Shown piece after piece: positions 1 to 64,000 of a stretch of DNA of 64,000 bases; the first letter of the stretch is position 1, and every line of letters begins with the position of its first letter. Made by a program: the position numbers and the translations under genes. The stretch spans positions 4,781,037-4,845,036 of the forward strand of contig LR746272.1 of NCBI GenBank assembly GCA_902729315.2, read 5' to 3'. A model generated the notes under the pieces. The model did not search any database, was not told the DNA's origin, and was given only the letters and a program-made list of their open reading frames with translations. This DNA is from Spirodela intermedia (taxonomy: Eukaryota > Streptophyta > Magnoliopsida > Alismatales > Araceae).

Positions 1-2939
1 TCATTTATCTCAAAAATAAGACTCGTGGCTTAGAAAGACATCACCTCAACCTCGTTTTTAATTTTTCACCTCATCTTACACTCCTCTTACACTTTTTCGA
101 AAAAAACAAATATAGAAACAAGTATTGTGAAATTCTAAGAAAAATAGAGCTTAAAAAAAATCAAATAGAATGAAATAAAAACCATGGGTTGACTTCCATG
201 TAGCGTTGGATTTAATGTCTTCAGCTGGACAACTCTTAGATCATATAAGATGATCTATGGCCATCAAAATATATTTGCATCTTAAGGTAAGTTTCATAAT
301 ATTCTTTTTCAGATTTAGCATAAATTCATATACTTCATATATATACCTTGACATACTTTCAGCCAAAAAAATGGAAATTAACAAATTTTTCTCAAAAATA
401 ATATTTCCATTTTGAAAAGAATCTTTCCTCATTTCTATCTTGTTTTGTAAGGCTCTCATTCATTAATAAATATTTTCTATTAATAGACCATAAAATGTGA
501 TCAAGCCATATAATTTTCAAATTAGCTTTTATCCAATCTAGAATCTTTTCATCTAAATTGATACCTCTAATTCTTCTTCTCACCCATTTCTTAATATATT
601 TTTTTATGTGCATAATCTTCCCCTACTCTATTTTATCTTCCATACATATTTGTTCAATTTGCGAGGAGTAAAATATTTCAAGCTTAGAAAAAGTTCTAAT
701 GGGCTGTGGGTTTTGAAGGATGGAAGTATTGTCTTCTTTAATCTCATATCTAATGAATTCAATAAAATTGAAATTTTCTCATACAAAATTATCTCTATAT
801 TCATATTCATTTTTTTCATTTCTCCCCATTAGTTGAAACAACTCTTTTTCTAACTTTTTGTTTCTCAACTTATCAAATTCTTCATCTTCCTAAGAGCTAT
901 CTTCTAATATCAGTATATGATATACATCATCATCCTCACTATCAACATCCATGGCCACAAAATTATAATTATATTTATTAATTTCATCTCCTACATCTCC
1001 TATATTAATTAATTTTTCCTCACCTGAAATATGTTTTTCTTCATGTCTATCCTTACTCTCTTCTACTAAAATTTAAATGATTCTTCCATAATCAGCTATT
1101 ATTTCTTCATCTAAGAGCTCTTTCTCCTCATCATCCTCACTATATTCATTCATCAATTGTGAGTAATAAATAATTTTATTTAAATTTTTTGCTACTATAT
1201 TTTCAGCCTTAATATTCTCATTTACTTTTAATGGCTCATCAATTTCTTCTAATAATTAGAAATAAGGATCAAGTAAAATATTCTCACTCAATGTATTTAC
1301 TGTATTAATATTTTCATTTCGTGGGTTTTTTCTTAAATTTATCCAACTAAGTTCTCTTTGCTGAAATCCTACTATTTGACAATTTCTTGAATTTTCTATA
1401 GGTTGATTAGGTGGTTGTCCCTCTTCTCTCTTATTCTCAAAAGCCTCTATAATTTGTTTCTGGTGCAACATCATTTGATTCATAGTTTCTTATATCGTTT
1501 AGCTCATTTGTTACATCATTTCCATGGCATCAGGTTGGATTTGAGAGGGCTAATTTTTCTGAAATCTATGTTCTTATTTTAGATGAAATTCAAAATTTGA
1601 ATTATATCTAAGTCTTCTAGATTTTTAATATTATTTGGGTTTCTCCACGATAAATTATTCCCCTAATTAAGATTATAAGAATTAGAAAAATATTCTCTAT
1701 TTTTACTGAAATCATGGGTTACTTGTACTTACTTTTGCCTAGGATGAAATGATTAACCTAAATTATAATATTGAAACTCAAAATTATTATTTTCACCATA
1801 CATATGACATGCACTATATGCATTCAATTGAAGGTTAGGATGCTTTCTAATATTCTCAATAAGTAAATCAAGTTTTTCTAATATTTGATTAATCTGATTA
1901 ACCTCATTTCTTAAATTAGAATCATCATCGTAATGTAATTCATAAATTTCTCTCTCCTTATCCTTGTCATATAACTCAAAGGAGGCTTGATCTCTAAAAT
2001 TTTTATTTAAATTCTCATAAACTGTAAATCTCATCAAGGGTTTTCTCTATAAAAGCTCCTCTACATATAGAATCATCTATATTTCTATATTATTCTAATA
2101 ATCTGTTATAAAAAATTCTATTGAGCTGGCACTTGGATATAAAATATGAGAAGGATACTTTCTAAGTAAATCTTTGAATTTTTCCCTTCTCTCATGTAAA
2201 ATTTTTCTTAGTCTTTGAGAAAAACCCATATATATTTTCTCATATTTTGAGTTTTTTTAAGAGATAAATTTTTGAAGAAAGACTTGTTCTATGTCTTTCC
2301 AGCTAATTAATTCTCTATCTAATGTGGATAGCCAATCACTAGCTTTGTCCTTAAGTATATGAGGAAATAATTTCATCTTAATAATTTTCGGTATAACTTG
2401 AGGGAGATTAACTAAATCATAGACCACATGAAATTTTTATAAATAATGATGAGGTTTCTCTAAAGGCAATTCATAAAAGTTAGAGAGTATTTGAGAAATT
2501 CTTAAATTTATTTCAAATTTAATAGTAGGTGCTAATGGGACTCTAATATTGAATGCTCTTTGAAATGAATCAGGGATATAATGATTTATCATGGCCATAA
2601 GATTGTTCTTAGTTTGACCTATACTTCCTTTAGGATCTATCAAAATTATTTTTTCTTTCAGATTTTTAGTTTTGAATAAAATAATGAAAGGATTTTCTAG
2701 CTTTAGATGCAAGGATCTTCTACCATACATAAAAAATTAATAAATTCGAGGAAAAAGTTTAGTAATTGTTACCCTCCTTTAGTATGTTCTAGTCTTTGCC
2801 TTGCTTCTTTTCGTTACTTTTTAAAAAAAAAATTCAATGAAAAGAAAATAAAACAAGAGTTTTTTTTTTGTCTACTCAAAGAGAAAGTAAAAAAATACTA
2901 AATATTCTGTAATACATCTCCAACAATGGCACCAAAATT
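1..2939 (-). mobile_element. Ty3/gypsy retrotransposon internal region (gag to pol linker), decayed, runs off the window
   Basis: Read on the minus strand this is the 5' internal part of a gypsy element whose 5' LTR lies at 2,940-4,685. A stretch at about 2,100-2,730 translates to a Retrotrans_gag-like domain: after a stop at 2,437 it continues with a segment containing the motifs KLFPHILKDKA and DWLSTLDRELISW, the usual 'LRLFPFSLRDKA..WL..LP...I.TW' signature. An open stretch at 1,753-2,037 could be the gag C-terminus with a degraded zinc knuckle (CHMYG). Near 628-819 the residues FKTHSPLELFLSLKYF resemble the 'PPPLELKPLP..LKYAFL' linker between protease and reverse transcriptase of Athila/Tat-type elements. 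Gag then pol in the right order supports the call. Many stops and frameshifts make it non-functional. No protease catalytic motif was found. Confidence 0.72.
2917..2934 (-). other. Primer-binding site, tRNA-Asp type, mutated
   Basis: Minus strand reads TGGTGCCATTGTTGGAGA immediately inside the LTR end. The tRNA-Asp PBS common in plant gypsy elements is TGGCGCCGTTGCCGGGGA. The five differences are all transitions, as expected from deamination of methylated cytosines in a silenced element. Confidence 0.6.
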
Positions 2940-4685
2940 TTACATGACTTAGTCGTTGTATAGTAAATCACACAAATTTAGAATTTAGAAAACTAGAAAA
3001 TACGAATTTTTGAATATTTAGAAGTATTTTTAAACAAATATATCAATTATAATTTAATACAACTTTAAAAAATATTGATAATTTTTCAAGTCAATCATAG
3101 GGATGTAATATAATATCAGGTAATTATTTAGATTTTTTTTCAAAGAATACTATCTTTTATGAATTTTATATTAAGAAATAAAAATAAAATATATTTAAAA
3201 TTCATGAAAAAGGAAAATAAGGGTGTATATGTTAGGATGTCATCAGCGCCTAGTGAATGCGAATAGGGCGAAAATAGAGTTCCACCTAATGATTCTTTTG
3301 TAAGTGATTACAAACAATTTAATTAATCACATTAAGATCTATAAAAGTCAGAAGAATCATAATTGAATGAAGTATAGCTTGATAAATTTAAATCATACAA
3401 ATTATTACTAAATAAAGTAGAAATTAAGTTGAAAGTAGGAAAACATATTCTAGTATCATGGCGGCAATGCGTCGGCAATGCATTGAAATCTTGAGCATTC
3501 AAGAGGATCATCGTGTGGTGTCCATGGCCTCGAAGGCTTTTTTTGGACAAAGACGATGTGAGCAATCTCTAGATCTCCTTGCGAAGTTTAGAGGTCAATG
3601 AAATAGGTTGTCAAATTGTATTTGGTGGCTATCACCTGATGGAGTAGAAAAATGATAACTTTTTGACTCTCCGACAGCTATCACCTAACAAAGAGGAGTT
3701 AGATGGAGTTGGGGCACATGTTAAAGAGCTTCATCCTCAAGTCCATGCAATAAGAGGAGGCTCTTCACCACATCTAGTATGTTCTCAAGAGGTGGTGACC
3801 CATCTCTTGGTGGATTATCTTCTTTCTGACGATGACTTGTTCTTTGATCAATTGAAGATGTTTTACTCGATGGATTTGTGATCCTTTTATCGTGAATCGT
3901 TCAACAATTTTAATAACAATATTTCACAAATCACATTAATGAGATTTTCGCCGATGATCTAGTGATTTTGATGACTTAATCCTTTACCGGTGATCTATAG
4001 AAAAGTCGTGATAATTAGATAAAAAATATGAGTTTTGGCTCCAAGAGGATTCGAACCCACACCGGCTGCCCACTTACATGAGAGAGATTGAAATAAGTAC
4101 CCTAATGTCCTTATCAAATGATGTCATTATGGTATATTATTGTTATAAATAAGGGGTATTATAAGTATTAAAATCATCGATGTGTTTCTAGGGAAGGTGT
4201 GATACGGATTTAATCTCACATCACTTGTGTAACAAAGTTTCAAGCGAATATATAGTAATATTACATTTACAAGCAAGTCACTTTCTTCCATGTGTATGAC
4301 CAGTCCTTGCCCCATAGTTAATTGGCCATCGGTGATGTGAAAGGGAAGTGGCACACATGTGCCCCATTAGTCTTAGCCGCTTGAGCCCTTGCTTGTGGAT
4401 CCTCCCTAATTGCGCTTCCGACCAGCTTGTGGACCTGGCTGGCCAGCAGATACCACCAATTTAGTTTTATTTTTATTTTAATTTAATTGTTTTTATTTAT
4501 CTAAAAAATAAGAGTATAAAAACTATATAAATTCATAGAAAATCACATAATTAGCCAAAAATTCACGTTAATCAACTAAAAACTACTTTTCACACTTTAA
4601 CATAAATATAAATCTAATTATCATTAGTTAAGGCTAAAACTATATTATTTACTAATTATTAACTCATGATAATAAAGACTTATCA
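2940..4685 (-). mobile_element. LTR of gypsy family E (5' LTR of the element at the left edge)
   Basis: About 1.75 kb, homologous along its length to the solo LTRs at 24,682-26,314 and 61,980-63,612 and, inverted, to 36,561-38,140. The canonical ends are TG...CA; here the inner end is mutated (TT instead of TG at 2,940). Orientation follows from the PBS and gag lying to its left on the minus strand. It carries a tRNA T-arm-like sequence near 4,045 (minus strand GGTTCGAATCC). Confidence 0.75.
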
Positions 4686-4687
4686 AT

Positions 4688-5235
4688 AAACAAGGGGTAT
4701 TTGAGGCACAAAAATTATAAAAATATTCTAAAGAATGTGTGATCGTCGTTTAGTCCACATCAATTATATGCTGAATTTTGAGACAAATATATAGTAATAT
4801 GAGATTTAGGAATCAATGAGTCTATTTCCTACATGTGTATGACCACTTCTTACCCCACGCCCAACTAACCACCAATGACATGGAATGGGAGTGATGCAAA
4901 CGTGCCCCTTATTAGTCCCTCCTTAGTTGCTCGAGCCTCTACTTGCGACTCTACCCAACTATGCTTCCAACCCACTTGTGGGCTTAGTTGGCTTGCAGGT
5001 CACCCCTTTTTTGTCTCTTATTTTATTTTATTTTATTTTTCTTTATTTATCTCAAAAATAAGATTACAAAAATTATATAAATTTACATAAAATCACATAA
5101 TTAGCCAAAAATTCACATTAACTAATTAAAATCTATTTTTCACAATTTAACACAAAATTAAGTCTATTTATCATAATTTAAAGCTAAATCTATATTATTA
5201 ATTAATTATTAACTCATAATAATGAAAACTTATCA
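4688..5235 (-). repeat. Partial tandem duplication of the family E LTR
   Basis: This segment repeats about 4,143-4,685 in direct orientation with clear divergence (shared blocks such as ATATATAGTAATAT and the terminal ACTTATCA). It contains only the outer third of the LTR, so it is either an unequal-exchange product or a second truncated LTR abutting the first. Confidence 0.65.
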
Positions 5236-5239
5236 ATGT

Positions 5240-5925
5240 AGGACTAAAAGTTCTCATTTGTTTTAGGATAGTGGTTTAGAGCATAGTATGATTCAGCAAT
5301 GTTTAATGGGCCATGTTACTAGATATGGAAGATCTAATGGTGAGCAAATCACCACAATACTAGAAACATAAAGCGATTTATTGGTGGTGCACAAATCCTA
5401 TGCCACTCAGTACACACATGAAGCACCACAATACTAGAGACTTAAGTTCCTGGTCAGTATTGGTTTGTGGCCGGTTAATAATGTGATGCCTAGTGCACCA
5501 TGTGACCAATCATATCTGATCTAATGGTACACAAAGTGTCAAAATATCAAAAACTTAAGTTCTAGCAAATACGACTATTAGGGATATAAAGAATATATTT
5601 GATTATTATCTAGTTAAATATACTTTATTGATCATCTTTAAAATCCTAATGACAATTGCGAATACATTATCTATTCTTCCCTTTTTTTGCATGATCAACA
5701 CCTCTAGCAATCGGCAAGCTCATTCCTTCCTCTCTCAACTACACTCAAGACCTTTGGTGAGTTGTCAACTCTTCCCTTCTCCCCCTAGATGACAGTGATA
5801 GTCAACCCCATTTTTCGACAAATCTTTCTAAGAAGTAGTGCAATGTTTCTATGGTACTTCTGTTACTTCTGATGTGGTGTAGCATGTCTAGACAAAACCA
5901 AGCTGTCACACTAGTGTCTCAAGTT
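5240..5925 (+). repeat. Dispersed repeat related to the arms of the 38-44 kb foldback
   Basis: The region shares runs of homology with 42,950-43,650 (same orientation) and 41,250-41,950 (inverted): 'AATCACCACAATA', 'CTATTCTTCCCTT', 'TTATTATCTAGT' and the closing 'ACTTCTG..GTGTGGCA' portion. It is the only copy in the window outside the foldback and stops where copia coding remnants begin. Confidence 0.65.
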
Positions 5926-8085
5926 TAAAGGAATTCTTCTACTCAAAGGATTTTTTTGATTTTTGTAAGTCTGAAGACATTCTTCAACATTTAACAGTCT
6001 GATATATTCTATAGTAGAATGGTGTTGCAAAATGGATGAATCAGACCATAATTGAAAAAGTATGGTGTCTACTCTCCCACACTATATTGTCAAAAAAGTT
6101 TTGGGCTGAGGCTGCCCAAATGGCAGTATACTTGATCAATAGATCCCCTTCTATAGCCATTAGAAGGACAATTTAGGAGGTTTGGAGTAGAGAACCTATG
6201 GAATACTCTCTACATCTTCGTATGTCTAGCCTACACCCCAATTGACAATGGCAAGCTTGAACCATGATCAATCAAATGCATCTTTCTTGGTTTTAAGCTG
6301 CGAGTAAAAGGGTTCAAGGTTTACAATCTAGAGAATTTGACAACTATCTTTAGTAGAGATGTCATATTCGATGAAACTACTGTGAAGAGATCACCATCAT
6401 CCTCGATTATAAATTCATCCGATCAATTGTCAAACTCACCAATTTTCTCAATTCCGAATTACTCCATAGCAAGAGATAGATCCTGTAGAGAAATTCATCC
6501 ACCAACTAGGTATGCTCAAGTAGACTGCACTATTTATGTATTATCTGTTGTAAAGGATGTCGACAGCTCAAGTGAACCAAGCTCATATAATGAAGCCATT
6601 CACTCAAGTGATTCAGTAAATTGGACTCTAGCTATGTGAGAAGAAATTGAGTCATTTCAAAAAAATCATATGTGGGATTTAGTGCAGCTCCCACCAACGA
6701 AGAGACCTATTTGCTGCAAGTGGGTTCTCAAGCAGAAGGAAGGCATATTAGGAGTTGAAGACTCATGATTCAAGGCTCGGCTCATCACAACGGGATTTAG
6801 TCAAATCCTTAGGATTGACTACATAGAGGTACTTTCTCCTGTAGTCAAGCATAGCTCTATTCATACTATACTTGGTCTTGTTGTCCACCAGGACTATGAG
6901 CTTGAGCAAATAGATGTGAAGATAGCTTTCCTTCATGGAGAACTTGAGGAAGAAATCTACATGGAAAAGTCAGAAGGATTTCTTGAGAATGATCGAAGAG
7001 ATCTCATATGCAAACTCAAGAAATCTCTCTATGGATTATAACAATCTTTACTAGTACAAAAGATTTGATTCATACACTACTACTCTCGGATTTTCCTAAA
7101 GTAAGTATGGCTGCTGCAATTACTTCAAGAAGGTGGAGAACTCATTTAGATATTTGTTACTATATCTTGATGACATTTTGATTGCAACAAAGAATATTGA
7201 ATTCATCAACAAAATTAAATTTCAACTCAGTTGAGAATTTGAGATGAAAGATCTTGGGGCAGTTAAAAAAAAATTGGGCATGGAAATCAGTAGCGATCGA
7301 ACAAGTTGTATAATATCCTTGAACCAAAAGGGGTACATTGTGAAAATTCTCTACAGATTTTATATGGAGAAGGTAAAACCAGTTACCACTCCTCTTGCCA
7401 CCCATTTTAAACTTTCTTCTTTAATTCTGCAAATGTAATCGAAAAGAGAATATATGTCTAAAGTCCCCTATTCATCAGCAGTTGGATCACTCTGTATGCG
7501 ATGATCTACATGCGCTCTGATATCTCACAAGCAGTTCAATGGATTCTTAGACACCTACGTAGAACTTCTGATGTGTGCTTGGATTTTAGAAAATCAATCT
7601 TCAAAGTCTCTGGCTATGTAGATTTTGATTATGCAGTAGATCTCAATAAGAGGAGATCTCTTATAGGTTATATTTTCACTTTAGATGAATGTGCAATTTT
7701 GTGGAAGGCGACTCTACAATCAATTATGGCATTATCTACCACTAAAGCTGAATATATTGCCATCATAGAGGCAGTAAAGGAGGCCATCTAATTGAAAGTT
7801 CTTTTCAATGAAATCTACTCAAAATAGTTTTTGGTTAATCTGCTCTGTGATAGTTAGAGTGCCATCCATCTCTCAAAAGATCAATTGTTCCACGAAAGAA
7901 CAAAAAACATAGATGTACATTATCACTTTGTACAAGATGTGTTCTTGAAAGGAGATATCTCTATTATGAAGATTAGTATGCATGACAACCCAGCAGACAT
8001 GATGATAAAGCCTCTTCTGTTAGGAAACTTTCAATATTGTCTAAATTTGACTGGATTATTCGCTGAATGAATCAAGGTGGAGATT
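5926..8085 (+). mobile_element. Ty1/copia pol remnant (integrase C-term, RT, RNase H), 5' truncated
   Basis: Conceptual translation in shifting frames shows copia pol in the proper order. An integrase tail is visible around 6,030-6,200 (AEAAQMAVYLINRSP). The IN-RT linker (VIFDETT) follows. Reverse transcriptase at about 6,660-7,050 has ARLITTGFSQ, DVKIAFLHGELEEEIYM and KKSLYGL, with the YLDD catalytic box at 7,163-7,174. RNase H at 7,501-7,791 ends in ALSTTKAEYIA, followed by the C-terminal copia stretch (7,885-8,030). Gag, protease and the 5' LTR are missing. Numerous stops show it is dead. Confidence 0.88.
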
Positions 8086-8620
8086 TGTTAATGGTGCTTC
8101 TTTTCAGTGTGATAATGCTCTCCATAAAGAGTGTTTCATCAACCATTGCTATTTCTTTAACAACAATAGTTCTTTAACCGTTCCCTCTATTTTGTAATGG
8201 TCATTAGTGTGGAGTTTTATGTACTTTATGTTCCTATTTTTCTTCTCTTTTTGCTCCTACTTTATCTCTTGAGTAATGTGGGTGAAGAGATTTCTTACCT
8301 ACTTGTTCCTCACTGCCAAAGTGAGGACCTTATGATATTTGCAACAAGATCGAAAATGCCATGGGTTATTGACAGACATTGACGACTTTGTGGTTGTTCC
8401 TAGATCAATGGTCATCTGTAGCCCTCAGAATGGCTCTCTAAAGAGAAGAGGAAGAGGAAGGGAGAGAGATGGGCCATCTCTATTGTTGCTTATGCTGCAT
8501 TCCCATTTTTCTGCGTTCCCTTCATTTACTTATGGTTCACCAGAAAATATCTTCACACAATATAATTTTTCAGTTCAAATAGTTGACACTATTATTCGGT
8601 TGGTTATTAATGTGTTTAAC
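8073..8620 (+). mobile_element. Polypurine tract and probable 3' LTR of the 5.9-8.1 kb copia remnant
   Basis: AAGGTGGAGATT at 8,073-8,085 is a typical copia polypurine tract directly followed by TGTTAATGG at 8,086, a good LTR start. There is no second LTR for comparison, so the right end (placed near 8,620) is a guess. Short open frames here have no recognisable homology. Confidence 0.5.
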
Positions 8621-9360
8621 TAAGAGTTTAGTTAAATATGAGTACATGTTTGTTTCCATCATTTTGTACCAATAGGAGGGGGACTACTTCCATTCAAGGC
8701 ACAATGTAATGTACATTTTGACTTTGAGTGAACACTCATCTGAATTGCATGTTCGTGCAGCCATGCTTCAAAACAACATGCCTATTAATCTTCTTGTCAA
8801 ATCTCCCTTGCTTCTTCCCACAACCATTAAAGAAGTTTCAAGGAATTAAGATCCTCGAATACTCAGTGGGGAAATGATGTGATGAATACTAATGTTTCAC
8901 GTCCCAACAATCCTAGGTATGGTTTTCTTAACGCAGAACTGGGCATTTGCAAACACACATCCTTGACGGAGTTATTGACAAGCCGACAATGAGACATCAA
9001 ACTCAATCTACTTATTGAGGAATCTTGAGTGTGTCCAGCCGACCGATTGGGTCATTTAGATAATCTTCTTGGTTTCTCGCCATTTTGGAAGAGTGCAAAG
9101 AAGATTGTGTCAACCCCTTTCACTGTAGTGGATCTCACGTCAAGATAGCAGCTCCACTTGATTTGGAGAACCGTCTTGGGAACTAGAGGATCCACTATCT
9201 CTTTTGTTAAGTTAGCGTGCAGATAATTGTAATGGGAGGCATATATGGCTGTCGGCCTGAGTGTTGGTCAATGGAGTTTCACCATCATGCGACGACTTAA
9301 CTTCAGTACGCTTCAGACAAACAGATCTGCCTGCAACTTTGTTAGAAAGGAGCACACCTG
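8621..9360. other. Intergenic DNA with two small repeats, no gene seen
   Basis: 8,760-8,880 shares a diverged segment with 30,330-30,450 (common words TCAAATCTCCC and TTAAAGAAGTTTCA). The last about 35 bp before the copia element (around 9,330-9,358, CAACTTTGTT.GAAAGGAG..CAC) match the reverse complement of 20,605-20,630 in the TDC 3' flank. Nothing else supports a gene. Confidence 0.45.
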
Positions 9361-9727
9361 TGTTGGAGACAATCATGGAGAGAAATCCCTCCATCAAGAT
9401 CTTCTTGGCTACCGTTTCTGCTAAACAGTTGTGCTTTCTTTTTCTTATGTTTCTTTTTTTTACTTAGAAGTAATCTCCGCCATTGATTGATCCTATTATA
9501 ATAGCACAGATGATGCCGAGTAGGTAACATGTAGTAACGGCCCTTTAAGTTATGACTACTATATCTGTCGTTATAGTTGTTAGATGTACACCTATAAGAG
9601 ATGGGTGTGTCTCAATATCATTTATCTACACTCTTTGAATCATTTCTATGTAATAAGATTCTTTCTCAAGAGTTTGCTCATCATTCTCATGTTTCTTGCC
9701 TTGAATCTGAGTGATTCAGATTCTACA
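9361..9727 (+). repeat. 5' LTR of the copia element
   Basis: Starts TGTTGGAGAC, ends GATTCTACA, and aligns over its whole length with the LTR at 13,801-14,168. It is followed at 9,730 by the PBS TGGTATCAGAGC. Confidence 0.9.
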
Positions 9728-9729
9728 TT

Positions 9730-9741
9730 TGGTATCAGAGC
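9730..9741 (+). other. Primer-binding site (initiator tRNA-Met type)
   Basis: TGGTATCAGAGC lies two bases inside the 5' LTR and matches the standard copia PBS exactly. Confidence 0.9.
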
Positions 9742-9772
9742 GTGAAGTTCTGTTCCTAGGATCGACAAGGAG

Positions 9773-10640
9773 ATGCCGAAGTGCGGAGTGATTTCTACTC
9801 AAGATTTTGTTGTTATAAGAATTCTAAAAGGGATGGGAGAGCCTTCCTTGGTTGGTACGTTCCCTGTCCTCAATCGAAACAACTACCAAGTATGGGCATC
9901 AAGGATGCATCTTCATCTCGATGGCTTGGAGCTTTGGGAGATTGTCAAAGCCGAGAATGCACCAAGAAAGAAGGATCGTCAAGTGATGTTGATCATGTTT
10001 AGCACGATCTTAGATGAGATCACGTGGGAACTTGTTGTGGAGAAGACAGCCAAGCAAACTTGGGATTTCTTGAAGACCAAGAATGGTGGCATGTCTCATC
10101 TCCGCATGGCAAGAATTCAATCACTGAAGAGAGATTTTGAGTTTCTCTCCATGGATGAGGATGAATTAGTCTTTGGACTATTTCGGCAAGGTCTCCAAAG
10201 TGGTGGTTGAAATGAGAAGCTGAGGAGAAAAAATCCCGAATGATGAGATTGTCTTCAAGCTTCTCAGATCTGTCTTAGGTAAGTTTGGTGCTATAACCTC
10301 TTTGATTGATCAATTTCAAGATTTTGATTCACTTACCCTAGATGAGGTGATTGGATCTTTAAAGGTTCATGAGGATAAGTTGAAGGATTGATCAACTAAG
10401 AGAGGAGAAAAGGCTCTTTTAGCTAGAGCTTTTGGAAAGTTCAAAAAGAAAGAAGATGACAACTCAAGAGGAAGAGGCACAGGTTGCGGTAGAAGTCAAG
10501 GAAGAAGTAGTCATCGTAATGAAAATGGTGGTGAAGAGGATGAAAAGCCTAGAGATAAGTCAAAAGTTACTTGCTACAAATGTAAGAAGCTCAGGCATTA
10601 TGTGAATGAATGTTATCAGTCCAAGAAATATCAGCTGAAG
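9773..10640 (+). pseudogene. Copia gag polyprotein (capsid plus zinc knuckle), broken
   Basis: 9,773-10,210 stays open for 145 codons with the UBN2/gag start pattern (LNRNNYQVWASRM, then ILDEITWELV). A frameshift near 10,205 is followed by the rest of gag. A CX2CX4HX4C zinc knuckle at 10,572-10,613 (CYKC...H....C) is intact in another frame. It packaged element RNA; it cannot make a full polyprotein now. Confidence 0.85.
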
Positions 10641-10759
10641 AAAGACAAGTCCGAGAAGGTAAATATAGTAGAGAAGGACGAAAAGAGACTTCACTTCTCA
10701 TGATAGTTGAAGAAGACAATAAAGAGATTCTTCTTCAAGGAATCTCTTAGACAGATTTG

Positions 10760-11860
10760 AACAATGGCTTATGGTATTTAGATACGGGCGCCAGTAGTCA
10801 CATGAGAGTAATGTGAGATTTGGTGGTGGATTTAGAATTTTAGTGGAAGGAAGAGATAAAATCTATTGAATTCTAATGATGACAAGTCAATGACTCTCAC
10901 AAATGTTCTCTATACACCAAAGTTGAGAGACAATATACTCAGTCTTGGGAATTTAGATGAACAAGGCTGCAGAATTCTGCTGGAGAATGGTATTTTGACT
11001 ATTCATGATTAGAGGGGCTAGTTACTGACAAAAGTAAAGAGAAATTCTGGGAGACTTTACTTGATGAATCTTAATATTGTGGAGAATTGTCTTCAGATCA
11101 ATGAGGATTTAACATGGACATGACATAGGAGATATGGACATCTGAACTTTCAGGTTGTGAAACTACTCTTTACTCAAGAAATGGTCAAAGGATTGCCAAA
11201 GATGGAGAAGATGAAGTCTGTCAGGATTGTGTAAATTCAAAGTAGGCCAGAGTGTCATTTCCATCCTCATTCTCATTCAGAGCCTCAAGAGCTCTTGAAT
11301 TGATATATGGTGATCTATGTTGGACTATAGATTCAGAATCACTTGGAGGAAGTAAGTATTTCTTACTTTTAGTTGATGATTTTTCAAAAATGATGTGGGT
11401 GGCTATGCTGAAAACGAAACTAGAAGCTTTTGATGCTTTCAGAAGATTCAAGGCCATGGCTGAGGCTGAGAAGAGTATAAAAATTGGATGTTTAAGGACA
11501 GATCAAGGAGGTGAATTTAATTTGAAAGAATTCATAGATTTTACTACTTTTGAATACATCAAGAGACAACTGGCTACTCCCTATACTCCTCAACAAAATA
11601 GAGTAGTAGAGAGACCAATAGAACCATATTGGATATGGTAAGATGTATGCTAAGTATAAGACTCTTTCATATAATTTTTTTGGTGTAGTCCATATAGCTG
11701 TTTATCTTTTAAACAGAGCTCCCACGAAGAATCTATATGGAAAATCTTCATATGAGGCCTGGACTAGAAGCAAGCCTCAAGTAGAGCATTTGAGGATTTT
11801 CGGATTCATTGTTCATGTAAAGTCACTTGGAAGAAAGCTTAAGAAACTTGAAGATTGAAG
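10760..11860 (+). pseudogene. Copia protease and integrase, broken
   Basis: The aspartic protease motif LDTGASSH is encoded at 10,778-10,801. Integrase follows, with its core at 11,252-11,641 containing LLLVDDFSKMMWV, LRTDQGGEF and TPYTPQQNRVVER. This is broken by stops; a further frame at 11,643-11,858 holds AVYLLNRAPTKNLYGKSSYEAW. All catalytic acidic residues of the DDE core seem present but the reading frame is not continuous. Confidence 0.85.
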
Positions 11861-12472
11861 AAGGCCTATGATTTTAATAGGCTACAAAAAAAGGCTCGAA
11901 AGGGAATAGAGTTTATGATTCGAATATTGGCAGCATTCATCTTTCTAGAGATGTGGTCTTCGAAGAAGATAGCAAGTGGGAGTGGGAAGGTACTAGAGGA
12001 GAAAAGAAGTCTGGTATGTTTAACTCACAACTTTTCTCTGATTTCAGCATTGATCAAGTCAATGATATTGATGATTTTGATCAATCACATAGAGTTGAAG
12101 GTCATCAAGATTATGTAGAAGTGATAGAGAATCAAGAATATGATGAATCTAATTCATCATCCTTTGAGATAAGTGACAGTATGAAGTAAAAAAATCTGAA
12201 TCAGATTTATGCCGAGACACATCAAGTTGATGCAGCTAAGGATTTTTGTCATTTTTCCGAAGAAGAACCATCTTCTGTGAAAGAAGCACTAAGTTAATCA
12301 GTGCGGAAGAAAGTAATGGAAGAGGAGCTAAACTCGATTGATAAAAATAGGACATGGAAGCTGGTCCCACCTCCCAAAAATTTCAAGCCCATTTGGCTTA
12401 AATGCGTCTTCAAGGTAAAGAAGAATCTGAATGGTGAAATACTGGTATAAAGCTTGTTTAGTGTAAAAGGTT

Positions 12473-13790
12473 ATGCTCAGAGAGCATGGAATTGATTTTT
12501 ATGAGGTTTTTGCACCAATGACCAAAATAGAATCAATTAGAACCTTATTTACTCTGTGTGCTCATTTCGGATGGTTGGTACATCACTTAGATGTAAAAGC
12601 AGCATTTTTAAATAGTGAGATTGAAGAAGAGATCTATGTCATGCAACCAGAAGGTTTCAAGAAGAAAGGAAAGGAGGAGATGGTTTATAAATTAAAGAAG
12701 GCTCTCTATGGCCTTAATCAAGCTCCGAGAGCTTGGAATTCAAAACTTGACAAGAGCTTATCTTCATTGGGTCTCATCGAAAGTGCACATGAGCCAGCGG
12801 TTTATTACAAGCACTCAAGATTTCCACATTATAGTTGGTGGATATGTGGATGATTTGCTTATAATCGGAAATTCTGGTGAAAGAATTGAAGAATTTAAGA
12901 AAGAAATGAAGAAATTATTTGATATGACTGATCTTGGTCTTCTCAGCTCATATCTTGGAATTCAAGTGGCACAAGTTAGAGGTGAAATTATCCTAACCTA
13001 GAGATCTTTTTCATTAAAAATTCTCAAAGAATTTGATTTGTTGAATTGTAATCCTACAAAGACACTGCTTGAAGTAAGACCCAATCTCAAACATCCTGAG
13101 AACGAAAAAGCTGATAAATTTTCAGCATATATAAAGATTATTGGTTCTCTAAGGTATCTCACTCATACATGTTCAGTGTTCAGTGTTGGTTTTTCAACTG
13201 TTTTATGAAAAATCCGACAGCTGAGCATATTAAAGCAGCTAAATGTGTGCTTAGATACATAAAGGGCACACTTGACTTTAGATTGAGGTATACGAAGAGT
13301 GAACAATTTCTTTTAACTAGTAATAGTGACTATGTAGGTGATTATGACGATTAGAAGAGCACATCAAGAATTATTTATTTCCTAGGAGATAATGTGATTT
13401 CTTGGGTTTCACAGAAGCAAAGAATCGTCACTCTCTCATGATGCGAAGTAGAATACGTAGCACTTACTGCAACTGCGTGTCAAGTTATCTGGTTGGCAGG
13501 TCTTCTTGAAGAATTGACCAAGTTGAAGCTTAAACTGGTTAAACTCTTGGTAGATAATAAATCAGCCATCGATCTGGCTAAGAATCTGATATTTTACAGA
13601 AGATCGAAGATTATCGATGTGCACTTTCATATATTAGATCCTGTATTGAAGATTTAAAGGTGGAGATTGAACATGTTGGAACAAAAGATCAGCGGGCAGA
13701 CATTCTTACAAAGTCATTCGGAAGGGTGAAGTTCACTGAGTTGCGTGAGAAGCTTGGGGTATGCGATGTCGGAATTTATCTCCAAGCATG
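12473..13790 (+). pseudogene. Copia reverse transcriptase and RNase H, broken
   Basis: RT runs in two overlapping frames: 12,473-12,853 (DFYEVFAPMTKIESIRTL, LDVKAAFLNSEIEEEIY, KALYGLNQAPRAW) and 12,708-13,001 with the YVDD box at 12,843-12,854. RNase H continues to about 13,790 with stops (TSTSRIIYFLGD-like region near 13,350-13,390, then EVEYVALT). The frameshift just before YVDD and the later stops inactivate it. Confidence 0.87.
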
Positions 13791-14168
13791 AGGAGGTGAA
13801 TATTAGAGGCAATCATGGAGAGAAATCCTTCCATCAAGATTTTTCTGTCTACCGTTTCCGCTGAACAGCTATGCTTTCTTTTTCTTTCATTTCTTTGTTT
13901 TGCTTAGATGTAATCTCCGCCGTTGATTGATCCTATTATAATAGCACAGATGATGCCGAGTAGGATAACATTTAGTAATGGCCTTTTAGGTTGTTATCAC
14001 TGTAGCTGTCGTTACAGCTGTTTGATGTATGCTTATAAGAGACGGGTGTGTCTCAATATCATTTATCTGGACTCTTTGAATCATTTCTCCTCAATAAGAT
14101 TCTTTCTCAAAGTTTTGCTCATCCTTCTCGTATTTCTTGCCTTGAATCTGAGTGATTCAGATTCTACA
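13791..14168 (+). repeat. Polypurine tract and 3' LTR of the copia element
   Basis: AGGAGGTGAA at 13,791-13,800 precedes the 3' LTR, whose first base pair pattern has decayed from TG to TA. The segment from 13,977 onward is also the end of the duplicated C block: its inverted copy stops at 55,974. Confidence 0.85.
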
Positions 14169-17100
14169 ACAGGTAGGCGCGGGTGTATATAGATCAAATA
14201 TATGTAATGAAAGAGAAAGGCGGACTTCGTGCTTCCGACCTTGTGCGTGGGAACGGAGACCAGAGACGAAGACTGTTGGGAAGTCGTTTTCTACTCAAAT
14301 AGTTTTTCACATTTGAAGAAGTGCGAGCCATTGTGATAAGCAAGCGATCACCCACCAGCCGCGGGTGGAAGACCTCGTGGGGGCAGTACTTTCGTCCGGT
14401 TGCGCAGGTTATTTGCTTTTATATTCACAGACCGTTTAGAAAAGGAATCGGACGTTCCATAATTTATAGAAAGAATATGTGACAGACTCTAACGTGAAGG
14501 TTCCCCTGATGGACCACGCCTAATAATGAAGACGGTAGCCGTTCACTGGGCATCCGGCCTCCAGAATGGGAGGTTAACAAGGATTATTTTACGCTATCCG
14601 TAAGCTTGAGGGATCCCATGTCCGATTCTTCCAGCGATGATGTCATCAAATTTCGTTTCTTCAGAGAGGTGCAAATATCTGCTGGCAGAGGGAGGGAGGG
14701 GGAGAGACGGAGAGAGAGAGAGAGAGAGTTGGGTTGTTGGATAAATAGAGAGAAGTACAGGCAGAGGCATCTTGCAAATGGTAGATTCTACTATCATTGT
14801 TTATTTTCCTTGTGAATGAAACCGGACCGCGACTTCGAGCCCCGCAGTGTCGAGAGAATCAAATCGTTGACCGTAATTCCGGAAAAGGGTACAAACATTC
14901 TTGACGGCACCATGGAAGACATCTGTCTAAGCTACCACCGAGTCTCCAATTCTTTCACTTTTCAACTACAATTAGTTACAAACGAAGTTTACAACGTCTA
15001 CATCACGTCATCAATCTTTCTTTTATCAGCCTTCCCAAGCAAATCTCACCTACACTGTTCGGCCCTCTGACCTGACTCGCGGTTGTCAATGTTTAATTAG
15101 ATCGTGCGACAAGTCGAAAGTATTTTCAACGTATCAGGCGCATGTATCAAGAAAGATCGGAACATATGATTTTCCGTAGTTGCTCGTGCTTTGGAGGTCT
15201 GGTCCAGAGGCAAGCAATTCTATTCACCAAGACATACAGCCTCATGGCACCTCACAGCCCCCTTCTAACCCGGTTCCTTCACACCATTTCCGTCCCTGCA
15301 CTCCCCTGTCTATCCACTCGCCAACTACGTGCACCCGTTTATCAACCATCCATAACCGCTTTGACCAGCGATATGCTGGATTTTTTCTTTTAATTTTATT
15401 GTTACTGTTGGCAAGTGCCATTGTGAAAAGCTTATGTACACGTGGAAGATTACAAGTATATTCAAGCCTTGTCCTGAAGTGTTGATCTACGTTATTTAAT
15501 GTCTGGTGGCGGAGGATTATTGAAGAATCAAAACCGTAAACGGAGTGGGTGAATTAGAGCAACTGTCGGGGTAGTGCGGCCCTTCACAAAGGCGAGAAGG
15601 GGGGTTTGTCGCCACTTAGACCCATTTCCACATAGGATGAAGTAAATGGCTCCACCACTCAACGACACCAAACCGAGATAGCGAGAGATCGGATATTCTC
15701 AAAGAGAAGGGATTGCCTCGAATCACAAGGGCAGTCTCATATCAGAACTTTCGACACTCGAGACGCATTTTAGTCCATTAAAGGCGACTGTTCTTCTAAT
15801 ATCGGGTTCTTAAAAGAGGTCTCCCCAATCTACTGGCCGCCGTGGACTAAAGTGATCAGAGTCGGTGTACTGGATTATATGACAAGGTCGTCGTTCGCGC
15901 GTGGGAGTGTGGACATTACTGGATGGGACAGTGTGTGTCGGCTTGTGAACCTACCGAGGACCGTTTATGAATAATTTTCTCTGAATCGTTCGGCGTAAGA
16001 AGACCCGAATTGGGGCCGTCGAGAAATGCATGTCGACACTGGCTGAAGAGAGATTTGCGCTGTCCTACTACCGTGCGATGTGGGCGAACATAGACACATT
16101 TTTTTTAGACTGAACGAATGTGAAGGCGTGTAAGCATATGGTTTACATCGTCATTATGTTCATAATTGATTCAATTTTACAGGTATTCCCACCGCTCTCT
16201 GTCGCTCTCTATCTCTCTCTCTCTCTCTCTCTCTGTTTCTGTCTTATGTCTGTATTCAGACCATGTTCTGCTGTGTTTTTGTGTGGCACACACTTTCTTT
16301 CTAGTCTCTCTCTTTCGCAACCTGGCGCGCATGTATCCTATTTCTCGGGCACGCACGGGTTCTGGTCAACCTATTCCCGGAGTAGCTTTGTCTCTCTCTA
16401 AAAATTCAAGACCTTTCCGCGACCGGTTACTTTCCGAGATCGCGAGGAAGTCGGAAGGAAGCAACGCCCATAGTTTAAAACTGATACGCCCCCATGTGTT
16501 CGCGCCGCCGGGGATCTTCCGCCCTGGCGGCGGGAACGACGCGTCCTATAAACAGAGACTTGAGAGTTATTTTTTTTCTGTGAACTTGCCGACCAAAATG
16601 ACGGCGGCTATGTGACGAGGCTGGGGTCTACACAGCTCCGTGGCGGAAAGGACTCGCGAGGGTTGTGGAGCGGGATCACGGTCAGGGGAAAATGGGGACA
16701 GCTGGCAAGAGATCGAAGAGAGTAGGATGGGATGATGGGGACAAAGGGTCAAAGGGAAAAGAAAAACGAAGCATCCTTCCGAGACCTCTTCAAATGCCCT
16801 TATTATACTTACGATCTGGATGTTGTAACCCAATCAATGATACTAGGGTCGGCCTGTAATAAATACTGCACGTGCCCTGACTGATTAACAATCTTGAATG
16901 CATGTTTGAAGAGTCGTACGACTTATTTACTAAATTATGTCATCTCTACGGTCTTATCACTTGAAATATGCGGTCTTAATGGTGAATAATGCGCAACGAT
17001 AGCGCGCCGTTTTGGCATAGATGACTTCAAATACAGTTTTTGCTGAAATACTAACCCTCGTGCGTGACTTTGTAGTAGTTCTCAACGGTAAACCATTTGA

Positions 17101-17640
17101 TCAAACGTATGTGAACACAATATTTTATTCTTATGCTGGGAATCATTGGACTAGATGTATGCATTTCACCGAGAACAAACTCGGCCCTAGAGAACGGCGA
17201 ACCTGACGTTCGCCGTCCCCTTAAGACCCAGACGTGTCCTCACCGTCAGGCGTGGCCTGTCATGTTCGATAAACATCGCCGCCAGCTAGCACAAGAAGAG
17301 AAAGAAGATGGTGAGAGAGATAATCCAACACTGCGATTCCCCCACACCGAACCTTTCAACTTTGTACGGCAACTACCCCCACTCCTCGCTCACCCGACTT
17401 CACCGACTGAGTCGCTGATGTATTTGTGAAATTCCAACTCGCCGTTCTGCTAAGATAACCTCACCAGCGGACTTTTGCCTACAGAAAATGGTTTTCCTGA
17501 TGAGGCTCTCATTGCTGGTGTGCCTGATTGCGCAAACAAATCGGGACACTGTCGATAATGGTTTGGAGGTATCATGCTAAGAGCCTTTCGAGATGAATCA
17601 CTTTTCTCGTTTGGGTGCACAAAGTAGAAATTACCTATAA
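14169..17640. repeat. Mosaic of diverged TDC-flank repeats, no gene
   Basis: The region is assembled from old, about 80%-similar copies of the TDC downstream flank. 14,220-14,560 and 14,820-15,530 match the reverse complement of 18,680-20,600. 16,020-16,150 matches the sequence just after the TDC stop codon (reverse complement of 21,170-21,290). 17,280-17,430 matches 20,755-20,910 directly. 15,700-15,860 matches 26,430-26,590. GA/TC runs at 14,705-14,728 and 16,205-16,235 separate the pieces. Short open frames are low-complexity or chance. Confidence 0.7.
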
Positions 17641-17654
17641 CACTCTCCCACTCA

Positions 17655-17896
17655 ACACACACACACACGCGCACACACACACACACATACGCATACACTC
17701 ACACACGCGCGCATACACATACATACACACACACGCGCACACACGCACACACACACGCACACACACACACACGCACACACGCACACACACACACACGCAC
17801 ACACACACACACACGCACACACACACACAGAGACACACACACGCACACGCACGCACACACACACACAGACAGACACGCACACATGCACACACACTG
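17655..17896. repeat. CA/CG alternating microsatellite (about 240 bp)
   Basis: Nearly continuous (CA)n with interspersed CG dinucleotides. Strict purine-pyrimidine alternation with CG steps is classical Z-DNA-prone sequence. The open frames through it (Thr-His or Cys-Val runs) are artefacts of the repeat. An inverted copy is at 52,055-52,296. Confidence 0.95.
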
Positions 17897-18262
17897 TCCG
17901 TCTTCGTGCATGCAATTCGTGAAAGTGTACGATTTAATTTAGATTCCATAGTTCTCCAGGGATGGAAAGAATGTGTCTTGTACTTTCTTAAGCTCATGGG
18001 GGGAGTTTGGGATGAGCTATCCTTACTAGGGCAAGGGGGTAACAAGCTTCTTGTTCCCTTCGTGCGAAGTATCCTTCCTCTACAGTTATTGTCATGCAGG
18101 GTTCTGCACTTCTGTAACTCTCTCTCGTTCCGTATCTCCGATGTTTATTGTTGGCTGGTGAAGTCCCTTAGCTCATCTTATGTGAAGATTGGTCGAATTG
18201 TCAACCCCTCCTCATCTCCACTTCCTTTGTAAATGACAGAACTGCTATATTCGAGATGGGTG
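17897..18262. other. Unique-looking spacer, no gene seen
   Basis: Moderately GC-rich DNA between the CA repeat and a solo LTR. An open frame runs in from the CA repeat to 18,232 but has no recognisable domain and no start of its own; I see no gene. Confidence 0.4.
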
Positions 18263-18658
18263 TGTTGAAATTAATCTCAATTTGGATAATTACACATGAA
18301 TTATATATTATAAGGTTATCATTGAATTAATCTCATTTAAGTGATTCATAGAGGTTTAAGTACTTGATATGACGGCATCTTTCATAAGTATAAACATACA
18401 TCTAAATATATGTAGAGATCAGATCTTATTCTAATTTTATGATGGGTAAATTGAAAAAGTATATCAAAACATAAAGCACCTCTTGTCTATAAATAAGGGG
18501 TCAGGGTCCTTGGAGCATCTCATCTTTCTTTGAGGAAGTAATTAGATAATTCCTTTGTGTTAGTCCAAAAGGCCAACCTCATTCTTGAGGTTCAATAGAT
18601 TGATGTATGATTTCTAATCCATTCTCATTTAATTTTATCATTCTCCATTATCTCAACA
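18263..18658 (+). mobile_element. Probable solo LTR (copia type)
   Basis: Begins TGTTGAAATTAATCTC and ends ATTATCTCAACA, giving TGTTGA/TCAACA terminal inverted repeats. It has a TATA-box-like TCTATAAATAAGGGG at about 18,488. Length (396 bp) and AT richness fit a copia LTR. The neighbouring five bases do not match (GGGTG, CTAGA), so there is no supporting target-site duplication. Block D starts only 17 bp beyond its right end. Inverted copy at 51,293-51,688. Confidence 0.6.
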
Positions 18659-18675
18659 CTAGATCCTTCATTTCC

Positions 18676-21047
18676 AATAAGGTGAACTACTTATTTTAGT
18701 CTTCAATAATCCTCAACCACCTACAGCTAGTTAAGGTAGATCAGATCACTAGACAAGTCAGAAATAGACCACTTACCTTCAACTTGGATATTAACTTTTG
18801 ACATGAGCACTTCCTTATAGTAAAAGTAATATTTTTTAAAAAACCCAGCATCGCTCTTTTCTAGGTCAAAGTAGCTATCGACGGTTGAAAACTGCGAACG
18901 CGGAGTTGGTGCGTAGATAGGAAGCCACATTAAGGGACGGAGTGGTGGGAAGGAAAATGGTTAGGAAGGAAAAACGATGTGCCATGTGCCGATATGCGCT
19001 GTAGAATGGAATTGCTGGCTTCTACTCTTGACCTTCAAAGTACAAGCCACTACAGAAAATCATTGGTTCCGATCTGATTTGATACCTGGACATGATTTCC
19101 AAATCCAGACTCACTGAAAACCCGGCCCTTACGGCTTGTCCCAAGATCCAATCCAACATTGACAGCGGAGAGTCAGGCCAGAGGGCCGAGAAGTGTAGGT
19201 AAGGTTAGCTTTGGTAGGCTGATAAAAGAATGAAGGACGACGTGATTCCGATGTAATTAACTTCATTTGTAACTCGTTTTACTTGAACGGTGAAAGAACT
19301 GGAGAGTGCATGGTGGTTAGACAGAACTCTTCCGTGGTTTCCTCAGGGTTGCAGGAATGTTTGTCGCCTTTTCCGGAATTACGGTCGACGATTTGGTTCC
19401 CTCAATACCGCGGCTTACGAAGTCGCGCTCCGGTCCATAAGGAAAAATAATAATAACAAAAATATCATCCACCACTCGCAGGATGCCTCTGCCTGTACTT
19501 CTTTCGGTATACATATCGAGCAATCTCTCCCTCTCTCTCTCTCTCTTCCTCTACCCCTCTTACCCCGGTCTCCACATCTGCATAGAAAAGGCCAGCACCG
19601 TTCTCTCTCTCTCTCTCTCTCTCTCTCGCTCGCTCTCGTTCTCCTCTCCCAGTTGACCCTAGGCATCAGTTCGCACAAACCGTCAGAGTGATTCGTCTGG
19701 TGTATGCTACCGAAAGGGTGTATACCGGCGAAAAAGTCGAGCTGATTATATCAGAATTGGTACAAACTCAAGTGTCTATGAAACGACAAACATTTGCTAA
19801 GAAAATTGATAAATTATTTTTCGTGTACAATCGAAAGGTACATTAAGACTGGAAAAAAACTGTTTTCTGACACTTGTTATAGGATATTTTTAAAATTACG
19901 AGAAAGCTTCCGTGAGTTTCTCGTATAGATCAATCAATTTTTCTTAATATGCCGACCATCTACTGGGCAAACTCTGAAACCCACGTCAGCAAATGATATA
20001 GACCAGGCAAATGAAAACCTCCATCTGAACCATGATATGTTAGCAAGGCAAATGAAAGGTAGCATAGCATGATAAATCTACCCACCGCCGATCATTCTGT
20101 ACAACGCTCACCCTACCTCCATACGCCCCTCGCGTTTCCCCCCCCACGCCCTCCCCCTCTACTTTCCTAAGCCTTTTTGGATTGTCTGGTTTAGCATTTG
20201 GGTGAAAAATATCTGATGACTTCAGCAGCGCTCGAATAATATGGGAGCCCTAAGGTTTATCAATAGAGAAAACTGATCCTTCGTTGATGTCGCCTTCCTG
20301 TCTCCGCGTGCCCAGTCAATGGCTGCCGTCTTCATTATTACGCGTGTGGCTTCATGAGAACCTTCAGAACCGAGACGACAGTAACGCCGCCGCCACGAGG
20401 TCTCGCAGCCGCGGCAGGTGGGTAAATGTTTCCTTATGACAATGGCTCGCGCTTCTTTGACTGGGAAACAACAATTTGAGTACAAAACGACTTCCAAAAC
20501 TCGGCTTCTCTGGTCTCCGTTCCCGCGCACGAGATCGGAACTAAAATATCCGTTTTTCTCGTCCAATACATGCATAAATATCTACACACCCACGCTTACC
20601 TGTGCCCTCCCTTTCAACAAAGTTGCAACTCGTTATCTCTCTCTCTCTCAACGACGAAGTTGGCGCTCATCGTCCGCCCAACACGCAGGCGAGCCCCCAC
20701 TTCCAGGCCTCCTCAACGACGTTAAATAGACTTGTCCTCCAGATGGGACAACTGCACGAAGAACATGCTGAAAGAAATGATCCAGAACAACGATTCTCCA
20801 GCACCGAAGCTTCAAACTTTCTACGGGAATTACCCTGACTCAAGCCACCCCATTTGCATCGAGGTCACCCGATTACGCCGACTGATCCGAAGAGCATTTG
20901 TAAAGTGCAAATCGTCCATTTTGTTAACACACCATTGTAGCGTTTCCGTTCAGGAAATGGCTTTTCTCGTGATCCTCCCCTTTCAGAGGAATCAGTTTTC
21001 TGATTTGGGTGCACAAGTAAGAATCACCTGCAAGTCCGTTTTTCCCG

Positions 21048-21079
<32 letters not shown>

Positions 21080-21384
21080 ACACACACACACACACATTAT
21101 CCGGTACTTGCAAGGGGAAAAACAGTATTGAATTGAAAATTATCCGGTAATTATGGACAAAACCATATGCTCATACGCCTTTACACCCGTTGAATCTAAA
21201 AAAATGTGTGTACGTCTGCCCACATCGCACAGTAGTACGACAGCGGAAATCTCTCCTCAGGCAGCGTCCACATGGATTTTTATCGATCCTTGAGGTCGAC
21301 TCATTGCAAGCCTTTGGCGACGGTCCCATCCAGGGTTTTGCAAGGTCGAACCGTGGATAAAAACTCGGCCGTAACAACGCGGGA
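18676..21384. repeat. 3' flank of TDC-A, present in all or most blocks
   Basis: Non-coding sequence downstream of TDC-A. Present nearly unchanged in B (from 18,998), C and D. It contains TC microsatellites at about 19,524-19,550, 19,602-19,627 (12 units here, 13 in B) and 21,049-21,074 followed by (CA)n. Open frames here are short or low-complexity. No gene is recognised besides the decarboxylase. Confidence 0.7.
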
Positions 21385-23040
21385 TCACTGGGCTGCTTCC
21401 CAGGCGGCGTCGGCTTTGGCCCGGAAGAGCTCCCAGGCCGCCTTGACGTGCCGCTCCTCGGTCAGCGTAGTGCCCACCGCGAAGCGGATGACGTAGATCC
21501 CGCCGATGACCGTATGAGTGGCGTAGATCCCGCCGCTGTTGTTCACCTCCTCCAGCAGCCTTCGGTTCGCTGCGTCCGCCTCCGCCTCGCCGTCCGCACC
21601 GGCGCGGCGCGGCCGCATGCGGAAGCAGACGAGAGCGAACCGCCGCGGGACGACGACCTCGAACCGGGTGTCGGCGGCGACCATCTCCTCGAAGCCCCGG
21701 GCCATCCGGACGTCGCTCCGGATGTGCGACTGCAGGTTCGCGGTGCCGTAGCACCTCATCACCATGAACAGCTTCAGTGCTCTGAACCGCCGGCCGGTGC
21801 CGATCTGTTGGCAGAAGAAAAGAGGTCAGACTTTAGATGTGAGCTACGTTGGAAGGGGAGATACGGAGATTTGAATCGGGAATCGATGGGAATTCCCGCA
21901 GAACACGGAGTTTTTCGCTGTTGGAGAGCGGTGAGGGAAGGAAGAGGGCCGTACCTGCCAGTCCTTGTAGTCGACGACGAGCCCGGACTCGGTGGCGCGG
22001 TTCTTGAGGTACTCGGGATCCGTGGAGAGCGAGGTGGTGAGCCGGGCGCGGTCCCGCACCCAGAGGCAGCAGCAGTCGAGCCCCGTGAGCAGCCACTTGT
22101 GGGGGCTCATGCTGATGGAGTCGACCCGGTCGACCCCGTCCAGATGGTGGCGGAACTCGGGGCAGACGCAGGCGCTGCCCGCGTACGCCGCGTCGACGTG
22201 CACCCAGGCGCCGAAGCGGCCGGCCACCTCGGCCAGCTGCGCCACCGGGTCGACGGCGGTGGAGGAGGTGGTGCCGACCGTGGCGCACACGTAGGCGGGG
22301 AGCAGGCCGGCCGCCGCGTCAGCCTCCATGGCGGCCCGCAGCGAGTCGGGTCGAAGCGAGAACAAGTCTTCCCGGGCCGTGGGAATGATCCGGATGTTGG
22401 CGGGTGCGATGCCGGCGATCTTGCAGGCCTTGGCGAAGGTGGAGTGGGTCTGGTCGGAGGCGTAGACCACGAGCTTGTCGGCGCCGTCGTGGCCGGCGCG
22501 CTCCAGCACCATCTTCCGGGCCGCCACCAGGGTGCACAGCACGGCCTCGCTGGTGGTGGCCTGGAGCACCCCGCCGCCGCCGGCGGAGAAGAGGAAGCCC
22601 TTGGGGAGTCGGATCAGCTGGGCCAGCCAGTCCAACGTGAGGCTCTCCAGCTCGGTGACGGCGGGCGAGGAGAGCCAGTTGAAGGCCACGGGGTTGAGGG
22701 CGGAGGCCAGCAGGTCGCCGCACAGGGCGGCGGACGACAGCGTGGCGGGGAAGTAGGCGAAGAAGTTGGGGTTGGTCCAGTGGGTCATGCCGGGGAGGAC
22801 GGTGGCCTGGACCTCGCTCAGCACTTTGGCGAACGGCATGGGCTGGGCGGAGGGGGTCTCGGGGAGGAGACGGCGGAGATAGCCGGGCTCCACCTGGGGG
22901 ACGACGGGGTGGCTCTCGATGCCCTTGTAGTACTCGCAGATGAATTCGACGGTCTGATGGGCCTGCTGCCGGAAATCGTCGATATCCAGAGGGCTGAACC
23001 CTCTGGGAGACGCGATGCAGTTAGCGTCGAGGCTTCCCAT
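21385..23040 (-). CDS. TDC: TDC-A: plant aromatic amino acid decarboxylase, predicted tryptophan decarboxylase
   Basis: Two exons on the minus strand, 21,955-23,040 (362 codons) and 21,385-21,804 (139 codons plus stop); the 150-bp intron 21,805-21,954 has GT-AG ends in phase 0. The 501-aa length is normal for the plant family. The protein decarboxylates an aromatic amino acid using PLP in the cytosol; no transit peptide is evident. Visible motifs are NWLSSPAVTELE (121-132), SDQTHS with the PLP-stacking His199, HVDAAYAG with Asp283, and SPHKW with the Schiff-base Lys315. Tyr344 in the mobile catalytic loop marks a decarboxylase. Gly366 (QIGTGRRF) lies 22 residues after it, as in Catharanthus TDC, where Gly selects indolic and Ser phenolic substrates. 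All core residues are intact. The start was chosen because MGSLD is the usual N-terminus of the family and the ATG follows a GC-rich leader and a TATA element. Specificity is inferred. Confidence 0.95.
21805..21954 (-). other. TDC-A intron (150 bp)
   Basis: Donor CAG/GTACGG after codon 362 (Gln) and acceptor GCCAACAG/ATC. Read-through hits a stop after 36 intron codons, so retention would give a 398-aa protein lacking exon 2 and Gly366. Confidence 0.93.
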
Positions 23041-24592
23041 CTCTACTCCTCACGGGAGGGAGAGCCTCTGGACAACTGTCTGGGAAATGGTGTGGGAGAG
23101 ACAGGGAGGTATAGAGCGACCAGGGATGGAACGCTGGGGTTGTGACTTCAGCGCTGGACGAAGGCTGCCTTAAATAGGGAGAATCGTGTAGAAGACTCAG
23201 TATCGACGAAACAGCAAGGTTTGACTCGGAGCACAGGAGGTGCCGGACTCCTTCTTGGTGGTGAGCAGCCGCCAAGACTCGTCTGCATGGTAGGATGGTA
23301 GGTATCGACGGCTTATTTTTTTCCTTATCAATAGACCTATTTGCGCCAGGCAGCTTCCTATGGCGGCGTCGCATGAAGACCGGGTGGTTGGTGACCGGAA
23401 GCGTCGGCTTCACCTGGTCCTTTGGCGTGCTGATTGGCCTCGTTGAACGGGTAGCCGGAAGGCGGGCGGAGGTTTTCCGTTGGAAAATATCGCTTTTCGG
23501 ATGCATCATTGCCACTGCTTTTTGTTGTTAGTTCTTAAGAGGACTGAGAAGAATCAAGTTAAAGAGTGATGGATGATTTCTTAATTGATGATTTTCGAGT
23601 TTAGTACTTATAATTGTATGTTGAGAAAGTGAGACGCGGAAACACGAATGTCGTTCGCTAGAGAAGTATTTTCTCCACGGAAGAGTCACTGAGAGAAAAC
23701 CTTGTGTACGTAATTTTATGTCGACATCTCGGAATCATTTCTCAAAAATTGACTCGTTAAGCCCCGGTTTTATCGACTCCGTTCTCTTATATTGCGGTGC
23801 GCATCTACTGTCATGTCCCACGAATGCATTACAATTTTTCTAGAACCGACCCGCTGAGAAAACGGGTAGTTGAGATGAAGACCAGCCAAGCGCGAGAGAC
23901 AGAAGAGAGAGACAGAGAGAGTTGGAGACTACGCAAAAGGTCTTCAAGAACTTTTTCAACTCTTTTAAAATTTAACAAAAGAGATAAAAATAATTACAAT
24001 TGACAAAAAAATTAATTCTAATTTATACAAGTTAATTTGTCAATGCTGATAATTTTAAAATTAAATGACTTCAATATAATGTGAACCATTTCAGTCAATT
24101 CCTTTAAGGCTCAACTAAGCTGATAAAGATACATTTCTTTACGTGCATTTTTCTCATTGGGTTTATAAACATACTCTTTTTGCCTAGGTGCACTTGATAG
24201 CTCTCCACATGATAACTAGATTGTAATCATGTTATCATAGTATAATGATCATCCTATTAAAACGGAAATATTTATTAATTATATTGACCCATCATAGTGT
24301 GTAAATATCTTGGTTAAAATGTGCTTCTTGAACTTTGATGTTAACTCATTAGGTTGCAATTTCTTTTCAAATGACTGTTTACTTCAATTAGATAATTTAA
24401 GTGTTAATATACCATTTCTAATCTACTATTAGAAATCATGAAATCTACTTCACTCTTAAATACTTTTTTCCATTGCACAGATCTGAGTAAAATCATTTGA
24501 ACAAACTTCGGCAATAGATAAAAAAATATTGGGAGAGGGAGAGGAATATGCTAGTGATCATATGTGAGCAAATATGGAGACAAGAGGGGAGA

Positions 24593-24625
<33 letters not shown>

Positions 24626-24676
24626 CATAACAACGTCACTACTATATCTTATTCAAATGGATGTAGAGAAAAAGGG
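23041..24676. promoter_or_regulatory. TDC-A upstream region (leader, TATA, type-A promoter)
   Basis: On the minus strand CTATTTAAG (23,169-23,177) is a TATA-like box about 130 bp before the ATG, giving a leader of about 100 nt. A CCAAT motif lies near 23,432-23,436. The first 400 bp are shared by all four genes. From 23,448 rightward the sequence is shared only with D. 23,700-23,900 is also present, clearly diverged and inverted, at 45,855-46,060 upstream of TDC-C. A GA run (24,599-24,626) precedes the solo LTR. Confidence 0.6.
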
Positions 24677-24681
24677 AGGAT

Positions 24682-26314
24682 TGACGTGACTTAGTCATTG
24701 TATATTCATACGAATTTAAAATTTATAAAACTAAAAAATACGAATTTTCAGATATTTAGAAATATTTATAAATAAATATATCAATTATAATTTAATAAAA
24801 CTTTTAAAAATAGTGGTACTTTTTTGGTTCAATCACAGAGATGTAATATAATATCTGGTAATTATTTAGAATTTTTCTCAAAGAATACTATTTTCTATAA
24901 ATTTTATACTAGGAAATAAAAAGGAAATATATTTAAAATTCACAAAAAATAGAAATAAGGGTGCAGATGTCAGGATGATGTCAATGCCCAACGAATGTGA
25001 ATCGGATGAAAATAGAGTTCCACCTAGCGATTCTTATGTAAACGATTACATTTAATTAATCAAATTAAGATCTATAAAAGCCAAAAAAATCGTAATTGAA
25101 TGAAATATATCTTTGTCAATTTAAATCACATAAATTATCACTAAATGAAACAAAAAAGTAAGTTAAAAGTAGGAAAATAAAGTTCTGACATCACGGCAAC
25201 AATGCATTAACAATGCACTAGAATCTTGAGCATTCGAGAGGATTGTCGTGTAATGTCCATAGCCTTGAATGCTCTCCTTACACAAAGATGACGTGAACAA
25301 TCTCTAGATCTCCTTGCGAAGTCTAGAGATCAATGAAATGGGTCGTCGAATCATCTCCAGCTGTTGTCACACGACGGAGCGGAAAAATGGTGGTGTTGCA
25401 GCTCTTTGGCAGCTGTCACCCAACGAAGAGGAGCTGGATAGAGGTGAGGTGCGTGTCAAGGAGCTTCATCCTTAGGTCCGTGCAGCAAAAGGAGGCTCTT
25501 CATCACATTTGGTATGCTCTCAGGAGGTAGCGACTCATCTCCTAATTGATCATCCTCTTTCTGATGACAGCTTGTTCGTCGATCAATTAGAGATGCCTTA
25601 CTCAATAAATTCGTGATCTTTTTATCACGAATCATTTAGTAATTTTAGTAATAATGTTCTATGAATCCTATTGACAAAGATTTTCACTAATGATCTAGCG
25701 ATTCTGGTTGCATAATCCTTCACCGGTGATTTACAGGAAAGTCACGATAATCAAATAAAAAATATGAGTTTTGGCTTTAGGAGGATTCAAACCCACGCCG
25801 GTTGCCAACCCTTTCTGGGGAAGGTGTGATGCATGTTTAGCCCCACATTGATTGTGTGTTGAAGTTTATGGTGAATATATAGTAATATTACATTTTTGAT
25901 CAAGTCCCTTTCTCATGCGTGTACGATCACTCCTTGCCTCACAGCTAGCTGGCCACCGATGACGTGGAAGGGGAGTGGTGCACACGTACCCCTATCAGTC
26001 CTAGCCACTTGAGCCCCTACTCGTGGCTCCTCCCCGACTACACTTCCAACCCACTTGTAGGCCCGGCTAGCTGATGGGTCTCCCTTCATTTTGTTTTATT
26101 TTTATTTTTATTTCTTTTTCTTTATTTATCTCAAAAGTAAGATTGTAAAAATCATATAAATTCGTATAAAATCACATAGTTACCCAAAAAATTATATTAA
26201 TCAATTAAAAACTACTTTTCACACTTTAACATAAATATAAGTCTATTTATCATGAGTTAAAGCTAAAAATATATTATTTACTAATTATTAACTCATGATA
26301 ATGAAGACTTATCA
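24682..26314 (-). mobile_element. Solo LTR, gypsy family E, with target-site duplication
   Basis: Ends TGACGTGACTTAG...GACTTATCA and is flanked by a perfect 5-bp duplication AGGAT at 24,677-24,681 and 26,315-26,319, so this 1,633-bp piece is a clean solo LTR left by LTR-LTR recombination. Homologous to 2,940-4,685. Orientation is inferred from that copy, which keeps its PBS. Confidence 0.9.
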
Positions 26315-26319
26315 AGGAT

Positions 26320-26590
26320 AGAGAGAGGACATATATTAACTACTTGGTACTATGTGCACATGGATGCAAAGACCCAATGTAAAGATATACATATAGATAG
26401 AAAGATAAGGGATATTAGATGTTTTTGCATAGAAGAGATTGCCTCCAATCACAAAGGCAGTGTCCTACTAGAACTTCGAGACACTCAAGATGAATTTAGG
26501 TCACTAAATATGACTTTTCTTCTAATATCGGGTTCTTAAAAGAGGTCTTCAAGCTACTTGCCACCATCCACTACAGTCTCTAGAATTAGT
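26320..26590. repeat. Spacer with a dispersed 160-bp repeat
   Basis: 26,430-26,590 resembles 15,700-15,860, with the shared run TTCTTCTAATATCGGGTTCT followed by TAAAAGAGGTCT. No coding signal is recognised. Confidence 0.5.
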
Positions 26591-29338
26591 AAGGTCATAT
26601 AATCAAGACAGGTTTTTACAAATAGTTGGCCATACCTTTTGGCTTATCCAATGCACTTAGTACATTTATGAGAGTGATGAATCAGGTTCTGAATCTTTTA
26701 TTAGTAAATTTGTTGTTATTTATTTTGATGATATTCTTATTTACAATACTACAAAAGAAGAACAAATTAAACATCTCATATCAATGTTTAAAGTGTTGCA
26801 ACATAATGAATTATGTATTAATTTGAAGAAATGTGACTTCATGACTACTAATGTATTATTCTCGGGATAGATTGTAAGTGAAGATGGCATCAAAGTAAAT
26901 GAAGAAAATATTAAAGCTATTAAAGATTGGCCAACACTTACTACAATTCATCATGTTTGATACTTTCATAGTTTGACATCATTTTATAAAAGATTTATCT
27001 AAAATTTAGCTCAATAATGGGTCTAGTTACTGAATGCATGAGAAAAAGTAATCTTAAATGAACTAATGAAACTAATAATAGTTTTACTATAACAAAAGAA
27101 AAATTATGTTCTGCTCTTATTTTAGCTCTACCAAATTTTGATAAACTATTTGAAGTAGAATGTGATGTAGTTAGCATCAAAGGTGTACTATGACAAGAAG
27201 GTTGGCCAAAACTATTTTTCAACAAAAAAATCTCTAACGCAAGAAAAAATAGACAACATTTGAACTAGAATTTTATGTTGTGGTCCATGCTTGACAAACA
27301 TAAGAACACTATTTGATTCAGCAAGAGTTTATTCTATATACTTCTCATGAGGCTCTTAAATTAAACAATAGTCAGACTTCTATTAATATAATATATGCTA
27401 AATTGTTCTCTTTCATTCAACATTCTACTTTTGTTATTAAAAACAAGTCATGAAAATTAAATTGAGTTGTAGACGCTCTTAATAGAAAAACAGCATGTTT
27501 GGTGAACCTGCATGTTGAGATCGCATGATTTGACTATCTAAAGAACTATACCTAGAAGATGGGGATTTTTCTCAACAATATATGACATGTATATTCGAAA
27601 TATCAACTAAAAGTTTTCACCTACATGATGGTTTATTATTTCGAGGAACACAACTATCTATTCCTCACAACGTTCTAAGAGAGAAACTAGTACATGAATT
27701 TAGGCTTAGTAGGACACCTTGATCAAGACAAGACCTTACAATCAATTAAAGAATAGTATTATTAATCCAAACTAAAGAAAGATGTAGAAAATTTTATTTG
27801 TAAATATTAGGTTTGTCAAATCTATGAGAGACAAAGTCAAAATACTGAATTATACACTCTATTATTGATTCCACAACATCCATGAGCTAATATTTTATGG
27901 ACTTTATATTAAGTCTATTGTCAACATAGAGAAGGGTTAAAATTTCCACATTGGGAAATGGGGCAAGTCCAAGTTCTATCACTTCTAGAGCCTATGCTCC
28001 GACAATTGAACCTAGGTCGGTCAAGCTGGAAATTGTGTCTAGTCAATGCTGAGGAGAAAGATTCATTTCAGTGTAAACATAATCAAGGAGAGGGACACTC
28101 TAAATCTCCATTGGAAAAGGATCCTAACGGACTACAAGCCCTAGCTTTTAAGTTGAAGAAAGAAGTTCCCCTGGAATAGAAAGATATTGCACTTCAAAAT
28201 CGTTACAAGAAGCATTGCAAGCACAACTTCCTTTCTGGGCAAACCAAACCCAAAAAGCAACTCCCCCCTGGCTAGCCTTGCAAGAGCGGGTGTGCAGGAG
28301 AATAGAACTTAGCACACTTAAATCAAACAAAGGTATAGCATTACCTAAAGTATATGACACTACTCCTAAAAGAGTTTCCATGACAGAACCAATAGTGAAC
28401 TTAATATAGTCAGCCCCTATACAATAAGCATATTTCAATAAGAATCTCATAACAATCAATGAAATAATTTCACAGTCAACAACTTGAGTTATTAACCTCA
28501 TAGTCAATAACTCCATTGTTGTGATCGTTAATAGATTTTCAAAAATAATGCATTTCATTACACGTAAAAAGACAAATGATACAAGTCAGGTAATAAATCA
28601 CTTCTTCAAAAAAATTGTTCATCTATATGAAATTTATGAGTTAATTATATTTGATAGAGATTCTAAGTTTATATCTCACTTCTGACAAACTATTTGGAAA
28701 ATATTTGATAATTTTTTTTAATTCAATAATACTAGTCATCTAGAAATTGATAGCCAAACTAAAGTTATAAATAGAACTCTTGGCAATTTGATTCATTGAA
28801 TTTTATGTGAAAAGCCAAAAGAATAGGATTATGATTTAGCTTAAGTAGAGTTTACTTATAATTTAATGGTTAATTATTTGACTAACTAATCTCTATTTTC
28901 AATAGTATATTATTTTCCTCTAATAATTTTATTAGGTCTATTACAAGTACCGAGGTCAGTTGGAACTAGTAAAATTATAAACAATATGATAGATCATATC
29001 AAAATACTTCATGAATGTGTGATACACAATTTCACAATAAATTATAAGAAATATAAGACATCAGTAGATAAAAAAAGAAGGAAAACAATATTTGAAGTTA
29101 GAGACAAAGCTATGGTGTACCTTCATAAAGAACGATTCCTAACAAGTAACTATAATGAGTTGAAGCCAAAGAAATATAAACCATATCAAGTTCTATAGAA
29201 AATCAATGACAAAATATACCTTATTGAGCTCCCACTTAATATAACTATTTCACCCACATTCAATATTAGTGACATATATGAGTATTATGATGATTCAAAT
29301 GAAGACTTGAGGATGAGTTATCTTGAAGAAGGAGAGAC
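26591..29338 (+). mobile_element. Ty3/gypsy pol remnant (RT, RNase H, integrase)
   Basis: In several frames: RT with AIPFGLSNALSTFMRVMNQVL (26,626 on), the catalytic FDD box at 26,724-26,732 (YFDDILIYNTTKEEQIKHL), then NLKKCDF and IKAIKDWP. RNase H remnants follow up to about 27,480. The zinc-binding integrase part (LHDGLLFRGTQLSIPH) is near 27,610. The integrase core and C-terminus run from about 28,502 to 29,300 (NRFSKIMHFITRKKT, NRTLGNLI, AMVYLHKERF, YNELKPKKYKPYQVL). Many stops. The integrase is split by about 575 bp of unrelated DNA. The left end including protease and gag is missing. The copy at the right window edge is its duplicate. Confidence 0.88.
27928..28501. repeat. Foreign insertion inside the gypsy integrase remnant
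   Basis: Integrase homology breaks at about 27,927 and resumes at about 28,502 (VNNSIVVIVNRFSK). The inserted DNA has a 73-codon frame (27,958-28,179, plus) and a 136-codon frame (28,148-28,558, minus) that I do not recognise. No terminal repeats or target duplication were found, so its nature is open. Confidence 0.5.
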
Positions 29339-30000
29339 TGATGTAGTCAAAGACATAAGTTGAGCTCTCAACATCTAATTTAGGTCCAATTATCTTTAAT
29401 TTAGGCCATAAAGTGAAGAGTGCTGAGAAGGGGGCCCACATATGTGACTAGTGGATTGTAGGTTCAAAAAATAATATTTTATTTCTTACTTTATATTCTT
29501 TCACTTCTAGAAGTCACTTTATGTCCCTTTTCTTCTAGAAGAGATTTTAGTATGATTAGTTTGTACCTAATATCTATTTAAGATCTTTAACTGTCAAAGT
29601 ACGTACCCAAGATTTGTTTAGCATCTCTATTTGTGAGAGTTTATTTAAGGTCATTTCAGAGTTTGTAAGAGTATTTCCAAAAGATCTATCTAAGATCTCA
29701 ATCTGTTAGAGTTTATTTGGGTCATTTTAAAGCTAGTCACACTCTATTTAGGATCTTTCTTTTGGAAGCACCCCACCTTCTTTCTAAGCCTATATAAAGG
29801 TCATCATTGTAACTTGAGGTCCTCACTTTTTAGTTGAATCAGTTTTCTCCAATATAAAAATCTTTTTCTTTTGTTTGTGAATTCAGACACCTCTTTGTGG
29901 ATTCAAAAGGTTGAAGACTCCGAATTTATGGATTTAGAGGTTGGTTTCTTCCCTAAGATTGAGGCTTTATAGATTCAAGCCCTATATGTTATTTATCTTC
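29339..30000 (+). mobile_element. Probable 3' LTR of the gypsy remnant
   Basis: A purine-rich tract (29,324-29,338, GAAGAAGGAGAGAC) is followed by TGATGTAGTC, a typical gypsy LTR start. A TATATAAAGG box lies at 29,791-29,800 and a TGTGAATTCAGACACCTCTT stretch downstream resembles the usual end of such LTRs. No partner LTR is present, so the right end is approximate. Confidence 0.6.
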
Positions 30001-30019
30001 TGCATTACTGCTGTGTCAC

Positions 30020-30262
30020 AATCATTGGTCAAACGAGTGATGTTGATGCCGTTGTTGTTGTTCAGTTCCTCTAGCGGCCTCCAATTCGTTGCGTTCGCCT
30101 CCACCTCACCGTCCAAACCAACGCAACGTGGCCGCATGCAGAAACAGACGAGAGGGAATCGCAGGACCATCACCTTGAGGTCCCAGGCCATAAAGACATT
30201 GCTCAGGCAGTGTGACTACTGGTTCGCTGAACAGGTGTATCACAATCAAAAAGTATTGTAGA
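30020..30262 (-). pseudogene. TDC exon-2 relic
   Basis: On the minus strand this aligns with TDC exon 2 from about residue YGTANLQ to THTVIGG. Recognisable pieces are FPLVCFCMRPRCVGLDGEVE (TDC: FALVCFRMRPRRAGADGEAE) and PLEELNNNNGI (TDC: LLEEVNNSGGI). About 30 bp covering GFEEMVAADT are missing and stops interrupt the frame. There is no exon 1 nearby. Divergence is far greater than among the four intact copies, so it records an older TDC locus. Confidence 0.85.
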
Positions 30263-31506
30263 TTTTGATATTGTCTGAACAATCTCAACATTGAAAACAC
30301 TTTTTACGGCTATGACTCAATATGGCAGTCCAACTAATGGTCCTATCAAATCTCCCATTTTTCTCTTTAACCTATTAAAGAAGTTTCATTGAAGATCCCC
30401 AGATATATAGGGGAACATCTTTAAGTAAAATTATGTTAAAGCATGCGATGGGGATGCGACTAAAGATCCTAGTTGGATTTATGGATCACCCCAAAATCAG
30501 ACATGGAAATATTACCACATATACCCCGAAGGTTCTTTAAGATCGTGACTCGGCCTATAAAGCCATTCAAACCTAAATCTTCTTAAGCTCTCTACTTCTT
30601 GAATGACTACGCTTTCTTGCGGTGGGACTCCGCCAACGCCACTCGCTTTAGTGAACGTTCTGTCAAGGCGGAGGTACAACACGACAGCTTAGATGGATCT
30701 TTTCGCTGTGAAGACTGAACGGTTCTCTTCAGGCTTATCCACAAAAATCTGGCCAGGTCATCGCGTGGAACCGTCGTGTAGACTTAGGATAATTTACAAT
30801 GAATGAGGTTGGTGGAGTCTCCTGGCAAGAAAGCACACGCACAGTCGTTCAAGAAATCGAGAGATTTCGAAGGTTCGGGTTTGAATAGGCTGAGTCAGGG
30901 TGTTCAAGAATATTCGTTATATATGTTGCAATATTTCCGTCTAATTATGACTTGATCCAAAAATCGAACTAGGATTTGTAGCCATATCTTGTTAGAAAGT
31001 GATGCAAACCTCATTCTTATTTTAAGTTAAGCTCAATAGTCTTATGTAATTTTTCGTGTGCATATATAACGGAATGTAGTGCATAAATCGGCGTACTACA
31101 CCCTCCCCCTCCATTACACCGGCATTTGAACTGGTAAACGGCGGAATAACCAAGTACCTCGTCAACAACCCACTATTTGCATCGATCCCAAGTCCCAACA
31201 GAAAGTAAATGCTGGGTGACGAAATTGACGCATTAGATTATAACGAAAATAATGTACATCTTGTTGACAGTGTCGCCACATTTTATATACCGATAGAGCG
31301 CGTGCATAACCCCCCACTGGTCTTTAGTTCTATCCTACGGCGTATTTCTTTCAAATGTTATCTGCTATCAAGAAACAGAAAGGAAAGCAAAAACTCTAAA
31401 GCCACAAGGAAAGAAAGAGTGTGGCAAGGCGTGATGTGCTTTTACCGACAAGGAAACTGTTTGAGAAGTTTTCTTTTATTTCGATGAATAAAACTCAAAG
31501 ACCAGA
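30263..31506. promoter_or_regulatory. Upstream region specific to TDC-B, no gene
   Basis: Not found upstream of A, C or D except a short diverged match of 31,265-31,310 to 46,345-46,395 (shared CATTTTATRTACC). 30,330-30,450 matches 8,760-8,880. It joins the common TDC block at 31,507. An open frame at 31,209-31,487 is not recognisable. It may contribute distal promoter elements to TDC-B, which is inference. Confidence 0.45.
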
Positions 31507-31769
31507 AGGCCAATCGGCACGCCAGAGGACCAGGTGAAGCCGACGCTTCCGGTCACCAACCACCCGGTCTTCATGCGACGCCGCCATAGGAAGCTGCCTG
31601 GCGCAAATAGGTCTATTGATAAGGAAAAAAATAAGCCGTCGATACCTACCATCCTACCATGCAGACGAGTCTTGGCGGCTGCTCACCACCAAGAAGGAGT
31701 CCGGCACCTCCTGTGCTCCGAGTCAAACCTTGCTGTTTCGTCGATACTGAGTCTTCTACACGATTCTCC

Positions 31770-31778
31770 CTATTTAAG
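31770..31778 (+). promoter_or_regulatory. TATA-like box of TDC-B
   Basis: CTATTTAAG lies 129 bp upstream of the ATG, in a pyrimidine-rich context typical of plant core promoters; the same element precedes A, C and D (46,774-46,782 and 60,467-60,475 for C and D). Confidence 0.6.
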
Positions 31779-31906
31779 GCAGCCTTCGTCCAGCGCTGAA
31801 GTCACAACCCCAGCGTTCCATCCCTGGTCGCTCTATACCTCCCTGTCTCTCCCACACCATTTCCCAGACAGTTGTCCAGAGGCTCTCCCTCCCGTGAGGA
31901 GTAGAG

Positions 31907-33562
31907 ATGGGAAGCCTCGACGCTAACTGCATCGCGTCTCCCAGAGGGTTCAGCCCTCTGGATATCGACGATTTCCGGCAGCAGGCCCATCAGACCGTCG
32001 AATTCATCTGCGAGTACTACAAGGGCATCGAGAGCCACCCCGTCGTCCCCCAGGTGGAGCCCGGCTATCTCCGCCGTCTCCTCCCCGAGACCCCCTCCGC
32101 CCAGCCCATGCCGTTCGCCAAAGTGCTGAGCGAGGTCCAGGCCACCGTCCTCCCCGGCATGACCCACTGGACCAACCCCAACTTCTTCGCCTACTTCCCC
32201 GCCACGCTGTCGTCCGCCGCCCTGTGCGGCGACCTGCTGGCCTCCGCCCTCAACCCCGTGGCCTTCAACTGGCTCTCCTCGCCCGCCGTCACCGAGCTGG
32301 AGAGCCTCACGTTGGACTGGCTGGCCCAGCTGATCCGACTCCCCAAGGGCTTCCTCTTCTCCGCCGGCGGCGGCGGGGTGCTCCAGGCCACCACCAGCGA
32401 GGCCGTGCTGTGCACCCTGGTGGCGGCCCGGAAGATGGTGCTGGAGCGCGCCGGCCACGACGGCGCCGACAAGCTCGTGGTCTACGCCTCCGACCAGACC
32501 CACTCCACCTTCGCCAAGGCCTGCAAGATCGCCGGCATCGCACCCGCCAACATCCGGATCATTCCCACGGCCCGGGAAGACTTGTTCTCGCTTCGACCCG
32601 ACTCGCTGCGGGCCGCCATGGAGGCTGACGCGGCGGCCGGCCTGCTCCCCGCCTACGTGTGCGCCACGGTCGGCACCACCTCCTCCACCGCCGTCGACCC
32701 GGTGGCGCAGCTGGCCGAGGTGGCCGGCCGCTTCGGCGCCTGGGTGCACGTCGACGCGGCGTACGCGGGCAGCGCCTGCGTCTGCCCCGAGTTCCGCCAC
32801 CATCTGGACGGGGTCGACCGGGTCGACTCCATCAGCATGAGCCCCCACAAGTGGCTGCTCACGGGGCTCGACTGCTGCTGCCTCTGGGTGCGGGACCGCG
32901 CCCGGCTCACCACCTCGCTCTCCACGGATCCCGAGTACCTCAAGAACCGCGCCACCGAGTCCGGGCTCGTCGTCGACTACAAGGACTGGCAGGTACGGCC
33001 CTCTTCCTTCCCTCACCGCTCTCCAACAGCGAAAAACTCCGTGTTCTGCGGGAATTCCCATCGATTCCCGATTCAAATCTCCGTATCTCCCCTTCCAACG
33101 TAGCTCACATCTAAAGTCTGACCTCTTTTCTTCTGCCAACAGATCGGCACCGGCCGGCGGTTCAGAGCACTGAAGCTGTTCATGGTGATGAGGTGCTACG
33201 GCACCGCGAACCTGCAGTCGCACATCCGGAGCGACGTCCGGATGGCCCGGGGCTTCGAGGAGATGGTCGCCGCCGACACCCGGTTCGAGGTCGTCGTCCC
33301 GCGGCGGTTCGCTCTCGTCTGCTTCCGCATGCGGCCGCGCCGCGCCGGTGCGGACGGCGAGGCGGAGGCGGACGCAGCGAACCGAAGGCTGCTGGAGGAG
33401 GTGAACAACAGCGGCGGGATCTACGCCACTCATACGGTCATCGGCGGGATCTACGTCATCCGCTTCGCGGTGGGCACTACGCTGACCGAGGAGCGGCACG
33501 TCAAGGCGGCCTGGGAGCTCTTCCGGGCCAAAGCCGACGCCGCCTGGGAAGCAGCCCAGTGA
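31907..33562 (+). CDS. TDC: TDC-B: predicted tryptophan decarboxylase
   Basis: Exons 31,907-32,992 and 33,143-33,562 join in phase 0 to the same 501-aa protein as TDC-A, with no coding difference seen. The family residues (His199, Asp283, Lys315, Tyr344, Gly366) are all present. It lies head to head with TDC-A, with 8.9 kb between the two ATGs holding a solo LTR, a gypsy remnant and the TDC exon-2 relic. Only about 400 bp of upstream sequence is shared with the other copies; everything further upstream is private to B, so expression could differ while the product does not. Confidence 0.95.
32993..33142 (+). other. TDC-B intron (150 bp)
   Basis: GTACGG donor and CCAACAG acceptor, same sequence as the A and C introns. 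Confidence 0.93.
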
Positions 33563-33867
33563 TCCCGCGTTGTTACGGCCGAGTTTTTATCCACGGTTCG
33601 ACCTTGCAAAACCCTGGATGGGACCGTCGCCAAAGGCTTGCAATGAGTCGACCTCAAGGATCGATAAAAATCCATGTGGACGCTGCCTGAGGAGAGATTT
33701 CCGCTGTCGTACTACTGTGCGATGTGGGCAGACGTACACACATTTTTTTAGATTCAACGGGTGTAAAGGCGTATGAGCATATGGTTTTGTCCATAATTAC
33801 CGGATAATTTTCAATTCAATACTGTTTTTCCCCTTGCAAGTACCGGATAATGTGTGTGTGTGTGTGT

Positions 33868-33899
<32 letters not shown>

Positions 33900-35316
33900 C
33901 GGGAAAAACGGACTTGCAGGTGATTCTTACTTGTGCACCCAAATCAGAAAACTGATTCCTCTGAAAGGGGAGGATCACGAGAAAAGCCATTTCCTGAACG
34001 GAAACGCTACAATGGTGTGTTAACAAAATGGACGATTTGCACTTTACAAATGCTCTTCGGATCAGTCGGCGTAATCGGGTGACCTCGATGCAAATGGGGT
34101 GGCTTGAGTCAGGGTAATTCCCGTAGAAAGTTTGAAGCTTCGGTGCTGGAGAATCGTTGTTCTGGATCATTTCTTTCAGCATGTTCTTCGTGCAGTTGTC
34201 CCATCTGGAGGACAAGTCTATTTAACGTCGTTGAGGAGGCCTGGAAGTGGGGGCTCGCCTGCGTGTTGGGCGGACGATGAGCGCCAACTTCGTCGTTGAG
34301 AGAGAGAGAGATAACGAGTTGCAACTTTGTTGAAAGGGAGGGCACAGGTAAGCGTGGGTGTGTAGATATTTATGCATGTATTGGACGAGAAAAACGGATA
34401 TTTTAGTTCCGATCTCGTGCGCGGGAACGGAGACCAGAGAAGCCGAGTTTTGGAAGTCGTTTTGTACTCAAATTGTTGTTTCCCAGTCAAAGAAGCGCGA
34501 GCCATTGTCATAAGGAAACATTTACCCACCTGCCGCGGCTGCGAGACCTCGTGGCGGCGGCGTTACTGTCGTCTCGGTTCTGAAGGTTCTCATGAAGCCA
34601 CACGCGTAATAATGAAGACGGCAGCCATTGACTGGGCACGCGGAGACAGGAAGGCGACATCAACGAAGGATCAGTTTTCTCTATTGATAAACCTTAGGGC
34701 TCCCATATTATTCGAGCGCTGCTGAAGTCATCAGATATTTTTCACCCAAATGCTAAACCAGACAATCCAAAAAGGCTTAGGAAAGTAGAGGGGGAGGGCG
34801 TGGGGGGGGAAACGCGAGGGGCGTATGGAGGTAGGGTGAGCGTTGTACAGAATGATCGGCGGTGGGTAGATTTATCATGCTATGCTACCTTTCATTTGCC
34901 TTGCTAACATATCATGGTTCAGATGGAGGTTTTCATTTGCCTGGTCTATATCATTTGCTGACGTGGGTTTCAGAGTTTGCCCAGTAGATGGTCGGCATAT
35001 TAAGAAAAATTGATTGATCTATACGAGAAACTCACGGAAGCTTTCTCGTAATTTTAAAAATATCCTATAACAAGTGTCAGAAAACAGTTTTTTTCCAGTC
35101 TTAATGTACCTTTCGATTGTACACGAAAAATAATTTATCAATTTTCTTAGCAAATGTTTGTCGTTTCATAGACACTTGAGTTTGTACCAATTCTGATATA
35201 ATCAGCTCGACTTTTTCGCCGGTATACACCCTTTCGGTAGCATACACCAGACGAATCACTCTGACGGTTTGTGCGAACTGATGCCTAGGGTCAACTGGGA
35301 GAGGAGAACGAGAGCG

Positions 35317-35350
<34 letters not shown>

Positions 35351-35951
35351 GTGCTGGCCTTTTCTATGCAGATGTGGAGACCGGGGTAAGAGGGGTAGAG
35401 GAAGAGAGAGAGAGAGAGGGAGAGATTGCTCGATATGTATACCGAAAGAAGTACAGGCAGAGGCATCCTGCGAGTGGTGGATGATATTTTTGTTATTATT
35501 ATTTTTCCTTATGGACCGGAGCGCGACTTCGTAAGCCGCGGTATTGAGGGAACCAAATCGTCGACCGTAATTCCGGAAAAGGCGACAAACATTCCTGCAA
35601 CCCTGAGGAAACCACGGAAGAGTTCTGTCTAACCACCATGCACTCTCCAGTTCTTTCACCGTTCAAGTAAAACGAGTTACAAATGAAGTTAATTACATCG
35701 GAATCACGTCGTCCTTCATTCTTTTATCAGCCTACCAAAGCTAACCTTACCTACACTTCTCGGCCCTCTGGCCTGACTCTCCGCTGTCAATGTTGGATTG
35801 GATCTTGGGACAAGCCGTAAGGGCCGGGTTTTCAGTGAGTCTGGATTTGGAAATCATGTCCAGGTATCAAATCAGATCGGAACCAATGATTTTCTGTAGT
35901 GGCTTGTACTTTGAAGGTCAAGAGTAGAAGCCAGCAATTCCATTCTACAGC
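33563..35951. repeat. TDC-B 3' flank
   Basis: Inverted copy of 18,998-21,384. Contains the GT/GA microsatellite (33,851-33,898) and the GA run at 35,322-35,347. No gene recognised. Confidence 0.7.
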
Positions 35952-35954
35952 AAT

Positions 35955-36030
35955 ATTTTAAAATTTATATTTTCTAGTTTTATAGATTTTAATTTTACAT
36001 TATTTACTATACAATGGCTAAGTCATGTTA
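35955..36030 (+). repeat. Terminal fragment of a family E LTR at the block B edge
   Basis: About 75 bp matching the outermost part of the LTR at 38,065-38,140 (TATTTTCTAGTTTTATA..., ending GCTAAGTCATGTTA). It begins within a few bases of where block B ends. Confidence 0.65.
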
Positions 36031-36560
36031 ATGACTAACCTAATTTTTAGGAATCTTAACTCATCTCAGCCATTCGTGAGGCTTTGTAAGAGGAGATCAA
36101 TAGAGGGGAGAGGGACACTGTGAGCACAATTTCCCATATATACTCTTTTCCAACATAAAATTAGAGAAATCCATTTACAATGAACGGGACGCTAGTAAGT
36201 AAGTCTAGAGCCCTTTTAGATCTTTTCTTGAGTAAAATATTCTTGTTTGATTTTCTTTTAGAAGGTTTTCGAGCCTCTGAAGGAAGTGTGTTGTCTCCCT
36301 TCCTCTTCACTTTGAAGGCAAACATTTGGTGTCTATTTTCTACCTTTTTCACCCCACAAAATATAGTGAAATTCTCACTTTCTTTCTCATCCTCCAACGA
36401 AGTACGATTGGAGAACAATTATCATGGATTACGACACTTCTTGGTGAGCACCATTGTGTGGTGTATAGCTTGCTCAAGTGTGTGGTAGGTGACATCTACC
36501 AAACATAAAAGAGAGCAACCCTCTTAAGGGTCAATTACTCTCATTTAACTTATGGGTATA
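36031..36560. other. Spacer, no recognisable gene
   Basis: Contains an 85-codon minus-strand frame (36,161-36,418), rich in Lys and Arg, and overlapping plus-strand frames; none is recognised and there is no exon or promoter signal I can defend. Confidence 0.35.
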
Positions 36561-38140
36561 TAATAAGTCTTCATTATCATGAGTTAATAATTAGTAAATA
36601 ATATACTTTTAACTTTAACTCATGATAAATAGACTTCTATTTTTATTAAAGTGTGAAAAGTGGTTTTCAGTTGATTAATGTGAATTTTTGGGTAATTATA
36701 TGATCTTATATGAATTTATATAATTTTTTACAGTCTTACTTTTGAGATAAATGAAGAAATAAAAATAAAAATAAAAATGTTACAAAATGGGAGGGACCTG
36801 TCAGCCAACCAGGCTTGTGAGCGGGTCGGAAGCGTAGTCGGGGAGTAGCCACAAGTAGGGGCTCGAGCGGTTTGGACCGATAGAGGCATGTGTGCGTCAC
36901 TCACCTTCCACGTCACTAGTGGTCAGCCGACTGTGGGACAAGGGAGTGGTCATACACGCGAGAGAAGGGATTTGCTTAGAAATCTAACCGATGCGGGACC
37001 GATAGAGGCAACTAGCATGGGTTCAAATCCTCATAGAGCCAAAATTCATATTTTTTTATTTGATTATTGCAACTTTCTTATAGATTGCCAGTGAAGGATT
37101 GAGCAACCAGAATCGCTAGATCATTGGCAATAATCTCGTCAATGCGATTCGTGGAACATTATTACTAAAATTATTGAACGTTTCACGATAAAAGGATTAT
37201 GAATCCATCGAGTAAAGCATCTCCGATTGATCGATGAACAAGCCATCGTCGGGAAGAGGACGATCTGTTAGGAGACGAGTCGCCACCTCTTGAGAGCATA
37301 CTAGATGCGATGAAGAGCCTCCTCTTGCTGCACGGATTTGAGGATAAAGCTCCCTAACATGTGCCCCACCTCCATCTAGCTCCTCTTCGTTGGGTGACAA
37401 CCACCGGAGAGCTGCAAAGTCGTCATTTTTCTGCTCCGTTAGATGACAGTCGTAAGAGATGATTCAATGACCCATTTCATTAATCTCTAGACTTCACAAA
37501 GAGATCTAGAGACTGCTCCTATCGTCTTTGTCTAAGGAGAGCCTTTGAGGATGTGGACACTACATGACAATCCTCTTGAATGCTTAGGATTCCAGTATAT
37601 TGTCAACACATCACCACTACAACGTCAGAACTTTGTTTTCTTACTTTCAACTTAATTTTTATTTCATTTAGTGATAATTTATTAATTTAAAATTTACCAA
37701 GATATACTTCATTTTATTACAATTCTTTTGGCTTTTATAAATCTTAATTTGATCAATTAAATCATCTATAATCACTTATGTAAGAATCATTAGGTGGAAC
37801 TCTATTTCTGCCCGATTCGTGTTTGCTGAGCACTGACATCATCCTAACGTCTGCACCCTTATTTCCTTTTTTTCGTGAATTTTAAATATATTTCCTTTTT
37901 AGTTCTTAGTATAAAATTAATAGAAAATAGTATTATTTGAGGAAAATTCTGAATAATTACCAGATATTATATTACATCCTTATGATTGATTTATAAAATT
38001 ACTACTATTTTTGGAAATTTTATTGAATTATAATTGATATATTTATTCATAAATATTTCTAAATATCTAAAAATTCGTATTTTCTAGTTTTATAAATTTT
38101 AGATTTACATGATTTAATATACAATGACTAAGTCACGTCA
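36561..38140 (+). mobile_element. Solo LTR, gypsy family E, opposite orientation
   Basis: Reverse complement of the 24,682-26,314 type. The right end reads ACTAAGTCACGTCA and the left end TAATAAGTCTTC (canonical TGATAAGTCTTC). Flanking bases GTATA and ATATA may be a decayed target duplication. A tRNA T-arm-like GGTTCAAATCC is at about 37,020. Confidence 0.8.
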
Positions 38141-38444
38141 ATATAGGTGCAACATCTTCATGAGTAAGTTAAGGTTTATTTTGTCCATTACTCTTATTCT
38201 CTTCTAATCATCACAACTAAACATTTGTTCTTCTCAGTTGTGTGCATTGCAATCATACATTTAAATTTTTAACTATCTTCGTGATCAACCAGAATATTAC
38301 CAATATTTCATCTAATAAGTGTTCTGTCAATTTATTATTTCTAAATTTTAAACTTGATCTGCTTAGACTTTAATTACAAGGATAGATCAAGCTAGTAAGG
38401 GACATGTATGTGTGCATCACTCTTCTTCCACATCATCGTGGCCA
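38141..38444. other. AT-rich spacer, nothing seen
   Basis: No repeat partner in the window and no open frame of note was seen. Confidence 0.4.
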
Positions 38445-39099
38445 ATATAAAGTGATTTTAATATTTTTATTAATATTTAATAGAAATAGTAAAATAGAAG
38501 GGTGAGGTGAGAAGAATAAAGGAGTGAAGAAAGGAAGGAGGAAAAGAGAGAGAGAAGAGAGAGGAGGAAATCTCATGTGAGATAAAGAGAGAGAAAGGTT
38601 TCATGAGAGAGAGAGGGAGAGAGAAGGAGAGATAGGGAGATCAATCATTGGAGAGAAAGGGAGGGAGATCAATCGATCGAGTGAGAGAGAGATCTCACAA
38701 GAGATGGAGAGAGAAGTAGTCTCATGAAAGAGAGAGATAAGACTAATAAAAAGGGAGGGAAATACAATCAACTTGTTTTCACGGTGACCATTATTCTCGG
38801 ACGAATGTGTGTTCGAGAATTCACACACATGACATGGGGTTAGTCGTGAATGTCTTCAATTTATTTTAAACATTGAACACTCATTAATCAAATTTTAATC
38901 TTAGTAATTTTGTATTTAAAAATATAAAAAATACTCATTATTCACAAAATATTGAAAATATGAATATGTCAAGATTCGATTATAAAAATCAATAGAAAAT
39001 AAGTTGAAAATAATCTTAGCTTAATTTCAAATAAGTTTTGGAGGATTCAAAAGAAAAATGAAGATCATTCATTAAGTTTTGAATTAGTTCTACTCATTT

Positions 39100-41116
39100 T
39101 GATGTAGGACGGGGCGAGAAACCCCTGTACTTGATCAATGAAACTCAAGTCCCGAGATGGGGCAGTCGGACCGATCTAACCACGTAACTTAAGCACAGGC
39201 AGGGTACCAATAGACAAGATCAACTCAGGATAACCCAGGGAAACACTCGATGATGGTAAACGTGAGGCCCTCTCAGTCCACATTTGGATAGACGGTAGAA
39301 CTGTTGTTGTGAAGTAGCCTAGGGCTGCAGCTCACGAACTGTGATGAGTCTGGCGCAGCATTGGAAGTCACGATCCAATAACCTGTCCTATCCTATCTAC
39401 ATGCTCCTGATGGTGGTAGAGATGAGCTGAGAAAACCCTTCGAAAGATAATTAAACTTAAGTAAGAAGGGGTACAGAGCTAACCTTCAGGGCTACATAGC
39501 CCGGCGGGTTGTGACGGAGCAGAGATCCGACAAAGGTAGGGACGTCCGGTGAAGAGCGATGCTCAGTGTCGACGATCAGTCCTGGTCGAGAGTCACGGAA
39601 GTTGTTGTCTTAGGCGTGGCACGGTTGGCGTGGGCGTGGGCCCGCTGGTGGGCCGAAGGGCACGCTAGGGGGTGCGGGAGGCAAGCTGCGCGGAGGCCTT
39701 AGGGCACACAGGAGCCGGTGCGTGGGGTGCGCGCAGCGGCAGCACTTCGGCGGGAAGGCCGAGCATCTGCGGTGCTTCGGTGGGAATGCCGAGCGTCTAC
39801 GGCACTTCGGCGGGAATGCCGAGCATCAGCGGCGCTTCGGCAGGTAGGCCGAGCGTCGGTGGTTGGGGTGGAAACCCAACCGTCGCCGGAAGGATCAGCC
39901 TCTCTGGTGGCGCCGGGAAGCGGAGCAGAGAGGAGACGATCCGGCCGACGATACCATGGAGGGTTGAGCTCTCCTGGTCTAAGCGGCGCCCGAAACGGCG
40001 CAACGGCGGCGGAGCGTCGGGAAACTCCAGCGAGGGCCTGTGTGGAGCTTGGACTGGTTCTAGCTCGTCGGCACGGCTGCAGGGTCTCTTCCGATGTCGG
40101 TGGCAGGTCGGTGTTCGTCGGCGAACGGCCAGCGACTGGGCGGAGTGGCGGAGAGCGGCTCCAGCGAGTTTATGGTGGAGTTCCGACGGAAGAGGCGGCA
40201 GTCGAACCGGGAGTCGAGAAACTCCGGCGGAGTGCTCGGCGACGGCTCGTGGGGAGGCGAAGCGAGCCCCTTTCGTCACGACGACGTGACGGGGTTCCAG
40301 TAGAGGCGGCGGCGGCTGCAGCGGCAACCATGACCATTTTGTCCAGTGACGGCGGCGAACTCCCGGGTGGCAATGAGATGGCTGGCGGCGGCAGTGGTCT
40401 CAGGCGGCAGCGGGACTTCTCGGGCAGCAGCGTCACGAGGAATGAAGTCCTCGAAGGGGGTATCAACGGTCTTCCTCTTCCTCAAAAATAAGCCTCAAGC
40501 CCACGAGGAACGAAGTCACGAGGAACATATTTTCTCTCAAAAATATGGCGCTCTTTGAGGGAGGGTCCTACCTCCCCTTATATGGGGGCCCACAAGTGGG
40601 CTAAGGGGAGGTGGGTCCACTTGAGGCCCTCAAGCCCATAAGCCACAAAGGCTACAAAAGGGGCTTATTGGGCCTCTTAAAGAGAGACCCAATAAGCTCC
40701 CCTAAAAGGAGAAAGAGGAGGGCCCTCTTACGGTGCTTAAGTGGGCCTCAAATGAAGACCCAAATAAGCCCCAAAAGAGGCCCAAAAGAAAGACACATAG
40801 GTCCCCCCCCTTAGGGTTTTAATTGGGCCTCAAAGAGAGACCCAATAAAACCCTAAAGAAAAGGAGACAAACAACAACACACAAACATAGAATTGGGCCT
40901 GCTAACACACAAATGCAAGGCCCAACAAGTCAATGTGAAAATACAAAGAAAGATATGAGTGAGCTCCAACTCGTTGTCATCACGGAGGTGGAATGTTGTT
41001 GTCCTAAAGGGGTCGTGTAGCGAAAGCTAGGCTCCTTCGTCTTCGCACGTCAATCGAGTTGAACTCAAACTGCTAGTGTCTCTTGAGCTAATGGAGATGG
41101 GTCCCGCTCACCATCA
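39100..41116. mobile_element. 2,017-bp insertion with TGATG/CATCA ends and 5-bp target duplication (solo-LTR-like)
   Basis: The element starts TGATGTAGGACGGGG and ends CCGCTCACCATCA, flanked by perfect CATTT duplications (39,095-39,099 and 41,117-41,121). The empty site survives in the opposite foldback arm, which reads straight through CATTTTAATC (reverse complement, near 43,780). TG...CA ends and a 5-bp duplication point to an LTR; the length would suit a solo LTR. It is much more GC-rich than its surroundings and contains a minisatellite. Long frames inside (39,672-40,289; 39,718-40,491) are on GC-rich repetitive DNA and not convincing genes. Confidence 0.8.
39743..39862 (+). repeat. 30-bp minisatellite, four units
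   Basis: Four consecutive units of the type CTTCGGCGGGAATGCCGAGC plus ten bases. In one frame each unit encodes a 10-residue repeat similar to GTSAGMPSIS. Confidence 0.8.
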
Positions 41117-42409
41117 CATTTTAATTGAAGTATGTATGAAACGAAAATAACTTGCTGTAAAATATAAATAAATGAAAAAAGTAGGTAAGTAAATACTAAA
41201 AATAGGAAATAAATTATTGTCCAAGTTTTGTTTGCCTCTTGGGGAACTAGAACCACGGGTGTGGCAGCTTGGTTTCGTCTAGATGTGCCACACTATGTCA
41301 GAAGTCGCAGAAGTATTATTTGGAAGTACTATGTCACTTGTTGGTGAGATCGACCAAAAGGAGGGGTCAACCACATTGTCACCATTGTTTGAGGGGGAAG
41401 GAAAGAGCAGACTACTCGCTAGAGGCTTTGAGTGTAGTCAGGGGAGGAAGGAATGAGCTTTTTGATTGCCGGAGACATTGATCGCAGAAAAGAAGGGAAG
41501 AATGGATTGTTGTATTCATGACTACCATTGGGATTTCAAAGATAATTGATAATGTCTATCTTACTAGATAATAATTAATTATTATCTTTATATCCTTAAT
41601 GGTGATACATCGAGAGCTTAAGTTCTCAATATCACGGTGCATCGCAAGCCACTGATTAGATGTGCTTGGTCACATGGTGTGCTAAAAGATGTAGGATCAA
41701 CTTGTCATGAACCACTATCGACTGGAAACTTAAGTCTCTATACCATGTTGGATCATCATTTATGGCCATGTGTGTGCTTAGCGGCGTTGGATTTGCAAAT
41801 TTCTAATAGATTACTTTACGCATCTAGTATCGTGGCATCTTGCTCACTGCATTATCTAGCTTTTCTAATGATGTGGCTCATTGAATATCACTAGTTCACA
41901 CTGTGCTCTACATGGCTTTCTTGAGACACGAAAATATTTAGTCTAACATCAAAAATACTTCAACGCATGAGTCAAATATAAGTCAAAGCTACCATCTCTC
42001 ATTGGAGATCCCTTCTCTTGAAATAAAATAATATCCTAGGACCATCTTGGGAGAAGGCAAAAAGGTGGTTCGCCCTCGCACGCACGTGTGTACGATGCTC
42101 CTTGCTCCATGACTAGTTGGCCATTGAGATGTGGTAGAGGAGTGATGCACATGTGCATGGAGCGAGTCCTTCACCACTTGAGCCCAGCTCGTGGTTCCCT
42201 CAATCTGAGTCCACCCACTTGACTGCAGTGCCCCTTCGAGTCAACTATTGAGTGTAGGCTTGCTAGGAAGCATAATACTTTTATGTTTTTAAAATAATAA
42301 AAAATTATGCTAAGTATTTTAACTTGAGACTTCTAAAATTAACAATATATTCTATATTTATTTTTTATGTTAAAAAAATAAAATAAATAATAAAACTAAT
42401 TTAAACACA

Positions 42410-42475
42410 AAAAACTAGCTTTAACAATCATCATTTCTTTGTTGCCTATAATGTGATCTATTGTTAAAGCTAGAT
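42410..42475. other. Apex of the foldback (stem and loop)
   Basis: The perfect stem CTAGCTTTAACAAT / ATTGTTAAAGCTAG encloses about 30 nt. It marks the symmetry centre of the 6-kb inverted repeat. Confidence 0.8.
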
Positions 42476-44502
42476 TTATGTGTCATAATTAGTTTTAACA
42501 TTTGATTTTATTTTGTTAACTTGTAGAATAAATATAGGATATATTGTAAATTTTAATTTGAAGTTCAAAATACTTAGTGTAATTTTTGATTATTAAAAAA
42601 AAACAAAATCTTTTGCTTGCTAACAAGCTGACACTTGGCACTTGACTCGGAGGGACACTGCAGTTGAGCGGGTAGACCCCAAATTGGGGGAGCCATGAGC
42701 TAGACTCGAGTGGCGAAGGCCTCACTCCACACACGTGTGCGTCACTCCCCTTCTACATTGCCAACCGATTGTGGAGCAAGGAGCGCCCATACACACTTGC
42801 ATGTGCGAGGGCACACCACCTTATTGCCTTCCCCCAATATGGTCCTAGGCATTATTTTATTTCAGAAGAAGGGATCACTATTGAGAGAGAGAAACTTTGA
42901 TTATATTCTGCTTAAACGATAGCAAACTTCAGATGTGGGACTAATTGTTTTTGTCCATTTTAGTGCAGCCATTTGAATCACGATGTGATCTAGTGGTATT
43001 CAACAAGCCACGTCATTGGATCACCCTGATCTTGCGGCTGGTGAATCACCACAATATTAGATGCGTAAAGTGATCCATTGGTGGTTCGTGAATCCGATGT
43101 CACTCAACATGCACTTGGCCGTAAAGGATGAACCAATGGCTAAGGAGGCACCACAATACTAAGAACTTAAGTTCTCAATTGGTAGCAGTTCGTGGCGGGT
43201 TGATCTTGTGTCAATCAAAGTGCTACGTGACCAAGCATATCTGATTCAACAGCTCTTGAAGTGCCACGATATAGGAAACTTAAGTCGTCACATGTATCAT
43301 CATTCGGGATATAAAAATAATAATCAATTATTATCTAGTAAAATAGATATTATTGATTATCTTTAAAATCCTGAAATTCGTGACTACAACAATCTATTCT
43401 TCCCTTCTTTTGCACAATTGACATCTTCGACAATCAATAATCTTCTTCCTTCCTCCCATGACTACACTTAAGGCCTCCAGCGAGTGGTCAACTCTTTCCT
43501 TCTCCCCCCAAATGATGGTGATAGCGTGTTTGACCCCTCTTTCAGTAAATCTCTCCAACAAGTAGTGTAGCACTTCCGGATGATACTTCTATAACTTTCG
43601 GCATGGTGTGGCATGTTTGGATGAAATCAAGTCGCTACATCGGTGTCTCTAGTTGCTTAGGAGGCGGACTAAACTTGGGCAATGATTTATTTTATTTTTT
43701 CAGCATTTACTTATCTATTTTTGTTATTATTTACGCTATACAACAAGTTATTTTCATTTCATGCACATTTTGATTAAAATGAGTAGAACTAATCCAAAAC
43801 TTGTTGAATGATCTTTGTTCTTCTTTTGAATCCTTTGAAACTCATTTGAGATCAAGCTAAGATCACTTTCAACTTATTTTCTATTGATTTTTACAATTGA
43901 ATCTCAATGTATTCATGTTCCTAGTGTTCCATGAACAATGAGTATTTTTTCTATCTTTGAATGTGAAATCACCAAGATTAAAGGTTGATTAATGAGTGTT
44001 AAATTGTTAAAATAACTTGGAGACATTCATGACTGACCTCATGTCATGTGTGTGAATCCTTGAGCACACATTCGTCTAAGAAAATAGGTTGACCGTATTT
44101 CTTTCTTTCTTCATTTTTGTCTTATTTCTCTCTCTCCCTCTCTCGTGAGACATCTTTTCTCTCTCCATCTCTCGTGAGATCTCTCCCTTATTCTCTCTCT
44201 CTCAATCGATCTCCCTCTCTCTCCTTCTCTCTCTCTCCGTCTCACATGAAATTTCTTTCCTTCTCTCTCTTTCTGTTTCTTTTGCGAGAGATCTCATCTC
44301 TTCTCTCTCTCGTAAGAGCTCTCTCTCCTCCTCTCTCTTTCTCTCCTTTTCACGAGAGATCTCATCCCTTCTCTCTCTTGTGAGAGCTCACTCTCTCTTT
44401 TTCTCTTTTTTTTTCTCCACTTTCCTTCCTTTATTCTTCTCACCTCACCCTTCTATTTTATTATTTATGTTAAATATTAAAAAAATTAAAATCAATTTAT
44501 AT

Positions 44503-45774
44503 ATAAATTAAATTAGTTTTTATGATAAATAAATCAATCTCCTTATGTTCGACTTGAGACTTACTTTTATACTAATATTTTATTAAGTCTTAGTTATAAA
44601 TATTATTAGATAGTGTGCATTTAAACACAATGACAAATGTATAGTATCTATCATGTTCTTTTTCTCAACCTCTAATTTGATAGTGTCCTCTATCATAGCC
44701 TCATTGATTATATGTAACTTCACTATTTTTTTTGTCTTTGAAATTTCAGCCTCAGCTTGAAATGATTGTTTAAGTGATTTTTCTATTGGTCTATTCATTC
44801 ATTATTCATGTGCTAATAGTGCTCTAATTAATTCATTTTGTGTATAAGTAGAAAAATTCTTAGATTGTTCAATGATAACAACGATATGATCAAATTTAGA
44901 AGACGAACTTCTTAAATTTTTTTTAATTCTCTTTTATGAAATATCTTCTTCAAATATTATCATTTGATTCATAATAACATATATTCCAAAAAAAAATCAT
45001 ACACTAACTCATCAAATTTCATGAAAATGTTTTCAAACTCTCTATGAAGGGTAAAGTTTCACATTCATAACTCTACCATCTCCACAAAATTCATCTTGTA
45101 AGATTTTCCATACTTCAAAAGAACTCATGCCATTAGCAATATATGGAAAGATTATTTCTGAAATAAATTACTGGAAAATTAATAATGCCTTAGCATTCTT
45201 TTTCTGAAAATATTTATTTTTTTGTTTAGAAATTTCTGTAAAACTAAAAACTGTCTTCATTTTAATGTTCCAAAAATCATAGTTTTCTCTACTGAAAAAT
45301 GGAACAAGAAGTTGTGAGAGGTTTAGGGGATTACCATTTGCCATTCCCATGGACAATCGCAATACCTCTTCACTTAAACTTTGATTTGAAACTTCAAACT
45401 CTTTGCTATGGCAAGAAATGTTCAAAACTCTCAAAAAAACTTCGCCAACCTTTAATTTTTTTCTCCTTGGACGTTGCTGTGCTTTCCATGGATGACAAAT
45501 GCCCAATACACGAATTTGGCTTTGATACCACTTAAAAGAAAATAATGGGAGGAAATCTTGGAGATAATATGTTCATTTTGTGGAAAAAATGATCGAGGAA
45601 GAGAGAGAAAAATAGATTTCTCACACACCAAAACCCTAAAAACCATGAAACGTCATAACTTATGTTCATGAGGAGAGAGAGTATTTATAACACTTAACTA
45701 CCTCATGTGGGCCAGCCCCCGTTTTGGCGCACTAAGGACGGAACAATATACTCTTCTTGCATTAAATACTAACA
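44503..45774 (-). mobile_element. Truncated Ty1/copia element: LTR, PBS and gag
   Basis: Read on the minus strand: a 242-bp LTR (45,533-45,774) begins TGTTAGTATTTAATG and has a TATA box (TTATAAATAC near 45,681-45,690). A PBS TGGTATCAAAGCC follows at 45,518-45,530. A gag start lies within 45,168-45,506 (LVPFFSRENYDFWNIKMKTVF) and further UBN2 gag homology at about 44,590-45,160 (KFDHIVVIIEQSKNFSTY, MNRPIEKSLKQSFQAEAE) with stops. Nothing of pol is present; the element is cut off at the foldback edge at 44,502. Confidence 0.82.
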
Positions 45775-46503
45775 TATCTACACACCCACGCCTACCTGTG
45801 CCCTCCCTTTCAACAAAGTTGTAGCTCGTTCTCTCTCTCTCTCTCTCTCTCTTCTGTCTCTCACGCTTGGTCGGTCTTCATCTCGACTACTCCTTTCCTC
45901 GTCGGGTTGGTTCTAGAAATATTGTAATGCGTTCGTGGGACCTGACAGCTGACGCGCACCGGGATATAACCGGTCGGAGTCGAGAAAACCGGGGCTTACC
46001 TTGTCAATTTTTGAGAAATGATTCCGAGATGCCGGCACAAAATTACGTAAATCTTCTTCCGGTGGTGCCTTCGTTAAGACTGGCAGCCGATGTCTGATTT
46101 CGGGCTGATCCATAAATCCGATGAGGACGCCCCAGTGACGGCGATAAGAAAACAAAACCTACCGTTGTTCACACGTAGAACTCCGTTATTCCTGACATAA
46201 TTTCCCCAGTCGAATATTGCGTGAAGATATTTTGTTAAGTAAACGAGGCTGCAGGGATACAGGAATGGTGTGGAAGTAACTTTGTAGGCAATCCCCTTCT
46301 CGTCAGAGAGTAGCCGTCAATGTCTCTCAACCACCACTATTTTGACCGATTATTGACTCGTCGCCCCCATTTTATGTACCAAAAGAGGCACGTTCATATT
46401 GTGGCGGATAGTGACGTCCAACTCGGGACGTCGAATACGAATCAACCAGGGACAGAAGAACCTGCGCAGTACAAGCGAACGGGCCAATCAGCACACCTCT
46501 AAC
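45775..46503. promoter_or_regulatory. Upstream region specific to TDC-C
   Basis: 45,775-45,830 matches the TDC 3' flank (20,578-20,636, same strand). A TC run follows at 45,830-45,852. 45,855-46,060 then matches the reverse complement of 23,700-23,900, the A-type upstream region, with roughly one difference in six bases. 46,060-46,503 is mostly private, with a short match to the TDC-B upstream region. A duplicated GCCAATCAGCAC occurs at about 46,483 and 46,513, the second within the shared block. Confidence 0.6.
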
Positions 46504-46910
46504 TTCAACGAGGCCAATCAGCACGCCAGAGGACCAGGTGAAGCCGACGCTTCCGGTCACCAACCACCCGGTCTTCATGCGACGCCGCCATAGGAAGCTG
46601 CCTGGCGCAAATAGGTCTATTGATAAGGAAAAAAATAAGCCGTCGATACCTACCATCCTACCATGCAGACGAGTCTTGGCGGCTGCTCACCACCAAGAAG
46701 GAGTCCGGCACCTCCTGTGCTCCGAGTCAAACCTTGCTGTTTCGTCGATACTGAGTCTTCTACACGATTCTCCCTATTTAAGGCAGCCTTCGTCCAGCGC
46801 TGAAGTCACAACCCCAGCGTTCCATCCCTGGTCGCTCTATACCTCCCTGTCTCTCCCACACCATTTCCCAGACAGTTGTCCAGAGGCTCTCCCTCCCGTG
46901 AGGAGTAGAG

Positions 46911-48566
46911 ATGGGAAGCCTCGACGCTAACTGCATCGCGTCTCCCAGAGGGTTCAGCCCTCTGGATATCGACGATTTCCGGCAGCAGGCCCATCAGACC
47001 GTCGAATTCATCTGCGAGTACTACAAGGGCATCGAGAGCCACCCCGTCGTCCCCCAGGTGGAGCCCGGCTATCTCCGCCGTCTCCTCCCCGAGACCCCCT
47101 CCGCCCAGCCCATGCCGTTCGCCAAAGTGCTGAGCGAGGTCCAGGCCACCGTCCTCCCCGGCATGACCCACTGGACCAACCCCAACTTCTTCGCCTACTT
47201 CCCCGCCACGCTGTCGTCCGCCGCCCTGTGCGGCGACCTGCTGGCCTCCGCCCTCAACCCCGTGGCCTTCAACTGGCTCTCCTCGCCCGCCGTCACCGAG
47301 CTGGAGAGCCTCACGTTGGACTGGCTGGCCCAGCTGATCCGACTCCCCAAGGGCTTCCTCTTCTCCGCCGGCGGCGGCGGGGTGCTCCAGGCCACCACCA
47401 GCGAGGCCGTGCTGTGCACCCTGGTGGCGGCCCGGAAGATGGTGCTGGAGCGCGCCGGCCACGACGGCGCCGACAAGCTCGTGGTCTACGCCTCCGACCA
47501 GACCCACTCCACCTTCGCCAAGGCCTGCAAGATCGCCGGCATCGCACCCGCCAACATCCGGATCATTCCCACGGCCCGGGAAGACTTGTTCTCGCTTCGA
47601 CCCGACTCGCTGCGGGCCGCCATGGAGGCTGACGCGGCGGCCGGCCTGCTCCCCGCCTACGTGTGCGCCACGGTCGGCACCACCTCCTCCACCGCCGTCG
47701 ACCCGGTGGCGCAGCTGGCCGAGGTGGCCGGCCGCTTCGGCGCCTGGGTGCACGTCGACGCGGCGTACGCGGGCAGCGCCTGCGTCTGCCCCGAGTTCCG
47801 CCACCATCTGGACGGGGTCGACCGGGTCGACTCCATCAGCATGAGCCCCCACAAGTGGCTGCTCACGGGGCTCGACTGCTGCTGCCTCTGGGTGCGGGAC
47901 CGCGCCCGGCTCACCACCTCGCTCTCCACGGATCCCGAGTACCTCAAGAACCGCGCCACCGAGTCCGGGCTCGTCGTCGACTACAAGGACTGGCAGGTAC
48001 GGCCCTCTTCCTTCCCTCACCGCTCTCCAACAGCGAAAAACTCCGTGTTCTGCGGGAATTCCCATCGATTCCCGATTCAAATCTCCGTATCTCCCCTTCC
48101 AACGTAGCTCACATCTAAAGTCTGACCTCTTTTCTTCTGCCAACAGATCGGCACCGGCCGGCGGTTCAGAGCACTGAAGCTGTTCATGGTGATGAGGTGC
48201 TACGGCACCGCGAACCTGCAGTCGCACATCCGGAGCGACGTCCGGATGGCCCGGGGCTTCGAGGAGATGGTCGCCGCCGACACCCGGTTCGAGGTCGTCG
48301 TCCCGCGGCGGTTCGCTCTCGTCTGCTTCCGCATGCGGCCGCGCCGCGCCGGTGCGGACGGCGAGGCGGAGGCGGACGCAGCGAACCGAAGGCTGCTGGA
48401 GGAGGTGAACAACAGCGGCGGGATCTACGCCACTCATACGGTCATCGGCGGGATCTACGTCATCCGCTTCGCGGTGGGCACTACGCTGACCGAGGAGCGG
48501 CACGTCAAGGCGGCCTGGGAGCTCTTCCGGGCCAAAGCCGACGCCGCCTGGGAAGCAGCCCAGTGA
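46911..48566 (+). CDS. TDC: TDC-C: predicted tryptophan decarboxylase
   Basis: Exons 46,911-47,996 and 48,147-48,566 encode the same 501-aa enzyme as copies A and B. The intron (47,997-48,146) is also unchanged. It is in tandem with TDC-B (15,004 bp start to start) and faces TDC-D tail to tail, with 10.1 kb between stop codons. The proximal 407 bp upstream are shared with the other copies; the distal upstream sequence is an older, diverged relative of the A type. Confidence 0.95.
47997..48146 (+). other. TDC-C intron (150 bp)
   Basis: GT-AG, phase 0, same sequence as A and B. Confidence 0.93.
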
Positions 48567-48871
48567 TCCCGCGTTGTTACGGCCGAGTTTTTATCCACGG
48601 TTCGACCTTGCAAAACCCTGGATGGGACCGTCGCCAAAGGCTTGCAATGAGTCGACCTCAAGGATCGATAAAAATCCATGTGGACGCTGCCTGAGGAGAG
48701 ATTTCCGCTGTCGTACTACTGTGCGATGTGGGCAGACGTACACACATTTTTTTAGATTCAACGGGTGTAAAGGCGTATGAGCATATGGTTTTGTCCATAA
48801 TTACCGGATAATTTTCAATTCAATACTGTTTTTCCCCTTGCAAGTACCGGATAATGTGTGTGTGTGTGTGT

Positions 48872-48903
<32 letters not shown>

Positions 48904-51288
48904 CGGGAAAAACGGACTTGCAGGTGATTCTTACTTGTGCACCCAAATCAGAAAACTGATTCCTCTGAAAGGGGAGGATCACGAGAAAAGCCATTTCCTG
49001 AACGGAAACGCTACAATGGTGTGTTAACAAAATGGACGATTTGCACTTTACAAATGCTCTTCGGATCAGTCGGCGTAATCGGGTGACCTCGATGCAAATG
49101 GGGTGGCTTGAGTCAGGGTAATTCCCGTAGAAAGTTTGAAGCTTCGGTGCTGGAGAATCGTTGTTCTGGATCATTTCTTTCAGCATGTTCTTCGTGCAGT
49201 TGTCCCATCTGGAGGACAAGTCTATTTAACGTCGTTGAGGAGGCCTGGAAGTGGGGGCTCGCCTGCGTGTTGGGCGGACGATGAGCGCCAACTTCGTCGT
49301 TGAGAGAGAGAGAGATAACGAGTTGCAACTTTGTTGAAAGGGAGGGCACAGGTAAGCGTGGGTGTGTAGATATTTATGCATGTATTGGACGAGAAAAACG
49401 GATATTTTAGTTCCGATCTCGTGCGCGGGAACGGAGACCAGAGAAGCCGAGTTTTGGAAGTCGTTTTGTACTCAAATTGTTGTTTCCCAGTCAAAGAAGC
49501 GCGAGCCATTGTCATAAGGAAACATTTACCCACCTGCCGCGGCTGCGAGACCTCGTGGCGGCGGCGTTACTGTCGTCTCGGTTCTGAAGGTTCTCATGAA
49601 GCCACACGCGTAATAATGAAGACGGCAGCCATTGACTGGGCACGCGGAGACAGGAAGGCGACATCAACGAAGGATCAGTTTTCTCTATTGATAAACCTTA
49701 GGGCTCCCATATTATTCGAGCGCTGCTGAAGTCATCAGATATTTTTCACCCAAATGCTAAACCAGACAATCCAAAAAGGCTTAGGAAAGTAGAGGGGGAG
49801 GGCGTGGGGGGGGAAACGCGAGGGGCGTATGGAGGTAGGGTGAGCGTTGTACAGAATGATCGGCGGTGGGTAGATTTATCATGCTATGCTACCTTTCATT
49901 TGCCTTGCTAACATATCATGGTTCAGATGGAGGTTTTCATTTGCCTGGTCTATATCATTTGCTGACGTGGGTTTCAGAGTTTGCCCAGTAGATGGTCGGC
50001 ATATTAAGAAAAATTGATTGATCTATACGAGAAACTCACGGAAGCTTTCTCGTAATTTTAAAAATATCCTATAACAAGTGTCAGAAAACAGTTTTTTTCC
50101 AGTCTTAATGTACCTTTCGATTGTACACGAAAAATAATTTATCAATTTTCTTAGCAAATGTTTGTCGTTTCATAGACACTTGAGTTTGTACCAATTCTGA
50201 TATAATCAGCTCGACTTTTTCGCCGGTATACACCCTTTCGGTAGCATACACCAGACGAATCACTCTGACGGTTTGTGCGAACTGATGCCTAGGGTCAACT
50301 GGGAGAGGAGAACGAGAGCGAGCGAGAGAGAGAGAGAGAGAGAGAGAGAACGGTGCTGGCCTTTTCTATGCAGATGTGGAGACCGGGGTAAGAGGGGTAG
50401 AGGAAGAGAGAGAGAGAGAGGGAGAGATTGCTCGATATGTATACCGAAAGAAGTACAGGCAGAGGCATCCTGCGAGTGGTGGATGATATTTTTGTTATTA
50501 TTATTTTTCCTTATGGACCGGAGCGCGACTTCGTAAGCCGCGGTATTGAGGGAACCAAATCGTCGACCGTAATTCCGGAAAAGGCGACAAACATTCCTGC
50601 AACCCTGAGGAAACCACGGAAGAGTTCTGTCTAACCACCATGCACTCTCCAGTTCTTTCACCGTTCAAGTAAAACGAGTTACAAATGAAGTTAATTACAT
50701 CGGAATCACGTCGTCCTTCATTCTTTTATCAGCCTACCAAAGCTAACCTTACCTACACTTCTCGGCCCTCTGGCCTGACTCTCCGCTGTCAATGTTGGAT
50801 TGGATCTTGGGACAAGCCGTAAGGGCCGGGTTTTCAGTGAGTCTGGATTTGGAAATCATGTCCAGGTATCAAATCAGATCGGAACCAATGATTTTCTGTA
50901 GTGGCTTGTACTTTGAAGGTCAAGAGTAGAAGCCAGCAATTCCATTCTACAGCGCATATCGGCACATGGCACATCGTTTTTCCTTCCTAACCATTTTCCT
51001 TCCCACCACTCCGTCCCTTAATGTGGCTTCCTATCTACGCACCAACTCCGCGTTCGCAGTTTTCAACCGTCGATAGCTACTTTGACCTAGAAAAGAGCGA
51101 TGCTGGGTTTTTTAAAAAATATTACTTTTACTATAAGGAAGTGCTCATGTCAAAAGTTAATATCCAAGTTGAAGGTAAGTGGTCTATTTCTGACTTGTCT
51201 AGTGATCTGATCTACCTTAACTAGCTGTAGGTGGTTGAGGATTATTGAAGACTAAAATAAGTAGTTCACCTTATTGGAAATGAAGGAT
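48567..51288. repeat. TDC-C 3' flank
   Basis: Inverted copy of 18,663-21,384, pairing also with 55,975-58,682 of block D as the stem of the C/D palindrome. No gene recognised. Confidence 0.7.
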
Positions 51289-51292
51289 CTAG

Positions 51293-51688
51293 TGTTGAGA
51301 TAATGGAGAATGATAAAATTAAATGAGAATGGATTAGAAATCATACATCAATCTATTGAACCTCAAGAATGAGGTTGGCCTTTTGGACTAACACAAAGGA
51401 ATTATCTAATTACTTCCTCAAAGAAAGATGAGATGCTCCAAGGACCCTGACCCCTTATTTATAGACAAGAGGTGCTTTATGTTTTGATATACTTTTTCAA
51501 TTTACCCATCATAAAATTAGAATAAGATCTGATCTCTACATATATTTAGATGTATGTTTATACTTATGAAAGATGCCGTCATATCAAGTACTTAAACCTC
51601 TATGAATCACTTAAATGAGATTAATTCAATGATAACCTTATAATATATAATTCATGTGTAATTATCCAAATTGAGATTAATTTCAACA
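51293..51688 (-). mobile_element. Copy of the 396-bp probable solo LTR
   Basis: Reverse complement of 18,263-18,658, duplicated with block C. Confidence 0.6.
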
Positions 51689-52054
51689 CACCCATCTCGA
51701 ATATAGCAGTTCTGTCATTTACAAAGGAAGTGGAGATGAGGAGGGGTTGACAATTCGACCAATCTTCACATAAGATGAGCTAAGGGACTTCACCAGCCAA
51801 CAATAAACATCGGAGATACGGAACGAGAGAGAGTTACAGAAGTGCAGAACCCTGCATGACAATAACTGTAGAGGAAGGATACTTCGCACGAAGGGAACAA
51901 GAAGCTTGTTACCCCCTTGCCCTAGTAAGGATAGCTCATCCCAAACTCCCCCCATGAGCTTAAGAAAGTACAAGACACATTCTTTCCATCCCTGGAGAAC
52001 TATGGAATCTAAATTAAATCGTACACTTTCACGAATTGCATGCACGAAGACGGA

Positions 52055-52296
52055 CAGTGTGTGTGCATGTGTGCGTGTCTGTCTGTGTGTGTGTGTGCGT
52101 GCGTGTGCGTGTGTGTGTCTCTGTGTGTGTGTGTGCGTGTGTGTGTGTGTGTGCGTGTGTGTGTGTGTGCGTGTGTGCGTGTGTGTGTGTGTGCGTGTGT
52201 GTGTGCGTGTGTGCGCGTGTGTGTGTATGTATGTGTATGCGCGCGTGTGTGAGTGTATGCGTATGTGTGTGTGTGTGTGCGCGTGTGTGTGTGTGT
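52055..52296. repeat. GT/CG alternating microsatellite, copy of 17,655-17,896
   Basis: Same length and interruptions as the reference tract in reverse, which is unusual for a hypervariable microsatellite and indicates a very young copy. Confidence 0.93.
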
Positions 52297-55200
52297 TGAG
52301 TGGGAGAGTGTTATAGGTAATTTCTACTTTGTGCACCCAAACGAGAAAAGTGATTCATCTCGAAAGGCTCTTAGCATGATACCTCCAAACCATTATCGAC
52401 AGTGTCCCGATTTGTTTGCGCAATCAGGCACACCAGCAATGAGAGCCTCATCAGGAAAACCATTTTCTGTAGGCAAAAGTCCGCTGGTGAGGTTATCTTA
52501 GCAGAACGGCGAGTTGGAATTTCACAAATACATCAGCGACTCAGTCGGTGAAGTCGGGTGAGCGAGGAGTGGGGGTAGTTGCCGTACAAAGTTGAAAGGT
52601 TCGGTGTGGGGGAATCGCAGTGTTGGATTATCTCTCTCACCATCTTCTTTCTCTTCTTGTGCTAGCTGGCGGCGATGTTTATCGAACATGACAGGCCACG
52701 CCTGACGGTGAGGACACGTCTGGGTCTTAAGGGGACGGCGAACGTCAGGTTCGCCGTTCTCTAGGGCCGAGTTTGTTCTCGGTGAAATGCATACATCTAG
52801 TCCAATGATTCCCAGCATAAGAATAAAATATTGTGTTCACATACGTTTGATCAAATGGTTTACCGTTGAGAACTACTACAAAGTCACGCACGAGGGTTAG
52901 TATTTCAGCAAAAACTGTATTTGAAGTCATCTATGCCAAAACGGCGCGCTATCGTTGCGCATTATTCACCATTAAGACCGCATATTTCAAGTGATAAGAC
53001 CGTAGAGATGACATAATTTAGTAAATAAGTCGTACGACTCTTCAAACATGCATTCAAGATTGTTAATCAGTCAGGGCACGTGCAGTATTTATTACAGGCC
53101 GACCCTAGTATCATTGATTGGGTTACAACATCCAGATCGTAAGTATAATAAGGGCATTTGAAGAGGTCTCGGAAGGATGCTTCGTTTTTCTTTTCCCTTT
53201 GACCCTTTGTCCCCATCATCCCATCCTACTCTCTTCGATCTCTTGCCAGCTGTCCCCATTTTCCCCTGACCGTGATCCCGCTCCACAACCCTCGCGAGTC
53301 CTTTCCGCCACGGAGCTGTGTAGACCCCAGCCTCGTCACATAGCCGCCGTCATTTTGGTCGGCAAGTTCACAGAAAAAAAATAACTCTCAAGTCTCTGTT
53401 TATAGGACGCGTCGTTCCCGCCGCCAGGGCGGAAGATCCCCGGCGGCGCGAACACATGGGGGCGTATCAGTTTTAAACTATGGGCGTTGCTTCCTTCCGA
53501 CTTCCTCGCGATCTCGGAAAGTAACCGGTCGCGGAAAGGTCTTGAATTTTTAGAGAGAGACAAAGCTACTCCGGGAATAGGTTGACCAGAACCCGTGCGT
53601 GCCCGAGAAATAGGATACATGCGCGCCAGGTTGCGAAAGAGAGAGACTAGAAAGAAAGTGTGTGCCACACAAAAACACAGCAGAACATGGTCTGAATACA
53701 GACATAAGACAGAAACAGAGAGAGAGAGAGAGAGAGAGATAGAGAGCGACAGAGAGCGGTGGGAATACCTGTAAAATTGAATCAATTATGAACATAATGA
53801 CGATGTAAACCATATGCTTACACGCCTTCACATTCGTTCAGTCTAAAAAAAATGTGTCTATGTTCGCCCACATCGCACGGTAGTAGGACAGCGCAAATCT
53901 CTCTTCAGCCAGTGTCGACATGCATTTCTCGACGGCCCCAATTCGGGTCTTCTTACGCCGAACGATTCAGAGAAAATTATTCATAAACGGTCCTCGGTAG
54001 GTTCACAAGCCGACACACACTGTCCCATCCAGTAATGTCCACACTCCCACGCGCGAACGACGACCTTGTCATATAATCCAGTACACCGACTCTGATCACT
54101 TTAGTCCACGGCGGCCAGTAGATTGGGGAGACCTCTTTTAAGAACCCGATATTAGAAGAACAGTCGCCTTTAATGGACTAAAATGCGTCTCGAGTGTCGA
54201 AAGTTCTGATATGAGACTGCCCTTGTGATTCGAGGCAATCCCTTCTCTTTGAGAATATCCGATCTCTCGCTATCTCGGTTTGGTGTCGTTGAGTGGTGGA
54301 GCCATTTACTTCATCCTATGTGGAAATGGGTCTAAGTGGCGACAAACCCCCCTTCTCGCCTTTGTGAAGGGCCGCACTACCCCGACAGTTGCTCTAATTC
54401 ACCCACTCCGTTTACGGTTTTGATTCTTCAATAATCCTCCGCCACCAGACATTAAATAACGTAGATCAACACTTCAGGACAAGGCTTGAATATACTTGTA
54501 ATCTTCCACGTGTACATAAGCTTTTCACAATGGCACTTGCCAACAGTAACAATAAAATTAAAAGAAAAAATCCAGCATATCGCTGGTCAAAGCGGTTATG
54601 GATGGTTGATAAACGGGTGCACGTAGTTGGCGAGTGGATAGACAGGGGAGTGCAGGGACGGAAATGGTGTGAAGGAACCGGGTTAGAAGGGGGCTGTGAG
54701 GTGCCATGAGGCTGTATGTCTTGGTGAATAGAATTGCTTGCCTCTGGACCAGACCTCCAAAGCACGAGCAACTACGGAAAATCATATGTTCCGATCTTTC
54801 TTGATACATGCGCCTGATACGTTGAAAATACTTTCGACTTGTCGCACGATCTAATTAAACATTGACAACCGCGAGTCAGGTCAGAGGGCCGAACAGTGTA
54901 GGTGAGATTTGCTTGGGAAGGCTGATAAAAGAAAGATTGATGACGTGATGTAGACGTTGTAAACTTCGTTTGTAACTAATTGTAGTTGAAAAGTGAAAGA
55001 ATTGGAGACTCGGTGGTAGCTTAGACAGATGTCTTCCATGGTGCCGTCAAGAATGTTTGTACCCTTTTCCGGAATTACGGTCAACGATTTGATTCTCTCG
55101 ACACTGCGGGGCTCGAAGTCGCGGTCCGGTTTCATTCACAAGGAAAATAAACAATGATAGTAGAATCTACCATTTGCAAGATGCCTCTGCCTGTACTTCT

Positions 55201-55782
55201 CTCTATTTATCCAACAACCCAACTCTCTCTCTCTCTCTCTCCGTCTCTCCCCCTCCCTCCCTCTGCCAGCAGATATTTGCACCTCTCTGAAGAAACGAAA
55301 TTTGATGACATCATCGCTGGAAGAATCGGACATGGGATCCCTCAAGCTTACGGATAGCGTAAAATAATCCTTGTTAACCTCCCATTCTGGAGGCCGGATG
55401 CCCAGTGAACGGCTACCGTCTTCATTATTAGGCGTGGTCCATCAGGGGAACCTTCACGTTAGAGTCTGTCACATATTCTTTCTATAAATTATGGAACGTC
55501 CGATTCCTTTTCTAAACGGTCTGTGAATATAAAAGCAAATAACCTGCGCAACCGGACGAAAGTACTGCCCCCACGAGGTCTTCCACCCGCGGCTGGTGGG
55601 TGATCGCTTGCTTATCACAATGGCTCGCACTTCCTCAAATGTGAAAAACTATTTGAGTAGAAAACGACTTCCCAACAGTCTTCGTCTCTGGTCTCCGTTC
55701 CCACGCACAAGGTCGGAAGCACGAAGTCCGCCTTTCTCTTTCATTACATATATTTGATCTATATACACCCGCGCCTACCTGT
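52297..55782. repeat. Copy of the diverged TDC-flank mosaic
   Basis: Inverted duplicate of 14,169-17,654. It forms most of the spacer between the C and D palindrome arms. No gene recognised. Confidence 0.65.
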
Positions 55783-55974
55783 TGTAGAATCTGAATCACT
55801 CAGATTCAAGGCAAGAAATACGAGAAGGATGAGCAAAACTTTGAGAAAGAATCTTATTGAGGAGAAATGATTCAAAGAGTCCAGATAAATGATATTGAGA
55901 CACACCCGTCTCTTATAAGCATACATCAAACTGCTGTAACGACAGCTACAGTGATAACAACCTAAAAGGCCATT

Positions 55975-58345
55975 AATAAGGTGAACTACTTATTTTAGTC
56001 TTCAATAATCCTCAACCACCTACAGCTAGTTAAGGTAGATCAGTTCACTAGACAAGTCAGAAATAGACCACTTACCTTCAACTTGGATATTAACTTTTGA
56101 CATGAGCACTTCCTTATAGTAAAAGTAATATTTTAAAAAAAACCCAGCATCGCTCTTTTCTAGGTCAAAGTATCTATCGACGGTTGAAAAATGCGAACGC
56201 GGAGTTGGTGCGTGGATAGAAAGTCACATTAAGGGACGGCGTGGTGGGAAGGAAAATGGTTAGGAAGGAAAAACGATGTGCCATGTGCCGATATGCGCTG
56301 TAGAATGGAATTGCTGGCTTCTACTCTTGACCTTCAAAGTACAAGCCACTACAGAAAATCATTGGTTCCGATCTGATTTGATACCTGGACATGATTTCCA
56401 AACCCAGACTCACTGAAAACCCGGCCCTTACGGCTTGTCCCAAGATCCAATCCAACATTGACAGCGGAGAGTCAGGCCAGAGGGCCGAGAAGTGTAGGTA
56501 AGGTTAGCTTTGGTAGGCTGATAAAAGAATGAAGGACGACGTGATTCCGATGTAATTAACTTCATTTGTAACTCGTTTTACTTGAACGGTGAAAGAACTG
56601 GAGAGTGCATGGTGGTTAGACAGAACTCTTCCGTGGTTTCCTCAGGGTTGCAGGAATGTTTGTCGCCTTTTCCGGAATTACGGTCGACGATTTGGTTCCC
56701 TCAATACCGCGGCTTACGAAGTCGCGCTCCGGTCCATAAGGAAAAATAATAATAACAAAAATATCATCCACCACTCGCAGGATGCCTCTGCCTGTACTTC
56801 TTTCGGTATACATATCGAGCAATCTCTCCCTCTCTCTCTCTCTCTTCCTCTACCCCTCTTACCCCGGTCTCCACATCTGCATAGAAAAGGCCAGCACCGT
56901 TCTCTCTCTCTCTCTCTCTCTCTCTCGCTCGCTCTCGTTCTCCTCTCCCAGTTGACCCTAGGCATCAGTTCGCACAAACCGTCAGAGTGATTCGTCTGGT
57001 GTATGCTACCGAAAGGGTGTATACCGGCGAAAAAGTCGAGCTGATTATATCAGAATTGGTACAAACTCAAGTGTCTATGAAACGACAAACATTTGCTAAG
57101 AAAATTGATAAATTATTTTTCGTGTACAATCGAAAGGTACATTAAGACTGGAAAAAAACTGTTTTCTGACACTTGTTATAGGATATTTTTAAAATTACGA
57201 GAAAGCTTCCGTGAGTTTCTCGTATAGATCAATCAATTTTTCTTAATATGCCGACCATCTACTGGGCAAACTCTGAAACCCACGTCAGCAAATGATATAG
57301 ACCAGGCAAATGAAAACCTCCATCTGAACCATGATATGTTAGCAAGGCAAATGAAAGGTAGCATAGCATGATAAATCTACCCACCGCCGATCATTCTGTA
57401 CAACGCTCACCCTACCTCCAGACGCCCCTCGCGTTTCCCCCCCACGCCCTCCCCCTCTACTTTCCTAAGCCTTTTTGGATTGTCTGGTTTAGCATTTGCG
57501 TGAAAAATATCTGATGACTTCAGCAGCGCTCGAATAATATGGGAGCCCTAAGGTTTATCAAAAGACAAAACTGATCCTTCGTTGATGTCGCCTTCCTGTC
57601 TCCGCGTGCCCAGTCAATGGCTGCCGTCTTCATTATTACGCGTGTGGCTTCATGAGAACCTTCAGAACCGAGACGACAGTAACGCCGCCGCCACGAGGTC
57701 TCGCAGCCGCGGCAGGTGGGTAAATGTTTCCTTATGACAATGGCTCGCGCTTCTTTGACTGGGAAACAACAATTTGAGTACAAAACGACTTCCAAAACTC
57801 GGCTTCTCTGGTCTCCGTTCCCGCGCACGAGATCGGAACTAAAATATCCGTTTTTCTCGTCCAATACATGCATAAATATCTACACACCCACGCTTACCTG
57901 TGCCCTCCCTTTCAACAAAGTTGCAACTCGTTATCTCTCTCTCTCTCAACGACGAAGTTGGCGCTCATCGTCCGCCCAACACGCAGGCGAGCCCCCACTT
58001 CCAGGCCTCCTCAACGACGTTAAATAGACTTGTCCTCCAGATGGGACAACTGCACGAAGAACATGCTGAAAGAAATGATCCAGAACAACGATTCTCCAGC
58101 ACCGAAGCTTCAAACTTTCTACGGGAATTACCCTGACTCAAGCCACCCCATTTGCATCGAGGTCACCCGATTACGCCGACTGATCCGAAGAGCATTTGTA
58201 AAGTGCAAATCGTCCATTTTGTTAACACACCATTGTAGCGTTTCCGTTCAGGAAATGGCTTTTCTCGTGATCCTCCCCTTTCAGAGGAATCAGTTTTCTG
58301 ATTTGGGTGCACAAGTAAGAATCACCTGCAAGTCCGTTTTTCCCG

Positions 58346-58377
<32 letters not shown>

Positions 58378-58682
58378 ACACACACACACACACATTATCC
58401 GGTACTTGCAAGGGGAAAAACAGTATTGAATTGAAAATTATCCGGTAATTATGGACAAAACCATATGCTCATACGCCTTTACACCCGTTGAATCTAAAAA
58501 AATGTGTGTACGTCTGCCCACATCGCACAGTAGTACGACAGCGGAAATCTCTCCTCAGGCAGCGTCCACATGGATTTTTATCGATCCTTGAGGTCGACTC
58601 ATTGCAAGCCTTTGGCGACGGTCCCATCCAGGGTTTTGCAAGGTCGAACCGTGGATAAAAACTCGGCCGTAACAACGCGGGA
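55975..58682. repeat. TDC-D 3' flank
   Basis: Direct copy of 18,676-21,384, with TC/CA microsatellites at about 56,900-56,926 and 58,347-58,394. No gene recognised. Confidence 0.7.
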
Positions 58683-60338
58683 TCACTGGGCTGCTTCCCA
58701 GGCGGCGTCGGCTTTGGCCCGGAAGAGCTCCCAGGCCGCCTTGACGTGCCGCTCCTCGGTCAGCGTAGTGCCCACCGCGAAGCGGATGACGTAGATCCCG
58801 CCGATGACCGTATGAGTGGCGTAGATCCCGCCGCTGTTGTTCACCTCCTCCAGCAGCCTTCGGTTCGCTGCGTCCGCCTCCGCCTCGCCGTCCGCACCGG
58901 CGCGGCGCGGCCGCATGCGGAAGCAGACGAGAGCGAACCGCCGCGGGACGACGACCTCGAACCGGGTGTCGGCGGCGACCATCTCCTCGAAGCCCCGGGC
59001 CATCCGGACGTCGCTCCGGATGTGCGACTGCAGGTTCGCGGTGCCGTAGCACCTCATCACCATGAACAGCTTCAGTGCTCTGAACCGCCGGCCGGTGCCG
59101 ATCTGTTGGCAGAAGAAAAGAGGTCAGACTTTAGATGTGAGCTGCGTTGGAAGGGGAGATACGGAGATTTGAATCGGGAATCGATGGGAATTCCCGCAGA
59201 ACACGGAGTTTTTCGCTGTTGGAGAGCGGTGAGGGAAGGAAGAGGGCCGTACCTGCCAGTCCTTGTAGTCGACGACGAGCCCGGACTCGGTGGCGCGGTT
59301 CTTGAGGTACTCGGGATCCGTGGAGAGCGAGGTGGTGAGCCGGGCGCGGTCCCGCACCCAGAGGCAGCAGCAGTCGAGCCCCGTGAGCAGCCACTTGTGG
59401 GGGCTCATGCTGATGGAGTCGACCCGGTCGACCCCGTCCAGATGGTGGCGGAACTCGGGGCAGACGCAGGCGCTGCCCGCGTACGCCGCGTCGACGTGCA
59501 CCCAGGCGCCGAAGCGGCCGGCCACCTCGGCCAGCTGCGCCACCGGGTCGACGGCGGTGGAGGAGGTGGTGCCGACCGTGGCGCACACGTAGGCGGGGAG
59601 CAGGCCGGCCGCCGCGTCAGCCTCCATGGCGGCCCGCAGCGAGTCGGGTCGAAGCGAGAACAAGTCTTCCCGGGCCGTGGGAATGATCCGGATGTTGGCG
59701 GGTGCGATGCCGGCGATCTTGCAGGCCTTGGCGAAGGTGGAGTGGGTCTGGTCGGAGGCGTAGACCACGAGCTTGTCGGCGCCGTCGTGGCCGGCGCGCT
59801 CCAGCACCATCTTCCGGGCCGCCACCAGGGTGCACAGCACGGCCTCGCTGGTGGTGGCCTGGAGCACCCCGCCGCCGCCGGCGGAGAAGAGGAAGCCCTT
59901 GGGGAGTCGGATCAGCTGGGCCAGCCAGTCCAACGTGAGGCTCTCCAGCTCGGTGACGGCGGGCGAGGAGAGCCAGTTGAAGGCCACGGGGTTGAGGGCG
60001 GAGGCCAGCAGGTCGCCGCACAGGGCGGCGGACGACAGCGTGGCGGGGAAGTAGGCGAAGAAGTTGGGGTTGGTCCAGTGGGTCATGCCGGGGAGGACGG
60101 TGGCCTGGACCTCGCTCAGCACTTTGGCGAACGGCATGGGCTGGGCGGAGGGGGTCTCGGGGAGGAGACGGCGGAGATAGCCGGGCTCCACCTGGGGGAC
60201 GACGGGGTGGCTCTCGATGCCCTTGTAGTACTCGCAGATGAATTCGACGGTCTGATGGGCCTGCTGCCGGAAATCGTCGATATCCAGAGGGCTGAACCCT
60301 CTGGGAGACGCGATGCAGTTAGCGTCGAGGCTTCCCAT
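58683..60338 (-). CDS. TDC: TDC-D: predicted tryptophan decarboxylase
   Basis: Exons 59,253-60,338 and 58,683-59,102 on the minus strand encode the same 501-aa protein. The intron (59,103-59,252) differs from the other three by one base (GAGCTGCGTT here, GAGCTACGTT in A, plus-strand reading), a useful marker for this copy. Upstream sequence equals that of TDC-A through the solo LTR and into the gypsy remnant, so A and D should share regulation if both are real. Confidence 0.94.
59103..59252 (-). other. TDC-D intron (150 bp) with one copy-specific base
   Basis: GT-AG, phase 0. The base change removes the intron stop used in the other copies, so a retained intron would read six codons further (404 aa) before stopping. 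Confidence 0.92.
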
Positions 60339-61890
60339 CTCTACTCCTCACGGGAGGGAGAGCCTCTGGACAACTGTCTGGGAAATGGTGTGGGAGAGAC
60401 AGGGAGGTATAGAGCGACCAGGGATGGAACGCTGGGGTTGTGACTTCAGCGCTGGACGAAGGCTGCCTTAAATAGGGAGAATCGTGTAGAAGACTCAGTA
60501 TCGACGAAACAGCAAGGTTTGACTCGGAGCACAGGAGGTGCCGGACTCCTTCTTGGTGGTGAGCAGCCGCCAAGACTCGTCTGCATGGTAGGATGGTAGG
60601 TATCGACGGCTTATTTTTTTCCTTATCAATAGACCTATTTGCGCCAGGCAGCTTCCTATGGCGGCGTCGCATGAAGACCGGGTGGTTGGTGACCGGAAGC
60701 GTCGGCTTCACCTGGTCCTTTGGCGTGCTGATTGGCCTCGTTGAACGGGTAGCCGGAAGGCGGGCGGAGGTTTTCCGTTGGAAAATATCGCTTTTCGGAT
60801 GCATCATTGCCACTGCTTTTTGTTGTTAGTTCTTAAGAGGACTGAGAAGAATCAAGTTAAAGAGTGATGGATGATTTCTTAATTGATGATTTTCGAGTTT
60901 AGTACTTATAATTGTATGTTGAGAAAGTGAGACGCGGAAACACGAATGTCGTTCGCTAGAGAAGTATTTTCTCCACGGAAGAGTCACTGAGAGAAAACCT
61001 TGTGTACGTAATTTTATGTCGACATCTCGGAATCATTTCTCAAAAATTGACTCGTTAAGCCCCGGTTTTATCGACTCCGTTCTCTTATATTGCGGTGCGC
61101 ATCTACTGTCATGTCCCACGAATGCATTACAATTTTTCTAGAACCGACCCGCTGAGAAAACGGGTAGTTGAGATGAAGACCAGCCAAGCGCGAGAGACAG
61201 AAGAGAGAGACAGAGAGAGTTGGAGACTACGCAAAAGGTCTTCAAGAACTTTTTCAACTCTTTTAAAATTTAACAAAAGAGATAAAAATAATTACAATTG
61301 ACAAAAAAATTAATTCTAATTTATACAAGTTAATTTGTCAATGCTGATAATTTTAAAATTAAATGACTTCAATATAATGTGAACCATTTCAGTCAATTCC
61401 TTTAAGGCTCAACTAAGCTGATAAAGATACATTTCTTTACGTGCATTTTTCTCATTGGGTTTATAAACATACTCTTTTTGCCTAGGTGCACTTGATAGCT
61501 CTCCACATGATAACTAGATTGTAATCATGTTATCATAGTATAATGATCATCCTATTAAAACGGAAATATTTATTAATTATATTGACCCATCATAGTGTGT
61601 AAATATCTTGGTTAAAATGTGCTTCTTGAACTTTGATGTTAACTCATTAGGTTGCAATTTCTTTTCAAATGACTGTTTACTTCAATTAGATAATTTAAGT
61701 GTTAATATACCATTTCTAATCTACTATTAGAAATCATGAAATCTACTTCACTCTTAAATACTTTTTTCCATTGCACAGATCTGAGTAAAATCATTTGAAC
61801 AAACTTCGGCAATAGATAAAAAAATATTGGGAGAGGGAGAGGAATATGCTAGTGATCATATGTGAGCAAATATGGAGACAAGAGGGGAGA

Positions 61891-61923
<33 letters not shown>

Positions 61924-61974
61924 CATAACAACGTCACTACTATATCTTATTCAAATGGATGTAGAGAAAAAGGG
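60339..61974. promoter_or_regulatory. TDC-D upstream region (type A promoter)
   Basis: Copy of 23,041-24,676, with the TATA-like box at 60,467-60,475 and a GA run at 61,897-61,924. Confidence 0.6.
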
Positions 61975-61979
61975 AGGAT

Positions 61980-63612
61980 TGACGTGACTTAGTCATTGTA
62001 TATTCATACGAATTTAAAATTTATAAAACTAAAAAATACGAATTTTCAGATATTTAGAAATATTTATAAATAAATATATCAATTATAATTTAATAAAACT
62101 TTTAAAAATAGTGGTACTTTTTTGGTTCAATCACAGAGATGTAATATAATATCTGGTAATTATTTAGAATTTTTCTCAAAGAATACTATTTTCTATAAAT
62201 TTTATACTAGGAAATAAAAAGGAAATATATTTAAAATTCACAAAAAATAGAAATAAGGGTGCAGATGTCAGGATGATGTCAATGCCCAACGAATGTGAAT
62301 CGGATGAAAATAGAGTTCCACCTAGCGATTCTTATGTAAACGATTACATTTAATTAATCAAATTAAGATCTATAAAAGCCAAAAAAATCGTAATTGAATG
62401 AAATATATCTTTGTCAATTTAAATCACATAAATTATCACTAAATGAAACAAAAAAGTAAGTTAAAAGTAGGAAAATAAAGTTCTGACATCACGGCAACAA
62501 TGCATTAACAATGCACTAGAATCTTGAGCATTCGAGAGGATTGTCGTGTAATGTCCATAGCCTTGAATGCTCTCCTTACACAAAGATGACGTGAACAATC
62601 TCTAGATCTCCTTGCGAAGTCTAGAGATCAATGAAATGGGTCGTCGAATCATCTCCAGCTGTTGTCACACGACGGAGCGGAAAAATGGTGGTGTTGCAGC
62701 TCTTTGGCAGCTGTCACCCAACGAAGAGGAGCTGGATAGAGGTGAGGTGCGTGTCAAGGAGCTTCATCCTTAGGTCCGTGCAGCAAAAGGAGGCTCTTCA
62801 TCACATTTGGTATGCTCTCAGGAGGTAGCGACTCATCTCCTAATTGATCATCCTCTTTCTGATGACAGCTTGTTCGTCGATCAATTAGAGATGCCTTACT
62901 CAATAAATTCGTGATCTTTTTATCACGAATCATTTAGTAATTTTAGTAATAATGTTCTATGAATCCTATTGACAAAGATTTTCACTAATGATCTAGCGAT
63001 TCTGGTTGCATAATCCTTCACCGGTGATTTACAGGAAAGTCACGATAATCAAATAAAAAATATGAGTTTTGGCTTTAGGAGGATTCAAACCCACGCCGGT
63101 TGCCAACCCTTTCTGGGGAAGGTGTGATGCATGTTTAGCCCCACATTGATTGTGTGTTGAAGTTTATGGTGAATATATAGTAATATTACATTTTTGATCA
63201 AGTCCCTTTCTCATGCGTGTACGATCACTCCTTGCCTCACAGCTAGCTGGCCACCGATGACGTGGAAGGGGAGTGGTGCACACGTACCCCTATCAGTCCT
63301 AGCCACTTGAGCCCCTACTCGTGGCTCCTCCCCGACTACACTTCCAACCCACTTGTAGGCCCGGCTAGCTGATGGGTCTCCCTTCATTTTGTTTTATTTT
63401 TATTTTTATTTCTTTTTCTTTATTTATCTCAAAAGTAAGATTGTAAAAATCATATAAATTCGTATAAAATCACATAGTTACCCAAAAAATTATATTAATC
63501 AATTAAAAACTACTTTTCACACTTTAACATAAATATAAGTCTATTTATCATGAGTTAAAGCTAAAAATATATTATTTACTAATTATTAACTCATGATAAT
63601 GAAGACTTATCA
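61980..63612 (-). mobile_element. Solo LTR, family E, duplicate of 24,682-26,314
   Basis: Same ends and same AGGAT duplications (61,975-61,979 and 63,613-63,617), so it was carried by the segmental duplication rather than inserted independently. Confidence 0.9.
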
Positions 63613-63617
63613 AGGAT

Positions 63618-64000
63618 AGAGAGAGGACATATATTAACTACTTGGTACTATGTGCACATGGATGCAAAGACCCAATGTAAAGATATACATATAGATAGAA
63701 AGATAAGGGATATTAGATGTTTTTGCATAGAAGAGATTGCCTCCAATCACAAAGGCAGTGTCCTACTAGAACTTCGAGACACTCAAGATGAATTTAGGTC
63801 ACTAAATATGACTTTTCTTCTAATATCGGGTTCTTAAAAGAGGTCTTCAAGCTACTTGCCACCATCCACTACAGTCTCTAGAATTAGTAAGGTCATATAA
63901 TCAAGACAGGTTTTTACAAATAGTTGGCCATACCTTTTGGCTTATCCAATGCACTTAGTACATTTATGAGAGTGATGAATCAGGTTCTGAATCTTTTATT
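63618..64000 (+). mobile_element. Start of the duplicated gypsy pol remnant
   Basis: Copy of 26,320-26,702, ending within the RT motif region (from about 63,924), cut by the window edge. Confidence 0.8.

Follow-up and report, generated by a model that had tools for sequence, protein, structure and literature searches.

Inverted tryptophan decarboxylase gene arrays on two chromosomes of Spirodela intermedia, probably kept alike by gene conversion

The window, that is, the whole 64,000-nucleotide stretch of Spirodela intermedia DNA analyzed here, contains no N and carries four two-exon genes of the tryptophan decarboxylase (TDC) type, arranged minus, plus, plus, minus (Table 1). In the 1,840 nt that begin with the ATG, copies A, B, and C are the same and copy D differs by a single intron base, in line with the earlier note; the intron of copy B is 150 bp long and bounded by GT..AG. 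The four edges named in that note (31507, 35951, 46504, and 55974) coincide, give or take a few bases, with the boundaries of a repeated unit of 4.45-4.77 kb. Six megablast pairs of at least 4.4 kb within the window showed 99.64-99.96% identity, and the likeness of the copies is therefore far beyond chance. The array on the window's contig (hereafter C9) comprises six TDC copies, two of which lie outside the window, and all six have the same coding sequence. Another contig (C2) carries a second array of five copies and, apart from it, a single diverged copy (C2b, 94% identical). The open reading frame is intact in 12 of 12 copies from C9, C2, and C2b. In the following, K denotes a gene-bearing unit, and P, S, T, and X denote blocks between K units.

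Table 1. Coordinates of the TDC genes, gene-bearing units, and intervening blocks in the window (C9)
Feature	Position	Strand	Details
TDC copy A (K1)	21385..23040	-	exon 1 21955-23040, intron 21805-21954, exon 2 21385-21804
TDC copy B (K2)	31907..33562	+	exon 1 31907-32992, intron 32993-33142, exon 2 33143-33562; 501 aa
TDC copy C (K3)	46911..48566	+
TDC copy D (K4)	58683..60338	-	single intron-base difference from A-C
K unit of copy A	18676..23447	-	gene, 2.7 kb of 3' flank and ~0.4 kb of 5' flank
K unit of copy B	31500..35951	+	3' end cut at 35951, start of block X
K unit of copy C	46504..51275	+
K unit of copy D	55975..60745	-
P block, spacer of tail-to-tail copies	13750..18675	+	~14169-15532, old inverted copy of the K 3' flank (70-77%, local matches)
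P' block, copies C to D	51276..55974	-
S block, 8-kb spacer of head-to-head copies A and B	23448..31499	+	homologous to both C2 spacers
S2 start, from copy D toward the fifth copy	60746..64000	+	runs on past the window
T' block, upstream of copy C	40821..46503	-	holds an inverted pair of dispersed ~1.5-kb repeats
X block, C9-specific join of the copy B unit to T'	35952..40820	.	LTR-like repeat and C2-flank-like sequence

The naming of these genes as plant TDCs was borne out by the sequence, which supports the 501-aa product as a predicted plant tryptophan decarboxylase. The product contains a PF00282 domain and its best match was a plant TDC, a group II PLP decarboxylase; the best matches among solved structures were PDB 6eew and PDB 6khn (Tryptophan decarboxylase 1). 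We take 6eew to be the Catharanthus roseus TDC, with which the Tyr348 numbering fits. Gly370 at the substrate pocket bears on specificity, tyrosine decarboxylases having Ser there; the equivalent residue is Gly in the query, 6eew, and 6khn and Ser in 6eem and 6liu. The Tyr348 equivalent is also conserved in the alignment, within the motif PEYLKN, at a catalytic-loop position that is described as Tyr in TDC (Tyr348 in C. roseus) and Phe in aldehyde synthases. The predicted duckweed enzyme shares both residues with 6eew and 6khn; its genes have one 150-bp intron and are present as 12 intact copies. The predicted enzyme would decarboxylate tryptophan to tryptamine, a precursor of serotonin, feruloyl-tryptamine, and related defense amines. 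In the sister species S. polyrhiza, copper excess is reported to raise tryptamine by almost 3000% (PMC12050396), and a submerged mutant of Lemna aequinoctialis is reported to show increases of more than 100-fold in tryptamine, serotonin, and feruloyl-tryptamine (PMC9917893). A search of the whole window against Rfam at gathering thresholds gave no match, and a Pfam scan covering 10 of the window's 113 stop-to-stop pieces that are 95 aa or longer gave copia-type matches only, all in the left flank. A biosynthetic gene cluster was not supported, as visual inspection of the flank pieces of 110 aa or more revealed no recognizable second pathway gene. A literature search of partial coverage, without subscription journals, found no description of these arrays or of duckweed TDC genes.

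Most copies alternate in orientation, standing head-to-head across an 8-kb spacer (S) and tail-to-tail across a 4.7-kb spacer (P). The gene-bearing arms form inverted repeats of 19.9 kb (99.945%) on C9 and 13.6 kb (99.905%) on C2, and the P-K-S-K layout is common to both arrays at a few per cent divergence. The tail-to-tail junction of C9 is unlike that of C2, and part of the C9 layout is therefore a separate rearrangement; the same P flank is joined to K at the native copies. On C9, S and S2 show no difference in 8,052 bp, and T' is identical across 5,683 bp to T, which adjoins the sixth copy. The LTR-like repeat of block X is 77-84% identical to its other copies, and the same block has sequence 83% like the flank to the right of the C2 array. 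The junctions at the unit ends, inspected by eye only, displayed neither a terminal repeat nor a duplicated target of the kind that transposon-mobilized gene copies would carry. S holds an LTR and a further dispersed repeat, and T holds a repeat pair. We considered an old homology between S and T as upstream regions but dropped it, because its sole basis was a 215-bp stretch of 86% identity and a 38-bp stretch.

On C2, the minus-strand unit K4 and the plus-strand unit K5 are 99.7% identical over a 2.79-kb unit, including 99.6% across its last 730 bp beyond the stop codon. K4 then has a 2,049-bp insertion, after which collinear homology with K5 resumes at only 70-78% (three blast pieces); a gap-permissive local alignment of this outer flank gave 78.8% of 1,442 columns, with a score of 747, compared with 52-65 in five shuffles. 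At the other minus-strand copy on C2, this flank is 100% identical to that of K4, and the C2 copies are nearly identical in the intron and in 730 bp of 3' flank as well. Because 3' flanks of 70-79% identity adjoin a 99.7% unit, homogenization by gene conversion, as the earlier note had proposed, is supported on C2, where the minus and plus copies look as if they were old paralogs that conversion has overwritten. Arms older than their identity implies are found in one C2 pair, and the old-flank argument is made for C2.

Units K1 and K2 of C2 have the pattern of reciprocal recombinants of K3 and K4 at seven informative sites, three of them (C9-equivalent 4801709-4801739) in one direction and four (4802284-4804475) in the opposite direction. 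The sites used were those at which at least two C2 copies differ from the rest, 7 of 21 variable columns; the other 14 comprised five private to K1 or K2, three private to K5, one at a position for which K2 and K4 lack K sequence, and five at the end, in the last seven bases, where the extraction of K1 was short. As a point against recombination, K2 has four private bases and K1 has one within this stretch. The S spacer that separates K1 from K2 runs in the opposite orientation to the one that separates K3 from K4, and the two show one difference in 8,042. The K1-K2 pair resembles a reciprocal recombinant whose spacer has been flipped; an assembler switching arms within an identical stretch would give the same pattern.

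Between C9 and C2, the gene shows 4 differences at ~531 silent sites (0.75%), whereas 113 of 3,561 sites (3.2%) differ in the nearest flanks (Fisher P = 7e-4). The unit has 67 fixed differences between the contigs, none of which falls in seven consecutive 200-bp bins within the gene. Codon 501 (Q/R) tells the C9 copies from those on C2. At silent sites, the longest stretch free of differences spans 417 sites; a stretch as long arose in 14 of 5,000 permutations for the P-K-S comparison and in 0 of 5,000 for the P-K-T comparison, in which fast-diverging repeat sequence inflates the contrast. Compared with C2b, divergence is alike at synonymous sites (0.106), in the intron (0.127), and in the 5' sequence (0.093), and the silent sites are therefore under no unusual constraint. 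The C9/C2 divergence of the LTR in S is 16% and that of the repeat pair in T is 9%, against only 1.7% for the other dispersed repeat in S. Transitions and transversions stand at 234:29 (LTR in S) and 218:44 (T repeat pair), versus 0.9:1-2.4:1 in the other compared segments; the high divergence had at first suggested that the split was older or that sequence had been exchanged with other repeats, but in view of this transition excess our guess is methylation-type mutation of the repeats. Counting against this guess, a minority of the differences are at CpG (77 of 263 in the LTR, 59 of 262 in the repeat pair), and the dispersed repeat in S is so little diverged. At five sites spread across 1.2 kb, copy D is the only C9 copy to carry the C2 base; we do not claim these sites as a single tract because fixed C9/C2 differences lie between them.

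We consider it probable that, in the TDC arrays on two chromosomes of S. intermedia, inverted pairs recombine and conversion keeps the genes alike. With most genes in inverted pairs, around S or around P, the arms and the sister arrays would recombine with each other, and non-crossover events would copy a gene-centered tract between copies. Such conversion would hold the coding sequences at 99.6-100% identity though at least some pairs are old, while rare crossovers between inverted arms would flip a spacer and unequal or template-switched events would alter the copy number. We infer that conversion and crossover, in mitotic as well as meiotic cells, are the cause; the copies would be expressed, and their dosage may matter and perhaps be selected. 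The homogenization could be exaggerated by the Illumina-based correction of MaSuRCA.

It is unlikely that the identity simply reflects youth, with one TDC unit copied by inverted and tandem duplication through template switching or breakage-fusion. The identity of S with S2 and of T with T', and the C9-specific join of K to P without long homology, speak for such copying, and recent amplification, an idea already raised in the earlier note, is the simplest account of some C9 blocks. However, it leaves unexplained the diverged C2 flanks beside the 99.7% unit, as well as the lower silent divergence of the gene than of its flanks between the chromosomes. In addition, C2 and C9 have the P-K-S-K layout in common but differ in it by a few per cent, and the layout therefore predates the ~99.9% identity within the arrays. 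Purifying selection on protein and codons, in place of conversion, is a very improbable explanation: dN/dS of ~0.22 versus C2b indicates constraint, but C2b synonymous sites have diverged like the C2b intron and 5' flank, and near-identity among the C2 copies extends to the intron and the 730 bp of 3' flank.

A further concern, also voiced in that note, is an assembly artefact in which a single contig was built up from haplotype copies or fold-back joins and the true C9 copy number is lower; we regard this as improbable. The 20-kb C9 palindrome arm stops precisely where a 10-N gap lies (C9:4869762-4869771), 24.7 kb past the window end, and the C9 copy number is therefore less certain than that of C2; because T ends at this gap, its outer flank is not comparable. 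The MaSuRCA output shrank from 191.9 Mb to 136.6 Mb after filtering of duplicated sequence from heterozygous regions. The family's best protein-database cluster has three contigs, the longest of 9.6 Mb, so that no 12-13 Mb chromosome is among them, the scope of these contig counts being uncertain. On the other hand, the same P-K-S-K architecture, diverged by a few per cent, is present in the C2 array, which contains no N; a pure artefact is therefore unlikely for the whole cluster, though the outer C9 palindrome arm may be affected. Moreover, T' continues into the sequence resembling the right flank of the C2 array, and the nanopore reads used, of at least 10 kb, exceed the 4.8-kb unit.

Concerted evolution driven by palindromes is already known, and the duckweed case is an apparently autosomal, metabolic, two-chromosome variant of it. 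The W-chromosome palindromes of Salix purpurea are likewise plant palindromes and are described as having highly conserved 20-kb stretches and signs of gene conversion (PMC7023750). They belong to a sex chromosome, whereas the duckweed arrays are multi-copy, concern a metabolic enzyme gene, and lie on two apparently autosomal chromosomes. The arms of human Y palindrome P6 are reported to be kept more than 99.9% alike by conversion with a mean tract of ~2 kb, and its rare inversions from crossover resolution resemble the flipped S spacer (PMC3723533). P6 is, however, one palindrome on a haploid chromosome, in contrast to several inverted pairs on two chromosomes in duckweed, where homogenization is gene-centered and diverged flanks are left. 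In the Caenorhabditis tandem pair bas-1/C05D2.3, conversion between AADC duplicates was likewise suggested, although it is given there as a suggestion and the proteins are only 59% identical (PMC514703).

Such loci are easily miscounted in assemblies. A self-homogenizing multi-copy TDC locus would tie inducible tryptamine chemistry to a genome mechanism, and would make it possible to ask whether palindromes serve to keep genes intact in mainly clonal plants, as they do on sex chromosomes. We tentatively raise the possibility that, in this mostly clonal plant, the inverted arrays on two autosomes form a mutual repair set with ongoing mitotic conversion within and between chromosomes. If so, the set would do for one gene what sexual recombination would, keeping a dozen copies of a defense-amine enzyme intact and nearly identical while also letting dosage change quickly.

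The earlier note described four tryptophan decarboxylase (TDC) genes in the window, and our analysis bears this out: all have two exons and encode the same 501-aa protein, their strand order (A to D) is minus, plus, plus and minus, and, counting 1,840 nt from the ATG, A, B and C share one sequence, from which D departs at a single intron base. In the genome around the window (136.5 Mb, 32 contigs; the window is G000:C9:4781037-4845036), a 1,016-base TDC probe gave 20 matches in total: six on contig C9 and five on a second chromosome contig, C2, at 99-100%, a single copy at 94% on C2 at 8.23 Mb (C2b), and eight weaker ones (67-81%). The PF00282 profile, counted exon by exon, gave at least 47 matches genome-wide. 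All 12 close copies retain an intact 501-codon frame and stop. Coding sequence does not vary among the six C9 copies, and Q501R is the only protein difference between each C2 array copy and C9; the C2b protein has 22 amino-acid differences (dS 0.106, dN 0.023). The best protein-database match, P0001 of Spirodela intermedia, is given as 100% identical, with R as the last residue vs Q in the window protein. P0001 and P0003 are probably from another S. intermedia assembly, and P0001 lends indirect external support to the existence of a TDC gene ending in the C2-type residue. P0003 appears to be a model, with a disrupted reading frame, of a nearly identical TDC copy elsewhere; it would reflect either an extra location or an assembly difference.

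Coordinates of the TDC genes, related genes, repeats and the assembly gap
Feature	Location	Remarks
TDC genes A-D	window 21385-60338	
Broken copia-type retroelement pieces	window 9746-12998	gag, integrase and reverse transcriptase matches
Long CA-type simple repeat	window 17628-17939	P block; spurious HTHT reading frames
Dispersed 1.65-kb repeat	window 24679-26314	many other places on C9 and C2
Inverted pair of ~1.5-kb dispersed repeats	window 41117-43781	T'
TDC-like remnant	C9:4701470-4707704	two 81% pieces, ~5 kb between (reading frames copia-like by eye); some 80-100 kb from array
Other decarboxylase genes	C2:2818697, C15:2932729, C15:2945148	PF00282 1-374 in one open frame
10-N gap	C9:4869762-4869771	24.7 kb past window end

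The solved structures closest to the window protein are 6eew, which we take to be Catharanthus TDC because the residue numbering fits, and 6khn (Tryptophan decarboxylase 1), with tyrosine decarboxylases ranking behind. In the structure-match alignment, the window protein keeps the Tyr of the catalytic loop and the Gly of the substrate pocket; Gly370 has a role in substrate specificity. Substitution of Tyr348 with Phe is reported to turn the Catharanthus enzyme into an aldehyde synthase (PMC6411801). Among duckweeds, copper is described as raising tryptamine by almost 3000% in S. polyrhiza (PMC12050396), and exogenous tryptamine as raising TDC expression by 2.25 log2 in Lemna turionifera (PMC12279875).

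The C9 array reads P K1+ S K2- X T' K3- P' K4+ S K5- P K6+ T and the C2 array reads P K+ S K- Q P K+ S K- Q P K+ T. K denotes the TDC unit (K1-K4 of C9 are A-D; plus here is the minus strand of the window), S the head-to-head spacer, P and P' tail-to-tail spacers, T and T' the blocks upstream of K6 and K3, and X a C9-specific join. Common to both are P-K at the left edge, K-T at the right edge and the head-to-head K-S-K arrangement, and S is homologous end to end (94%, LTR included). At the tail-to-tail join, a full K meets P on C9, whereas the C2 unit is truncated 730 bp beyond the stop codon and separated from P by a 2,049-bp insertion. The dispersed 1.65-kb repeats are probably solo LTRs, because they have TG..CA ends and 5-bp target duplications (two copies, by eye). 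The repeats in T' are about 74-78% like some 30 other genome places (40 of 824 candidates scored), and their C9/C2 divergence is strongly transition-biased.

The arrays are probably best explained by gene conversion among the copies, perhaps with an occasional crossover flipping the spacer. On C2, K4 (minus) and K5 (plus) match at 99.7% across 2,786 bp, including 99.6% over 730 bp past the stop, and beyond the unit their flanks, though collinear, align in BLAST at only 70-78% identity (292 bp at 77.7%, 126 bp at 73.0% and 872 bp at 70.3%); gap-permissive local alignment of these flanks gave 78.8% over 1,442 columns, with a score of 747 vs 52-65 for five shuffles. A 259-bp relic of the 5' end of an additional minus-oriented TDC sits to the left of P on C2. 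Such near-identity beside diverged flanks, together with the relic, suggests that the tail-to-tail arrangement on C2 is old and that the gene has been overwritten. Between C9 and C2, most flank segments outside two fast repeats differ by 1.7-4.2%, and for the first kb of C9 P the difference is 6.6% against the internal C2 copy and 2.9% against the left-edge one. Fixed differences number 67 across the aligned unit and 0 in seven successive 200-bp gene bins; 4 of ~531 silent gene sites differ vs 113 of 3,561 flank sites (P = 7e-4), and the longest difference-free run was reached in 14 of 5,000 permutations for P-K-S and 0 of 5,000 for P-K-T. Codon constraint does not account for this dip, because C2b divergence is alike at synonymous sites, in the intron and in the 5' flank.

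As for the proposed crossover, C2 K1 carries K3 bases at three 3'-side sites and K4 bases at four 5'-side sites, K2 carries the opposite, and the S between them is flipped. Judged from these bases, one crossover within a 545-bp interval (4801739-4802284, C9-equivalent; 137-682 bp past the stop) would explain all seven sites. K5 has the 3' bases of K3; on its 5' side it agrees with K4 at the first and last sites and with K3 at the two between. An assembler arm switch in that identical stretch would give the same pattern, although reads of at least 10 kb are reported for the nanopore assembly of clone 8410 (PMC7645714), which our genome fits. Private bases also occur in the recombinant stretch on C2, four in K2 and one in K1.

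The published nanopore/Illumina assembly of this clone is given as 136.6 Mb, with Si09 (probably our C9) at 13.4 Mb, after a raw MaSuRCA assembly of 191.9 Mb was filtered for heterozygous-region duplicated sequence (PMC7645714). The 10-N gap on C9 starts exactly at the end of a 20-kb inverted palindrome arm; because of this gap and the duplicate filtering, K6 and the surrounding arm are the least secure parts, and the true C9 copy number could be fewer or more than six. The C2 stretch 9265001-9355000 contains no N bases.

The three other decarboxylase genes read through the intron position of the array TDCs, which points to an intron having been gained or lost within the family. The 5' flank common to all copies spans only ~400 bp and contains a TATTTAAG motif about 135-140 bp upstream of the start codon, and beyond this flank lies S or T; the copies may therefore differ in distal regulation although their proteins are the same.
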